Shown here: in pieces, positions 1-54,818 of the stretch
How the letters are laid out: each line of letters starts with the position of its first letter
How positions within the stretch are numbered: the stretch's first letter is position 1
Assembly (NCBI GenBank): GCA_017619835.1
Contig: JAFZRN010000027.1
Coordinates: 1-54,818, forward strand
Direction of reading: 5' to 3'
From: Eubacterium sp.
Lineage (GTDB): Bacteria; Bacillota; Clostridia; Lachnospirales; Lachnospiraceae
Length of the DNA: 54,818 bases
The notes under the pieces: generated by a model
Databases searched by the model: none
Told to the model about the DNA's origin: nothing
Seen by the model: only the letters and a program-made list of their open reading frames with translations
Translations under genes and position numbers: made by a program

Positions 1-223
1 CAAACTGAGACGTATCGGCAAGAAGGCGTTCTTCAACTGTAAGAGCATGAAGTCCATGAAGCTTACAAGCGTGAAGCTTAAGAAGGTGGGCTCCGGTGCA
101 TTTAAGAATGCCGGCAAGAAGTCCTATAAGAAGTTTAAGATTTCAGTTCCGAAGGCTAAGAAGAAAGCTTACGCAAAACTTCTTAAGAAGGGCGGACTTA
201 ATAAGAAATCCAAAGTAAAATAA
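1..223 (+). CDS. C-terminal end of a Lys-rich leucine-rich-repeat (BspA/LRR_5-like) surface protein, partial
   Basis: The open frame enters from the left edge (first complete codon at base 2) and gives 73 residues before TAA at 221-223. The visible part contains the LRR_5 pattern IGKKAFFNCKSMKSM followed by a very basic tail ending KKGGLNKKSKVK. This is the same architecture, in a diverged version, as the tails of the secreted proteins at 37963, 40158 and 45082. The start, signal peptide and upstream domains lie outside the window. It ends 21 bases before the serpin and may share its transcript. Assignment as an exported LRR protein is inference from the tail alone. Confidence 0.7.
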   Translation, partial: KLRRIGKKAFFNCKSMKSMKLTSVKLKKVGSGAFKNAGKKSYKKFKISVPKAKKKAYAKLLKKGGLNKKSKVK

Positions 224-244
224 AATAATTTTGGAGGAAGTGCC

Positions 245-1537
245 ATGAAGAGAAAAAGACTGCTATGTTTATTACTGGTATCGATAATGCTTTTTGGTTC
301 CTTCAGTGTTAACGCTGCCAAGTACAGTAAAAAAACAAAAGAATTAACATCCACCATCAAGGTGAAGAGAGCGAAGGGAAAGAAGATGAAGTCCGGGGAT
401 GTGGAGATGCTTACCTCGGCTTCACTGAACCTGCTGAACAGTACAATTCAGGGCGATAAGGAAAATGAAAATGTCCTGATCTCGCCGGCGTCGATCATGT
501 TTGCATTCGGACTTGCCGAAAATGGCGCCAAGGGCAGTTCGCGTACTCAGATTGAAAATGTCATCTATGGCGGAATGAAAACAGCCGATACTAACAACGT
601 GCTCGCCAAACAGATGAAGACCATGGAGTCTGATAAAAAGATTAAGTGGAATGTGGCTAATTCCATCTGGATACGCGACCGTAAAGATGTAAAGGTAAAG
701 AAAAAGTTCCTTAAGACAGCGGTGTCTTATTATGATGCCGAAGTATTTAAGGCGCCTTTTGATAACAGTACCGTAAAGGACATAAACAAATGGGTTAAGA
801 AGAATACCCATAAGATGATCCCGAAGCTCATAAACAGGCTGGATGACGAGGCGGTCATGTGCCTTCTTAATGCGGTTGCCTTTGAGGGCTCCTGGAATGA
901 GTGCTTTACAAAGAATCATATAAAGAAGAACCGCGACTTCACAAATGTCGACGGTACGACCACCAAGGTTACCATGATGACGGGCGAGGTTCCGGGATAC
1001 TTTACACTGAATGATGCGAAGGGCTTTAAGAAGTTCTATCAGGGCTGCAAATACGCCTTTGTGGGAATCGAGATGCCCGAAGGTGTTAAGCCTGCCGAGT
1101 ATATCGCAAAGCTTAATGAGAATCCGTCAGACTTTACAAAGGCACTTTCCGATATGAAGACGGATCAGGATGTATTCATAACCATTCCGGAATATACCAT
1201 CGATTATGATGTGGAGATGACGGACGTGCTTAAAAGCATGGGCGTTACCGATGCATTTGACCCGGACAAGGCAAACCTTTATAACATGTTCAAGAAGGAC
1301 AATAAAGGGAATTATTACTTCAGCACCGTTCTTCACAAGACTCATATAGAGGTTGATAAGAACGGGACCAAGGCTGCGGCTGCCACTGCGATAATCACTG
1401 ATAAGGCAACCTCGGTCGAAGATAAAAAGCCTTCACTTGAAATAAAGCTTGACCATCCTTTTGTTTATGCGATAATCGATACGAAGACGAACCTTCCGCT
1501 TTTCATCGGATGCGTCAATAAACTTGATCAACCTTAG
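245..1537 (+). CDS. Secreted serpin (serine protease inhibitor family)
   Basis: 430 aa, ATG with GGAGG 8 bases upstream. Residues 1-24 are a typical signal peptide (basic start, hydrophobic core, SVNA end), so the protein is exported. The serpin fold is recognisable from NVLISPASIMFAFGLAENGA, from WNECF near residue 220 and from the closing HPFVYAIID / LPLFIGCVNKL. The hinge of the reactive-centre loop (about 369-382) reads EVDKNGTKAAAATA. Gly at P15, Thr at P14 and four Ala at P12-P9 are what inhibitory, rather than storage-type, serpins have. The scissile bond cannot be fixed by eye; it falls somewhere in 388-395 because the loop appears longer than in antitrypsin. Likely role is inhibition of host or competitor proteases, or of the cell's own secreted proteases. 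The target is unknown. Confidence 0.92.
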   Translation: MKRKRLLCLLLVSIMLFGSFSVNAAKYSKKTKELTSTIKVKRAKGKKMKSGDVEMLTSASLNLLNSTIQGDKENENVLISPASIMFAFGLAENGAKGSSRTQIENVIYGGMKTADTNNVLAKQMKTMESDKKIKWNVANSIWIRDRKDVKVKKKFLKTAVSYYDAEVFKAPFDNSTVKDINKWVKKNTHKMIPKLINRLDDEAVMCLLNAVAFEGSWNECFTKNHIKKNRDFTNVDGTTTKVTMMTGEVPGYFTLNDAKGFKKFYQGCKYAFVGIEMPEGVKPAEYIAKLNENPSDFTKALSDMKTDQDVFITIPEYTIDYDVEMTDVLKSMGVTDAFDPDKANLYNMFKKDNKGNYYFSTVLHKTHIEVDKNGTKAAAATAIITDKATSVEDKKPSLEIKLDHPFVYAIIDTKTNLPLFIGCVNKLDQP

Positions 1538-1550
1538 GAGATGACTTAAA

Positions 1551-2192
1551 TTGGAGATTTATATACTGAGGCACGGCACCACCGAGTGGAATGCCGTGCA
1601 CAGGATACAGGGAACAACAGATATAATGCTCGATGGGGCAGGCCTGGAAATGGCACGCCAGACGGGAAAGTACTTTAAGGAAAACGGTATCAGCTTCGAT
1701 GCCGTTTTCTGCAGCCCGTTAAAGAGAGCGAGGATGACAGCCGAGATAGTATCAAATGGCGCGCCTATCACAGAAGACTTTAGACTCAGGGAATTGGAAT
1801 TCGGTTTTCAGGAAGGCGGTGTAGTTGAGGAGCTTGAGAAGCAGGATGTCCCGCTTAAGTTTTTCAGGACCAGACCGGCTCTGTATGATGAAAAGGCTGA
1901 AGAGTTTCCGGATGTTGAGAAGATGTCTCATCTTTGCGAGAGAGCGGCAGAGTTTTTAAAAGAAGTAGTTGAACCGATCAAAGATAAGAAACGAATACTT
2001 ATCGCTGCGCATGGTGCATGCAACAAAGGTCTTCTCATGCATGTAAGAGGAGAGTCAGATATAGATAAGTTCTGGGGAATAGGCCTTCAGCCTAACTGTG
2101 GAGTCACTGTAGTCGGCTTCGATACGGCAAAAGGAACCTATAATATAATAGAAGAAAACCGTATTTTCTACGAAATTACTAAAAATGCATAA
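1551..2192 (+). CDS. Histidine phosphatase superfamily protein (phosphoglycerate mutase-like)
   Basis: 213 aa, starting at TTG. The RBS GGAG overlaps the serpin stop codon, so the two genes are probably co-transcribed. The N-terminal LRHGTTEWN carries the catalytic RHG (His8) of the superfamily. CSPLKRARMTAEI at about 54-66 supplies the phosphate-binding Arg, and AAHGACNKGL near 150 the second catalytic His. Length fits small cobC/gpmB-type phosphatases. The substrate cannot be told from sequence: metabolic sugar phosphate, alpha-ribazole phosphate and others are all possible, and no cobalamin genes are nearby. Confidence 0.88.
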   Translation: MEIYILRHGTTEWNAVHRIQGTTDIMLDGAGLEMARQTGKYFKENGISFDAVFCSPLKRARMTAEIVSNGAPITEDFRLRELEFGFQEGGVVEELEKQDVPLKFFRTRPALYDEKAEEFPDVEKMSHLCERAAEFLKEVVEPIKDKKRILIAAHGACNKGLLMHVRGESDIDKFWGIGLQPNCGVTVVGFDTAKGTYNIIEENRIFYEITKNA

Positions 2193-2195
2193 AAA

Positions 2196-2230
2196 CAGAA
2201 AAAACCACTTTTTGTTCGGGTGGTTTTCTG
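2196..2230 (+). terminator. Intrinsic terminator after the histidine phosphatase gene
   Basis: CAGAAAA(AA)CCAC pairs with GTGGTTTTCTG around a short loop, followed by TTATTATA. It begins 4 bases after the stop codon. The A-rich left arm means it could also work for transcription from the other side. Confidence 0.75.
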
Positions 2231-2289
2231 TTATTATATAGGATGCGAAAAAAAGTTGGCCTATCATAAAATTATATAAGGAGGATCAT

Positions 2290-2982
2290 ATGATTTACTC
2301 AACAGAAGTTAAGAACATGTGCCCTGTACATCAGGGAGTACATCATGGCGCTGCTCCGATTCCGGAAGAAGCTAAGTGGGTACAGGCAAAAGAAGTAAAA
2401 GACATATCAGGCTATACTCATGGTATCGGCTGGTGTGCACCTCAGCAGGGAACTTGTAAGTTATCCCTTAATGTAAAAGATGGTATCATCCAGGAAGCTC
2501 TTGTAGAGACTATCGGATGTTCAGGTATGACTCATTCTGCAGCTATGGCTTCAGAGATTCTTCCCGGACTTACAATTCTTGAAGCTCTTAATACAGACCT
2601 TGTATGTGATGCTATCAATACAGCTATGAGAGAGCTTTTCCTTCAGATAGTATACGGAAGAACTCAGAGTGCGTTCTCAGAAGACGGACTTCAGATCGGT
2701 GCAGGTCTTGAAGATCTTGGTAAGGGCGGACGTTCCATGATCGGTACTACATACGGTACACTTGATAAGGGACCTCGTTACCTTGAGCTTACAGATGGAT
2801 ATATCACAGATATAGCTCTTGATGAAAATGATGAGATCATCGGATACAAGTATATCAACTTCGGTAAGATGATGGACTTCATCAAGGCCGGTGATGATGC
2901 TAATACAGCTATCGAGAAGGCTGCAGGTCAGTATGGACGTGTTGCTGATGCTGTAAGACTTGTAGACCCGAGAAAAGAGTAA
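2290..2982 (+). CDS. Iron-sulfur cluster assembly scaffold-like protein (NifU_N/IscU-like), partner of the GGGtGRT protein
   Basis: 230 aa, ATG behind AAGGAGG. The central part has a NifU/IscU-type core with three conserved cysteines in WCAPQQGTC (two) and ETIGCSGMTHSA (one), the usual ligands for a transient Fe-S cluster. It is longer than IscU (about 130 aa), with extra N- and C-terminal parts. The next gene is the GGGtGRT family protein, an association I know to recur in anaerobic Firmicutes. Assembly or storage of Fe-S clusters in the cytoplasm is inferred. No cysteine desulfurase or other isc/suf gene is adjacent, so this is not a standard isc operon. Confidence 0.85.
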   Translation: MIYSTEVKNMCPVHQGVHHGAAPIPEEAKWVQAKEVKDISGYTHGIGWCAPQQGTCKLSLNVKDGIIQEALVETIGCSGMTHSAAMASEILPGLTILEALNTDLVCDAINTAMRELFLQIVYGRTQSAFSEDGLQIGAGLEDLGKGGRSMIGTTYGTLDKGPRYLELTDGYITDIALDENDEIIGYKYINFGKMMDFIKAGDDANTAIEKAAGQYGRVADAVRLVDPRKE

Positions 2983-3002
2983 GGATAAGGAGGAATTAAA
3001 TC

Positions 3003-4022
3003 ATGGCATTATTTGAATCATATGAAAGAAGAGAGCCTCAGATCCTTGCAACACTTAAGGAGTATGGCATCTCATCAATAGAAGAATGTAAAGAAATCAC
3101 AGAAGCTGCAGGCCTCGATGTATATCACCTTATTGAAAGCATTCAGCCTATCTGTTTCGAAAATGCTAAGTGGGCTTACACAGTAGGTGCTGCTATAGCA
3201 ATAAAGAAGGATTGTCGTAAAGCAGCTGATGCTGCTGCAGCTATCGGTATCGGACTTCAGGCTTTCTGTATTCCGGGATCAGTTGCTGACAGACGTAAGG
3301 TTGGTCTTGGACATGGTAACCTTGGTAAGATGCTTCTTGAAGAGGATACAGAGTGCTTCGCATTCCTTGCAGGTCATGAGTCATTTGCAGCTGCAGAGGG
3401 TGCTATCGGTATCGCAGAGAAGGCTAACAAGGTTCGTCAGAAGCCGCTCAGAGTAATCCTTAACGGACTTGGAAAGGATGCAGCTCAGATCATCTCACGT
3501 ATCAACGGCTTTACACATGTAGAGACAAAGTACAACTACTTCACAGGTGAAGTTGAGGAAGTATCAAGAAAGTGCTACTCAAAAGATCCTGAGTCACCTC
3601 GTGCAAAGGTTAACTGCTACGGCGCTAACGATGTACAGGAAGGTGTTGCTATCATGTGGAAGGAGAATGTTGATGTATCTATCACAGGTAACTCAACAAA
3701 TCCTACAAGATTCCAGCATCCTGTAGCAGGTACATATAAGAAGGAAAGAGTAGAAGCTGGTAAGAAATACTTCTCAGTAGCTTCAGGTGGTGGTACAGGA
3801 CGTACACTTCACCCTGATAACATGGCTGCAGGTCCTGCATCATATGGTATGACAGATACTATGGGACGTATGCACAGCGATGCTCAGTTTGCAGGTTCTT
3901 CATCAGTTCCCGCACACGTTGAGATGATGGGTCTCATCGGTGCAGGTAACAACCCGATGGTTGGTATGACTGTTGCAACAGCAGTTTCTATCGAAGAAGC
4001 AGCAAAGGCCGGCAAGTTCTAA
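3003..4022 (+). CDS. GGGtGRT family protein (function unknown)
   Basis: 339 aa, with GGAGG 8 bases before ATG and 20 bases after the scaffold gene. The family-naming motif is present as ASGGGTGRTLHPDNMAAGPA at about residues 259-278. Codon use is strongly biased like that of the ribosomal genes (many CTT, GCT, GGT), suggesting high expression. The family is conserved in anaerobes and usually sits next to an IscU-like scaffold, as here. No biochemical role is established to my knowledge; a partner role in Fe-S handling is inferred only from the neighbour. Confidence 0.88.
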   Translation: MALFESYERREPQILATLKEYGISSIEECKEITEAAGLDVYHLIESIQPICFENAKWAYTVGAAIAIKKDCRKAADAAAAIGIGLQAFCIPGSVADRRKVGLGHGNLGKMLLEEDTECFAFLAGHESFAAAEGAIGIAEKANKVRQKPLRVILNGLGKDAAQIISRINGFTHVETKYNYFTGEVEEVSRKCYSKDPESPRAKVNCYGANDVQEGVAIMWKENVDVSITGNSTNPTRFQHPVAGTYKKERVEAGKKYFSVASGGGTGRTLHPDNMAAGPASYGMTDTMGRMHSDAQFAGSSSVPAHVEMMGLIGAGNNPMVGMTVATAVSIEEAAKAGKF

Positions 4023-4042
4023 ATACAAAATAATGAACATTA

Positions 4043-4088
4043 AGGATCAGCTCCCATTACATTTTTGTGATGGGGCTGATCTTTTTTT
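4043..4088 (+). terminator. Intrinsic terminator after the GGGtGRT gene
   Basis: AGGATCAGC(T)CCCA pairs with TGGGGCTGATCTT (one bulge) around an AT-rich loop, followed by a run of seven T. It closes the two-gene unit 2290-4022. Confidence 0.85.
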
Positions 4089-4130
4089 ACCTATTTTTCT
4101 CTGTTTACACATATTCTTCACAATAAATGG

Positions 4131-4159
4131 TTGGAAATTTATAAAAAATGTCATATAAT
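4131..4159 (+). promoter_or_regulatory. Sigma-A type promoter for the GGDEF-like gene
   Basis: TTGGAA (4131-4136), a 17-base spacer and a perfect TATAAT (4154-4159). Predicted transcription start is about 4166, a few bases before the left arm of the long leader hairpin. Confidence 0.7.
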
Positions 4160-4169
4160 TGAAAAAGCG

Positions 4170-4256
4170 TTTTAACCTCTCTATGTTACATTCTACACAG
4201 TGAAGTTTATATATATTTAGCTGTGTAAATGTGGCAGAAAAAGTGAGAGGTTAAAA
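4170..4256 (+). promoter_or_regulatory. Structured 5' leader hairpin that captures the ribosome binding site
   Basis: TTTTAACCTCTC (4170-4181) is perfectly complementary to GAGAGGTTAAAA (4245-4256), which contains the only plausible Shine-Dalgarno (GAGAGG) and ends two bases before the ATG at 4259. Inside it, ACATT-C-TACACAG (4188-4200) pairs with CTGTGTAAATGT (4221-4232), leaving one bulged C and an AT-rich loop. The promoter places the left arm at the very 5' end of the mRNA. I recognise no known riboswitch consensus. Translational control by hairpin opening is inferred. Confidence 0.65.
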
Positions 4257-4258
4257 AG

Positions 4259-5137
4259 ATGGATAATTCAAGAGTAATTGAGAGTCTTAAAAAGGCCTGT
4301 AAAACAGAAACCGGCTTTCTTACCATTCTCAGAATGGATCATTTTGAAATGTTCCGCGAGATCTATGGCGAGGGAGTTGGTGATCTTTTGCGCGATGAAT
4401 GCATCAAGGTGATCAGTCAGGTTACCGAGGAAGATGATATCAGAGCTTGTCTCGGGGGAAATGAGTTCGTTATCTTCTGCAAGAATCTTACAAGTAAGAC
4501 CAATCTGACCGAGATGTATTTCTATATTGCAAAGCAGATCAACAAGGTTGTTGAAGAGGTTGTAGATGAGGAAGAATCTATTCATCTCGGTATGTCGATG
4601 GGAGCCGTCAGAGTTCCTGACTATGGTACTGAGTATAAAGAACTCTTCTTTAAGGCTGATTCTATGCTTGGCTATCTGAATAGTGAAGGAAGACATAGTA
4701 TAGCATTTTATACTAAGACTGACTCTGATAAAGAGGAAATTGAATCTGCAGGAGCAATGCTTGTAGATGAGCCTGCTTATAATGCTATAAGAGGATTTCT
4801 TATCAAGCATGCAGAGACTTATAAATCTTCTGCCGGAGAGATGACCATTTCTTTAAGATTTTCAGAGACAATTGATGATCCAAAACTGATAACAGAGACT
4901 TTCGGAGAGTTAGTAAAGGAGACTCTTCGAAAAAGTGATGTATTATACATCGAGGATAATAAAATACATATTCTTCTTCCTGAGATGTCCAGACAGGGCA
5001 TGCTCATGGTGGCCGGAAGGATTGAGCGTAAGAATCGTTCCGAAGGCTACGGAGATATGATCGAAATCAGTATGATGTCCAGAATCTTTGGTGGTTCCGG
5101 AAGGGAAATACCTGTTCGTCTTGAGGCTGTCATCTAA
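4259..5137 (+). CDS. GGDEF-like domain protein with a degenerate active site
   Basis: 292 aa, cytoplasmic, no membrane segment. Residues about 18-150 follow the diguanylate cyclase fold: FLTILRMDHFEMFREIYG at the start, the signature loop read as GGNEF at 66-70, and LGMSMGAVRVPDYG later. The third signature position is Asn rather than Asp/Glu, which normally binds metal, and no RxxD inhibitory site precedes it, so cyclase activity is doubtful. The C-terminal 100 residues (EDNKIHILLPEMSRQGMLMVAGRI) resemble a second partial nucleotide-cyclase-like fold. An AraC-type regulator follows 38 bases later. Expression is probably controlled by the leader hairpin described separately. A sensor or scaffold role is more likely than c-di-GMP synthesis. 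Confidence 0.75.
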   Translation: MDNSRVIESLKKACKTETGFLTILRMDHFEMFREIYGEGVGDLLRDECIKVISQVTEEDDIRACLGGNEFVIFCKNLTSKTNLTEMYFYIAKQINKVVEEVVDEEESIHLGMSMGAVRVPDYGTEYKELFFKADSMLGYLNSEGRHSIAFYTKTDSDKEEIESAGAMLVDEPAYNAIRGFLIKHAETYKSSAGEMTISLRFSETIDDPKLITETFGELVKETLRKSDVLYIEDNKIHILLPEMSRQGMLMVAGRIERKNRSEGYGDMIEISMMSRIFGGSGREIPVRLEAVI

Positions 5138-5175
5138 GTGCATCTGTTTTTGGGAGAAGATAAGTCGGGGGGCTT

Positions 5176-5916
5176 ATGAACACAGACAGTACACTTAATT
5201 ACAGATTGTATCTTCAGAGACAGGAGGAATTCGTACGTGCTGATTATCGTGCGGAATTCAGGCAGTATAACCGTATCAAAAACGGAGAAGTGGAGGCCGT
5301 TAGAGACAGGTTTAAGATTGCCAGAAAGAAATTCGAAGAAGGCAGAGGAAATCTTTCGGATGATCCTGTCAGAAACATGATATATCATCTTGTTACAGCT
5401 GTTGCGGTTGTAAGCAGGATGTGTATTGATGCCGGAATGGAAATGGATACCGCCTATACTCTTGGCGATATATATATAAGAAGAGCCGATGAAGCAAAAA
5501 GCGTGGAAGAGGTTCTTGATATAACTGCAGAGATGCAGATTGATTATGCAACTCGTATGAGAGAGCTTAAGAGAGTTGATACTGCATCCATTCATATAGG
5601 AAGAAGTATAGATTATATCTACGATAATCTTCAGAAGCAGATTACCGTAAATGATCTGGCTGAAAGAGAGGGCCTCAGCCCCGGTTATTTCTCCAGACTG
5701 TTTCAGAAGGAAGTCGGAACGAGTGTTAATCAGTTCATCAACGATGCGAAGATAAAGACTGCCCAGAATATGCTCCGTTATTCGGATTTTCCGATACTGG
5801 ATATAGCTATTTCACTTGGTTTTTCTTCACAGAGTGCCTTTTCTTCCATATTTAAAAAGGTAACAGGGATGACTCCCAAGGTATACAGGGATAAATTCTA
5901 TAAAAAGAATCTCTAA
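5176..5916 (+). CDS. AraC family transcriptional regulator
   Basis: 246 aa. Residues about 143-243 carry the two helix-turn-helix AraC/XylS DNA-binding domain (TVNDLAEREGLSPGYFSRLF, then ILDIAISLGFSSQSAFSSIF and GMTPKVYR). The N-terminal 140 residues are helical without a cupin-like pattern, as in many Lachnospiraceae AraC proteins, and may sense a signal or dimerise. It follows the GGDEF-like gene by 38 bases and may be its operon partner. The target is unknown. The S10 operon promoter starts just after it. Confidence 0.9.
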   Translation: MNTDSTLNYRLYLQRQEEFVRADYRAEFRQYNRIKNGEVEAVRDRFKIARKKFEEGRGNLSDDPVRNMIYHLVTAVAVVSRMCIDAGMEMDTAYTLGDIYIRRADEAKSVEEVLDITAEMQIDYATRMRELKRVDTASIHIGRSIDYIYDNLQKQITVNDLAEREGLSPGYFSRLFQKEVGTSVNQFINDAKIKTAQNMLRYSDFPILDIAISLGFSSQSAFSSIFKKVTGMTPKVYRDKFYKKNL

Positions 5917-5933
5917 AATATAACAAAAAGTCC

Positions 5934-5962
5934 TTGCATTAGATGGTTACATGTGGTAATAT
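5934..5962 (+). promoter_or_regulatory. Promoter of the S10 ribosomal operon
   Basis: TTGCAT (5934-5939), a 17-base spacer and TAATAT (5957-5962) with an extended -10 TG at 5954-5955. Exactly the same pair of hexamers and spacing recurs upstream of rpmJ at 18019-18047. Confidence 0.75.
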
Positions 5963-5968
5963 GTCTCT

Positions 5969-6212
5969 TGCTGTGACGTTGATAGCGTGGAAGCGGTAGT
6001 TGCTGCGCAGGAGCAGGTAATATCGTGGAGCGAATGTCATGATCTCAGAATCTGGCGACAAGTCACTGTACGTAACCATCTGACGCTGGTCAGAAATGAC
6101 GGATGTAAATCCGGCCTTTTTTAAGGGAAGGTCGCGACACACCCGGGATAGTAGTACAGTCACCACTTGCTCGGCATTATTAAAAAGTGCGAAAAGGAGG
6201 CGGCTATTTTTT
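5969..6212 (+). promoter_or_regulatory. Long structured leader of the S10 operon with a possible attenuator
   Basis: About 240 bases of untranslated leader lie between the promoter and rpsJ. It contains CTGAC-GCTG-GTCAG inside a CATC/GATG outer pair, followed by GGAT-GTAA-ATCC and then GGCCTTTTTT, a terminator-like arrangement about 90 bases before rpsJ. No small ORF with a good RBS is visible. Autogenous control of this operon by L4 is known in enterobacteria; whether anything similar occurs here is unproven. Confidence 0.45.
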
Positions 6213-6524
6213 ATGGCTAATCAAGTAATGAGAATCACATTAAAGGCATATGATCATGAACTTATTGATCAGGCAGCTAAGGAGATAGTTGAGGCTGTTA
6301 AGAGTTCAGGAGCTAAGGTAAGCGGTCCTGTTCCTATGCCGACAAAGGTTGAGAAAGTAACTATTCTTAGAGCAGTACATAAGTATAAGGACTCAAGAGA
6401 GCAGTTCGAGCAGAGAACTCATAAGAGACTTATAGATGTAATAGCTCCGAATCAGAAGACAATCGACGTACTTCGTAAGATTGATATCTCAGCCGGTGTA
6501 TACGTAGACATGAGAATGAAATAA
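6213..6524 (+). CDS. rpsJ: 30S ribosomal protein S10
   Basis: 103 aa. First gene of the S10 operon, a 30S head protein also known as the transcription factor NusE. The ATG at 6213 is chosen because AAGGAGG lies at 6194-6200 and translation from there gives the family's standard length and N-terminus; the in-frame extension back to 6096 lies in the leader. Conserved stretches are [14 protein letters not shown], the GPVPMPTK loop and [12 protein letters not shown]. The rpsL-rpsG-fusA-tuf block that often precedes it is absent here. Confidence 0.97.
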
Positions 6525-6581
6525 GTACAGTACCTATTTGACTGTTTCCGCAAATCTCCTGCATATATAAATAGGAAGCAG

Positions 6582-6700
6582 ATTATTTAGTAAGATCATT
6601 TCCGGCACGGCAAGAACCGGGAGAACGATGATCCGCTGTAAATTATTTAGTACGATTCCTACATAATAAGAAGAAGGAATCCGCTGTAAATTCAATTAGG
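6582..6700 (+). repeat. Two tandem hairpin modules in the rpsJ-rplC spacer
   Basis: The 187-base spacer contains two copies of the same layout: ATTATTTAGTA (6582-6592 and 6642-6652), a hairpin (GATCAT...ATGATC, 6594-6633; GATTCCT...AGGAATC, 6654-6681), then CGCTGTAA (6634-6641 and 6682-6689). A degenerate third start, ATTCAATTAGG, runs into the rplC RBS. Stem sequences differ while the flanks are identical, so the paired structure rather than the stem sequence appears conserved. Ribosomal spacers are normally only 10-30 bases. Confidence 0.6.
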
Positions 6701-6711
6701 AGGAAAGAACA

Positions 6712-7398
6712 TTGAAGAAAGCAATACTTGCAGAAAAAGTCGGAATGACCCAGGTTTGGAATGACCAGGGACAACTCGTTCCAGTAACAGTTCTCGCAGC
6801 AGGACCTTGTGAAGTATTACAGGTTAAGACAATTGAGAACGATGGCTACGAAGCAGTTCAGGTTGGCTTCGGAGAAATCAAAGAAAAGATAGTAACAAAG
6901 GATGGTTCAGGTAAGAAGGTTGTCCGCAATCCACACGGTGCAACCAAAGCTGAAGTTGGTCACGCTAAGAAGGCCGGACTGGATGCCAAGAAGTTCGTTA
7001 AGGAATTCAAGTTTGAGAACTGCGCTGACTATGTACCCGGTGAAACAGTTATCAAGGCTGACATCTTCTCAGAAGGAGATAAGGTTGATGTAACTGCCAG
7101 ATCAAAGGGTAAAGGTTATGCAGGCGGTATCAAGAGACACGGACTTAAGTCAGGTCCTTCAGGACATGGTTCAAAGTACCATCGTCATGCAGGTTCCAAC
7201 GGCGCTGCATCAGATCCGAGCCGTGTTATGAAGGGTAAGAAGATGCCCGGACACATGGGAGCTGAGCAGGTTACAGTACAGAACCTTGAGATTGTTAAGA
7301 TAGATGCCGAGAATGACATAATTCTTGTAAGAGGTGCTGTTCCAGGACCTAAGAAGTCACTCGTAGTACTGACTGAGTCAGTTAAGGCTGGAGTATAA
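6712..7398 (+). CDS. rplC: 50S ribosomal protein L3
   Basis: 228 aa, read from TTG at 6712 with AGGAGG 8 bases upstream. The L3 signature [20 protein letters not shown] and [10 protein letters not shown] lie at about 134-183; this extended loop reaches towards the peptidyl transferase centre. It is slightly longer than the roughly 209 aa typical of Bacillus, with extra residues around 55-90. It is separated from rpsJ by the tandem hairpin modules, which may uncouple its expression from rpsJ. Confidence 0.97.
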
Positions 7399-7428
7399 GC
7401 ACATTTTACGCAAAGGAGGAATTAAGAA

Positions 7429-8049
7429 ATGGCAACAGTATCCGTTTATAACACCGACGGAAAAGAAGTTGAGAAGTTAGAACTCAGCGACAAGATATTC
7501 GGTGTAGAAATAAATGAAGGAATAGTCCATAAGGCTGTAGTTGCTCATCTTGCTGCTATGCGTCAGGGAACACAGAGTGCTCTCACACGTTCAGAAGTAA
7601 GAGGCGGTGGTAGAAAGCCTTGGAGACAGAAGGGAACAGGTCATGCAAGACAGGGTTCCATCAGAGCTCCGCAGTGGACAGGCGGTGGTGTGGTATTCGC
7701 ACCGAAGCCAAGAGATTATTCTATCAAGATCAACAAGAAGGAAGCAAGACTTGCCCTGTTCTCAGCTCTTACAGCTAAGGTTCAGGATGAGAAGCTTATC
7801 GTAGTAGATGAGCTTAAGATGGATGCTCCCAAGACTAAGAACTTCGCACAGGTACTCAGTAACCTCAAGGCTGATAAGGCACTTGTAGTAACTGAGGATG
7901 CTGATAAGAATGTAGTCCTTTCAGCTAGAAACATTCCTGATGTAAAGACAGAGGCACGTGTAGCAATTAACGCTTATGACGTTCTTAAGTATGATTCACT
8001 TGTAATCACAAAGGACGCAGTTAAGGCTTTAGAGGAGGTGTATGCATAA
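7429..8049 (+). CDS. rplD: 50S ribosomal protein L4
   Basis: 206 aa, standard length, AGGAGG before ATG. The basic loop that lines the exit tunnel is visible at about 58-90 ([19 protein letters not shown], then APQWTGGG). In some bacteria L4 represses its own operon; this is not shown here. Its stop overlaps the rplW start by one base, indicating coupled translation. Confidence 0.97.
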
Positions 8050-8348
8050 TGGCAGATGTAAAATACTATGACGTTATCTTAAAGCCTGTTCTTACTGAGA
8101 AAAGTATGAACGCTATGACTGAGAAGAAATATACATTCCTCGTTCATCCGGATGCAAACAAGTCTCAGATCAAAGAAGCAGTTGAGAAAATGTTTGACGG
8201 CGTTAAGGTTGCTAAGGTCAACACTATCAACCAGGATGGTAAGACAAGAAGACGTGGAATGGTTTACGGCAAGACATCAAAGAGTAAGAAGGCATATGTA
8301 CAGCTTACAGCTGACAGCGCTGATATTGAGCTTTTTGAGGGTCTGTAG
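8049..8348 (+). CDS. rplW: 50S ribosomal protein L23
   Basis: 99 aa, family length. Conserved KPVLTEKS at 12-19 and the [18 protein letters not shown] basic loop. L23 sits at the tunnel exit, where trigger factor and SRP dock. The ATG overlaps the rplD stop (TAATG). An RBS-like GGAGG lies inside the end of rplD. Confidence 0.97.
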
Positions 8349-8371
8349 GATAGTTTGAAAGGAGAAACAAG

Positions 8372-9214
8372 ATGGGAATCAAAGTATATAATCCATATAC
8401 ACCTTCCAGAAGGAATATGACCGGTCTTGATTTTGACGTGATCACCACAGATAAGCCTGAGAAGTCACTTCTTGCTAAGAAGAACAAGACAGCAGGCCGT
8501 AACAATCAGGGTAAGATCACAGTCAGACATCATGGCGGCGGAAACAGACAGAAATACAGAATCATAGATTTTAAGCGTAATAAGGATAACATTCCTGCAA
8601 AGGTTGTTTCAATTGAGTACGATCCCAACAGAACAGCTAATATCGCGCTTCTTGTATATGCAGACGGAACAAAGACATACATCCTTGCTCCTCAGGGACT
8701 TAAGGTTGGCGACAGCCTCATGAACGGTCCTGAGGCAGAAGTAAAGGTTGGTAACTGTCTTCCACTTGCCAACATTCCTGTTGGTACAGAAATACATAAC
8801 ATAGAGCTTGTACCCGGTAAGGGCGGACAGCTTGTTCGTTCAGCTGGTAATTCAGCTCAGCTTATGGCAAGAGAAGGAAAGTATGCAACACTTCGTCTTC
8901 CTTCAGGAGAGATGAGATACGTTCCTATAATGTCAAGAGCAACAATTGGTAGTGTTGGAAATGGTGAGCACAGCCTTGTAAATATTGGTAAGGCTGGACG
9001 TAAGCGTCACATGGGTATTCGCCCTACAGTTCGTGGATCTGTTATGAACCCTAACGATCACCCTCACGGTGGTGGTGAAGGTAGAGCACCTATCGGTAGA
9101 CCGGGTCCTTCTACTCCTTGGGGTAAGCCGGCACTTGGACTTAAGACAAGAAAGAAGAAGAATAAGTCTAACAAGATGATCATCAGAACCAGATCTGGAA
9201 AGAATGTTAAGTAA
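8372..9214 (+). CDS. rplB: 50S ribosomal protein L2
   Basis: 280 aa, typical length, AAAGGAG upstream. N-terminal [12 protein letters not shown] and C-terminal [19 protein letters not shown] are intact. The His in the latter (about 230) corresponds to the residue needed near the peptidyl transferase centre. Part of the early 23S assembly core. Confidence 0.98.
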
Positions 9215-9226
9215 GGAGGAATACTA

Positions 9227-9502
9227 ATGGCACGTTCATTAAAGAAAGGCCCTTTTGCAGACGCAAGTCTCTTAAAGAAGATTGATGAGCTGAACAAAGC
9301 AGGAAACCATGAAGTAGTTAAGACATGGTCAAGACGTTCAACTATCTTCCCTTCATTCGTAGGCCATACAATAGCAGTACACGATGGTAGAAAGCATGTT
9401 CCCGTATACGTTACCGAGGACATGGTAGGTCATAAGCTTGGTGAGTTCGTTATGACAAGAACTTACAAGGGCCATGGCAAGGATGAAAAGAAGGGCAGAT
9501 AA
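9227..9502 (+). CDS. rpsS: 30S ribosomal protein S19
   Basis: 91 aa, RBS AAGGAGG, 12 bases after rplB. The family start [10 protein letters not shown] and [20 protein letters not shown] are clear. A 30S head protein pairing with S13 near the A-site finger. Confidence 0.97.
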
Positions 9503-9516
9503 GGAGGAGCTAAGAA

Positions 9517-9903
9517 ATGGCAAAAGGACATAGATCTCAGGTCAAGAGACAGAGAAATGAGAATAAAGATACAAGACCTTCAGCTAAGATTTCTTATGCT
9601 AGGGTTTCAGTAACAAAGGCATGCTTCGTTTTAGATGCCATAAGAGGTAAGGATGTTAATACTGCCCTTGCTATCCTAAAGTATAACAATCGTAAAGCTT
9701 CAAAGATTATCTACAAGCTTCTTCAGTCAGCTGTTGCTAACGCTGAGAACAATAACGGTCTCAAGGCTGACAACCTCTATGTTGCAGAGTGCTTTGCAAA
9801 CAAAGGACCTACAATGAAGAGAATTCACCCCAGAGCACAGGGTAGAGCTTATAGAATCGAGAAGAGAACAAGCCACATTACAGTAGTGCTTGACGAAAGA
9901 TAG
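9517..9903 (+). CDS. rplV: 50S ribosomal protein L22
   Basis: 128 aa, RBS AAGGAGG. The tunnel-lining beta hairpin is seen as [20 protein letters not shown] at about 100-119, the region where macrolide-resistance changes occur in other species; nothing unusual is visible here. Its stop codon is embedded in the RBS of rpsC. Confidence 0.97.
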
Positions 9904-9913
9904 GAGGAAAGCA

Positions 9914-10579
9914 ATGGGTCAGAAAGTTAATCCACATGGACTGAGAGTTGGTGTCATCAAGGATTGGAACTCAAAGTGGTATGCAGATACCAAGAACGAT
10001 GAATTCGCAAACAACCTTGTAGAAGACTACAACATTAGAAAATACCTTAAGAAAAGACTCTATGATGCAAACATCTCTAAGATAGATATCGAGAGAACAA
10101 GAGATAGAGTTAAGATAAGTGTTTATACAGCTAAGCCCGGCGTTGTAATCGGTAAGGGTGGTGCTGAGATCGAGAAGCTTAAGACAGATGTACAGAAGCT
10201 TACATCCAAGAAGCTCCTCATCGATGTAAAAGAAATTAAGAAGCCAGATACAGATGCACAGCTTGTAGCTGAGAATATAGCTAAGCAGCTTGAGGAGCGT
10301 GTATCCTTCCGTAGAGCTATGAAGTCCTGCATGGGTCGTGCCATGAAGGGTGGAGTTCTCGGTATCAAGACAAGTGTATCCGGACGACTTGGCGGTGCTG
10401 ATATGGCAAGAACAGAGTCCTACAGTGAGGGAACAATTCCTCTTCAGACTCTTCGTGCTGACATCGACTATGGATTTGCAGAGGCTGACACAACCTATGG
10501 TAAGGTTGGTGTTAAGACCTGGATTTACCATGGTGAAGTACTTCCAGCTAAGAAAGAGAAGGAAGGAGCGAGAAAATAA
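9914..10579 (+). CDS. rpsC: 30S ribosomal protein S3
   Basis: 221 aa. The start is set at ATG 9914 ([13 protein letters not shown], the invariant S3 N-terminus) with TAGGAGG at 9901-9907. An in-frame TTG at 9890 would add eight residues inside rplV and is rejected. The KH domain GxxG loop reads GKGG at 80-83. S3 forms part of the mRNA entry channel. Confidence 0.97.
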
Positions 10580-10581
10580 TC

Positions 10582-11010
10582 ATGTTAATGCCAAAAAGAG
10601 TTAAGTTTCGTAAGCAGCAGCGTGGTTCTATGAAGGGTAAGGCAACCAGAGGAAATAAGCTTTTCCACGGTGAATATGGTATTGTAGCCCTTCAGCCTGC
10701 ATGGATTAAATCAAATCAGATAGAGGCTGCCCGTGTAGCTATAAATCGTCACCTTAGACGTGAAGGTAAAGTCTGGATCAATATGTTCCCTGACAAGCCT
10801 GTAACATCTAAGCCTATCGGAGTTCGTATGGGTTCCGGAAAGGGTGCCGTTGAGTACTGGGTAGCAGTTGTTAAGCCGGGTCGTGTAATGTTCGAGGTAG
10901 CAGGAGTTCCTGAAGAGAAGGCCAGAGAGGCTCTTCGTCTTGCAACTCACAAGCTCCCGATCAAGTGCAAGATAGTTTCAAAGGCAGATCTGGAAGGAGG
11001 TAAGCAGTAG
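10582..11010 (+). CDS. rplP: 50S ribosomal protein L16
   Basis: 142 aa, begins [15 protein letters not shown] as in most Firmicutes. The RBS GGAAGGAG overlaps the 3' end of rps[22 protein letters not shown] is the conserved core. It binds near the A-site tRNA. Its TAG overlaps the GTG start of rpmC by one base. Confidence 0.97.
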
Positions 11011-11213
11011 TGAAGACTAAGGATTATATTGAAGAGCTTAAGAGCAAGTCAGTAGACGAGCTTGGTATCGATCTTGTATCTGCTAAGAAAGAACTGTTTA
11101 ACCTCAAGTTCCAGAACGCAACAAACCAGCTTGAGAATACAAGCAGAATCAAGGAAGTAAGAAGAAACATAGCACGTATTCAGACCGTCATGGCTGAGAA
11201 GAAGAATGCTTAA
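11010..11213 (+). CDS. rpmC: 50S ribosomal protein L29
   Basis: 67 aa, GTG start overlapping the rplP stop, with GGAGG 7-8 bases upstream. Two-helix protein with the conserved [20 protein letters not shown]. Located at the tunnel exit beside L23. Confidence 0.96.
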
Positions 11214-11233
11214 TGTCGGAAAGGAGAAACAAA

Positions 11234-11497
11234 ATGAGTGCAGTAGAGAGAAATCTGCGTAAAACACGTATAGGTCTTGTTACAAGTGACAAGATGGATA
11301 AAACAATTGTTGTTTCAATCGTCGACAATGTTAAGCATCCACTTTATGGCAAGATCGTTAAGAGAACATATAAGCTTAAAGCACACGATGAGAACAACGA
11401 GTGCAAAAGAGGCGATAGAGTAAGAGTTATGGAGACAAGACCTCTTTCCAAGGATAAGAGATGGAGACTTGTTGAGATAATCGAGAGAGCTAAGTAA
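11234..11497 (+). CDS. rpsQ: 30S ribosomal protein S17
   Basis: 87 aa. ATG 11234 is chosen because AAAGGAG precedes it by 8 bases and gives the normal length. The upstream in-frame ATG at 11213 overlaps the rpmC stop and would place the RBS inside the gene. Conserved [19 protein letters not shown] and [16 protein letters not shown] are present. Confidence 0.96.
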
Positions 11498-11512
11498 GGG
11501 AGGCAAAGAGTA

Positions 11513-11881
11513 ATGGTTCAACAGGAAACAAGACTTAAGGTTGCCGACAATACAGGTGCCAAAGAACTTCTTTGCATCAGAGTACTTGGCGGTTCTACCA
11601 GAAGATATGCCAACATAGGCGACATCATCGTAGCATCTGTTAAGGAAGCTACACCCGGTGGCACAGTAAAGAAGGGTGATGTTGTTAAGGCTGTTGTAGT
11701 ACGTACTAAGCATGGTTCTCATCGTAAGGATGGAAGCTACATCAGATTTGACGAGAACGCTGCCGTTATAATCAAGGATGACAACAATCCAAGAGGAACT
11801 CGTATATTTGGACCAGTTGCAAGAGAGCTTCGTGATAAGAAGTTCATGAAGATCATCTCACTTGCACCTGAGGTACTTTAA
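11513..11881 (+). CDS. rplN: 50S ribosomal protein L14
   Basis: 122 aa, the invariant family length. Begins [20 protein letters not shown] and contains [14 protein letters not shown]. An interface protein contacting 16S helix 44. RBS GGGAGG. Confidence 0.98.
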
Positions 11882-11894
11882 GGAGGATTAGACG

Positions 11895-12212
11895 ATGGCA
11901 ACATCTAAGATAAAGAAGGGCGATCTCGTTAAGGTAATTGCCGGTAAGGATAATGGTAAGGAAGGCAAGGTGCTTGAGGTTGATGTAAAGAACCACAAGG
12001 TTGTAGTTGAGGGCATCAATAAAGTATTCAAGCATGCAAAGCCGAGCTATCAGAACCAGAACGGTGGTATTATCGAGAGGGAAGCTCCAATCGATATTTC
12101 AAATGTAATGTACCTTTACAAGGGTAAGCCGGTTAAGGTTGGCTTCCAGGGCGAAGGTAAGGATAAGAAGAGAGTGGCTAAGGTTGGCGGTAAGCTCGAG
12201 GCCATAGATTAA
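11895..12212 (+). CDS. rplX: 50S ribosomal protein L24
   Basis: 105 aa with the KOW motif at about 8-35 (KGDLVKVIAGKDNGKEGKVL). An assembly initiator of the 50S subunit. RBS AAGGAGG overlaps the rplN stop. Confidence 0.97.
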   Translation: MATSKIKKGDLVKVIAGKDNGKEGKVLEVDVKNHKVVVEGINKVFKHAKPSYQNQNGGIIEREAPIDISNVMYLYKGKPVKVGFQGEGKDKKRVAKVGGKLEAID

Positions 12213-12233
12213 TCTTGGAAGGAGGAAAATACA

Positions 12234-12773
12234 TTGAGTAGATTAAGAGATACATACGAAAATGAAATCAAAAAAGCAATGACAGAAAAATTCGGCTACA
12301 AGAATGTTATGGAAATTCCAAGATTAGAGAAGATAGTCATCAACATGGGTGTTGGTGAGGCTAAGGAAAACAGTAAGATTCTTGAGTCAGCAGTTAAGGA
12401 TCTGACTACTATATCAGGTCAGAAGCCGGTTATCACCAAGGCTAAGAAGTCAGTAGCTAACTTCAAGCTTCGTGAGGGCATGCCCATCGGATGTAAGGTT
12501 ACACTTCGTGGTGAGAGAATGTACGAGTTTGCAGACAGACTTGTAAATCTTGCACTTCCACGTGTACGTGACTTCCGTGGTGTAAGCGCTGAGTCATTTG
12601 ATGGAAGAGGAAATTACGCACTTGGTATCAAGGAGCAGATAATCTTCCCTGAAATCGAATATGATAAGGTAGACAAGGTTAGGGGAATGGACATCATTTT
12701 CGTAACTACAGCTAACAGTGATGAAGAGGCAAGAGAGCTTCTCAGACTCTTCGGTATGCCGTTTAGGAGGTAA
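12234..12773 (+). CDS. rplE: 50S ribosomal protein L5
   Basis: 179 aa, TTG start preceded by GGAAGGAGG. Conserved [16 protein letters not shown], the basic loop [16 protein letters not shown] and [18 protein letters not shown]. Binds 5S rRNA. TTG starts also occur at rplC, suggesting they are ordinary in this genome. Confidence 0.97.
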
Positions 12774-12785
12774 GGAGGAAAAACT

Positions 12786-12971
12786 ATGGCTAAGACAGCT
12801 ATGAAGGTAAAGCAGCAGAGAAAGCAGAAGTTTTCTACCAGAGAATATACACGTTGCAAGATCTGTGGAAGACCACACGCATACCTTAGAAAATATGGTA
12901 TCTGCAGAGTGTGCTTCAGAGAGCTCGCATATAACGGTGATATTCCCGGAATGAAGAAGTCTAGTTGGTAA
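12786..12971 (+). CDS. rpsN: 30S ribosomal protein S14, zinc-binding (type Z)
   Basis: 61 aa, the short zinc form. Cysteines 24, 27, 40 and 43 make the CxxC...CxxC zinc site (CKICGRP and GICRVC). RBS AAGGAGG overlaps the rplE stop. Confidence 0.98.
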
Positions 12972-13015
12972 GATTTACCACTGTTGTTTTATATAATTAA
13001 TAGGAGGATAACAAA

Positions 13016-13417
13016 ATGGCAATAAGCGATCCAATTGCAGATATGCTTACAAGAATCCGTAACGCAAATACTGCAAAGCATGATACAGTAGATATACCTG
13101 CATCTAAGATGAAGCAGGCGATTGCTAAGATTCTTCTTGACGAAGGATATGTTAGTGCCGTTGAAACTGTTAAAGAAGGAAACTTCGATGTAATAAGAAT
13201 TACACTTAAGTACGGTAAGGATAAGAATGAGAAGGTTATCAAGGGTCTCAAGAGAATATCCAAGCCGGGTCTCAGAATATATGCAGATACAGAGAATCTT
13301 CCGAAGGTTCTCGGCGGAATGGGAATAGCAATCATTTCAACCAACAAGGGTGTGCTTACAGATAAGGAAGCACGTAAGGCTAACGTTGGTGGTGAAGTAT
13401 TAGCATTTATCTGGTAA
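13016..13417 (+). CDS. rpsH: 30S ribosomal protein S8
   Basis: 133 aa, begins with the typical [14 protein letters not shown]. In E. coli S8 binds the spc mRNA and represses the operon. A 221-base structured spacer follows the gene here, a candidate target but unproven. Confidence 0.97.
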
Positions 13418-13638
13418 GAAACGTGTAATTAATCGCAGGATGTCAAGGAGTGCGGTATGCTCCGTGACAGCTTGCTGGCTAAGGAGTATAGCCGTTACTC
13501 CTTGGCAAACCGATTAGGTTACCGAAGAAATCATGAGGAAAGTGTCTGCGAAGCAGACAATAGAGTGCAAAGCACGGACTTTCAAAATGGTTGATGAGGT
13601 ATCCTGCGAAGTATAAATGATTAGGAGGAAAAGGCGAA
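13418..13638 (+). ncRNA. Structured spacer between rpsH and rplF (candidate cis-regulatory RNA)
   Basis: 221 bases without a gene. Hairpin 1 is TGTCA.GGAG/CTCC.TGACA (13441-13469). Hairpin 2 is GCTAAGGAGTA/TACTCCTTGGC (13478-13506, 11 pairs with one wobble). A three-way junction closed by GAAAGT/ACTTTC (13538-13543 with 13578-13583) encloses GTCTGC-GAA-GCAGAC (13544-13558) and GTGC-AAA-GCAC (13565-13575). A near-repeat GATTAGGTTACC / GATGAGGTATCC flanks the junction. No poly-T follows, so it is not a simple terminator. Confidence 0.6.
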
Positions 13639-14178
13639 ATGTCACGAATTGGTAAAATGCCTATCGCTGTTCCTGCTGGTGTTACAGTAGAGATAGCAGA
13701 AAATAATAAGGTGACTGTTAAAGGTCCTAAGGGTGAACTGTCACGTACCCTTGCTTCAGAAATGGAGATCAAGCAGGACGGCGACACGATCACTGTTACA
13801 AGACCTAATGACTTAAAGAGAAACAGAGCTCTTCATGGTCTTACAAGAACATTACTTAACAACATGATAATCGGTGTTACTGATGGATTCACAAAGACTC
13901 TTGAGGTTAACGGTGTTGGTTACAGAGCTGCAAAGCAGGGTAACAAGCTTGTACTTAACCTCGGATATTCTCATCCGGTTGAGATGGAGGATCCTGAAGG
14001 ACTTGAGTCAAAGGTAGAGGATAACAAGATCATCGTATCCGGTATCGATAAGGAGAAGGTTGGACAGTATGCAGCAGAGATACGTTCAACAAGAGCTCCT
14101 GAGCCATATAAGGGCAAGGGTATCAAGTACGACTATGAAGTTATCAGACGTAAGGTCGGCAAGACCGGTAAGAAGTAA
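13639..14178 (+). CDS. rplF: 50S ribosomal protein L6
   Basis: 179 aa, normal length. Two-lobed fold with [15 protein letters not shown] at the start and the C-terminal [30 protein letters not shown], at the end of the structured spacer. Binds near the sarcin-ricin loop. Confidence 0.97.
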
Positions 14179-14195
14179 GAAAGGCGGAGTGAGAT

Positions 14196-14564
14196 ATGAT
14201 TAATAAAGAATCAAGAAATGTTATTCGTCAGAAGAAACATTTAAAGATCAGGAGTCGCTTCAGTGGTACTGCTGAAAGACCCAGACTTGCTGTATACAGA
14301 AGCAATAATCATGTGTATGCTCAGGTTATCGACGATACAGTCGGTAAGACCATAGTTTCTGCTTCTACGGTTGAGAAGAGCATTTCTTCCGAATTAGAGA
14401 AGACAAATGATAAGGCTGCAGCAGAGTATGTTGGTAAGATCGTTGCTGAAAGAGCAATGGCAGCTAACATTAAGGAAGTAGTTTTTGACAGAGGTGGTTT
14501 TATCTACACAGGTAAGATCAAGGCTTTAGCTGACGCTGCTAGAGAAGCCGGTCTCGTATTCTAA
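14196..14564 (+). CDS. rplR: 50S ribosomal protein L18
   Basis: 122 aa. [20 protein letters not shown] and [23 protein letters not shown] are diagnostic. A 5S rRNA binding protein. RBS AAAGGCGG. Confidence 0.97.
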
Positions 14565-14582
14565 TAAGGAGGAAAGAGCTAA

Positions 14583-15092
14583 ATGAAGCATACAAAGATA
14601 GATGTAAGCCAGTTAGAACTCTTTGACAGCGTTGTTGCAATCAAGCGTGTAACAAAGGTTGTTAAGGGTGGACGTAATATGAGATTCTCTGCAATCATGG
14701 TTGTAGGAGATCGTAACGGACATGTCGGAGCTGGTATTGGTAAAGCAGCAGAAATTCCCGAGGCTATCAGAAAGGCTAAGGAAGATGCTATAAAGAAGCT
14801 TGTAACTGTTCCAATTAATGAGAATGGAAGTATACCTTACGGATATACAGGAGAGTTCGGAAGTGCTAAGGTTCTTCTTAAGTCTGCTCCCGAAGGTACA
14901 GGTATCATCGCAGGTGGTCCCGCACGTAGCGTGCTCGATCTTGCAGGATACAGAAATATACGTACAAAGTCACTTGGTTCAAACAATAAGCAGAACGTAG
15001 TTCTTGCAACTATCGAGGGACTTAAAGCCATTCAGGATCCGGAAGAAATCGCAAGACTTCGTGGTAAGTCAGTTGCTGAGATTCTTAACTAG
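14583..15092 (+). CDS. rpsE: 30S ribosomal protein S5
   Basis: 169 aa. The dsRBD-like N-terminal domain includes [20 protein letters not shown], and the C-terminal domain [25 protein letters not shown] lies 9 bases upstream of ATG. Part of the mRNA entry region with S3 and S4. Confidence 0.97.
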
Positions 15093-15105
15093 GAGGTAGA
15101 GAAAA

Positions 15106-15285
15106 ATGGCAGATACATTAAAGGTAACACTCGTTAAATCACCTATTGGCTGCATTCCGAAGCACAGAAGAACTGTAGAAGCTCTCGGACTTAAGAAGAC
15201 TGGTAAGACAGTTGAACTTCCTAACAACGCAGCTACTAAGGGAATGATAAATCAGGTAAGTTATTTACTTAAGGTTGAAGAGTAA
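15106..15285 (+). CDS. rpmD: 50S ribosomal protein L30
   Basis: 59 aa, the family's usual size. Begins [20 protein letters not shown] and contains [29 protein letters not shown] overlaps the rpsE stop, and the RBS of rplO overlaps its own stop. Confidence 0.96.
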
Positions 15286-15298
15286 GGAGGACGTGAAG

Positions 15299-15739
15299 AT
15301 GAATTTATCAAATCTTGCACCAAATCCGGGAGCTAAGACACGCGACGATTTCAGACGCGGCCGCGGTCATGGTTCAGGAAATGGAAAGACAGCAGGAAAG
15401 GGTCATAAAGGACAGAAGGCACGTTCCGGCGCTCCGAGACCGGGCTTCGAGGGAGGCCAGATGCCCCTCTTCAGACGTATTCCGAAGAGAGGATTTACCT
15501 GCAGAAATACAAAAGATATCGTAGCAATTAACGTTTCTGATCTTAACAGATTCGAAGATGGTGCTGAAGTAACAGCTGAAGCACTTAAGGAAATGGGAAT
15601 CGTTAAGAATTCCAGAGACGGAATCAAAGTTTTAGGAAATGGAGAGCTTTCTAAAAAGCTTACAGTAAAGGTATGTGCTGCCAGCAAGACAGCTATCGAG
15701 AAGATCGAAGCTGCAGGCGGTAAAGTAGAGGTGATTTAG
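15299..15739 (+). CDS. rplO: 50S ribosomal protein L15
   Basis: 146 aa. The ATG at 15299 gives the invariant [13 protein letters not shown] and has AAGGAGG 8 bases upstream. The longer in-frame start at 15275 lies within rpmD and is rejected. The Gly/Arg-rich extension ([20 protein letters not shown]) threads into 23S rRNA. Confidence 0.97.
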
Positions 15740-15741
15740 AT

Positions 15742-17058
15742 ATGCTTAAGACCATTAGAGATGCTTTCAAGGTAAAAGAGATCAGAAACGGACTTCTATT
15801 CACATTTTGCATCTTAATAGTTGTAAGGCTGGGCTCACTTATTCCTACACCCGGTGTAGATACCGCACAGCTTAGCAATTTCTTTGCAAATAATCTGGGT
15901 CAGGCTAATACACTTCTGGATTCATTTACCGGTGGATCATTTGAGAAGATGTCAATCTTCGCTCTGTCGGTAACACCGTACATCACATCATCCATCATTA
16001 TGCAGCTCCTCACGATTGCGATTCCCGCACTTGAGGAAATGCAGAGGGACGGTGAAGACGGAAGAAAGAAGATCAATGCTATCACCAGAATAGTATCAGT
16101 TGCTCTCGCTATGATCGAGGGTACAGGACTTGCAGTAGGATTTGGTCGTTCAGGACTTTTATACAAGTACAACTTCCTTTCTGTTGCAGTAATAGTTCTT
16201 ACACTTACAGCCGGAAGTACATTCATCATGTGGCTCGGTGAAAGAGTAACTGAGAGAGGTGTTGGTAACGGAGTATCAATCATCCTCCTTATCAATATCG
16301 TATCCCGTATTCCTAACGATTTTGCCAACCTTTTCACAATGTTTGTTAAGGGCAAAGATCCGGTTAAGATGATCATTGCAATCGTTGTAATAGTAGCAGT
16401 CGTTATTATTACTATCATGCTGACCATACTTCTTAATGACGCTGTCAGAAAGATCCCGGTTCAGTATGCACAGAAGTTACAGGGCAGAAGAGCAGTCGGA
16501 GGACAGTCAACACATATTCCTCTTAAGGTTAACACAGGAAATGTTATGCCTATCATCTTCGCATCAACTCTTATGTCTATACCTTCGATCATAACCAACC
16601 TCTTCAACATTAACGTTAAGAGTCAGGTTGTTGCAAGGATCTTCGAGGGACTTAACTCCAATTACTGGTTCAGACCCGGATATCCATGGGCTTATATAGG
16701 ACTTGCACTTTATATAGCATTAGTTATATTCTTTGCATATTTCTATACATCGATTTCATTCAATCCTATGGAGATTGCAAACAATCTTAAAAAACAGGGT
16801 GGATTCGTTCCCGGTATCAGACCTGGTAAGTCTACTCAGGATTATCTTAACAAGATACTTAATTACATAGTTGTAATCGGTGCTATAGGTCTTATAATAG
16901 TAGCGCTCATCCCGATCTTCTTTAACGGAAGATTCAGTGCTGATGTATCCTTCGGTGGAACATCACTCATCATTATCTGCGGTGTTATTATCGAGACTAT
17001 CAAGCAGCTTGAATCCAAGATGGTAGTTCGTAACTACGACGGATTCCTTAGTAAGTAA
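15742..17058 (+). CDS. secY: Preprotein translocase subunit SecY
   Basis: 438 aa with ten predicted membrane segments, the channel of the general secretion pathway. It starts two bases after the rplO stop (TAG-ATATG). Typical stretches are GSLIPTPGVD, the plug/TM2 region SIFALSVTPYITSSIIMQLL, and the ribosome-binding cytoplasmic loop with VGGQSTHIPLKVN. It exports the signal-peptide proteins found elsewhere in the window. A strong hairpin follows and may lower expression of adk. Confidence 0.98.
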   Translation: MLKTIRDAFKVKEIRNGLLFTFCILIVVRLGSLIPTPGVDTAQLSNFFANNLGQANTLLDSFTGGSFEKMSIFALSVTPYITSSIIMQLLTIAIPALEEMQRDGEDGRKKINAITRIVSVALAMIEGTGLAVGFGRSGLLYKYNFLSVAVIVLTLTAGSTFIMWLGERVTERGVGNGVSIILLINIVSRIPNDFANLFTMFVKGKDPVKMIIAIVVIVAVVIITIMLTILLNDAVRKIPVQYAQKLQGRRAVGGQSTHIPLKVNTGNVMPIIFASTLMSIPSIITNLFNINVKSQVVARIFEGLNSNYWFRPGYPWAYIGLALYIALVIFFAYFYTSISFNPMEIANNLKKQGGFVPGIRPGKSTQDYLNKILNYIVVIGAIGLIIVALIPIFFNGRFSADVSFGGTSLIIICGVIIETIKQLESKMVVRNYDGFLSK

Positions 17059-17065
17059 ATAAAAA

Positions 17066-17111
17066 TTGGGACATCAGGCTCTTCCTGATGTCCCAAGGAT
17101 TTTTGTTTTTT
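17066..17111 (+). terminator. Strong hairpin between secY and adk (terminator or partial attenuator)
   Basis: A perfect 13-bp stem TTGGGACATCAGG / CCTGATGTCCCAA with a 5-base loop (17066-17096), then GGATTTTTGTTTTTT. The adk RBS TAGGAGG starts in the tail of the T-run. As a full terminator it would end the S10-spc transcript; partial read-through is as likely. Confidence 0.8.
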
Positions 17112-17124
17112 AGGAGGTACGGCT

Positions 17125-17766
17125 ATGAAGATTATTATGTTAGGTGCTCCCGGTGCCGGTAAAGGTACCCAGGCAGACATGATCTGCAGTAAATATAACA
17201 TTCCTCATATTTCCACAGGAGATATCTTCCGTGCAAATATCAAGAATGGTACAGAGCTTGGCCAGAAGGCTAAGGGTTACATGGACAGAGGTGAACTTGT
17301 TCCCGATTCATTGGTAGTTGACCTCGTAATAGACAGAATTCATCAGGATGATGCAAAGAACGGATATGTTCTGGACGGATTTCCGAGAACAATCCCTCAG
17401 GCTGAAGCACTTGATGCGGCACTTGCCGAGGCAGGTGAGTCAGTAGACTACGCAATCAACGTAGATGTTCCTGATGAGAATATCGTAAACAGAATGTCAG
17501 GCAGACGCGCATGTGTAAAATGCGGTGCCACATATCACGTAAAGTATAACGCTCCCAAGACAGAGGGTGTATGCGATAACTGTGGAAGTGAGCTTATCCA
17601 GAGAGAGGATGACAAGCCTGAAACAGTACTCAACAGACTTTCAGTTTATCATGAACAGACACAGCCTCTCATTGATTACTATGAGGGTAAGGGTCTTGTA
17701 AAGAACATTGATGGTACAAAGGATCTTAACGATGTTTTCGAAGATATCGTAAAGGTTCTTGGATAA
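17125..17766 (+). CDS. adk: Adenylate kinase
   Basis: 213 aa. Catalyses ATP + AMP = 2 ADP. P-loop [10 protein letters not shown] at 7-16, NMP-binding [10 protein letters not shown], and a long LID domain with a four-Cys zinc site ([10 protein letters not shown] and CDNCGSEL), as in Gram-positive enzymes. Located, as usual, after secY. The map gene that normally follows is absent: infA begins 15 bases downstream. Confidence 0.98.
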
Positions 17767-17781
17767 AAGAGGAGATAACAT

Positions 17782-18000
17782 ATGTCCAAAGCTGACGAGA
17801 TCGAGTGCGAAGGTGTAGTATTAGAGAAGCTTCCGAATGCCATGTTCAAAGTTGAACTTGAGAATGGTCATGAGATACTTGCTCATATAAGCGGAAAGCT
17901 CCGTATGAACTACATTAAAATTCTTCCCGGTGATAAGGTGACAGTTGTCCTTTCACCGTATGACCTTTCTAAGGGAAGGATCACATGGAGAGCAAAATAA
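17782..18000 (+). CDS. infA: Translation initiation factor IF-1
   Basis: 72 aa, S1-like OB fold: [20 protein letters not shown] at the start and [20 protein letters not shown] near the end. Blocks the A site during initiation. RBS AGAGGAGAT; 15 bases after adk. Confidence 0.98.
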
Positions 18001-18018
18001 TCAGGCAAAATAAACTGC

Positions 18019-18047
18019 TTGCATTTATTTTCCATAAATGTTAATAT
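18019..18047 (+). promoter_or_regulatory. Internal promoter upstream of rpmJ (alpha operon)
   Basis: TTGCAT (18019-18024), 17 bases, TAATAT (18042-18047): the same hexamers and spacing as the S10 promoter at 5934. AAATGTT/AACATTT forms a small dyad over the -10. It would drive rpmJ-rpsM-rpsK-rpsD-rpoA-rplQ separately. Confidence 0.65.
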
Positions 18048-18086
18048 AAACATTTGCAGGACACTTTTGGAAAGGAGAGTATTTTA

Positions 18087-18200
18087 ATGAAGGTACGCGC
18101 ATCAGTTAAACCAATTTGCGACAAGTGCAAAATCATTAAAAGAAAAGGCAGAATCTTAGTTATCTGCGAAAATCCAAAGCACAAACAGCGTCAAGGATAA
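18087..18200 (+). CDS. rpmJ: 50S ribosomal protein L36
   Basis: 37 aa, the invariant length. [15 protein letters not shown] start, with zinc ligands Cys11, Cys14, Cys27 and His32 all present (zinc-type L36). RBS AAAGGAGAG. A 300-base spacer separates it from rpsM. Confidence 0.97.
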
Positions 18201-18501
18201 TCATAAATTACGATTTCTTGAAGGATAGAGGGAAGAAGATGTTTAGCCCATCCGAGGCCCCATATCCTTGTTTTGTGCGTTTGCTACCTGGTTGATTTTT
18301 CGGTATGAGTATCTACATGCCGGACCTTTCGATGTAAGGTAGGAAATTCATATCTGTAGGAAGACATTTTCATTCCTATCAGTAAGGTATGGACAAAACG
18401 CGGCTCACTGACGCGTCTAATGTCAGTGAAACAGTATACCGGTATTTCGGTATATAGCGGCTGAAGTAACAATAGTTAAAATTAATTTGGAGGTAGAATT
18501 A
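18201..18501 (+). ncRNA. Structured 300-base spacer between rpmJ and rpsM (candidate leader RNA)
   Basis: No credible ORF. TCACTGAC / GTCAGTGA (18405-18412 with 18422-18429) and TATACCG / CGGTATA (18435-18454) are perfect stems. GTTTTGT near 18272 can pair with ACAAAAC at 18393-18399, and CTACCT near 18284 with AGGTAG near 18340, giving a long-range fold. GCGGCT occurs at 18400-18405 and 18457-18462, flanking the two stems. The 3' end joins the rpsM RBS. S4 controls this operon in other bacteria; a similar role here is only a possibility. Confidence 0.5.
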
Positions 18502-18870
18502 ATGGCTCGTATTTCAGGTGTAGATTTACCTAGAGACAAGCGTGTCGAGATTGGTCTTACTTATATCTATGGTATAGGTCTCAGCACATCAAAGAAGATT
18601 CTTAGCGAGACAGGCGTTAACCCTGACACAAGAACTAAGGACCTTACAGATGATGAGGTTAGAAAGATCAGTGACTATATCAACGACCAGCTTATGGTTG
18701 AGGGTGATCTTAGACGTGACACAGCGCTTAACATTAAGCGTCTGCAGGAGATAGGTTGCTATCGAGGCATTCGTCACAGAAAGGGCCTTCCTGTACGCGG
18801 ACAGAACACAAAGAACAACGCACGTACACGTAAGGGACCTAAGAAGACAGTTGCAAACAAGAAGAAGTAA
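18502..18870 (+). CDS. rpsM: 30S ribosomal protein S13
   Basis: 122 aa. Start at ATG 18502 ([20 protein letters not shown]) with TTGGAGG 9 bases upstream; the in-frame TTG at 18487 is part of that RBS. The basic tail [17 protein letters not shown] contacts P-site tRNA. Head protein partnering S19. Confidence 0.97.
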
Positions 18871-18897
18871 TTATGATTATATTGGAGGATATATTTA

Positions 18898-19296
18898 ATG
18901 GCTAGTAATAAGGTTACAAAGAAAGTAACTAAAAAGCGTAATAGACGTAATGTGCAGCACGGACAGGCTCACATTCAGTCTTCATTCAATAATACAATCG
19001 TAACATTAACAGATGCTGAAGGAAATGCACTCTCATGGGCAAGTGCCGGCGGACTTGGATTTAGAGGATCCAAGAAGTCAACACCATATGCTGCTCAGAT
19101 GGCTGCAGAGACAGCTGCAAAGGCTGCTGCTCCTTATGGACTTAAGACTATTGATGTTATGGTAAAGGGACCGGGAAGCGGCCGTGAGGCAGCTATTCGT
19201 GCACTTGCTGCATGCGGTCTCGAAGTTCTCACTATTAAGGATGTTACTCCGGTTCCACATAATGGATGTCGTCCACCAAAGAGAAGAAGAGTCTAA
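18898..19296 (+). CDS. rpsK: 30S ribosomal protein S11
   Basis: 132 aa. [15 protein letters not shown] and [20 protein letters not shown] are conserved. Platform protein at the mRNA exit. RBS TTGGAGG. Confidence 0.98.
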
Positions 19297-19315
19297 TTAA
19301 GGAGGTAAGGATAAA

Positions 19316-19909
19316 ATGGCTATAAATAGAACACCGGTTCTTAAGAGATGTAGATCACTTGACATGAATCCTGCTTTCCTTGGAATCAGCAAGACATCTC
19401 ACAGAAAGAACGCAAGAGCAAACAGAAAAGTTAGTGAATACGGACTTCAGCTTCGTGAGAAGCAGAAGGCAAAGTTTATCTACGGAGTACAGGAGAAGCC
19501 TTTCAGAAATATGTTCGAGAAGGCTGAGAAGATGCCCGGACTTGTAGGTACAAATCTTATGCAGCTGCTTGAGCTGAGAGTTGACAACGTAATCTTCCGT
19601 CTCGGATATGCTAGAACAAGACGTGAAGCAAGACAGGTTGTTTCTCACAGACATGTAACTGTAAACGGAAAGATCGTTAATATCCCATCATACAAGGTTC
19701 AGCCCGGTGATGTGATCGAGATAAAGGAAAAGAGTAAGTCTCTTCAGAGATTCAAGGATATCATGGAAGCTAACGCTAATATCAGCGTACCTTCATGGCT
19801 TGAGGGAGACAAGGAAAATCTTAGCGGAAAGGTGCTGGAGGTTCCTCTCAGAGAGCAGATCGATGTTCCAGTAAATGAGACACTCATCGTCGAGCTTTAT
19901 TCTAAATAA
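19316..19909 (+). CDS. rpsD: 30S ribosomal protein S4
   Basis: 197 aa. Contains the S4 RNA-binding domain at about 86-150 (LELRVDNVIFRLGYARTRREARQ, then VNGKIVNIPSY). The N-terminus has only one Cys, so it lacks the zinc site of some S4 proteins. Primary 16S assembly protein and possible autoregulator of the alpha operon. Confidence 0.97.
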   Translation: MAINRTPVLKRCRSLDMNPAFLGISKTSHRKNARANRKVSEYGLQLREKQKAKFIYGVQEKPFRNMFEKAEKMPGLVGTNLMQLLELRVDNVIFRLGYARTRREARQVVSHRHVTVNGKIVNIPSYKVQPGDVIEIKEKSKSLQRFKDIMEANANISVPSWLEGDKENLSGKVLEVPLREQIDVPVNETLIVELYSK

Positions 19910-19951
19910 GCCGTAACCTGACGATTACACATGTTTATCGGAGGATTATAA

Positions 19952-20908
19952 ATGTTCGAATTTGAAAAACCGAGAATTATGATAGATGAGAAATCTGATG
20001 ACGATAAGTACGGAAGATTTGTCATTGAACCGCTTGAAAGAGGATATGGTACAACACTTGGTAATTCACTTAGAAGAGTTATGCTGTCATCCCTTCCCGG
20101 AACAGCAGTAAGCTATGTAAAGATCAAGGGTGTCCTTCATGAATTCAGTTCTATTCCCGGAGTTAAGGAAGATGTAACTGAGATCGTTATGAACATCAAG
20201 GAGCTTTGCATCAAGAATAACTCATCTAATGATGAACCCAAGATTGGTTATATCGAGGCTTCAGGAGATACGGTTGTTACAGCCGGTGATATCCATGTAG
20301 ACGGAGATCTCGAAATACTTAATCCTGATCTTGTTATCGCTAACCTTAACGGTCCCGATGCAAGACTTGAGATTGAACTTACAATAACAAATGGTCGTGG
20401 TTATGTAAGTGCAGATAAGAATAAGGAGCAGGAGCCGTCTATAGACGTTATCGCTGTTGATTCTATCTACACACCTGTTGACAGAGTTAATCTTACAGTA
20501 GAGAATACCCGTGTCGGACAGATCACAGACTACGATAAGCTTACTCTTGATGTATATACAAACGGAACTCTCGCACCGGATGATGCAGTCAGCTATGCAG
20601 CTAAGGTTCTTAGCGAGCACTTAAGTCTGTTCATCAACCTCTCTGATAATGTTAAGGATAAGACCATCATTACAGAGAAGCCTGAGGATATTCCTGATAC
20701 ATCGGCTAAGGATATGAGCATTGATGAGCTTGAGCTCAGCGTTCGTTCATATAACTGCCTCAAGAGAGCTAATATTAATACAGTTAAAGAACTGTGCAGC
20801 AAGACACCTGATGAGATGATGAAGGTACGTAACCTCGGACGTAAGTCACTTGAGGAAGTACTTGCTAAGCTTAAGGAGCTCGGCCTTTCACTCAGCACAG
20901 GAGAATAA
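19952..20908 (+). CDS. rpoA: RNA polymerase alpha subunit
   Basis: 318 aa. The N-terminal dimerisation and assembly domain ([21 protein letters not shown]) is followed by a linker and a C-terminal DNA/activator-binding domain with the helix-hairpin-helix [13 protein letters not shown] / [16 protein letters not shown]. Standard length and position after rpsD. Confidence 0.98.
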
Positions 20909-20986
20909 TTAATATCACCACTAAAGCGGAAGTATAGTACGCATAGTGAAGACCACGGGAAACCGTAGGTAAGGAGGAAATTAAAA

Positions 20987-21523
20987 ATGGCAATGTATAG
21001 AAAGCTTGGAAAGAAGTCCGATCAGAGAAAGGCACTTCTTAGAAGTCAGGTTACACAGTTAATCTACAAGGGCAAGATCAGAACTACCGAAGCAAGAGCT
21101 AAGGAAGTTCGTAAGATCGCTGAGCACCTTATCACACTTGGCATAAAGGAAAAGGATAACTTCGAAGAAGTTACCGTTAAGGCTAAGGTAGCTCGTAAGG
21201 ATAAGGACGGAAAGAGAGTTAAGGAAGTTGTAGACGGTAAGAAAGTTACTGTTTATGATGAGATTGAGAAGACAGTTAAGAAGGATCTTCCTTCAAGACT
21301 TCACGCTCGTAGAGAGATGCTCAAAGTTCTTTATCCCGTAACAGAAGTTCCCGAGGAGGTTGCCGGCAAGAAGAGCAACACCAAGAAGGTTGATCTTACA
21401 GAGAAGCTTTTCAGTGAGTACGGTGTAAAGTACGCAGATCGTAAGGGCGGATACACAAGAATCGTTAAGATCGGTCAGCGTAAGGGTGACGGAGCACTTG
21501 AGGTTTTCCTTGAGCTGGTATAG
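20987..21523 (+). CDS. rplQ: 50S ribosomal protein L17 (long form)
   Basis: 178 aa against about 112-130 in many bacteria. The core is clear: MYRKLGKKSDQRKALLRSQV, IRTTEARAKEVRKIAE and GGYTRIVKIGQRKGD. The extra residues lie in two Lys-rich insertions, roughly 62-90 and 105-140. Long L17 is, as far as I know, common in this family and not a frameshift. Last gene of the alpha operon; a terminator follows. Confidence 0.96.
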   Translation: MAMYRKLGKKSDQRKALLRSQVTQLIYKGKIRTTEARAKEVRKIAEHLITLGIKEKDNFEEVTVKAKVARKDKDGKRVKEVVDGKKVTVYDEIEKTVKKDLPSRLHARREMLKVLYPVTEVPEEVAGKKSNTKKVDLTEKLFSEYGVKYADRKGGYTRIVKIGQRKGDGALEVFLELV

Positions 21524-21546
21524 TCATAGACATTGAGATGAATGAT

Positions 21547-21586
21547 GTGGCATCTGCAATTATTTGCAGGTGCCACTTTGTTTTAA
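21547..21586 (+). terminator. Terminator after rplQ
   Basis: GTGGCA-CTGCAA pairs with TTGCAG-TGCCAC around a 4-base loop (one mismatch), then TTTGTTTT. It lies between rplQ and the ECF ATPase gene and overlaps an alternative upstream start (21564) of that ORF. Confidence 0.8.
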
Positions 21587-21596
21587 GGATGAGATT

Positions 21597-22925
21597 ATGG
21601 TTCCATATATCAGAATATCACAACTGAATATGGCTAATGTGGATAAGAGCGAGATAAATCTTACGGTAAGTAAGGGTGAAATCGTGGGCATTACCGGCAG
21701 GAACGGTTCCGGTAAGACCACATTTGCAAGATATCTCGCAGGCGAGATCAGACCGGAGACTATGGGAATGGTCCATATCAACGGCCTGGATACCTATTCG
21801 CAGCTGGACAGGGAAAAGGTTCAGAGGATGAGCGCGGTTGCTTATCAGAGTCCGAGGGAAGCCATGGTCTTCGATAATATCTCCAGGGATATCATTTTCG
21901 GAAGCGAGAATCACGGACTGGATGCCGAGAAGACTCTGAAGAGAGGCAGCTTCTATCTTAAGAAATATAACTTAAGATCCAGAAAGAATGCTTCTTATTA
22001 TTCGGTAAGTGCCAGTGAGCAGCAGAGGGCGATGCTCTGCTCCATGCTTATCATGCATCCTGAGCTTCTTATCCTTGATGAACCCTTCAGTATGCACGGC
22101 AGTCCGGATGTTACTGGCTATGTTAAGTCGCTGATCGCTGCTGCACGTAAGAAGGAGCAGACAGTCATCATATTCTCGAAGAATCCGGATGTGCTTAAGC
22201 TTACAGATGTTACGTATGAACTAAGCGGAGGATTCTTAAGAGAGGTTGACATAAGTAGCTTTGATTATCTTCCGAAGCAGGAGGGTGTAAAAACCATTTA
22301 TGGTGATAAAACACCTAAAGGTGTTGCTGTTGAAAGATATATTGATGGTGGCAGAGGAAAGAATGATATCGGCATTAGTTTACATAATGTATCATTCGGA
22401 TATAATGAGAACTTGATAATTGACAGAGTGAATACACGTTTTGAAGCCGGTTCGGCTTACAGGATAACGGGTGGACAGGGTTCCGGTAAGACAACATTTC
22501 TCATGCTGGCCGCAGGCCTTATAAGGCCATATGAGGGTGAGGTCTTCAGAAGCGAGAATACAAGGATAGGATATGTTTATGAATATCCGGATGACGGCTT
22601 TGTGGAGAGCACCGTTCTTGATGATGTCATGTTCGGTCCGATGAAAGGCGGCTTCGGCAAGAGTGAGGCAAGGGGTATGGCAGAGGCGGTACTCGGCTTT
22701 GTGGGACTGGATAAATCACTATGGACAAGAAGGCTCAGTACACTCAGCTTTGGTGAAAGAAAACTTGTGGGAGTCGCAGGCGCGATATGCCTGAATCCCG
22801 ACTTCCTTTTGATAGATAACCCGTATGCGGGACTTGACAGAGACTACTGTAAACATATGTCGGATATATTCGAAGGTCTGACCAGAGAGGGAAAATGTAT
22901 AATAACGGCAGAAAACAGAGCCTGA
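21597..22925 (+). CDS. Fused double ATP-binding subunit of an ECF transporter (EcfA-EcfA'), one half degenerate
   Basis: 442 aa from ATG 21597 (AAGGATGAG upstream; the ORF start at 21564 lies inside the terminator). Two ABC ATPase domains lie in one chain. Domain 1 (about 1-215): Walker A GRNGSGKT at 34-41, Q-loop YQSPRE, signature SVSASEQQR at 136-144, Walker B LLILDEP. Domain 2 (about 258-442): Walker A GGQGSGKT at 292-299, Q-loop Gln replaced by Glu (YVYEYPDD), signature LSFGE, and Walker B LLIDNP with Asn408 replacing the catalytic Glu. The H-loop His is missing in both (IIFSKNP and IITAENR). Other Firmicutes have separate ecfA1 and ecfA2 here. Its 3' end overlaps ecfT by 31 bases. It energises vitamin or metal uptake with exchangeable S components. 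Confidence 0.85.
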   Translation: MVPYIRISQLNMANVDKSEINLTVSKGEIVGITGRNGSGKTTFARYLAGEIRPETMGMVHINGLDTYSQLDREKVQRMSAVAYQSPREAMVFDNISRDIIFGSENHGLDAEKTLKRGSFYLKKYNLRSRKNASYYSVSASEQQRAMLCSMLIMHPELLILDEPFSMHGSPDVTGYVKSLIAAARKKEQTVIIFSKNPDVLKLTDVTYELSGGFLREVDISSFDYLPKQEGVKTIYGDKTPKGVAVERYIDGGRGKNDIGISLHNVSFGYNENLIIDRVNTRFEAGSAYRITGGQGSGKTTFLMLAAGLIRPYEGEVFRSENTRIGYVYEYPDDGFVESTVLDDVMFGPMKGGFGKSEARGMAEAVLGFVGLDKSLWTRRLSTLSFGERKLVGVAGAICLNPDFLLIDNPYAGLDRDYCKHMSDIFEGLTREGKCIITAENRA

Positions 22926-23608
22926 TAAGAGGGCTCGATCCCAGAATAAAACTTTATATGATCTGCATATATATCCTGATGAGCCTGGTTACGTGGAAGC
23001 TGATACCTGTACTTATCGTATTCTTTGCCGGTCTTGTGCTGACCTGGCTATGCGGCCACAGGATCAAATATCTGTGGGATATCTCCGCCAGCGCTGTATG
23101 TATCGAGCTTTTGATCGGGCTTCTGTTTATGTTCTGGCTGAAGCCGATTTATGTGCTTTATATCATAATGAAGCTTGTCTCGATAACATTTGTATTTAAT
23201 GCAGTGATCAGATGCTTTAAGCAGCATGAGCTTCTTGACGGGCTCATATCGGGCTTTAAACTGAGGACGGATACTGCAAAGAGGGTATTCCTTATCCTGC
23301 AGTTTTATCCGAGCCTCGAGAAGCAGAAGAAGAGGGTGCGTAATGCGCTGAAGGCAAGGGGAGTTGATCCCGACCAGGGCAATATGCTTACACGCTTCAG
23401 GACGGAGCTGGTTTTATCGGTGCCGAATTATAAGAGTACCTATGTCGAGTCTAAAAGAAAGTCTGTTGCCATGAATGTAAGAGACTTTACTTCCGTAAGA
23501 CGACGCCGCAGGGTGACAGAGATGAAGCTTAATTTCGTGGACGAGCTTTTTCTCATCGCGGAGGTAGTGATACTTCTGGTGGCGGTATATATTCAGCTGT
23601 TTATATAG
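22895..23608 (+). CDS. ecfT: ECF transporter transmembrane subunit EcfT
   Basis: 237 aa. Starts inside the ATPase gene (31-base overlap), so translation is coupled. The N-terminal LDPRIKLYMICIYILMSLVT matches the EcfT start. Several hydrophobic segments follow; the coupling-helix ARG motif is seen as KARGVDPDQ near 150 and a weaker second as MNVRDF near 200. Forms the core of the ECF complex with the fused ATPase. Confidence 0.88.
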   Translation: MYNNGRKQSLIRGLDPRIKLYMICIYILMSLVTWKLIPVLIVFFAGLVLTWLCGHRIKYLWDISASAVCIELLIGLLFMFWLKPIYVLYIIMKLVSITFVFNAVIRCFKQHELLDGLISGFKLRTDTAKRVFLILQFYPSLEKQKKRVRNALKARGVDPDQGNMLTRFRTELVLSVPNYKSTYVESKRKSVAMNVRDFTSVRRRRRVTEMKLNFVDELFLIAEVVILLVAVYIQLFI

Positions 23609-23620
23609 CGGGAGAAGATT

Positions 23621-24388
23621 ATGAGGATAATGCTTACCGTCGCATATGACGGAACGGCGTACAGCGGCTGGCAGATCCAGCCGAACGCAGTCACAATTGA
23701 AGAAAAGCTTCGGGAAGCGATAAAGACTCTTACAGGAGAGGATGTGGAGCTGATCGGTGCCAGCAGGACTGATGCGGGCGTTCATTCCCTTGGAAATGTC
23801 GCCGTCTTCGATACCGGATCGAGCATCCCTCCAGTAAAATTCAGCTTTGCTCTTAATAACTATCTTCCCGAGGATATAGTCGTAAGAGAGTCCTGTGAGG
23901 TGGCTCCGGATTTTCATCCGAGACACTGCGACTCGGTCAAGACTTATGAATACAGAATATATAACGACAGGTTCCCTCATCCGGTCTTAAGGCTTTACAG
24001 TCATTTTTCTTATAGGAAGTTCGATGTGGACAGAATGAGAGAGGCAGCAGCAAAGCTTGTGGGAGAACATGACTTCGGTGCTTTCTGCAGTGCGGGCTCT
24101 CAGGCAGAGACTACGGTGAGGACGATATACAGTATTGATATTATCGAAGAAAATATAGAAGGGGCTGTATCCGGAGAATACGGAAAAATGATAAAGATCC
24201 GCGTCACCGGCTCCGGTTTCCTTTATAACATGGTAAGGATAATCGCCGGTACTCTTATGGATATAGGAACAGGTCTTATGGAGGTGTCTGCCATAGACAG
24301 ATGCCTTGAAACCGCCGACAGATCCGATGCGGGGCCGACTGCACCCGCAAACGGGCTGACTATGATAGGCATTACATTTAAGAATTAA
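23621..24388 (+). CDS. truA: tRNA pseudouridine synthase A
   Basis: 255 aa, standard length. Converts U38-U40 of the tRNA anticodon stem to pseudouridine. Catalytic Asp51 lies in GASRTDAGVHSLG; YDGTAYSGWQIQPN at the start and GSGFLYNMVRIIAGTL near 205 are diagnostic. Follows ecfT by 12 bases, as in the conserved Firmicute order rplQ-ecfA-ecfT-truA; rplM-rpsI do not follow here. Confidence 0.97.
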   Translation: MRIMLTVAYDGTAYSGWQIQPNAVTIEEKLREAIKTLTGEDVELIGASRTDAGVHSLGNVAVFDTGSSIPPVKFSFALNNYLPEDIVVRESCEVAPDFHPRHCDSVKTYEYRIYNDRFPHPVLRLYSHFSYRKFDVDRMREAAAKLVGEHDFGAFCSAGSQAETTVRTIYSIDIIEENIEGAVSGEYGKMIKIRVTGSGFLYNMVRIIAGTLMDIGTGLMEVSAIDRCLETADRSDAGPTAPANGLTMIGITFKN

Positions 24389-24393
24389 AGTGG

Positions 24394-24422
24394 TTGAAGC
24401 ATTTAATTGATTTTGGTATACT
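24394..24422 (+). promoter_or_regulatory. Promoter of glnN copy 1
   Basis: TTGAAG (24394-24399), 17 bases, TATACT (24417-24422), with extended -10 TG at 24414-24415. No hairpin lies between it and the gene, unlike glnN copy 2, amt and gltB. Confidence 0.7.
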
Positions 24423-24463
24423 TATCCATGTTTTATCTGATGAATCTTTAAGGAGAATTATCT

Positions 24464-26563
24464 ATGGAGAATCTGAACATACCCGAGCTTTTCGGATCAC
24501 TTGTCTTTAATGACAAAGTAATGAGGGAAAGACTTTCAGAGGATGTTTATGCATCACTTAAGAAAACAATTGATGAAAATGTAAAGCTTGATGAGACCCA
24601 GCTGGATGCGATCGCAGAAGAGATGAAGAACTGGGCTCTTGAAAACGGAGCAACTCATTTTACACACTGGTTCCAGCCGCTTACGGGTGTAACAGCTGAA
24701 AAACATGACAGCTTCATATCACCTGCTCCCGACGGCGGAGTGCTGATGGAGTTTACCGGCAAGGATCTTATCAAAGGCGAACCGGATGCTTCATCCTTCC
24801 CTTCGGGCGGCCTCAGAGCTACATTTGAGGCTAGAGGATATACAGCATGGGATCCGACTTCCTATGCATTTATCAAGGATCATACACTTTGCATCCCGAC
24901 TGCATTCTGCTCATATTCGGGAGAGGCTCTTGATAAGAAGACGCCGCTTCTTCGTTCCATGCAGGCCGTTAACCGTCAGGCAAAGAGAATACTGAAGCTT
25001 TTCGGGACAGAGGCAAAGTATGTAAAGACCTGCGTCGGCCCCGAGCAGGAATACTTTCTGATAGATAAAGAGGTTTTTTCTAAAAGACCCGACTTAAAAT
25101 ATACAGGCAGGACTCTTTTCGGTGCCCTTCCACCGAAGGGACAGGAAATGGATGACCATTATTTTGGTGTCATCAAGCCTCGTGTATCTGAATTTATGAG
25201 AGACCTCAATAATGAACTCTGGAAACTCGGTATACTTGCCAAGACAGAGCATAACGAGGTGGCTCCGGCACAGCATGAGCTTGCGCCGATATATTCCACT
25301 ACCAATATAGCAACTGATTCCAACCAGCTGACAATGGAGATTATGAAGAAGGTTGCTGACAGACATGGCATGGTATGCCTTCTCCATGAGAAGCCATTTG
25401 CAGGAGTAAACGGTTCGGGTAAGCATAACAACTGGTCAATATCGACTGATACCGGAGTAAATCTTCTTTCGCCCGGTAATTCGCCTTATGAGAATGCCCA
25501 GTTCCTGCTTTTCCTTTGTGCTGTAATTCAGGCTGTAGACGATTATCAGGATCTCCTTCGCCTTTCAGTTGCAACTGCAGGTAATGATCACAGGCTTGGG
25601 GCAAATGAGGCTCCTCCGGCAATCATTTCCGTATTCCTCGGTGAAGAACTTACGGCTATTCTTGATGCTATCAAGAATGACACTCCTTACCAGGGCAGAG
25701 AAGAAGTTAAGATAAAGCTCGGAGTACATTCACTTCCGAGATTTTCCAGAGATACAACCGACAGAAACAGAACATCGCCATTTGCATTTACCGGTAATAA
25801 GTTCGAATTCAGGTCACTCGGTTCTTCCAACAGTATCGCATGCTGCAATATCATGCTGAATGCTGCTGTTTCCGAAAGCCTTCGTCAGTATGCAGATGAG
25901 CTCGAAGCATCCGAGAATTTTGAAGAAGATCTTCATACACTCATCAAGAGAGTGATAACAGAACATCAGAGGATCCTCTTTGACGGAAATGGCTACGGCG
26001 AGGAATGGATTAAGGAAGCAACTGAGGTAAGAGGCCTTTCGAACCTTAAGACTACTGCGGATGCTATGCCACATCTTCTGGATAAGAAGAATGTGGATAT
26101 GCTGATCGCCCATAAGGTATTTACCGAAGCCGAGATACATTCAAGATGCGAGATCATGCTTGAGAACTATGTCAAGACCGTCAATATCGAAGGTCTTACC
26201 ATGGTGGATCTGGTGCGTAAGAATTATCTGCCTGCAATCGAGAGATATCTTTACAGGCTTTCACAGACCACTGTCCTTATGAGACAGGTGAGTGATAATG
26301 TCAAATGTAAGTATGAAGTTTCAACTATGGAGAGACTATCAGAGCTTACAGACTGTATCATGGACAGTGTGATAAGTCTGGAGGATGCTTTAAGAGAGTT
26401 CAAGGAGATAGATAACATATTCAGGTCATCCGAATACGTGAGAGACGAGATGCTCCCGAGAATGGATACCCTGAGAAAATACGTGGACGAAGCTGAGATG
26501 CTCACATCCCAGAGAGACTGGCCGTTCCCGAGCTACGGACAGCTTCTGTTCAGCGTTAATTAG
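24464..26563 (+). CDS. glnN: Glutamine synthetase type III (GSIII), copy 1
   Basis: 699 aa, the size of GSIII (GSI is about 450). Makes glutamine from glutamate, ammonia and ATP. The GSIII stretches [15 protein letters not shown] and [14 protein letters not shown] are present, with [19 protein letters not shown] upstream. About nine residues in ten match copy 2 at 32336 by eye, so this is a recent or strongly conserved duplication. Its codon usage is a little more varied than copy 2. It has its own promoter without the attenuator leader, suggesting basal rather than nitrogen-controlled expression. Confidence 0.96.
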
Positions 26564-26625
26564 TAAGTAATTCCGCGCAAGTACTGGCGGGGAATCCTAT
26601 ATAATTTCATAAAGGAGAAAAAGAT

Positions 26626-27993
26626 ATGTCAAACGAAATTCCTTACAAAATCTATCTGGATGAGAGCGAGATGCCAACAGCATGGTATAACCTTCGTTCG
26701 GATATGAAGATCAAACCGGCACCGCTGTTAAATCCCGGAACAGGTCAGCCTCTTACAGCTGAGGAGCTTACTCCTATATTCTGTGAAGAGCTTGTTCAGC
26801 AGGAGCTGGATGAAACAACACCTTTTATAGAGATTCCCGCTGAGATCAGAGAGTTCTATAAGATGTACAGACCTTCACCGCTCGTAAGAGCATACTGCCT
26901 TGAGAAGAAGCTTGATACTCCGGCTAAGATCTATTATAAGTTCGAGGGTAACAACACAAGCGGAAGCCACAAGCTTAACTCTGCTATCGCTCAGGCTTAC
27001 TATGCTAAGAAGCAGGGACTTAAGGGCGTTACCACAGAGACCGGTGCAGGTCAGTGGGGAACAGCTCTTTCAATGGCTTGTTCATACTTTGATCTTGACT
27101 GTAAAGTATTCATGGTAAAGGTTTCCTATGAGCAGAAGCCTTTCAGAAGAGAAGTAATGAGAACCTATGGTGCAACAGTTACTCCTTCACCTTCAGAGAC
27201 AACAGAAGTTGGTAAGAAGATCCTTGCAGAGCATCCCGGAACAACAGGAAGTCTCGGATGTGCTATCTCAGAAGCAGTAGAAGTAGCAACAAAGAATCCG
27301 GGCTACAGATATGTTCTCGGAAGTGTTCTTAACCAGGTTCTTCTTCATCAGTCAGTTATCGGTCTTGAGACAAAGGCTGCACTTGATAAGTATGGCATCA
27401 AGCCTGATATGATCATCGGATGCGCCGGCGGCGGATCTAACCTCGGTGGTCTCATCGCTCCGTTCATGGGCGAGAAGCTTCGTGGAGAGGCTGATTACAG
27501 GATCATCGCTGTTGAGCCTGCATCATGCCCGAGCTTCACACGCGGAACCTATGCATATGACTTCTGCGATACAGGTATGATCTGTCCACTTGCTAAGATG
27601 TATACACTCGGAAGCAGCTTCATTCCTTCAGCTAACCATGCAGGCGGACTCAGATTCCACGGCATGAGTTCAACACTTTCACAGCTTTATCATGATGGTT
27701 ACATGGAAGCAACAAGTGTTGAACAGACAAGCGTATTCGAAGCAGCTGAGCAGTTCGCAAGAGTAGAAGGAATCCTTCCTGCACCTGAAAGCTCACACGC
27801 TATAAGAGTAGCTATAGATGAGGCTCTTAAGTGTAAGGAGACAGGTGAGGAGAAGACTATCGTATTCGGTCTCACAGGAACAGGATACTTTGACCTTGTA
27901 GCATATGAGAAGTTTAATAACGGCGAGATGAGCGACCAGATCCCTACAGACGAAGAGATCGCAGCATCAATCGCTAAATTACCACAGATCTAA
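26626..27993 (+). CDS. trpB: TrpB-like pyridoxal-phosphate synthase (tryptophan synthase beta, TrpB2 type)
   Basis: 455 aa, matching the longer TrpB2 subgroup rather than canonical TrpB (about 400). The PLP lysine is Lys116 in SGSHKLNSA. The glycine-rich phosphate loop is CAGGGSNLGG near 265, and TETGAGQWGTALS near 147 is typical. No trpA or other trp gene is adjacent, so it may make tryptophan from free indole and serine. Codon bias is strong. A TATATAAT-like -10 and AAAGGAG lie just upstream. The nrdG gene starts one base after its stop. Confidence 0.93.
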   Translation: MSNEIPYKIYLDESEMPTAWYNLRSDMKIKPAPLLNPGTGQPLTAEELTPIFCEELVQQELDETTPFIEIPAEIREFYKMYRPSPLVRAYCLEKKLDTPAKIYYKFEGNNTSGSHKLNSAIAQAYYAKKQGLKGVTTETGAGQWGTALSMACSYFDLDCKVFMVKVSYEQKPFRREVMRTYGATVTPSPSETTEVGKKILAEHPGTTGSLGCAISEAVEVATKNPGYRYVLGSVLNQVLLHQSVIGLETKAALDKYGIKPDMIIGCAGGGSNLGGLIAPFMGEKLRGEADYRIIAVEPASCPSFTRGTYAYDFCDTGMICPLAKMYTLGSSFIPSANHAGGLRFHGMSSTLSQLYHDGYMEATSVEQTSVFEAAEQFARVEGILPAPESSHAIRVAIDEALKCKETGEEKTIVFGLTGTGYFDLVAYEKFNNGEMSDQIPTDEEIAASIAKLPQI

Positions 27994-27994
27994 T

Positions 27995-28687
27995 ATGAAA
28001 ATACACGGATTAATGAAAATGACTCTGCTGGACTTTCCCGGTCTGGTAGCATGCACCGTATTTTTCGGCGGGTGCGACATGAGATGCCCATTTTGTCATA
28101 ACTGGGAACTCGTGGATATTAATGCGCCCGCTGTAATGGATGACGAGGAGCTCCTTAAGTTTCTATCAAAGAGGCAGGGGCTCCTTGATGGTGTAGTATT
28201 CACAGGAGGAGAACCTCTCCTCAGAAAAGATATAGGCGTCCTGATGAAGAAGATAAAGGACATGGGATTTAAGCTTAAGCTGGATACCAACGGCAACCAT
28301 CCCGATGAACTTATCTCTGTTGTTGAGGAGGGCCTGGTTGATTATGTCGCGATGGATATAAAAAACAGTCCCGAAAGATACGCCGAAACAATAGGTGTTC
28401 CCGGCTTCGATATATCGAATGTAAAAAGGAGCATAGAATTCCTTTTAAAGGGAAATGTCCCCTATGAATTCAGGACTACCGTAGTTAAGTCCTATCATGA
28501 TGAGGATTCCTTCAGAGGAATAGCAAAGCTGATAGAGGGAGCATCCGAATACTACATACAGGGTTTTGTAGATAGAGATACGGTACCCACAAGAGGACTC
28601 GAAGCCCATAGTCCCGAAGTGATGAAAAACTTCCTGAATATAGTGAAACCCTACGTAAATAGGGCAGAATTAAGGGGAATCGAGTAA
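27995..28687 (+). CDS. nrdG: Radical SAM activating protein for anaerobic ribonucleotide reductase
   Basis: 230 aa. The CX3CX2C cluster motif CDMRCPFC (Cys27, 31, 34) binds the 4Fe-4S/SAM centre; FTGGEPLL at about 70-77 is the SAM-binding GGE motif. The length and the opening MTLLDFPG match the NrdG2 branch rather than short E. coli NrdG. It would generate the glycyl radical of the NrdD encoded next. It begins one base after the trpB-like stop without a clear RBS, so translation is probably coupled. It precedes the NrdR-controlled promoter of nrdD and so is not under it. Confidence 0.93.
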   Translation: MKIHGLMKMTLLDFPGLVACTVFFGGCDMRCPFCHNWELVDINAPAVMDDEELLKFLSKRQGLLDGVVFTGGEPLLRKDIGVLMKKIKDMGFKLKLDTNGNHPDELISVVEEGLVDYVAMDIKNSPERYAETIGVPGFDISNVKRSIEFLLKGNVPYEFRTTVVKSYHDEDSFRGIAKLIEGASEYYIQGFVDRDTVPTRGLEAHSPEVMKNFLNIVKPYVNRAELRGIE

Positions 28688-28716
28688 AAATCCGAATATA
28701 GGCAAAAACAAAAAAT

Positions 28717-28764
28717 GTACAATATCTAGTGTTTTTTAAAAAATTTACATACTAGATATTGACA
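28717..28764 (+). promoter_or_regulatory. Two NrdR boxes in front of nrdD
   Basis: Box 1 (28717-28732) and box 2 (28749-28764, inverted) share the core AATATCTAGT and fit the known NrdR palindrome (roughly ACACWATATCTWGTGT). Their centres are 32 bp apart, three helical turns, the usual spacing for NrdR. Box 2 overlaps the -35 of the promoter, consistent with repression. Confidence 0.85.
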
Positions 28765-28786
28765 TTTTTTTGTTTTGTGATATCAT
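28759..28786 (+). promoter_or_regulatory. Promoter of nrdD-trxB
   Basis: TTGACA (28759-28764), a 16-base spacer and TATCAT (28781-28786) with TG extension. The -35 is inside NrdR box 2. Transcription would start near 28793, giving a leader of about 60 bases. Confidence 0.75.
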
Positions 28787-28855
28787 TCTATTTACTAGGC
28801 CTTTTCCGGTACGGGGAAAGGAGACAAAAATAAAAAATATGGGGAGGAGTTATTA

Positions 28856-31249
28856 ATGTACCGAGTATTAAAACGAGACGGGGTAGTTGTCGATTTTGAT
28901 GTAAGCAAGATCAGTCAGGCCATAGAAAAAGCATTTGTGGGTTGCGATAAGCAGTATCACCCCACAGTGATCGATATGCTGGCACTTCGTGTTACCAGTG
29001 ATTTCGAAGATAAGATCAAGGATGATGTTATATCCGTAGAGGATATCCAGGATAGTGTTGAGAAGATCCTTTCAGAGGCAGGCTATACAGATGTTGCAAA
29101 GGCATATATCCTTTATCGTAAACAGCGTGAGAAAGTGCGTAACGTTCGTAACGCAATGCTCAACTACAAGGATATCGTTGATAACTATCTGCAGATAAAT
29201 GACTGGAGAGTTAAGGAGAATTCGACAGTTACCTACAGCGTAGGCGGACTTATTCTTTCAAACTCAGGTGCCATCACAGCTAACTACTGGCTGAGCGAGA
29301 TCTATGATCAGGAGATCGCTGATGCTCACAGAAGCGCAGCAATCCACATCCATGACCTCAGCATGCTTACAGGCTACTGCGCAGGCTGGTCCTTAAAGCA
29401 GCTTATCCAGGAAGGCCTCGGTGGTGTTCCGGGAAAGATCACATCCGCTCCTGCAGGACATCTTTCAACACTTTGTAACCAGATGGTTAACTTCCTTGGT
29501 ATCATGCAGAATGAGTGGGCAGGCGCTCAGGCATTCTCATCCTTCGACACCTATCTTGCACCTTTCGTAAAGATAGATGATCTGTCACAGAAGGAAGTTA
29601 AGCAGTGCATTCAGTCATTCATTTTCGGTGTAAACACACCTTCAAGATGGGGCACACAGTCACCGTTTACCAACATCACTCTTGACTGGGTTGTTCCCAA
29701 CGATATGAAGGATCAGAAGTGCTGGGTTGGCGGCAAGGAAGTTGACTTTACCTATGGCGAATGCCAGAAGGAAATGGATATGGTCAACAAGGCATTTATC
29801 GAGATCATGATCGAGGGCGATGCCAACGGACGTGGATTCCAGTATCCGATACCTACATATTCGATCACAAGAAACTTCGACTGGAGCGAGACAGAGAACA
29901 ACAAGCTTCTCTTTGAGATGACAGCTAAGTACGGTACTCCGTATTTCTCAAATTACATCAACTCCGATATGGAACCGAGCGATGTAAGAAGTATGTGCTG
30001 CCGTCTTCGTCTTGATCTTCGTGAGCTTCGTAAGAAGTCAGGCGGTTTCTTCGGAAGCGGTGAGTCAACAGGTTCGGTTGGTGTTGTTACTATCAACCTT
30101 CCTCGTATCGCCTATCTTGCTAAGGATGAAGCTGACTTCTTTGCAAGACTCGACCGTCTGATGGATCTTTCCGCAAGATCACTCAAGACAAAGAGAACAG
30201 TTATCACAAAGCTTCTTGATTCAGGTCTCTATCCATATACAAAGAGATACCTCGGAACCTTTGATAATCATTTCTCGACCATCGGTCTTATCGGAATGAA
30301 CGAGGTTGGTCTTAATGCAAAATGGCTTGGCAAGGATCTCACAAGTGATGAGACACAGCAGTTTGCTGTTGAAGTTCTCAACCATATGAGAGAAAGACTC
30401 AGCGATTATCAGGAGCAGTATGGCGACCTCTATAACCTTGAGGCTACACCTGCTGAATCAACTACTTATCGTTTTGCTAAGCATGATAAGGAGCAGTATC
30501 CCGACATCATAACAGCTAATGAGAATGGTACACCTTACTATACCAACTCATCACACCTTCCTGTTGGATATACTGATGATATATTCTCTGCACTTGATGT
30601 TCAGGATAATCTTCAGACACTTTATACATCAGGTACTGTATTCCATGCATTCCTCGGCGAGAAGCTTCCCGAGTGGAAGGCTGCCGCTACACTTGTTCGT
30701 AAGGTTGCAGAGAATTACAAGCTGCCTTACTATACAATGTCACCTACCTACTCAGTATGTAAGAACCACGGTTATATTACCGGTGAAGTATTTACATGTC
30801 CCGAGTGTGGTGAGAAGACAGAGGTTTACAGCCGTATCACAGGCTATTATCGTCCGATCCAGAACTGGAATGATGGTAAGGCTCAGGAATACAACGATCG
30901 TAAGGAATACAATATTGCCGCAAGTACGCTTACACATGACGGCCCGAAGGCACCGGTTCAGCCCGTAAAGCTTTCCACACCAGAAGAGCCTCAGACTGTA
31001 GTTAACGCAGCAGTAGCAAAGTCAGATGTTCCCGTTATGTATGTAAAGGATCATTGTCCGAAGTGTAAGGGCGCAGAGCAGCGCTTCCGCCTTGCAAAGG
31101 TAGAATTCGACGAGGTTAACTGCACCGAGAACATGGATATCGCAAGAGAGCTTGGTATCCAGCAGACACCTACGATAATCGATCCGGACGGAACGAGATA
31201 TGTCGGTGACAATGCAGCATCCGAGTGGATGAGAGCTCATAACGTATAA
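28856..31249 (+). CDS. nrdD: Anaerobic (class III) ribonucleoside-triphosphate reductase with a fused C-terminal redoxin domain
   Basis: 797 aa. An N-terminal ATP-cone at about 1-95 (RVLKRDGVVVDFDVSKISQA) is followed by the catalytic barrel. SMCCRLRLD near 380 holds adjacent cysteines, and the C-terminal zinc site contains CPEC at 648-651. The glycyl-radical motif RITGYY puts the radical at Gly663. Unusually, residues about 725-797 form a glutaredoxin/NrdH-like domain with CPKC at 734-737 and a cis-Pro TPTI near 772. Thioredoxin reductase follows 21 bases later, so the enzyme is probably reduced by its own redoxin and TrxB rather than by formate. Reduces NTPs to dNTPs under anoxia. Confidence 0.96.
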   Translation: MYRVLKRDGVVVDFDVSKISQAIEKAFVGCDKQYHPTVIDMLALRVTSDFEDKIKDDVISVEDIQDSVEKILSEAGYTDVAKAYILYRKQREKVRNVRNAMLNYKDIVDNYLQINDWRVKENSTVTYSVGGLILSNSGAITANYWLSEIYDQEIADAHRSAAIHIHDLSMLTGYCAGWSLKQLIQEGLGGVPGKITSAPAGHLSTLCNQMVNFLGIMQNEWAGAQAFSSFDTYLAPFVKIDDLSQKEVKQCIQSFIFGVNTPSRWGTQSPFTNITLDWVVPNDMKDQKCWVGGKEVDFTYGECQKEMDMVNKAFIEIMIEGDANGRGFQYPIPTYSITRNFDWSETENNKLLFEMTAKYGTPYFSNYINSDMEPSDVRSMCCRLRLDLRELRKKSGGFFGSGESTGSVGVVTINLPRIAYLAKDEADFFARLDRLMDLSARSLKTKRTVITKLLDSGLYPYTKRYLGTFDNHFSTIGLIGMNEVGLNAKWLGKDLTSDETQQFAVEVLNHMRERLSDYQEQYGDLYNLEATPAESTTYRFAKHDKEQYPDIITANENGTPYYTNSSHLPVGYTDDIFSALDVQDNLQTLYTSGTVFHAFLGEKLPEWKAAATLVRKVAENYKLPYYTMSPTYSVCKNHGYITGEVFTCPECGEKTEVYSRITGYYRPIQNWNDGKAQEYNDRKEYNIAASTLTHDGPKAPVQPVKLSTPEEPQTVVNAAVAKSDVPVMYVKDHCPKCKGAEQRFRLAKVEFDEVNCTENMDIARELGIQQTPTIIDPDGTRYVGDNAASEWMRAHNV

Positions 31250-31270
31250 AAGCGTATAAGGGGTTACACA

Positions 31271-32179
31271 ATGTATGATATGATCATAGTCGGCGGGGGT
31301 CCTGCGGGACTCACCGCCGCAGTATACGGACTTCGTAACGGAAAGTCCGTATTTGTTATAGAGAAATCGGTTTTCGGAGGCCAGATAGTCAATTCTCCGA
31401 ATGTTGAAAATATTCCCGGATTTGACTCAATAAGCGGCGATGATTTTGCCGACAAGCTGTTAGAGCAGGCCATGGGTCAGGGCGCCGAGGTGACGCTTGA
31501 AAATGTCACGGCAGTTGAAAAAAACGGCGATACATTTACCGTTAAGACTGAGGAAGGCGGCAGCTACGAATCAAAGACTGTCATCCTTGCCACCGGTACT
31601 ACCCACAGGACTCTCGGACTTGAAGGAGAAGAGGATCTTATCGGAAGCGGTATAAGCTTCTGCGCTGTCTGTGACGGCGACTTCTACAGAGATCAGAATG
31701 TTGTCATGATAGGCGGCGGAAACTCTGCTTTTGTAGAATCAGGTCTTCTTGTGGATATAGTAAAGAAACTCACGATCCTTCAGGATATGCCTTTCTTTAC
31801 CGCAGATCAGAAGCTTCAGGATCAGGTCCTTTCAAAGGCTAATGTCGAGACCCATGTCGGAACAAAGATCCTCGGTTATAAGACTGAGGCGGGAAGTCTT
31901 AAGGGTGTCATATATGAGGAAGACGGAGTAGAAAAAACGGCGGAATGCGACGGAGTATTCCTTGCCGTAGGACTCGTTCCCGAAAATGACGCATTTGCAT
32001 CTTTAGCAGATCTGGATGAGAGAGGCTACTTCGTTCCGGAGAATATCTGCAATACAAAAACACCCGGTCTTTTTGTAGCGGGAGACTGCAATCAGAAGAC
32101 CCTAAGACAGGTTGCTACAGCCTGCTCGGATGGGGCATATGCGGCGATCGCGGCATGTGACTTTATCAAGGGTTTATAA
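31271..32179 (+). CDS. trxB: Thioredoxin reductase (FAD-dependent)
   Basis: 302 aa. FAD-binding GGGPAGLTAAVYGL at 8-21, redox-active CAVC at 131-134 and NADPH-binding GGGNSAFVESGLL near 151; ends with GLFVAGDCNQKTLRQVATA. Likely reduces the redoxin domain fused to NrdD immediately upstream, sharing its NrdR-controlled transcript. RBS AAGGGG. Confidence 0.95.
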   Translation: MYDMIIVGGGPAGLTAAVYGLRNGKSVFVIEKSVFGGQIVNSPNVENIPGFDSISGDDFADKLLEQAMGQGAEVTLENVTAVEKNGDTFTVKTEEGGSYESKTVILATGTTHRTLGLEGEEDLIGSGISFCAVCDGDFYRDQNVVMIGGGNSAFVESGLLVDIVKKLTILQDMPFFTADQKLQDQVLSKANVETHVGTKILGYKTEAGSLKGVIYEEDGVEKTAECDGVFLAVGLVPENDAFASLADLDERGYFVPENICNTKTPGLFVAGDCNQKTLRQVATACSDGAYAAIAACDFIKGL

Positions 32180-32192
32180 ATTGATTTAAAAC

Positions 32193-32228
32193 CTTGTCAA
32201 AAAATTTTTAAAAAAATCTGTTGACAAG
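32193..32228 (+). promoter_or_regulatory. Dyad overlapping the glnN copy 2 promoter
   Basis: CTTGTCAA (32193-32200) is the exact reverse complement of TTGACAAG (32221-32228), and the right half contains the -35 hexamer. The centres of the half-sites are 28 bp apart. A repressor or activator site is possible; alternatively it is a weak terminator for trxB. Confidence 0.4.
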
Positions 32229-32249
32229 AGAAAAAAAAGAGAGTAGTAT
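32221..32249 (+). promoter_or_regulatory. Promoter of glnN copy 2
   Basis: Perfect TTGACA (32221-32226), 17 bases, TAGTAT (32244-32249). Transcription would begin around 32256, a few bases before the antiterminator/terminator element. Confidence 0.6.
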
Positions 32250-32261
32250 ACAGAATCGAAA

Positions 32262-32312
32262 AAGGCAATGGCGTCTTAGAGAACATAGTTCTCTGAGGCG
32301 CTTTTTCTTTTT
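32262..32312 (+). promoter_or_regulatory. Nitrogen leader element 1 (antiterminator/terminator switch) before glnN copy 2
   Basis: AAGGC-AATGGC-GTCTT (32262-32277) makes a 5-bp stem with a six-base loop. Its 3' arm and part of its loop are also the left arm of a 14-bp terminator stem (32271-32284 with 32288-32301), followed by TTTTTCTTTTT. The two folds exclude each other. The same design precedes amt and gltB. Loop position 1 is A and position 4 is G, as in ANTAR-protein target loops. Confidence 0.65.
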
Positions 32313-32335
32313 ACAAACGAAAAGGAGAGAAAGCT

Positions 32336-34435
32336 ATGGAAAAACAAAATGTACCTGAACTGTTCGGATCGCTTGTCTTTAATGACAAGGTTATGAGAGC
32401 AAGATTATCGTCTGATGTATATGCATCACTAAGAGAGACTATCGATAAAAACGTAAAGCTGGATGAGAGCGTTGCCGATGCAGTTGCCGAAGAAATGAAG
32501 AACTGGGCAATCGAAAACGGAGCAACACATTTTACTCATTGGTTCCAGCCGCTCACAGGAGTAACAGCAGAGAAGCATGACAGCTTTATCTCCCCTTCAC
32601 CTGACAGCGGAGTACTGATGGAGTTCTCAGGTAAGGAGCTTATAAAGGGCGAGCCTGATGCATCATCCTTCCCATCCGGAGGATTGAGAGCAACATTTGA
32701 GGCAAGAGGCTATACAGCATGGGATCCTACATCCTATGCATTCATCAAGGATCATACACTTTGTATTCCGACAGCCTTCTGTTCATACTCAGGTGAAGCG
32801 CTGGATAAGAAGACACCGCTCCTCAGATCCATGCAGGCGATCAATAAGCAGGCTTTAAGAATATTAAAGCTTTTCGGAACCGAAGCAAATTATGTAAGAA
32901 CAAGCGTTGGTCCGGAGCAGGAGTACTTCCTCGTAGATAAGGAAGTCTTCGATAAGAGGCCTGACCTTATATATACAGGCAGAACACTTTTCGGAGCAAT
33001 GCCTCCGAAGGGTCAGGAAATGGATGATCACTACTTCGGAGTTATCAAGCCGAGAGTAAGCGAGTTCATGGAAGACCTGAATAAAGAGCTCTGGAAGCTG
33101 GGTATCCTGGCTAAGACAGAGCATAACGAAGTGGCACCGGCACAGCATGAGCTGGCTCCGATCTACTCCACAACAAATGTGGCAACAGATTCCAATCAGC
33201 TGATGATGGAGATCATGAAGAAGGTTGCAAGCCGTCATGGTATGGTATGTCTCCTCCATGAGAAGCCATTTGCAGGAGTAAATGGATCAGGTAAGCATAA
33301 TAACTGGTCCATCGGAACAGATACGGGAATCAACCTTCTGTCACCCGGAAAAACACCTTATGAAAATGCACAGTTCCTGCTTTTCCTTTCAGCAGTAATT
33401 CAGGCTGTAGATGATTATCAGGATTTACTTAGACTTTCAGTAGCAACTGCAGGAAATGATCATAGACTTGGGGCAAATGAGGCTCCTCCGGCAATCATTT
33501 CCATCTTCCTCGGTGATGAGCTTTCGGCAATCCTGGATGCAATAAGAAACGACAAGCCATACGAGGGAACAGAGGATGTTGTAATGAAGCTCGGTGTTCA
33601 CTCACTTCCGAGATTCAGCAGAGATACAACAGATCGTAACAGAACATCACCGTTCGCATTTACCGGTAATAAGTTCGAGTTCAGATCACTTGGTTCATCC
33701 AACAGTATCGCATGCTGCAACATCATGCTGAATGCAGCAGTGGCAGAGAGCTTAAAGCAGTATGCTGATGAGCTTGAGAAGGCAGATGACTTTGAGGCAG
33801 CTCTTCATGAACTGATCAAGAGAGTCATCACAGAGCATCAGAGAATCCTCTTCGATGGTAACGGATACGGAGAAGAATGGGTTAAGGAAGCTACAGAAGT
33901 AAGAGGTCTTTCTAATCTTAAGACCACAGCTGATGCAATGCCTCACCTTCTTGATGAGAAGAACAAGAAGATGCTCATTGAACATAAGGTATTTACAGAG
34001 TCAGAGCTTAACTCACGTTGTGAGATCATGCTTGAGAACTATGTAAAGACAGTCAATATCGAGGGACTTACCATGGTAAATATGGTTCGTAAGAATTACC
34101 TTCCGGCTATCGAGAGATATCTCTACAGACTGTCCCAGACAACAGTTCTTATGAAGCAGGTAAGTGAGAAAGTAAAATGCAAGTATGAGGTTTCCACAAT
34201 GGAGAGACTTTCAGAGCTTACCGATTCTATCATGGACAGTGTTACGGATCTTGAGGATGCACTTGCTAAGTTCAAGACACTTGAAAATGTATTCAAGTCA
34301 TCTGCATTTGTAAGAGATGAGCTTCTTCCGAAGATGGATACACTCAGGAAGTATGTTGATGAAGCAGAGATGCTTACATCACAGCGTGACTGGCCATTCC
34401 CGAGCTATGGACAGCTCCTGTTTAGTGTTAACTAA
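32336..34435 (+). CDS. glnN: Glutamine synthetase type III (GSIII), copy 2
   Basis: 699 aa, the same length as copy 1, with substitutions concentrated in the N-terminal 60 residues and near 640-665. All GSIII motifs ([24 protein letters not shown]) are intact, so both copies should be active. It is linked to amt-PII downstream and sits behind the leader switch, which suggests this is the copy induced for ammonia scavenging. AAAGGAGAG is a good RBS. Confidence 0.96.
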
Positions 34436-34457
34436 GAAAAAAAGAATAATAAGTGAA

Positions 34458-34504
34458 AAGGCAAAGGCGTCTTGAGTAAAACTCAGGACGCCTTTTCTAA
34501 ATTT
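34458..34504 (+). promoter_or_regulatory. Nitrogen leader element 2 between glnN copy 2 and amt
   Basis: AAGGC-AAAGGC-GTCTT (34458-34473) is the small stem with hexaloop. The competing terminator pairs 34463-34477 with 34481-34495 (15 bp, one wobble) and is followed by a short T-tract, TTTTCTAAATTT. It lies 22 bases after the glnN stop and would set how much of the glnN transcript reaches amt. Confidence 0.65.
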
Positions 34505-34524
34505 ATAGAAGAGAGGAAATTATT

Positions 34525-36291
34525 ATGACAGAAGAAATTATGAACGCACTCGACGGTGAACTTTTTGCAGTCTGGTTCCTGATAGGAGCAGCATTTGTGT
34601 TCTGGATGCAGGCAGGATTCGCGATGGTAGAGGCAGGCTTTGCAAGAGCAAAGAATGCAGGTAACATCCTGATGAAGAACCTGATGGACTTCTGTATCGG
34701 ATGTTGTGTATTTATACTGATAGGTTTTAGTCTTCTCCTTGGTGAAGATGTGATGGGATTCATCGGAAAGCCCGGATTTGATATATTTACAAGTTATCAG
34801 AATTTTGACTGGTCGAACTTTATATTCAACCTTGTATTCTGTGCAACAACGGCAACTATCGTTTCAGGTGCTATGGCAGAAAGAACAAAGTTCCTCAGTT
34901 ATTGTGTATATTCGGGAGTTATCTCAGCACTTATATATCCAATCGAAGCACACTGGATCTGGGGCGGCGGCTGGCTCGCACAGCTTGGATTCCATGATTT
35001 TGCAGGATCATGTGCAATTCATATGGTAGGTGGTATCGCAGCAGTTGTCGGTGCCAAGATGGTAGGACCTCGTATAGGTAAGTTCGAAAGAGATAAAGAT
35101 GGTAAAGTAACAAAAGTTAACGCATTCCCCGGCCACAACATTGTAGTCGGTGCACTCGGTGTATTCATCCTCTGGCTTGGATGGTACGGATTCAACGGTG
35201 CAGCATGTACTTCAACTGATCAGCTTGCATCAGTATTCGTAACAACAACGATCGCACCTTCAGTAGCAACTGTAGTATGTATGATCTTTACATGGGTTAA
35301 ATATGGTAAGCCCGATGTTTCAATGTGTCTCAATGCTTCCCTCGCAGGTCTTGTAGCTATTACAGCACCTTGTGATGTAACCGATGCATTTGGCGCAATA
35401 GTGATCGGAGCAGTAGCCGGACTCCTTGTAGTATTCGGTGTATGGCTTCTTGATTTCAAGCTTCATATCGACGATCCCGTTGGTGCCGTAGCAGTTCATT
35501 GCATGAACGGTATCTGGGGTACAATTGCAACAGGTCTTTTCGCAACAACTTCAGCACCCGGAAATGACAGTGTAGTAGGTCTTTTCTACGGTGGCGGATT
35601 CCATCAGTTAGGACTTCAGTTACTTGGTTTTGCTACTGTAGCAGCATGGACAGTAGTTTGTATGATAATTGTATTCTCAATAATCAAGGCAATCTTCGGA
35701 CTCAGAGTTTCAGAGGAAGAAGAGCTTGAAGGTCTTGATTCTACAGAGCATGGTCTTGCATCTGCATATTCAGGATTCAGTATCGTTGATATGTCAAGTG
35801 CAATGATGACCGAGAATGAGAACACAAGCCTCGGAGTATCCGAATATGATGAAGCAAGTGAAGCTCAGAAGAAAGCATCTGTTCCTGTAGTAGATGCATC
35901 TAAGGAAATGAGAGAAGCAGGTGTTATCGCTGATACAGGTATCAACAAGGTTGTTATCATTACCAAGCTTTCAAGATATGATAAGATCAAGAAAGCGCTC
36001 AATGCTCTTGGTGTAACAGGTATCACGGTAACTCAGGTAAGTGGCTGCGGTATCCAGAAGGGTGCCGGCGACAAGTACCGTGGAGTTGAGATGGACGTAA
36101 CACTCCTTCCTAAGATCAAACTTGAAGTAGTAGTAAGTAAAATCCCTGTTGACAGCGTGATCGAAACAGCTAAGAAGACTCTTTACACCGGTAAGATCGG
36201 TGATGGTAAGATCTTCGTATATCCTGTAAGTCGTGTTGTTAAGATTAGAACAGGTGAAGAAAACTATGACGCCCTGCAGGACGTTGAATAA
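34525..36291 (+). CDS. amt: Ammonium transporter fused to a PII (GlnK) regulatory domain
   Basis: 588 aa. Residues about 1-405 are the Amt channel, with roughly eleven membrane segments, AGSCAIHMVGGIAAVVGAKM carrying the first pore His and AVHCMNGIWGTIATGL the second. After an acidic linker, residues 473-588 are a complete PII protein: INKVVIITKLSRYDKIKKAL, the T-loop KGAGDKYRGVEM and the closing GKIFVYPV. In most bacteria Amt and GlnK are separate proteins from one operon; here the gate and sensor are one chain. The fused Tyr in YRGVE is a potential modification site. The gene follows glnN copy 2 and leader element 2. Confidence 0.96.
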   Translation: MTEEIMNALDGELFAVWFLIGAAFVFWMQAGFAMVEAGFARAKNAGNILMKNLMDFCIGCCVFILIGFSLLLGEDVMGFIGKPGFDIFTSYQNFDWSNFIFNLVFCATTATIVSGAMAERTKFLSYCVYSGVISALIYPIEAHWIWGGGWLAQLGFHDFAGSCAIHMVGGIAAVVGAKMVGPRIGKFERDKDGKVTKVNAFPGHNIVVGALGVFILWLGWYGFNGAACTSTDQLASVFVTTTIAPSVATVVCMIFTWVKYGKPDVSMCLNASLAGLVAITAPCDVTDAFGAIVIGAVAGLLVVFGVWLLDFKLHIDDPVGAVAVHCMNGIWGTIATGLFATTSAPGNDSVVGLFYGGGFHQLGLQLLGFATVAAWTVVCMIIVFSIIKAIFGLRVSEEEELEGLDSTEHGLASAYSGFSIVDMSSAMMTENENTSLGVSEYDEASEAQKKASVPVVDASKEMREAGVIADTGINKVVIITKLSRYDKIKKALNALGVTGITVTQVSGCGIQKGAGDKYRGVEMDVTLLPKIKLEVVVSKIPVDSVIETAKKTLYTGKIGDGKIFVYPVSRVVKIRTGEENYDALQDVE

Positions 36292-36306
36292 TCCCTTTAA
36301 TCCTGG

Positions 36307-36334
36307 AGTGCCGGCTATGCCGGCACTTCTTTTT
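36307..36334 (+). terminator. Terminator after amt
   Basis: A perfect 9-bp stem AGTGCCGGC / GCCGGCACT with a TAT loop, then TCTTTTTTG. Confidence 0.9.
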
Positions 36335-36381
36335 TGTCTTTTATGGCATTGACCATGTCGTTCGTAAAGAATTCATGTCGT

Positions 36382-36579
36382 TTACACAATTGATATTGAA
36401 ATATGCCTATGAAAGAGTATTGTATTATTGACTAGGTATAATCTGTTGTTTTTGATTTTAAAATATCTTAATAGGAGATTATTGGCGAAAATAAAGTCAT
36501 TGGCAATCGTTTCGCCTGACTGATCAAGAATGTAACAGTCATGTTTGTACTTGGAAACATCAATTCCAACATAGTACAT
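36382..36579 (-). pseudogene. Truncated IS110-family transposase (N-terminal fragment)
   Basis: Read on the minus strand from ATG at 36579, with GGAGG about 8 bases before it. The first 34 codons (MYYVGIDVSKYKHDCYILD, then SGETIANDFIFANN) match the start of IS110 DEDD transposases; the first Asp of the catalytic set is in GIDVSK. From about 36477 on the reading continues into unrelated AT-rich codons and stops at 36382, so about 90 percent of the protein is gone. The in-frame ORF could start at 36612, but the RBS supports 36579. Confidence 0.8.
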
Positions 36580-36780
36580 GGTGTTAAACCTCCTTAAAAA
36601 AGTATTTAGCACTGCTGTTTACCACAGGGAATTCGACTGTGTATTCTCGAAACATAAAACGTCAGGCGTTAACTAACTGATTACCAGTAATAGACGAAAA
36701 GCTGTGGTCTGAGTCTCCTTTCACCAGTCAAAGCTGTATAGCTATAGAAACAAATCCACAGTGCTTTAAGTATTATACAA
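36580..36780 (-). ncRNA. Structured non-coding 5' end of the IS110 remnant, candidate bridge RNA relic
   Basis: On the minus strand a TATAAT (36771-36776) is followed by about 190 untranslated bases before the transposase ATG. The RNA would start with AGCACTG and close with CAGTGCT (7-bp terminal pairing). Internal stems include TTCGA/TCGAA, CACAG/CTGTG and ACTG/CAGT with an exposed loop. In intact IS110 elements this position encodes the bridge RNA that guides the recombinase to target and donor. Loss of the transposase suggests a relic. Assignment is by position and foldability only. Confidence 0.4.
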
Positions 36781-36845
36781 GAACATATAAGTTCTAAATA
36801 TAAACAAAAAATTTAGGAAAGGAAAAGTTAATCCAATCACCCTAA

Positions 36846-37142
36846 ATGGATAATTGGATTATACGAGAAGCTATGAATTTTCTTATCATTCTTTCTGTTA
36901 TACTATTTGTTTATCTTCTTACAGATGCTTTGTTTAGAAAAAAAACAATAAATGGAAAAGACATATCCCAAAAAGATAAAATATTGATGTGGATTACTGT
37001 AATGAATATTCTGATTTCAGTAATATTAAGCTTCGTTGTTATCAGACCATTTAATATATATGTGTTTGTAATCTCTTCGGTATATTGCATTATATATCTT
37101 CTGGCGATATCATTTTATATTATTATAAAGTATGCAAAATGA
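36846..37142 (+). CDS. Small membrane protein of unknown function
   Basis: 98 aa with three hydrophobic segments (about 10-27, 47-66 and 70-94) joined by a Lys-rich loop (KKTINGKDISQKDKI). Not recognised. AT-rich with Ile/Ile-rich segments, unlike the flanking core genes, and adjacent to the IS110 remnant, so possibly acquired. The RBS is poor (AGGAAAGG lies over 20 bases upstream). A terminator follows, which supports a real transcript. Confidence 0.5.
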   Translation: MDNWIIREAMNFLIILSVILFVYLLTDALFRKKTINGKDISQKDKILMWITVMNILISVILSFVVIRPFNIYVFVISSVYCIIYLLAISFYIIIKYAK

Positions 37143-37185
37143 AATAGAATAGTTTATGTATATAATACATTGAAAACTGTAGAGG

Positions 37186-37214
37186 ACCGGTATTGTTTAC
37201 CGGTTTTCTTTTTA
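37186..37214 (+). terminator. Terminator after the 98-aa membrane protein gene
   Basis: ACCGGTA / TACCGGT stem with a 5-base loop, followed by TTTCTTTTT. Confidence 0.85.
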
Positions 37215-37270
37215 ATTATATGATTCACATTTTTATAGAAGAATAATATGTTTAGTGGTAAAATATCATC

Positions 37271-37912
37271 ATGGATTATGAAACAAAAAACAAGATAACA
37301 CTTATTGTAATTGCATTTATTGTTGGAATCTGGATTGGATGGTCGATATATAGCGGAGGGTCGACAAAATCCATACCGGGCGGGACACCGGCACCTATTC
37401 AGACGGAAACAACAGGGGGCACCAGCATGGCTATTGGTGACTACGATGTCGATATCAAATATCTTTATGAGTATGATGTCGATGCACTGGTTATCCATAC
37501 GCATAACTATCCCGGTTTTGATATTGATTCAAAGCTGGTTCCCAAGGATGTTGCTCTTGCATGGGGTTCAGTAGCCCAGTTTAATGAGACTATTGATTTT
37601 CATTGGAGTCAGTCGGGAAGATGGTACAGATGGAAGGCCGATTCATATGATGAGATAGCGCCTGTAGGCGGCGTAGAGGGGGTTAATACTCAGTCCGCCA
37701 ACAATCATCTTATCGCTGCCGATGCCGTTGTAAAAAGCCAGATAAAGAAGATCAGAAGAGGTGACCATGTTCATCTTAAAGGCTATCTTGTAAATGTAGA
37801 TGCCACAAAGTCAAACGGTAATTACTTTTACTGGTATTCAAGTACCTCAAGAGAAGATACCGGCGACGGCGCCTGTGAAGTCTTCTACGTTACCAGTGTC
37901 GATTTCAAATAA
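37271..37912 (+). CDS. Membrane-anchored extracytoplasmic protein of unknown function
   Basis: 213 aa. One N-terminal membrane segment (about 8-26, ITLIVIAFIVGIWIGWSIYS), then a Gly/Pro/Thr linker and a soluble domain outside the cell. Notable conserved-looking stretches are HWSQSGRWYRWKADSYDEIA, NNHLIAADAVVKSQIKKIR and GDHVHLKGYLVNVDA; proteins with such a pattern occur widely but I cannot name a function. No good RBS is visible. The next gene begins 50 bases downstream after a TTTGTCACA / TGTGACAAA inverted repeat. Confidence 0.65.
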   Translation: MDYETKNKITLIVIAFIVGIWIGWSIYSGGSTKSIPGGTPAPIQTETTGGTSMAIGDYDVDIKYLYEYDVDALVIHTHNYPGFDIDSKLVPKDVALAWGSVAQFNETIDFHWSQSGRWYRWKADSYDEIAPVGGVEGVNTQSANNHLIAADAVVKSQIKKIRRGDHVHLKGYLVNVDATKSNGNYFYWYSSTSREDTGDGACEVFYVTSVDFK

Positions 37913-37962
37913 TGTGACAAATAGATCAGATCTGTTTGTCACATTTTAGAAGGGAGAGGGTT

Positions 37963-40134
37963 ATGAAAGATAAGAATTATAATGGGGCAAAATGTCTTAT
38001 AAGCTGTATCATAGTAGCTCTTGTAATTATGTGGGGTTTTTCTTTTGATTCATATGCAAAGGATGAATCAGAACCTGTATTTGTTGATTGTTCACAGTAT
38101 ATCCTGCAGGATGGCGGATTACTTAAAGAACAGACGAAGGCAGTTAAAGGATCATTAAGATCAACCAGGTCAGGAGCTTCTGATCAGGCAGAACTTCGGG
38201 AGCGGATTGTCGATGCAATAGCTAACTTTAAGGGGCAAATTGATCTTTCCGGTCTAACTGTTACGTATGATGAATTTATAAATGAATTTACAGATGTGAT
38301 CAATGCATATCCTATGTTTTTTTACACCAACTCATATAGTTATTCCACATATACCAATGGCAATATGGCATATGTCTGGCCGGTATATAAATACGGCCAA
38401 GATGAGGCGATGATAAAAAAACAGAAGATTGAAGAGCAGATTTCTGTTTTTCTTAATGGTGTTGATGCAAGCTGGTCAGATATGGAGAAAGTTTTATATC
38501 TGAATGATTATCTTGCCGAGACATGTGAGTATGATAAAAACTATAATGATACCTCACTTGCTAATCCAAACAGATTTGATATATATGGTGTTTTAGTTGA
38601 TCATGTTGCAGTTTGTCAGGGCTATGCTATTACGATAAAACAGCTGTGTACGGAAATGGGGATTGATACATATCTGGTTTCCAGTGACGAATTAGGACAT
38701 GCATGGAACATGGTAAAGATAAATGATAAGTATTATATGCTGGATACTACATGGAATGATCCGATGCCTGATAAAATAGGCAAGGCTTATCATAAAAACT
38801 TTATGAAGAGTTATACGTTTTTTAATTCTCCGGGAAGTACTCCGGAAGAAAAGACGCATTATGCAACAGACTATGTGGTTCAGAGTGGTCTTGATCCAAC
38901 ACTTTGCAGTGATACTTCATATGACAGCTATTTCTGGGATGATATATACAATCCGTTTAAGTACGTGAATGAAAAATGGTATAATTCCGATAGCTTTTCT
39001 TCCGGTCAAAATCATATTTTTATTTATTCATGTGATGGAGTTGATTTTGTAAAAGATAGTGCGGCTATTAGTCTTGAATCAATACCGTGGCCGGTTGATA
39101 CTTCGGGATTCAACTATTATCCTGCGTATGCTTGTGTTTCGCTTACTTCATTTGACGGAAAACTGTTATATTCAAATCCAACCAGGATTGTGGAATATGA
39201 TCTTAAAACGGGAAATTCAAAAACCCTGTATGAGCTTTCGGATGGAGAAGCAGCTCATGGGTATATATATGGTATAGCCGTTACTCCGGATTATAAGCTG
39301 AAATATCAGGTATCAACTTCACCGAATCTGATTAATGGTTCGTATGGTACGATTTACGAAAAAAGTCTTAGTGAGTTTTATACTATTTCGACACCTACAC
39401 CCAGACCAACACCAACACCAACGCCTACACCAACGGCAACACCAACGGCAACACCTACAGCGACACCAACGGCAACTGTAACACCTACCACGGATCCCAG
39501 AATTGATCCAACACCGACAGATAAACCGGCCACTCCTGACATAACTCCGACAGAAGAGCCGACATCTGCAGCTACACCGACTAAGGAACCATCTGCTACA
39601 ACTGATCCGACATCATTACCTACAGCAGATCCAACGAATGTTCCGACCTCAAAGCCGACCAATGTTCCGACTTCAAAACCTACAGAGACGCCGTCGTCCA
39701 GAGCAGCAATCGGTACAAAATGGGTTACGTCAGTCGGTATGTATGAAGTGACAGGAAGCACATCTGTAAAGTATACCGCTCCGATAGATAAGAAAGCAGA
39801 TACGGTTAATATACCTGCAACTGTTGTGATAAATGGTGAATTATATCTTGTGACAGAGATTAAATCCGGCTGCTTTAAAGGCTTTAAAAACCTGAAGAGT
39901 GTGATAATCGGACCTAATGTTAAAAAGATCGGTTCAAAGGCATTCTACGGATGTAAAAAACTGAAGACTGTAACTATAAGATCCGCCAAGCTTTCAAAGA
40001 TAGGATCAAAAGCGTTTAAGGGAATACATAAGAAGACCAAGTTCTATCTTCCGAAGAAGAAGTATTCCAAGTATAAAAAAATGCTGAAAAAGGCCGGTGC
40101 GCCAAAGAAAGCAAAGTATAAGAAGAATAAATGA
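37963..40134 (+). CDS. Secreted transglutaminase-like protein with a Lys-rich LRR C-terminal module
   Basis: 723 aa from ATG 37963 (AGGGAGAGG upstream preferred over the ORF start at 37936). Signal peptide 1-32. A transglutaminase-like core has Cys218 in AVCQGYA, His246 in LGHAWN and Asp261 in LDTTWND, the full triad, so it may be a cysteine peptidase or cross-linking enzyme acting on cell wall or protein. A Thr/Pro-rich linker follows at about 470-590. The last 140 residues hold an LRR_5-like domain and a basic tail KKAGAPKKAKYKKNK, shared with the proteins at 40158 and 45082. The protease gene follows, overlapping or within 24 bases. Confidence 0.88.
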   Translation: MKDKNYNGAKCLISCIIVALVIMWGFSFDSYAKDESEPVFVDCSQYILQDGGLLKEQTKAVKGSLRSTRSGASDQAELRERIVDAIANFKGQIDLSGLTVTYDEFINEFTDVINAYPMFFYTNSYSYSTYTNGNMAYVWPVYKYGQDEAMIKKQKIEEQISVFLNGVDASWSDMEKVLYLNDYLAETCEYDKNYNDTSLANPNRFDIYGVLVDHVAVCQGYAITIKQLCTEMGIDTYLVSSDELGHAWNMVKINDKYYMLDTTWNDPMPDKIGKAYHKNFMKSYTFFNSPGSTPEEKTHYATDYVVQSGLDPTLCSDTSYDSYFWDDIYNPFKYVNEKWYNSDSFSSGQNHIFIYSCDGVDFVKDSAAISLESIPWPVDTSGFNYYPAYACVSLTSFDGKLLYSNPTRIVEYDLKTGNSKTLYELSDGEAAHGYIYGIAVTPDYKLKYQVSTSPNLINGSYGTIYEKSLSEFYTISTPTPRPTPTPTPTPTATPTATPTATPTATVTPTTDPRIDPTPTDKPATPDITPTEEPTSAATPTKEPSATTDPTSLPTADPTNVPTSKPTNVPTSKPTETPSSRAAIGTKWVTSVGMYEVTGSTSVKYTAPIDKKADTVNIPATVVINGELYLVTEIKSGCFKGFKNLKSVIIGPNVKKIGSKAFYGCKKLKTVTIRSAKLSKIGSKAFKGIHKKTKFYLPKKKYSKYKKMLKKAGAPKKAKYKKNK
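39391..39490 (+). repeat. Short tandem repeats coding the Thr/Pro linker
   Basis: Repeats of ACACCA, ACGCCT and ACGGCA-type hexamers encode TP/TATP units of the linker. Similar, less regular tracts occur in the protease (about 41688-41890) and the Cys-rich protein (about 46989-47310). Such tracts can expand or contract by slippage in steps of two residues. Confidence 0.7.
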
Positions 40135-40157
40135 TTTCCATTTTATGGAGAAATGAT

Positions 40158-42275
40158 TTGAAAAAGAAACTGTTGATATTATTTTCTTTAATAATATCCT
40201 GCGGGATGATATCATTTCCGGTTTTGGCTGCCGAAGATGGCGGCGAGACAGAAACTATCTATCCCATGGGAGTGATACCTTCCGATATGGTGGTTGGAGA
40301 TCCTGTTAACCAGCCTGTAAGAAGGGCTGTGAGGGGAACTTCGGGTTCGGTCGATCTCCCCGGCTCTTTGGATGGAAGAACGCTGGGATATGTTACTTCC
40401 GTCAAGAATCAGGGAAAGTATGGTGCATGCTGGGCTTTTGCCACAAATGCAGCTCTGGAGTCCAACATGTTAAAGAAAGGACTGGCTGATCCGGGCATTA
40501 ATCTTTCCGAACTTCATATGATCTACTTCATGTATAACTATAACATTGATCCGATGGGAAGGATCATGGATGACCGGAATTATATATCTGCCGATACTCA
40601 TGGGACACCTCTGAATGACTTTAAAGTAATGGCAGATATTGGCGGTAAGGTTGACTGCACGGGATGGCAGATGACTAACGGTGTTATTCCTCTTCAGGAA
40701 GCCGGAGAAGATTATGATGCAAGCTGTGCGGACAGCAGCTTTACAATAGATCAGGCTGAGTGTTTTGCTTCGGATTATGTTGTAAGAAAAATGTATATCT
40801 GCAACTTCAAATATGAAAACATTCAGAATGTAAAGAATCTTGTATATAGATTTGGTGGAGCGGCTGTAGATTTTTACTGCGAGCAGACCACGGGATGCTT
40901 TGGTCAGAGCAACTATTTTAATGTGATCGACGGAACGAAAACCTATTATAATCCCAATGGAATCAGCAAGAAGACTACACACGGTGTTGAGATCGTGGGA
41001 TGGGATGATGATTATCCTAAAGAGAAATTTAAGGTTCAGCCTCCCGGAGACGGAGCATGGCTTATCAAGAACTCCTGGGGATATTCCGATGAAAATGATG
41101 GCTATATCTGGATAAGCTATTATGATGAATGCACTAATGCCAAGGCTGTCGCGTATGATGTGGAAAAGAAGGAGACCAATGAGGTCCTGTATCAGTATGA
41201 CGGGTCGGATCATTTCGGTTATTATCCCTGCCCGTATAAGTATTATCTCGCAATGTACAGTGCTGATGAGTCTGATGAAGGAATGACTGAAGTGATAAAG
41301 AGGGTAGGGGTTGGTTCGGATGCAGATGCATCATTTGTTATTTCGGTCTTGCTCAATCCTGTTATTGAAGATGGCCAGCTTGTTTCATATGAGGAAAAGG
41401 CTGTTACATCCTGTACCAGTCCGTATGCGGGATATGATGTTTTTGATCTGAGCGAAGAGGTTACCGTGAATCATGGTGACACATTTGCGATAATGGTTAC
41501 GGCTGATCCGGATACGATCATATATGCGGCAGGTGATTCTACACCGAAAAAACCCGGAATGGTGGGATGTACCGAGAGTGTTGAAGAAGGGCAGTATTAT
41601 GCAAGTAATTATACTTATGCACTTATCACTCCGACGGGCTCGCCCTGTATCAGAGCCTATTCAATCGCAGGAAGGGATCCTAATGCAACCCCCAGACCTA
41701 CACCTACTTTAAGGCCTACACCGACTCCAAAACCGACGGCAACGCCGACAGTGACTCCAGCGGTCACTCCAAATGTGACAGCTACACCAGAGGAAAATGT
41801 GACACCGACGGTTTCGCCTTCGAGTACGCCGACAAAATGTGGATGTCCGACTTCATTACCGACAGCAATACCGATTATTCCATCCACGGAACCGACTGAG
41901 AATTCATCGACCAGAGCAAAGATTGGTTCGAAATGGGTTACTTCCATCGGAATATATAAGGTTACCGGAGAGACAACAGTGGCCTATGTTGCGCCAAATA
42001 ATAAAAAGGCTAAATCTGTGGTCATTCCTTCGATGGTTGCCATTAATGGCGAGATATATTATGTGACTGAGATTGGTTCGAAGGCATTTTACAAATGTAA
42101 GAATCTAAAGAAGGTCACGATAAAGTCTTCGAAGATAAAGAAGATCGGATCAAAAGCATTCAAGGGTATTTATAAGAAGGCAAAGTTCTATCTTCCCAAA
42201 AAGAAGTTTTCAAAGTATAAAAAGAAGCTTAAGAAAGCCGGTGCGCCGAAAAAAGCAAAGTATAAGAAGAATTAA
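40158..42275 (+). CDS. Secreted papain-family (C1) cysteine protease with a Lys-rich LRR C-terminal module
   Basis: 705 aa from TTG 40158, which has GGAG 7 bases upstream and gives a classic signal peptide (MKKKLLILFSL...). An ATG at 40131 overlapping the previous stop (ATGA) is possible and would add nine residues. Papain motifs: QGKYGACWAFATNAALE with catalytic Cys91, His in THGVEIVGWDDD and Asn in WLIKNSWGYSD. A domain of about 200 residues follows, then a Thr/Pro-rich linker and the shared C-terminal module with one LRR fewer than its neighbours. Ends KKAGAPKKAKYKKN. Probably degrades extracellular protein while attached to the envelope. Confidence 0.88.
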   Translation: MKKKLLILFSLIISCGMISFPVLAAEDGGETETIYPMGVIPSDMVVGDPVNQPVRRAVRGTSGSVDLPGSLDGRTLGYVTSVKNQGKYGACWAFATNAALESNMLKKGLADPGINLSELHMIYFMYNYNIDPMGRIMDDRNYISADTHGTPLNDFKVMADIGGKVDCTGWQMTNGVIPLQEAGEDYDASCADSSFTIDQAECFASDYVVRKMYICNFKYENIQNVKNLVYRFGGAAVDFYCEQTTGCFGQSNYFNVIDGTKTYYNPNGISKKTTHGVEIVGWDDDYPKEKFKVQPPGDGAWLIKNSWGYSDENDGYIWISYYDECTNAKAVAYDVEKKETNEVLYQYDGSDHFGYYPCPYKYYLAMYSADESDEGMTEVIKRVGVGSDADASFVISVLLNPVIEDGQLVSYEEKAVTSCTSPYAGYDVFDLSEEVTVNHGDTFAIMVTADPDTIIYAAGDSTPKKPGMVGCTESVEEGQYYASNYTYALITPTGSPCIRAYSIAGRDPNATPRPTPTLRPTPTPKPTATPTVTPAVTPNVTATPEENVTPTVSPSSTPTKCGCPTSLPTAIPIIPSTEPTENSSTRAKIGSKWVTSIGIYKVTGETTVAYVAPNNKKAKSVVIPSMVAINGEIYYVTEIGSKAFYKCKNLKKVTIKSSKIKKIGSKAFKGIYKKAKFYLPKKKFSKYKKKLKKAGAPKKAKYKKN

Positions 42276-42322
42276 CTTTAAGGATGACAAGTGAGTTATT
42301 TTGAAGGGAGACAGCAGGATTC

Positions 42323-42880
42323 ATGGAAACAGATGAACAGATATATCTCCGCTATGTAAAAGAAGATAATGATGAGGATCTGGAAACCCTGCTGATCCGA
42401 TACAGGGAGGGACTTTTCCTGTTCTTGCTGGGATTCGTGCGTAATGAAGAGGATGCCGAAGATCTGCTGATGGATACATTTGCCAAGCTGGCTGTGGACA
42501 AACCGCATTTTGTGCCTGAACATATCGGCAGCTTTAAAAGCTGGCTTTATACGATAGCACGCAGAAATGCTCTTATGCATATCAGGAAGAGAAAATATGA
42601 GACGGCACCGCTGGATGAGAATATTCCTTCTGATGCTGATATTTCAGATATAATAATTCTTAAGGAAGAGAGAAACCGAAAACTCTATCAGGCTATGTCG
42701 GCGATAAAGCCTGAATATCGGAGAGTTCTCTATCTGCTCTACATGGAGAATCTGTCGCATGAGGAAATATCCAAAGTCATGGGTATGAATAAAAGGCAGA
42801 TATATAACCTTGTAGACCGCGGAAAGAAGTCATTAAAAAATATATTGGAAAGGATGGGGATAACAGATGCGGAGTATTGA
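42323..42880 (+). CDS. ECF-type RNA polymerase sigma factor
   Basis: 185 aa. Sigma region 2 at about 20-90 (YREGLFLFLLGFVRNEEDAEDLL, then SFKSWLYTIARRNAL) and region 4 at about 120-175 (KPEYRRVLYLLYMENLSHEE, then KVMGMNKRQIYNLVDRGKK). No other domains, so it is a minimal ECF sigma. The next gene overlaps it by 14 bases and encodes a two-TM protein in the position of an anti-sigma factor; a PrsW-type protease is two genes further on. Confidence 0.93.
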   Translation: METDEQIYLRYVKEDNDEDLETLLIRYREGLFLFLLGFVRNEEDAEDLLMDTFAKLAVDKPHFVPEHIGSFKSWLYTIARRNALMHIRKRKYETAPLDENIPSDADISDIIILKEERNRKLYQAMSAIKPEYRRVLYLLYMENLSHEEISKVMGMNKRQIYNLVDRGKKSLKNILERMGITDAEY

Positions 42881-43193
42881 AGAACAGATGCAGGATATCA
42901 ATCGACGTAAAGATGTATATAAAACCATGAAGACTCTCACAAAGAAGATTATTGCAGAAGTGATATCTTCCTGTATTTGCGTTGCCATGATGATCACAGT
43001 GATATATTTTCTTCCTGAGATACGGCAGGCATCTGAACAGGCGCCGATCCGTCAATACGGAAGTATGGTTCTGACGGTTTCCACGGTAGGCTATATTTTA
43101 ATTGCAATATTATCCTTCATTCTTGGTGTGGTTTTTACGGTTTTATGTCAGCATTGGAAACAACGTAAGGAAAAGGAGCGTGAGATAGAATGA
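42867..43193 (+). CDS. Two-TM membrane protein, candidate anti-sigma factor (paralogue A)
   Basis: 108 aa, overlapping the sigma gene by 14 bases. A cytoplasmic N-terminal segment (MRSIEEQMQDINRRKDVYKT), TM1 at about 29-50, a short outside loop, TM2 at about 70-93 and a charged tail. It is paralogous to the protein at 44763: both share the MRSxExxM...RKxVY start, GYxxxAxLSFxLGxVxTxL in TM2 and a Lys/Glu end. Not a recognised anti-sigma family; the role is inferred from overlap with the sigma gene and the PrsW neighbour. The stop overlaps the next start (ATGA). Confidence 0.7.
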   Translation: MRSIEEQMQDINRRKDVYKTMKTLTKKIIAEVISSCICVAMMITVIYFLPEIRQASEQAPIRQYGSMVLTVSTVGYILIAILSFILGVVFTVLCQHWKQRKEKEREIE

Positions 43194-43981
43194 ATTCAGA
43201 TATCATGATAATGATTCCTGTATTCTTTCAGATTGCAGTAATAGTCGCTTTGCTTTTTTTATCAGTGAGAATGATCTGGCAGAGCAATAGGTCTCTTGTG
43301 ACAGTGTTCCTTGTTTTTGTCCTTTCGTTGTGGCTGTTTACCGATCTATATTGGGTAATCTATGATTTTATGCGTCCGGACACCAGGATGCCGTTTGCAG
43401 TGAATGAGATAGGAGAGGCGGCAATTTTTCTTCTACTGTCGGCTTTGCTCGGTTCTGCTGTTTATATCCAACCGACGTTTGCCCGAAAGCAGATTGCCGG
43501 AACAACACTATTTTCAATATGCAATGCAGCTCTTTGGATTGCATGGTCAGGAGAGTGGCTGCAAGATATTATGATTGGTGCAACCTTTGCCTATTTCCTG
43601 TGCATGATCGTCTGTGCGCTGAAATGTCAGCAGAGTCTTACGAAATACGAATGGATCGGATTAGGAATCGTATGCTTGTTACTGGTTCTTGCCCAGGCCG
43701 GTACCTTCTTTGTGAGTCTGATGATAAAAACCGTTTTAGATACCGGCTGCTATATTCTTATGATGGGTATATGCATATATTGGATATATAAACTGGTAGC
43801 AGCATGGAAAGATAAGGCTGATCGCAAGACGGTTTTGTGCTTGGTTTTTGCATTACTCGGCTCGGTGATAACATCAAAATATATGAGTGAAGGAGCATTT
43901 TATAATATATTCCTGATAGAGGAAACAATTGCCGTGGTGCTTATATATCTTGTTGTGCGAAGGGTGGTGGTTGAAGAATGA
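43190..43981 (+). CDS. Polytopic membrane protein of unknown function in the sigma operon
   Basis: 263 aa with eight or nine hydrophobic segments and very short loops. Not recognised. ATGA overlaps on both sides tie it translationally to the small two-TM protein and to the PrsW-like protease, suggesting a sensor or partner in the same membrane complex. NEIGEAAIFLLLSALLGSA at 71-89 and FLIEETIAVVLIYLVVRR near the end contain buried acidic residues that could be functional. Confidence 0.7.
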   Translation: MNSDIMIMIPVFFQIAVIVALLFLSVRMIWQSNRSLVTVFLVFVLSLWLFTDLYWVIYDFMRPDTRMPFAVNEIGEAAIFLLLSALLGSAVYIQPTFARKQIAGTTLFSICNAALWIAWSGEWLQDIMIGATFAYFLCMIVCALKCQQSLTKYEWIGLGIVCLLLVLAQAGTFFVSLMIKTVLDTGCYILMMGICIYWIYKLVAAWKDKADRKTVLCLVFALLGSVITSKYMSEGAFYNIFLIEETIAVVLIYLVVRRVVVEE

Positions 43982-44607
43982 TCTATTCGGAGAACATTCT
44001 GGTATGTATTGCTTTGCCGCTGCTGCTGACAATCTTCTTTGTGAAGGGAAACGTTCGCAGGTTTGTACTCAACTTCCTTTTGGGAATGGGAGCCTGCCTG
44101 CTGGGGGCGTATATCAGTGGATTTATAGATGTGGCAATCGGTATGGGTTTAGAGGATACGGCAATCTTTATTTCACCTATATCGGAAGAAACAATGAAGT
44201 TTCTTCCCCTGCTGTTCTATTTTCTGATGTTTGAACCGGATGATGATTGCTTGTTCCATGCCGCAGTAGGTATCGGCGCGGGATTTGCTTCTTATGAAAA
44301 TGTATGCTTTATGGTTTCTTCCGGTGCAGAAAGCCTGGTCTTTCTGCTGATACGAGCGCTGGCGGTAGGAGTTATGCATATAGTCAGTGTATTTGCCATG
44401 ATGCTCGGACTGGTTATAGCCCGACGCTTTAAGGCTATGAGTCTGGCAAGTATACTCGGAGCACTTTCCATTAGTATGCTTTTTCACGGTACATATAACC
44501 TGCTTGTTTCAGAATCGGGAATCACATCAGGCATAGGATATACCCTTCCGCTGACGGTTGCATTGATTTTGATTCTGGTCTATAGCCGTATGCAGATAAC
44601 AGAATAA
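43978..44607 (+). CDS. PrsW-family intramembrane protease
   Basis: 209 aa, about seven membrane segments. The family motifs are present: EExxK at 70-74 (SPISEETMKFLP), EN at 107-108 (GFASYENVCFM), His134 (GVMHIVSV) and HGTYN at 170-174. In Bacillus PrsW makes the first cut in anti-sigma RsiW, and in Clostridioides difficile in RsiT; here the ECF sigma and small membrane proteins in the same operon make the same logic likely. Overlaps the previous gene by 4 bases (ATGA). A hairpin follows. Confidence 0.85.
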   Translation: MIYSENILVCIALPLLLTIFFVKGNVRRFVLNFLLGMGACLLGAYISGFIDVAIGMGLEDTAIFISPISEETMKFLPLLFYFLMFEPDDDCLFHAAVGIGAGFASYENVCFMVSSGAESLVFLLIRALAVGVMHIVSVFAMMLGLVIARRFKAMSLASILGALSISMLFHGTYNLLVSESGITSGIGYTLPLTVALILILVYSRMQITE

Positions 44608-44624
44608 ATTTATAAACAGTTCTT

Positions 44625-44653
44625 ATGGCCATCCCTATTTGAGGGGTGGCCAT
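44625..44653 (+). terminator. Hairpin at the end of the sigma-PrsW operon
   Basis: ATGGCCA.CCC / GGG.TGGCCAT stem, 18 bases after the prsW-like stop, followed only by TTATATT. Likely a terminator, though the T-tract is weak. Confidence 0.65.
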
Positions 44654-44762
44654 TTATATTGGAAATAAAAAATATTATATCTGTGGTGAGTAAAATCAAA
44701 AAAAACTGCATTATATAAAGTAAGAGAGTTAAAACGACGCTTTCTTTTAGGGAGGTGATGTT

Positions 44763-45077
44763 ATGCGAAGCAATGAAGACCTGATGAAGGGGATTCTGAA
44801 AAGAAAAGCAGTTTATCTTGCCCGAAAGCAGGCCCGCAGGCTTACAGGAGCGGCTGCAGGACTGATAACACTGCTTATAATAATGCTTTCCATAGTGCCG
44901 GATGTCACCGGTAATATGACGCAATATACTGTATATGCTATGGGTGCAACAATACTCGGTCCCAAGGCAGGAGGATATGTGATTGTAGCATTACTGTCTT
45001 TTACTTTGGGGATTGTTATGACGCTACTGATTCAAAAGCATAACAGACTGAAAAAACTAATTAAAAAGGAGGACTGA
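44763..45077 (+). CDS. Two-TM membrane protein, candidate anti-sigma factor (paralogue B)
   Basis: 104 aa, near-perfect RBS GGGAGGTGAT. Same layout as paralogue A: MRSNEDLMKGILKRKAVYLA start, TM1 at about 28-46, TM2 at about 72-92 (GYVIVALLSFTLGIVMTLL), basic end. It is the first gene of a two-gene unit with the Cys-rich secreted protein 4 bases downstream. It may be an alternative partner of the same sigma factor, or serve the secreted protein. Confidence 0.7.
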   Translation: MRSNEDLMKGILKRKAVYLARKQARRLTGAAAGLITLLIIMLSIVPDVTGNMTQYTVYAMGATILGPKAGGYVIVALLSFTLGIVMTLLIQKHNRLKKLIKKED

Positions 45078-45081
45078 GTAA

Positions 45082-47751
45082 ATGAAAAAAATTCTTATGT
45101 TTGTATCATTGTTGTGTGTGGTGGCATTTATTTCTATATTGCCGGACAGAACAGTATTCGCAGCAGGAGATCCGCAGCAGGAAGAAGGTATATCCTATTG
45201 GGCGGAGGCTAATTCCAGATATTCCTATGGTCTGAAGAATTATTTTGATTCGGATAAATGTATATTTTCAATCGAAACTATAATGGGATTTAATGGCGAA
45301 TATTTCGTAAATTATCCCGATAAACTCAATCCCTCAGATAAGGGAAAATCCATGTCCGGTGTTTGTGATCAGTTTGATTCCAGCGCGGAAATATATGCCT
45401 GTACGGATGTAAATAGTGGTTTTCGGTTTATTCCCGCAAACGATGACGGTACCAAAATGTATATATGTACTTTGGATGGATACTATGTTAAACGTAAAGG
45501 AAGTGTTGTGAGTCCATCAATCTCCTATACAACTAATCAGAGCAGCGCGACAGCATTTACTGTAGAGGAATCTCTCTTCGGATATAGCTTTTATGAAAAG
45601 AGCGCGCTTGAGTATGCCTACCTGGATGTTACCACCATGGATGATGGCGCTATTCGACTCAAAATGAAACACAAAACCTCTGTAGATAGTCCGGTAATTT
45701 TAAAAGTGTTCCGTAGAGCTTACAGTCCGGATTGTTATATCAAGATGCCGATTGTAGATAATTATCATGACCCCGGTATTAATGTGATCGGCCCATATAA
45801 TGAATATACTTCGAACATGAATAGAGCCATTACAATACCCTGTTACTATTCGAATCCTTATCCGAATGATCATTTTCTTCCTGATGATGTAGAGGTTATT
45901 CCCGTGATGGCGGATGCCGAAGTGGAGTATATTCATTATCTTTCTGGGTATCTGGAATTTGCAGTCAAAATGCCGGATGCACCAAGTCTCTATCAACACC
46001 AGACATATCGTTTCCCCATAAAGATACAAGATCACCATTACGATGATTCCCTATGGTATACGAATAAACCGGCAACCTGTCAATCAACGGGTACTAAGTA
46101 TCATCCGTGCACCAACTATGTAAACAAAAACAATGCCTACTTTGACAAGGAAAAGTGGATTCTGAGTGATAATCCCTGTTGCTGTTATGAAACCCTGGAA
46201 ACAGTTCCGAAGACCGATCACGTATTAGGCGATGACGCAACTATTTTCCAGGCAAGCTGTGAATGCAGTGGTGGAAAAATCGGAAATTGTACCAAGTGTG
46301 GAAAAAGGGTAGTCGTTTACGATCCCCAAAGACCGGCTTTGGGGCATACATACGTATTCTATCCTGCCAAAGAGCCGAATTGCGGAGAAGAGGGATGGAA
46401 TGCTCACTATCGCTGTGGTCGTAACGGCTGTAATAAAGCATTTGACACCAATAAGAATCCCATTTCCCAGATTCCGACGAGACCAATCTGCGGAAGTCAT
46501 GTATTGGAAACCGTACCGGCCAAACAGCAGACCTGTAAAGAGATGGGATGGTCAGAATACCAGCATTGTACCGTCTGCAACAAAATATTTGTAAATGGAG
46601 TAGAAAGACCGGAGGGTATTCCGTATATCGAAAAGAATAGTTGGCATGAATGGGAAGAAACCGGCAGGGTTCCGGCAAATGATGACTGCACCTTGGCTAC
46701 AGTATCATATGTATGTCCTGTCTGCGAAAAGGAAAAAACAGAAACAATCTCATGCAATGCTGTGTCGTTTGAAACAGCTGTAAGTCCGGACATAGGCGGC
46801 ACTGTATCAGGTGCAGGAAAATATGTGGAAAAAGCCTCTGTTACCGTAAATGCTGTATCGGCTGAGGACTACAGTTTTATAAATTGGACAGATAAAGATG
46901 GAAATGTCATTAGTACGGAAGAGTCATATACCTTTACCATTACAGAAGATTACAGTTTAACTGCGAATTTTGAAAGGAAAGTAATAGTAACACCAACACC
47001 GACTCCGACGCCAACTCCGACGCCAACTGAAACTGTTACACCAGCGCCGACAGAGGTTACTACTCCGACAATAACTCCAAGTGAGACACCTGTTGTGACT
47101 CCGACATCAACTCCAAGTGAGACACCAGTTGTGACTCCGACAGAAACTCCGGGAATAACTCCTACGTCGACACCGGAAGAGATTCCGACGACATCACCGA
47201 CTGAGGATGTAACTCCGACAGCAATACCGACTGAGGCAGCCTCACCGGATGTTTCACCCTCGGCAGAACCGACAAGCGATATAAAACCGACATCGGAGCC
47301 GACGGAAGAACCCGGAAAGCCTGCAGAGGTTGGAACAATATGGGAATCTTCAGATGGTAAGTATGAAGTGACGGGAGATAATACGGTTGCCTTTACAGCG
47401 CCGATCAAGAAGAACGTTAAGGTAGTCAATATACCGGCAACGCTCGTTATAAATGGTAAATTATATCTCGTAACCGAGATTAAGCCGGAAGCCTTCAAGA
47501 GTTCCAAGAAGCTGACGAAGGTTATAATCGGTCCGAACGTAAAGAAGATCGGCAAAAAAGCCTTCTATAAATGTAAGAGTCTGAAGAAGATTATAATCAG
47601 ATCTTCAAAGCTTAAAAAGATCGGTTCAAAAGCTTTTAAGGGAATTAACAAGAAAGCAAAGTTCTATCTTCCGAAGAAGAAGTATTCGAAGTATAGGAAG
47701 ATGATCAAAAAAGCCGGCGCACCGAAAAAGGCAAAGTATAAGAAAAACTGA
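45082..47751 (+). CDS. Large secreted Cys-rich protein with InlB-type repeat and Lys-rich LRR C-terminal module
   Basis: 889 aa, RBS AAGGAGG. Signal peptide 1-28. An unrecognised N-terminal region of about 300 residues carries YYVKRKGSVVSPSIS and SALEYAYLDVTT, possibly a beta-rich binding domain. Residues about 370-560 hold serial Cys modules with CxxC pairs (NCTKCGK, HCTVCNK, VCPVCEK), likely metal-binding or disulfide knots. About 575-635 is a divergent InlB-type B repeat (FINWTDKDGNVISTEESYTF). A Thr/Pro linker and the shared module (GTIWESSDGKYEVTG ... KKAGAPKKAKYKKN) complete it. Surface adhesion or binding is inferred. Co-transcribed with paralogue B. Confidence 0.82.
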   Translation: MKKILMFVSLLCVVAFISILPDRTVFAAGDPQQEEGISYWAEANSRYSYGLKNYFDSDKCIFSIETIMGFNGEYFVNYPDKLNPSDKGKSMSGVCDQFDSSAEIYACTDVNSGFRFIPANDDGTKMYICTLDGYYVKRKGSVVSPSISYTTNQSSATAFTVEESLFGYSFYEKSALEYAYLDVTTMDDGAIRLKMKHKTSVDSPVILKVFRRAYSPDCYIKMPIVDNYHDPGINVIGPYNEYTSNMNRAITIPCYYSNPYPNDHFLPDDVEVIPVMADAEVEYIHYLSGYLEFAVKMPDAPSLYQHQTYRFPIKIQDHHYDDSLWYTNKPATCQSTGTKYHPCTNYVNKNNAYFDKEKWILSDNPCCCYETLETVPKTDHVLGDDATIFQASCECSGGKIGNCTKCGKRVVVYDPQRPALGHTYVFYPAKEPNCGEEGWNAHYRCGRNGCNKAFDTNKNPISQIPTRPICGSHVLETVPAKQQTCKEMGWSEYQHCTVCNKIFVNGVERPEGIPYIEKNSWHEWEETGRVPANDDCTLATVSYVCPVCEKEKTETISCNAVSFETAVSPDIGGTVSGAGKYVEKASVTVNAVSAEDYSFINWTDKDGNVISTEESYTFTITEDYSLTANFERKVIVTPTPTPTPTPTPTETVTPAPTEVTTPTITPSETPVVTPTSTPSETPVVTPTETPGITPTSTPEEIPTTSPTEDVTPTAIPTEAASPDVSPSAEPTSDIKPTSEPTEEPGKPAEVGTIWESSDGKYEVTGDNTVAFTAPIKKNVKVVNIPATLVINGKLYLVTEIKPEAFKSSKKLTKVIIGPNVKKIGKKAFYKCKSLKKIIIRSSKLKKIGSKAFKGINKKAKFYLPKKKYSKYRKMIKKAGAPKKAKYKKN

Positions 47752-47789
47752 AAATTCAGGTAAAAAACAAGAAAAACATCACTTTATAA

Positions 47790-47803
47790 AATTTTGCAAA
47801 ATT
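47790..47803 (+). promoter_or_regulatory. Perfect palindrome upstream of the gltB promoter
   Basis: AATTTTGCAAAATT, 14 bp, ends 5 bases before the -35. Possible operator for a dimeric regulator; AT-rich, so chance is not excluded. Confidence 0.3.
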
Positions 47804-47808
47804 AGTGC

Positions 47809-47836
47809 TTGACTTTTAAAAATAAAGTTATATACT
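47809..47836 (+). promoter_or_regulatory. Promoter of gltB-gltD
   Basis: TTGACT (47809-47814), 16 bases, TATACT (47831-47836). Start of transcription about 47843, twenty bases before leader element 3. Confidence 0.7.
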
Positions 47837-47862
47837 AATAATAGTTTATAAATAACGATTAA

Positions 47863-47910
47863 GAAGCAAAGGCGCTTCGAGTATGTACTCGGAGTGCCTT
47901 TTTCGTTTTT
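47863..47910 (+). promoter_or_regulatory. Nitrogen leader element 3 before gltB
   Basis: GAAGC-AAAGGC-GCTTC (47863-47878) forms the small stem with the same hexaloop as the amt leader but a different, compensating stem. The competing terminator pairs 47868-47883 with 47886-47901 (realistic loop TATGTA) and is followed by TTTTTCGTTTTT. Confidence 0.7.
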
Positions 47911-47925
47911 ACGGAGGAATCTGAA

Positions 47926-50900
47926 ATGAACAGACAGCTTGAAGAAATCAGAAAAAACGGGCTTTATGATCCGTCTTTTGAACATGATAACTGCGGTATC
48001 GGAGCAGTCATTCAGATGGATGGAAAGAAATCCCATAAGCTCGTTGCGGATGCGATAAGTATCGTTGAAAACCTGGAGCATCGTGCCGGAAAGGACGCCA
48101 AGGGCGAGACCGGAGACGGTGTCGGAATCCTTACCCAGGTTCCGCATAAATTCTTCAAAAAGAAAATGGCTGAAGCAGGAGTAACACTTCCGGATGAAAG
48201 ACAGTACGGAGTAGGAATGTTCTTTTTCCCGGATAACGATCTTGAACTAAGACAGGCTAAAAAGATGTTTGAGACTATAACTGAGAAGAACGGTCTTAAG
48301 CTTATATCATGGAGAAGAGTAAGTATATCTCCGGACGTTCTTGGTTCTAAAGCAAGAGAGTGCATGCCTGTCATCGAGCAGGTTTTTATCGAGCGCCCCG
48401 AAAATGCCGAGACTGATCTTGATTTCGACCGTATGCTCTATATCATAAGGAGAGAGTTTGAGCAGAGTAATATCAATACTTATGTTCCTTCTCTTTCATG
48501 CAGGACTATAGTATATAAAGGTATGTTCCTTGTCGGTCAGCTTCGTACATTCTTCCTTGATCTTATGGATAAGGATTATGAATCAGCTATAGCAATGGTC
48601 CATTCCAGATTCTCAACCAATACAAATCCCAGCTGGAACAGAGCTCACCCGAACCGTTTCATGGTTCATAACGGCGAGATCAATACGATAAAGGGTAATG
48701 TTGATAAGATGCTCGCAAGAGAAGAGACCATGCATTCAAAGCTTTTCTCTTCAGAGGATATGACAAAGGTGCTTCCTGTTATATCATCAAGCGGTTCAGA
48801 TTCAGCTATGCTTGATAATACGCTTGAGTTCCTTGTAATGAGCGGAATGGATCTGCCTCTTGCAGCTATGATCGCAATTCCCGAGCCATGGGCTCATAAC
48901 GAAACCCTTTCACAGGAAGAGAGAGACTTCTATCAGTATTATGCAACCATGATGGAGCCCTGGGACGGTCCCGCATCCATCCTTTTCTCGGATGGTGATG
49001 TAATGGGTGCTATCCTTGACAGAAACGGCCTTCGTCCTTCACGTTACTATGTAATGGATGATCATCGTCTGATCCTTTCTTCAGAGGTAGGTGTGCTTCC
49101 TCTGGATGAGAAGCATATCGTTAAGAAGGAAAGACTTCATCCCGGTAAGATGCTCCTTGTAGATACCAAGGCCGGCAAACTGTATTCGGATGAAGAGATA
49201 AAAGAAAAATATGCTCATAAGGAGCCTTACGGCGAGTGGCTGGATATGAGCCTCCTTGAGCTTAAGGATATCAAGATACCGAATGAGAAGGTTCCTTCGA
49301 TTTCGGAAGAGGAAAGAAAGAAGCTTCAGAAAGCATTTGGCTATACCTATGAAAATTATCATGAAGGTATCAGGACAATGGCTCTTAACGGAAGCGAGCA
49401 GATAGGTTCAATGGGTGTTGATACTCCGATCGCCGCACTTTCAAAAGAGCACCAGCCTCTTTTCTACTATTTCAAACAGCTCTTTGCGCAGGTTACGAAT
49501 CCTCCTATCGATGCAGAGAGAGAAAAGATAGTTACTTCAAGAACAGTTTACGTTGGTAAGAACGGTAATCTCCTTGAGGAGAAGCCGGAAAACTGCCACG
49601 TACTAAAGATACATAATCCGATCCTTACAGATCTTGATCTTCTTAAGATCCAGCATCTCGATAGAGACGGTATCAAGGCAGGAAAGGTATCGCTGCTTTA
49701 CTACAAGAGCACTCCGATGAAGAGAGTCCTCGATCACCTTTTTGTTGAGGTTGATAAGGCTTATCGTGAGGGCGTCAGTGTACTGATCCTTTCCGACAGA
49801 GGAGTAGACGAGAACCATGTTGCTATCCCTTCACTTCTTGCAGTATCGGCAGTTCATAAGCATCTTGTCGAGACCAAGAAATGTACGGCTATGTCACTCA
49901 TCCTTGAGTCTGGAGAGCCTCGTGAAGTGCATCATTTTGCAACGCTTCTCGGATATGGTGCTTCGGCAGTTAATCCATATCTTGCTCATTCGACAATCCA
50001 GGAGCTTATCGATGACGGACTCCTTGATAAGGATTATTATGCAGCAGTTGAGGATTACGACAGTGCAGTGCTCAGCGGTATCGTAAAGATAGCTTCCAAG
50101 ATGGGAATCTCCACGATACGTTCATATCAGGGCAGCAAGATCTTCGAAGCTATAGGTATATCGGAAGAAGTTATAAATGAGTACTTCCCGGGAACAGTCA
50201 GCAGAGTCGGCGGAATCACTCTCGAAGATATCGGACGTAACCAGGATGCTCAGCACAGCAAAGCATTTGATCCTCTCGGACTTCCTGTTGATCTTGAGCT
50301 TACAGCTGTCGGACGTCATAAATTCAGAGCCCAGGGTGAGAATCACAGATATAATCCACAGACGATCCATATGCTCCAGCTTTCAACGAGAGACGGAGAT
50401 TACAATAAGTTTAAAGAATATACTTCCATGGTCGATGCCGAGAAGACAGGTTACTTAAGAAGTCTTATCGACTTTGAATTCCCTTCAGAGGGTATTGATA
50501 TATCAGAGGTAGAGAGCGAAGAATCAATCGTTCAGAGATTCAAGACAGGTGCCATGTCCTACGGTTCAATCTCCGAGGAGGCACATCAGACACTTGCGAT
50601 CGCAATGAATCATCTTCACGGAAAGTCAAACAGTGGTGAGGGTGGTGAGAGTGATGAGAGAATAGCATCAGCAGGAACAGATAATGACAGAAGCTCAGCA
50701 ATCAAGCAGGTTGCCAGCGGACGTTTCGGTGTTACAAGCAAATATCTTGTAAGTGCAAGAGAGATACAGATCAAGATGGCTCAGGGAGCTAAGCCCGGTG
50801 AGGGCGGACATCTTCCGGGAAGAAAGGTATATCCCTGGATCGCAAAGACCAGACATTCGACACCCGGTGTGAGCCTTATATCACCTCCGCCTCACCATGA

Positions 50901-52497
50901 TATCTATTCGATTGAGGACCTTGCCCAGCTGATCTACGACCTTAAGAATGCAAACAAATATGCACGTATATCAGTCAAGCTTGTTTCGGAAGCAGGTGTA
51001 GGTACGGTAGCAGCAGGTGTTGCAAAGGCAGGTGCAGAGGTAGTGCTCGTATCCGGTTATGACGGAGGAACGGGAGCAGCTCCGCTTAGCTCAATCCATA
51101 ACGCAGGACTTCCATGGGAAATGGGTCTCGCTGAGACACACCAGACACTCGTTGCAAACGGACTCAGAAACCAGGTTGTTATCGAGACTGACGGAAAGCT
51201 GATGAGCGGACGTGACGTTGCTATAGCAGCAATCCTCGGAGCAGAGGAATTCGGTTTTGCGACTGCACCACTGGTAACCATGGGCTGTGTAATGATGAGA
51301 GTATGTCAGAACGATACATGTCCTATGGGTGTTGCAACACAGAATCCGGAGCTCAGAAAGCGCTTCAGAGGAAAGCCCGAATATGTAGAAAACTTCATGA
51401 TCTTCATCGCAAGAGAGCTTCGTGAATATATGGCTAAGCTCGGCGTAAGAACAGTTGAGGAGCTGGTAGGAAGAACAGACCTGCTTAAGGTTAAGGAAGG
51501 ACTCAGTGATCAGGAATCCCTGATATGCCTGGATAAGATCCTTTACGATATGTCAAAGGTAGATAGAGAACTTCAGACCTTCCATCCCGAACTTAAGTAT
51601 GATTTTAAGCTTGAGAAGACTAAGGATGAGGCAGTGCTTCTTAAATCAAAGGATGTTCTTAATTCACTTAAGAGCGGAAAGGAAGCATCAGGCAGCGTAA
51701 AGCATAGTTCAGTAGAGGTTTCGCTTTCAAATGTAGACAGAACCTTTGGTACGCTTCTCGGAGCAGAGATAACTAGACAGTGTCCCGAGGGACTTCCCGA
51801 TGACACTATCCATATCAACTGCACCGGATCAGGCGGACAGAGCTTCGGAGCATTTATCCCCGGCGGACTTACACTGGATCTTGTGGGTGACAGCAACGAT
51901 TACTTCGGTAAGGGACTTTCAGGCGGAAAGCTTATCGTAAAGGCTCCCGCAGAGGCAAAGTATAATCCCGAAGAGAATATCATCATCGGAAATGTCGCCC
52001 TTTACGGAGCAACCTCGGGAGAGGCTTATATCGCTGGTATGGCAGGTGAAAGATTCTGCATCAGAAATTCCGGTGCAACCGCAGTAGTAGAGGGCGTCGG
52101 AGAACACGGCTGTGAGTATATGACGGGCGGACGTGCGGTAATACTCGGACCTACAGGCAAGAACTTTGCGGCAGGTATGAGCGGCGGAATCGCTTACGTT
52201 CTCGATGTTGAGAATACACTTTATAAGAATCTCAACAAGCAGCTTGTAAATATGGAGAAGCTTGAATATAAGAATGACATAGAAGAACTTAAGGGAATCA
52301 TTGAAAAGCATGTTGAGTATACCGGATCCAGGAAGGGTCAGGAGATACTTGATAACTTTAATGAATATGTAGAGCATTTTAAGAAGATCATACCTACGGA
52401 TTATAAGGAAATGCTTCGCCTTACAGCTGAATGTGAGGAGCAGGGTATGAATCACGAGCAGGCACAGATTGAAGCGTTCACCAAACTGGTAGGTTAA
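47926..52497 (+). CDS. gltB: Glutamate synthase large subunit
   Basis: 1523 aa, full length. Transfers the amide of glutamine to 2-oxoglutarate, completing the GS-GOGAT cycle with the two GSIII enzymes. The class II amidotransferase nucleophile is Cys23 in EHDNCGIGAV, so the first 22 residues are a propeptide to be removed. The FMN/synthase region contains GAKPGEGGHLPG and SGYDGGTGAAPLSSI. The 3Fe-4S ligands lie in MGCVMMRVCQNDTCPMG, and the C-terminal beta-helix is Gly-rich. Controlled by leader element 3. gltD follows 13 bases downstream. Confidence 0.98.
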   Translation: MNRQLEEIRKNGLYDPSFEHDNCGIGAVIQMDGKKSHKLVADAISIVENLEHRAGKDAKGETGDGVGILTQVPHKFFKKKMAEAGVTLPDERQYGVGMFFFPDNDLELRQAKKMFETITEKNGLKLISWRRVSISPDVLGSKARECMPVIEQVFIERPENAETDLDFDRMLYIIRREFEQSNINTYVPSLSCRTIVYKGMFLVGQLRTFFLDLMDKDYESAIAMVHSRFSTNTNPSWNRAHPNRFMVHNGEINTIKGNVDKMLAREETMHSKLFSSEDMTKVLPVISSSGSDSAMLDNTLEFLVMSGMDLPLAAMIAIPEPWAHNETLSQEERDFYQYYATMMEPWDGPASILFSDGDVMGAILDRNGLRPSRYYVMDDHRLILSSEVGVLPLDEKHIVKKERLHPGKMLLVDTKAGKLYSDEEIKEKYAHKEPYGEWLDMSLLELKDIKIPNEKVPSISEEERKKLQKAFGYTYENYHEGIRTMALNGSEQIGSMGVDTPIAALSKEHQPLFYYFKQLFAQVTNPPIDAEREKIVTSRTVYVGKNGNLLEEKPENCHVLKIHNPILTDLDLLKIQHLDRDGIKAGKVSLLYYKSTPMKRVLDHLFVEVDKAYREGVSVLILSDRGVDENHVAIPSLLAVSAVHKHLVETKKCTAMSLILESGEPREVHHFATLLGYGASAVNPYLAHSTIQELIDDGLLDKDYYAAVEDYDSAVLSGIVKIASKMGISTIRSYQGSKIFEAIGISEEVINEYFPGTVSRVGGITLEDIGRNQDAQHSKAFDPLGLPVDLELTAVGRHKFRAQGENHRYNPQTIHMLQLSTRDGDYNKFKEYTSMVDAEKTGYLRSLIDFEFPSEGIDISEVESEESIVQRFKTGAMSYGSISEEAHQTLAIAMNHLHGKSNSGEGGESDERIASAGTDNDRSSAIKQVASGRFGVTSKYLVSAREIQIKMAQGAKPGEGGHLPGRKVYPWIAKTRHSTPGVSLISPPPHHDIYSIEDLAQLIYDLKNANKYARISVKLVSEAGVGTVAAGVAKAGAEVVLVSGYDGGTGAAPLSSIHNAGLPWEMGLAETHQTLVANGLRNQVVIETDGKLMSGRDVAIAAILGAEEFGFATAPLVTMGCVMMRVCQNDTCPMGVATQNPELRKRFRGKPEYVENFMIFIARELREYMAKLGVRTVEELVGRTDLLKVKEGLSDQESLICLDKILYDMSKVDRELQTFHPELKYDFKLEKTKDEAVLLKSKDVLNSLKSGKEASGSVKHSSVEVSLSNVDRTFGTLLGAEITRQCPEGLPDDTIHINCTGSGGQSFGAFIPGGLTLDLVGDSNDYFGKGLSGGKLIVKAPAEAKYNPEENIIIGNVALYGATSGEAYIAGMAGERFCIRNSGATAVVEGVGEHGCEYMTGGRAVILGPTGKNFAAGMSGGIAYVLDVENTLYKNLNKQLVNMEKLEYKNDIEELKGIIEKHVEYTGSRKGQEILDNFNEYVEHFKKIIPTDYKEMLRLTAECEEQGMNHEQAQIEAFTKLVG

Positions 52498-52510
52498 AGA
52501 GGATTATTAT

Positions 52511-54040
52511 ATGGGTAAGATTACAGGATTTTTAGAATATGACAGAAAGGACGGGCCGGTAGTCGGCGAAGAGGAACGTATACAGAACTTCCTCGAGTTC
52601 CACAGCCGCCTTACTCTTGAAGAACAGGAAAAACAGGCTGCAAGATGTATGGACTGCGGTGTTCCGTTCTGCCAGGCAGGAATGATGATAGCAGGTATGG
52701 CTTCAGGATGTCCTCTTCATAATCTCGTTCCGGAGGTCAATGACCTCGTCTATAGAGGAGATCTGGATAAGGCATATCAGAGGCTCTCGGTTACGCACAG
52801 CTTTCCCGAGTTTACATCCCGTGTTTGTCCCGCGCTTTGTGAAAATGCCTGCACCTGCGGACTTCATCAGGAAGCAGTATCCACCAAGGAAAATGAGAAG
52901 GCCGTTATCGAGTTTGCCTATGAGAACGGACTTGTAAAAGAGATCGTTCCCGAGGTAAGGACCGGCAAGAAGGTCGCTGTTGTGGGAAGCGGTCCGTCCG
53001 GACTTGCGGCTGCACAGCTTCTCAACAGAAGAGGTCATCTCGTTACCGTATATGAAAGAAAGGACCGCATAGGCGGACTTCTGAGATACGGTATCCCGAA
53101 CATGAAGCTTGATAAGTCGGTTATCGATAGAAGAGTTAAGCTCATGGAAGAAGCAGGGATCACATTTGTAGTAAATGCAAATGTCTGCCTTCAGGATAAA
53201 AAATCAAAAGATGCTATCAGTGCCAAGGAACTTCTTAAGGAATATGATGCAGTAGTTCTGTGCTGCGGAGCTTCGAATCCGAGAGATATAAAGGCTCCCG
53301 GAAGAGAAGCCGAAGGGATCTACTTTGCGGTAGATTTTCTCGGAGGAGTGACAAAGAGTCTTCTGGACAGTGACTTTACAATCCTCGAAAAGCCGGATGA
53401 AAAAGTATTTCCGTTCAGTGCCGTTAAGGATAAGGACGTTATCGTAATCGGCGGCGGAGATACGGGAAATGACTGTATCGGAACAAGCATAAGACTCGGA
53501 GCAAAATCCGTGACACAGCTTGAGATGATGCCTAAGGCGCCGGATGAAAGACTTGCATCAAATCCCTGGCCCGAATGGCCGAGGATCTGTAAGACCGATT
53601 ACGGTCAGGAAGAAGCAATATATAAATTCGGACATGATCCCAGAATCTATCAGACGACAGTAAAACAGTTCATAAAGGATGATGCCGGAAAGCTTAAAGC
53701 GGTCGAAATCATTTCCCTTAAATCCGAAAGAGATGAGAAGACGGGAAGGATGAACATGGTTCCCGTCGAAGGAAGTGAAAAGACACTTCCCGCACAGCTG
53801 GTTCTCATCGCTGCAGGCTTCCTCGGAAGCGAGAGCTATGTGACCGAAGGCTTCGGAGTTGAGGTTGATGGAAGGACCAATGTAAAGACTGCTCCGGGAC
53901 ATCATGCAACGAGCGTAAAAAAGGTCTATACAGCCGGTGATATGCACCGTGGACAGTCTCTTGTAGTATGGGCTATTGCAGAGGGTCGTTCGGCTGCACG
54001 CGAAGTAGACCGCGACTTGATGGGCTATACAAATCTATAA
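52511..54040 (+). CDS. gltD: Glutamate synthase small subunit
   Basis: 509 aa. Feeds NAD(P)H electrons to GltB. N-terminal Cys motifs for two 4Fe-4S clusters (CMDCGVPFCQ ... GCPLHN, and CPALCENACTCG), FAD site VVGSGPSGLAAAQLL near 158, second dinucleotide site VIGGGDTGNDCIGTS near 317, and the closing AGDMHRGQSLVVWAIAEGR. RBS AGAGGA. Confidence 0.98.
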   Translation: MGKITGFLEYDRKDGPVVGEEERIQNFLEFHSRLTLEEQEKQAARCMDCGVPFCQAGMMIAGMASGCPLHNLVPEVNDLVYRGDLDKAYQRLSVTHSFPEFTSRVCPALCENACTCGLHQEAVSTKENEKAVIEFAYENGLVKEIVPEVRTGKKVAVVGSGPSGLAAAQLLNRRGHLVTVYERKDRIGGLLRYGIPNMKLDKSVIDRRVKLMEEAGITFVVNANVCLQDKKSKDAISAKELLKEYDAVVLCCGASNPRDIKAPGREAEGIYFAVDFLGGVTKSLLDSDFTILEKPDEKVFPFSAVKDKDVIVIGGGDTGNDCIGTSIRLGAKSVTQLEMMPKAPDERLASNPWPEWPRICKTDYGQEEAIYKFGHDPRIYQTTVKQFIKDDAGKLKAVEIISLKSERDEKTGRMNMVPVEGSEKTLPAQLVLIAAGFLGSESYVTEGFGVEVDGRTNVKTAPGHHATSVKKVYTAGDMHRGQSLVVWAIAEGRSAAREVDRDLMGYTNL

Positions 54041-54045
54041 TATTT

Positions 54046-54068
54046 GCCCTGGTTTTCCAGGGCTTTTT
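54046..54068 (+). terminator. Terminator after gltD
   Basis: Perfect 7-bp GCCCTGG / CCAGGGC stem with a TTTT loop, followed by TTTTT. Confidence 0.92.
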
Positions 54069-54179
54069 ATATTGTTTGGATTTTTGTTTGTAGAAAATTA
54101 TAACTTGATACATCATATATGAGATGATATTATTTTATCGGTAAAAAGCATTAAAAGTTAAATGATTTGAGAGAACACA

Positions 54180-54773
54180 ATGAGAGTGATTGTTGCAAAT
54201 TATAGATTCTTTCTGGCTGGCGGACCGGAAAGATATATGTTTAATTTTATGGAAGGGGCAAAGAAGAGGAATATTGAGGTTATTCCTTTTTCGATACAGA
54301 ATTCTAAAAATTTACCAACAAAATACAGCAGCTATTTTGCAAAAGCACGTACAAAGGAACTGATGTTTTCCGATGCAAAAAAAACACCGGGAAATTTATT
54401 GGGAATGATACGGGCTGTGACATGGAATTATGATGCGGAAAGACGATTACGGAGGCTTATCAGAGATACTGATCCGGACGTTATATATATACTTCACGAA
54501 GTAAATCATCTGTCACCATCGATTATCCGTGCGGCTAAAAAAGAATCAGTACGTGTTGTTCACAGAATATCTGATTTTTTTATGTTTTGTCCCAGATATG
54601 ATTTTTTGTGTGGGGACACAGTTTGTGAAGCATGTATATATGGGAATTATTCAAAGGCATTAAAAGAAAAATGTGTTATGATATGTACCCAGAATTCTGG
54701 ACACATATTTCGAACTAGGCTGAACACATGGATGCTTTTCTGTATCGAGCAGGAGGCATCCATTTTGTTTTAG
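54180..54773 (+). pseudogene. Glycosyltransferase (GT4-like) N-terminal part, interrupted by an IS3-family element
   Basis: The first about 168 residues look like a GT4-type N-terminal domain: MRVIVANYRFFLAGGPERYM, DPDVIYILHEVNHLSPSII, then VVHRISDFFMFCPRYDFLCG and CEACIYGN. At about 54684 the coding passes into the terminal repeat of an insertion element, and the last 30 residues up to the stop at 54773 are encoded by the element. The donor-binding C-terminal domain is therefore lost or lies beyond the element, outside the window. AT-rich codon use fits a surface-polysaccharide gene. Confidence 0.75.
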
Positions 54774-54818
54774 CCTGAATTCTTTCGTTATTATAGTAAT
54801 CTATATATTCCTCTACCG
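54684..54818 (-). mobile_element. End of an IS3-family insertion sequence (IS150-like)
   Basis: The end starts with TGTACCCAGAATTCTGGACA, a TG-starting terminal repeat typical of IS3-family elements, containing the palindrome CCAGAATTCTGG (54689-54700). It interrupts the glycosyltransferase gene and continues beyond the window with a transposase on the minus strand. The other end and any target-site duplication cannot be seen. Confidence 0.75.
54715..54818 (-). CDS. IS3-family transposase, C-terminal end (partial)
   Basis: Minus-strand frame entering from the right edge, 33 residues then stop at 54717-54715. It contains EEYIDYYNNERIQAKTKWMP followed by PARYR, the well-known C-terminus of IS3-family (IS150 group) integrase-type transposases. 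The catalytic DDE core lies outside the window. Confidence 0.85.
   Translation of the reverse strand, partial: VEEYIDYYNNERIQAKTKWMPPARYRKASMCSA

Follow-up and report, generated by a model that had tools for sequence, protein, structure and literature searches.

The question that this locus raises is what a short hairpin, recurring ahead of nitrogen-assimilation genes, is doing there, and particularly whether one such hairpin per leader may serve as the target of an antiterminator protein. The window, i.e., the whole stretch of DNA that was analyzed, consists of 54,818 nucleotides from a Eubacterium sp. which is described as a rumen-type bacterium. An earlier note had claimed that the leaders of glnN copy 2, amt-PII, and gltB share one design, and that observation is confirmed: All three possess a 5-bp stem, a six-base loop with A in first and G in fourth position (an A1/G4 ‘hexaloop’), and a 3′ arm which doubles as the left arm of a terminator (Table 1). 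glnN copy 1, described in that note as lacking the element, indeed lacks it, its leader (24380-24466) being free of both terminator and A1/G4 hexaloop.

Table 1. Coordinates within the window of the leaders and associated genes.
Feature	Position	Strand	Details
glnN copy 1, negative comparison without element	24464..26563	+	
Predicted sigma-70-type promoter, glnN copy 2	32221..32249	+	-35 TTGACA 32221-32226, -10 TAGTAT 32244-32249
Putative hexaloop antiterminator, glnN copy 2	32262..32277	+	AAGGC-AATGGC-GTCTT; family covariation
Intrinsic terminator overlapping glnN copy 2 hexaloop	32267..32305	+	fold -24.3 kcal/mol
glnN copy 2, type III glutamine synthetase, 699 aa	32336..34435	+	GSIII_N, Gln-synt_C
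Putative hexaloop antiterminator, amt-PII, in glnN-amt gap	34458..34473	+	AAGGC-AAAGGC-GTCTT
Intrinsic terminator overlapping amt-PII hexaloop	34460..34498	+	fold -24.1 kcal/mol
Ammonium transporter fused to PII domain, 588 aa	34525..36291	+	
Predicted gltB promoter	47809..47836	+	-35 TTGACT 47809-47814, -10 TATACT 47831-47836
Putative hexaloop antiterminator, gltB	47863..47878	+	GAAGC-AAAGGC-GCTTC
Intrinsic terminator overlapping gltB hexaloop	47868..47901	+	fold -24.4 kcal/mol
gltB, glutamate synthase large subunit	47926..52497	+	
gltD, glutamate synthase small subunit	52511..54040	+	starts 13 nt after gltB

A terminator scanner that disallows bulges, applied to both strands of the window, found 15 terminators, 4 of which overlap a 5-bp hexaloop in the register described. 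The A1/G4 combination is present in 3 of those 4, and these are exactly the three leaders in question. The background rate for an A1/G4 hexaloop in this register, measured at random positions, is 0.0069, such that three or more among 15 would have a P of ~1.4e-4. An Rfam gathering scan of the whole window returned S10-Clostridia (5980-6061) as its sole match, with none at the leaders, and an E-value scan of 32100-34600 only, i.e., of the glnN copy 2 and amt-PII leaders, returned no regulatory RNA.

The -10 predicted for glnN copy 2 lies 12 nt ahead of the hexaloop stem, which is the commonest spacing in the family, and that of gltB, the promoter spacer of which contains an ACTTT...AAAGT inverted repeat, lies 26 nt ahead. 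A promoter was looked for at the amt-PII element and none was found; as this element lies between glnN copy 2 and amt, it probably is an internal attenuator. Ribosome-mediated attenuation was considered as well and was rejected, i.e., given the mere 12 nt available in the glnN copy 2 leader and given that the 26 nt of the gltB leader contain, by eye, no ATG, GTG, or TTG.

Our main reading, to which we assign a probability of roughly 0.78, is that these leaders attenuate transcription within a glutamine regulon which is genome-wide, which is served by a single ANTAR protein, and which employs only one hexaloop for each terminator. In the default state the terminator would form in the nascent leader, with transcription ending ahead of the gene. 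Free ANTAR protein, however, would bind the six-base A1/G4 hairpin once that hairpin exits the polymerase, would thereby keep the 3′ arm from the terminator, and, because the apical hairpin which remains is weak, the polymerase would read through. In predicted folds, once the hexaloop is constrained to form, the hairpin that remains has -6.9, -2.6, or -3.8 kcal/mol versus about -24 kcal/mol for the terminators. The regulon would consist of glnN copy 2, amt-PII (internally), gltBD, glmS, and pyrG-purF-carA-carB-GS′-ANTAR, where GS′ is a glutamine synthetase (GS)-like protein that has lost catalytic but kept ligand-site residues, and which would set ANTAR availability. That the protein binds RNA and antiterminates, that low glutamine induces the genes, and that GS′ is the sensor are inferences.

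Going by sequence, the three leaders belong to a conserved RNA family. The earlier note had taken the differing but still pairing gltB stem to be compensatory, and the stem does covary in homologues: A search (R1) performed without a stem model yielded 102 unique matches, 98 of which keep all five stem pairs and 4 of which have one pair broken, versus 43.7 fully paired (sd 4.0, maximum 60) in 2000 shuffles of the arms. All 102 matches are A1/G4, which is partly built in as the seeds themselves have A1/G4. Similarly, each fixed position of an AANGGC loop is kept in at least 166 of 169 copies, copies which were partly chosen for this. That set of 169 leaves out 3 of 106 genus elements, as out of register or unconvincing, along with 15 scan loci, namely 11 that are non-clostridial by title, Megamonas, L150, L164, and L179. 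In a class survey of 293 genomes, a strict pattern matched 16 and its reversed control none. A looser class-wide pattern matched 108 of the 293, but its reversed control matched ~80 of 293 by eye, and it therefore was dropped for counting in favor of the strict one.

An initial pattern applied to the organism's own genome was too narrow, recovering the amt copy alone. With R1 instead, at E up to 10, there were 12 own-genome matches: five hexaloop copies, three antisense to copies, L015, and L008, L010, and L011, the last three being rejected as hexaloop copies since by eye they look like plain terminators without a hexaloop. The two additional copies stand ahead of glmS and ahead of pyrG-purF-carA-carB-GS′-ANTAR, a series with intergenic gaps of 20, -4, 2, 22, and 10 nt. 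As a hexaloop copy thus heads the operon which contains it, the ANTAR regulator probably controls itself. Annotated in this manner, the copies of this genome cover glutamine synthesis, ammonium uptake, GOGAT, and several glutamine-consuming amidotransferases. Across the listed scan loci, glutamine/ammonia enzymes make up 49 of 65 downstream ORFs, with ORFs read singly and PurF/GlmS cross-matches not counted twice, and the gene set is supported to that extent. Some elements stand ahead of off-theme genes, i.e., the PPDK_N family (5 of 65), RelA/SpoT, RraA-like, and ornithine cyclodeaminase, which counts against the main reading. Carriers of the element include the cultured Sellimonas caecigallum and Merdimonas faecis.

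The interpretation of A1/G4 loops as ANTAR targets presupposed, in the earlier note, that the genome encodes such a protein. Exactly one ANTAR response regulator was found upon searching, encoded just after the GS-like gene, which supports that interpretation. By Pfam this protein consists of REC plus ANTAR, with REC barely over cut-off (30.4 vs 30.2 bits), and its model best matches, among PDB entries, EutV bound to RNA (6ww6_B, TM 0.79). Of 61 genomes of the same genus, this one among them, 58 have one ANTAR gene each; the other three have none and are 70-73% complete. Among ANTAR proteins similar to this one, a GS-like gene is directly upstream in 65 of 66 locus rows, some of which overlap and come from one and the same genome. 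ANTAR occurs in 15 of 16 strict-pattern genomes versus 156 of 293 in the survey as a whole (Fisher P 4.7e-4, uncorrected for phylogeny). That 141 of these 156 have no strict-pattern match is expected of a narrow pattern and is not positive support.

The phosphorylation-site Asp is present in 0 of 50 aligned ANTAR proteins, with N in 39, although one (L050) of the four rows left out from an original 54 does have Asp. A pseudo-receiver is thereby supported, rather than a phosphorylation-dependent response regulator. Of outside ANTAR proteins, 12 of 14 were recovered and 10 of those 12 keep the Asp, including families f54 and f55. As the glnA leaders of f54 and f55 nonetheless are single-loop, Asp loss is unconnected with the one-loop design.

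Because its receiver lacks the phosphorylated Asp, the ANTAR protein probably is controlled by a partner protein, with GS′ as candidate. GS′ has lost the flap Glu and two active-site Arg (NRS/RIP arginines) in all 33 genus-level proteins, while seven ligand-site residues are fixed despite these catalytic losses. The own GS′ reaches 260.6 bits where the cut-off is 429, i.e., it does not match as an active type I glutamine synthetase, and its degeneracy is supported; it might be a sensor pseudoenzyme. The fuller picture is held more tentatively, at somewhat under even odds: clostridial one-loop ANTAR antitermination with the antiterminator near the transcript start, in which a catalytically dead GS senses glutamine and accordingly retains or frees an ANTAR protein that does not depend on phosphorylation, all within a regulon which is autoregulated at the RNA level. 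This would run counter to the published view that in bacteria the two hexaloops are obligatory.

Might these instead be dual-hexaloop targets of the classical kind, with the first loop (P1) present yet unrecognized? ANTAR antitermination targets are dual in the portions of the literature drawn upon here, one clostridial family does have a dual case (L263, amt), and the gltB leaders L139 and L168 carry a 5-bp A1/G4 hexaloop 29 nt upstream. Here, of the features of dual targets, the six-base A1/G4 loop on a short stem, the terminator overlap, and an ANTAR protein in the genome are found, but a P1 at 2-25 nt upstream is not; no A1/G4 loop stands close upstream of any of the window's three leaders. 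Among 127 promoter-bearing elements, 78 have fewer than 14 nt from the earliest plausible predicted start to the stem, which is below the smallest published P1, such that these predicted transcripts would be too short for a second hexaloop. The 49 with room have P1-like matches at chance level (2 versus 3.6, sd 1.8, in shuffles), as do all 169 elements (9 versus 8.4, sd 2.5), yet of the 11 non-clostridial scan loci, 7 do yield a P1 to the same 4-bp search. The earlier note's failure to see a clear second stem-loop thus holds up: Predicted promoters and chance-level counts argue against a hidden loop, which we consider improbable, and support a mechanism unlike the textbook one. More improbable still is that these are ordinary constitutive terminators or leader hairpins, with the hexaloop a chance overlap read by no regulator. 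In favor of this are the strength of the terminators and the A-rich 5′ side, by which the terminator stem could in part be extended. The 5′ arm, however, covaries with the 3′ arm even though the terminator offers it no full partner, the loop is kept at its fixed positions and the strict pattern outdoes its reversed control, as given above, and constitutive terminators right before biosynthetic genes would silence those genes.

The hexaloop could be read otherwise, that is, by another RNA-binding protein or directly by a metabolite (a mini-riboswitch), with the ANTAR association indirect. Elements are present without an ANTAR match over cut-off in G342 (99% complete) and G135 (97%), and EutV RNA-contact residues are kept only in part: R142 is lost, R168 and R177 are not conserved, and Y164 is replaced by H in 49 of 50. 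Against this, a terminator-overlapping, six-base A1/G4 loop is the ANTAR signature, the one ANTAR gene per genome is located within the regulon, sixteen nucleotides are few for a metabolite pocket, and the Rfam scans given above returned no match; we find such a reader unlikely. A closer contender, though one we would not quite give an even chance, retains the RNA mechanism but has the signal arrive via the Amt-fusion PII or a pseudo-receiver ligand, the GS-like protein being an enzyme with some other substrate. The amt gene is fused to PII, and GS-fold enzymes with other substrates exist, e.g., gamma-glutamylpolyamine synthetases. Loss of two Arg and the flap Glu with seven ligand-site residues fixed nevertheless fits a sensor better, and AmiC and NasS (PMC3795266) are precedents for repurposed ligand-binding partners of ANTAR proteins.

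The attenuator reading has several known counterparts. Like the present leaders, the EutV-responsive eut leaders of Enterococcus faecalis combine a short stem, a six-base A1/G4 loop, terminator left-arm overlap, and a REC-ANTAR protein. There, however, P1 and P2 both are present, whereas here there is one loop, near the predicted 5′ end in most glnN/amt leaders, and a receiver without the phosphorylated Asp. Another is NitR of Clostridium saccharobutylicum, the gene for which adjoins glnA; NitR-type response regulators combine REC with ANTAR and are encoded beside a GS gene, as is the protein found here. The two probably are of the same regulator lineage, but what sets the present case apart is a degenerate linked GS, along with elements that stand also ahead of glmS, pyrG, purF, carA, asnB, and guaA. 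According to the review PMC6316151, NitR is an ANTAR protein which induces GS/GOGAT genes via antitermination under nitrogen limitation. In AmiC-AmiR and NasS-NasT a repurposed ligand-binding protein, not a kinase, controls the ANTAR protein (PMC3795266, in part); that partner derives from a periplasmic binding protein, whereas the candidate here is GS-derived and the target one-loop. Glutamine synthetase as nitrogen sensor is seen also in Bacillus subtilis, where it binds TnrA (PMC6316151), though with an active GS and a DNA-binding regulator, versus a GS shorn of catalytic residues and a presumptively RNA-binding regulator here, such that the parallel is no more than an analogy.

EutV requires both loops in vivo, per sections of PMC3369931 and PMC8934654, and one loop therefore may not suffice. 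The latter, a 2022 EutV-RNA structure paper, redefines the minimal binding site as one hexaloop, with antitermination still requiring both, and urges work on single-loop sites. With both loops published as needed, a one-loop family therefore would depart from the described design and put that requirement directly to the test. Published ANTAR-target searches, as described in section 10 of PMC3369931 and in part of PMC8164766, demanded two loops, and a one-loop family thus would be missed by them. With a conserved clostridial one-loop regulon, the sufficiency of a single hexaloop becomes directly testable. A repurposed metabolic enzyme is offered as the regulator's partner, in parallel to AmiC and NasS, and the whole would suggest how gut and rumen Lachnospiraceae regulate nitrogen assimilation.

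Three leaders in the window, which an earlier note had held to be of one design, indeed share a common anatomy: a 5-bp stem bearing a six-base loop that starts AA and has G at position 4 (A1/G4), with the 3' arm of this hexaloop stem doubling as left arm of a strong intrinsic terminator, whose folding energy is about -24 kcal/mol in each case. Forcing the hexaloop instead leaves 3' remainders of -6.9, -2.6, and -3.8 kcal/mol and, because these fold only weakly, terminator and hexaloop are mutually exclusive. An ungapped scanner called 15 terminators in the window, four of them with a hexaloop in overlapping register, and the three of these with A1/G4 are the leaders of glnN copy 2, amt-PII, and gltB (chance of at least three among 15, ~1.4e-4). 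The leader of glnN copy 1, i.e., of the other type III glutamine synthetase (GS) gene, possesses neither terminator nor A1/G4 hexaloop, as also had been claimed. Also in the window is a ribosomal protein leader, matched by the Rfam S10-Clostridia model at 50.1 bits.

Positions of leaders and associated features (C40 and C31 are contigs of the same genome; L003 is a locus with carB and a GS-like gene)
Feature	Position	Location
Hexaloop-terminator leader, glnN copy 2	window 32262-32305	before gene
Hexaloop-terminator leader, amt-PII (ammonium transporter-PII fusion)	window 34458-34498	in gap between glnN copy 2 and amt-PII
Hexaloop-terminator leader, gltB	window 47863-47901	before gene
gltB/pyrG-class promoter	window 47809-47836	
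S10-Clostridia leader	window 5980-6061	
Further hexaloop copy	C40:7707-7763	heads pyrG operon
Further hexaloop copy	C31:56778-56831	heads glmS
11-bp inverted repeat	L003 3156-3184	between carB and GS-like gene

A covariance model, R1, which is built on the terminator structure and leaves the hexaloop pairs outside, revealed two more copies bearing this hexaloop in the genome, both recovered by pattern search too, and additional copies may lie beyond the reach of either search. The C40 operon is compact: pyrG, purF, carA, and carB are followed by a GS-like gene and then by the sole ANTAR gene, successive gaps being 20, -4, 2, 22, and 10 nt (the GS-like start being set at TTG, with an ATG 24 nt further on). 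The regulator gene therefore is probably under control of its own element. The inverted repeat at L003, GTGACAAACAG...CTGTTTGTCAC, is perfect and lacks a U-tract.

Among 76 same-genus loci R1 gave 129 matches; taking out 14 that were antisense or overlapping left 115, of which 102 are unique. All five hexaloop pairs are formed in 98 of these 102, relatedness being left unmodelled, versus 43.7 (sd 4.0, maximum 60) over 2000 rounds of 3'-arm shuffling, and the compensatory stem changes proposed from the window thus hold among relatives. Stem types include AAAGC/GCTTT, GAAGC/GCTTC, AAGAC/GTCTT, AAGGC/GTCTT, AGAAC/GTTCT, and GAAAC/GTTTC, with leaders of one and the same gene carrying differing types. 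A1/G4 is found in 102 of 102, though this is partly built in, as the seeds carried it. A pattern scan of named genomes returned at least 119 stretches; the 80 that were listed under a title come mostly from Lachnospiraceae and other Clostridia. Although the pattern tolerates mispairs, full pairing is seen in 74 of 81 elements from the titled stretches and 39 of 40 from the 39 remaining.

Of the 66 elements retained from listed scan loci, 65 had a downstream gene to read (L199 has none), and these genes were assigned by family counts, with PurF, GlmS, and AsnB settled separately and remaining members by ORF start. Forty-nine encode type III GS (21), GS-I (1), Amt (8), GltB (4), GltD (1), AsnB (4), PurF (3), GlmS (1), PyrG (3), CarA (2), or GuaA (1). 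The exceptions include several singletons and five PPDK_N-type genes. This PPDK_N-matching family, one member of which was checked singly and for which no link to glutamine is obvious, is repeatedly preceded by elements of GAAAC-AAAGGC-GTTTC type (L151, L158, L171, L192, L207; L312 by eye), the L192 variant being GAGGC-AAAGGC-GTTTC.

Relatives' amt leaders are often double: 9 of 25 have two hexaloop-terminator units in series, spaced by 53-103 nt, and in another five a second hexaloop is present but lacks a called terminator. In L026 and L030 (by eye also L020, L031, and L036) the second hexaloop, of GAGC-AATGGC-GTTT type, is without a U-tract, and its 3' part is by eye complementary to a stretch closer to the gene, perhaps a non-terminator form of the switch. 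In L084, L094, L107, and L121 the region from second hexaloop to ribosome site includes a conserved stretch, centred on CGAACTCGCGAGCGGA, that resembles a palindrome.

An ANTAR response regulator had been suggested as the reader of these loops, and the genome encodes exactly one ANTAR domain, within a REC-ANTAR protein whose predicted model (pLDDT 92) best matches RNA-bound EutV (TM 0.79). Same-genus genomes have a single ANTAR gene in 58 of 61 cases; the other three are 70-73% complete, and a relaxed search found no ANTAR in them either. Across the class, 16 of 293 genomes contain the strict pattern, versus 0 of 293 for the reversed control, and ANTAR is present in 15 of these 16 but in 156 of 293 overall (Fisher P 4.7e-4, phylogeny ignored). 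The remaining one, G342, has no ANTAR match above cut-off, and neither has G135, with elements in a looser listing; a gap in the assembly, a recent loss, or some other reader may account for the elements G342:C8 and G135:C57. Of the EutV RNA contacts listed in PMC8934654, K149, E160, and M172 are invariant in the ANTAR group (n=50), 49 members have K or R at K143, H takes the place of Y164 in 49, and R142 is lost. We put at roughly 0.85 the probability that this protein binds the hexaloop RNA. Its receiver is, by comparison, a pseudo-receiver: Asp at the phosphorylation site is found in 0 of 50 members, with N in 39 (from 54 aligned rows, four fragments or outsiders were dropped, among them L050, which has Asp).

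Textbook ANTAR targets have two hexaloops, P1 and P2, and dual loops are described as required in the eut system (PMC3369931); the 2022 structure paper cut the binding site to one loop, yet deemed both obligatory for antitermination (PMC8934654). The absence of a clear second A1/G4 stem-loop upstream, remarked on earlier, extends to relatives. A promoter can be recognised within 90 nt for 127 of 169 elements (103 genus, 66 scan) versus 14 when shuffled, and the stem starts no more than 15 nt past the -10 in 76 of these 127, with distances peaking at 12. Counting from 5 nt past the -10, 78 of the 127 leave less than 14 nt, the smallest published P1 plus linker, while the 49 with room have 2 P1-like matches versus 3.6 (sd 1.8) by chance. 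A 4-bp P1 within 30 nt is found in 9 of all 169 versus 8.4 (sd 2.5) shuffled. Applied to the 11 scan loci that are not clostridial, the same search detects P1 in 7 (including Herbaspirillum, Duganella, Geobacter, Geomobilimonas, and two Omnitrophota), with no match in L147, L177, L194, or L196, and with 3-bp stems 9 of 10 loci chosen for comparison are positive, one weakly. Single hexaloops precede glnA in other clostridial families also (L256, L260, L276, L303, L304), with the ungapped scan calling a terminator at one of the five and the others showing by eye an inverted repeat ahead of a T-rich stretch; the clostridial amt leader L263 is dual-loop. That one loop is sufficient seems likely. 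Promoters of the gltB/pyrG class, in the window and in relatives, share cTTGACTTTT-AaaATAAAGT-TATACT, and an ACTTT...AAAGT inverted repeat occupies the 16-nt spacer in 25 of 39 class-2 versus 3 of 42 class-1 promoters, and might be the operator of an additional regulator acting on DNA.

The gene upstream of ANTAR is GS-like in 65 of 66 locus rows whose ANTAR resembles this one (tblastn >60 bits), the sole miss having just 144 nt of sequence. Its genus-level product, GS', is not a normal GS. Relative to B. subtilis GS, the flap Glu is absent in 33 of 33 non-redundant proteins (T in 32, S in 1), as are both NRS and RIP motif arginines; seven other active-site positions are unchanged in all 33, and at an eighth, the first Glu of PEPEF, 23 retain E. 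In eleven proteins at greater distance (48-55% identical) the flap position holds K or R, with four of these also lacking three of the other positions, and some distant ANTAR-linked proteins keep the flap Glu (L056, L057, L060, L068). Such selective loss, with other positions strictly kept, suggests a pseudoenzyme retained for binding. Precedent comes from AmiC and NasS, ligand-binding proteins that have been repurposed to hold an ANTAR partner (PMC3795266).

We found no report of a one-loop target family, extended glutamine regulon, or degenerate GS partner in the open-access literature searched, most subscription journals falling outside it. The regulator type is already known, since NitR is an ANTAR antiterminator of GS/GOGAT genes (PMC6316151) and an ANTAR gene is clustered with GOGAT genes in C. 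thermocellum (PMC4676874). Low glutamine may be the inducer, with GS' perhaps acting as sensor.
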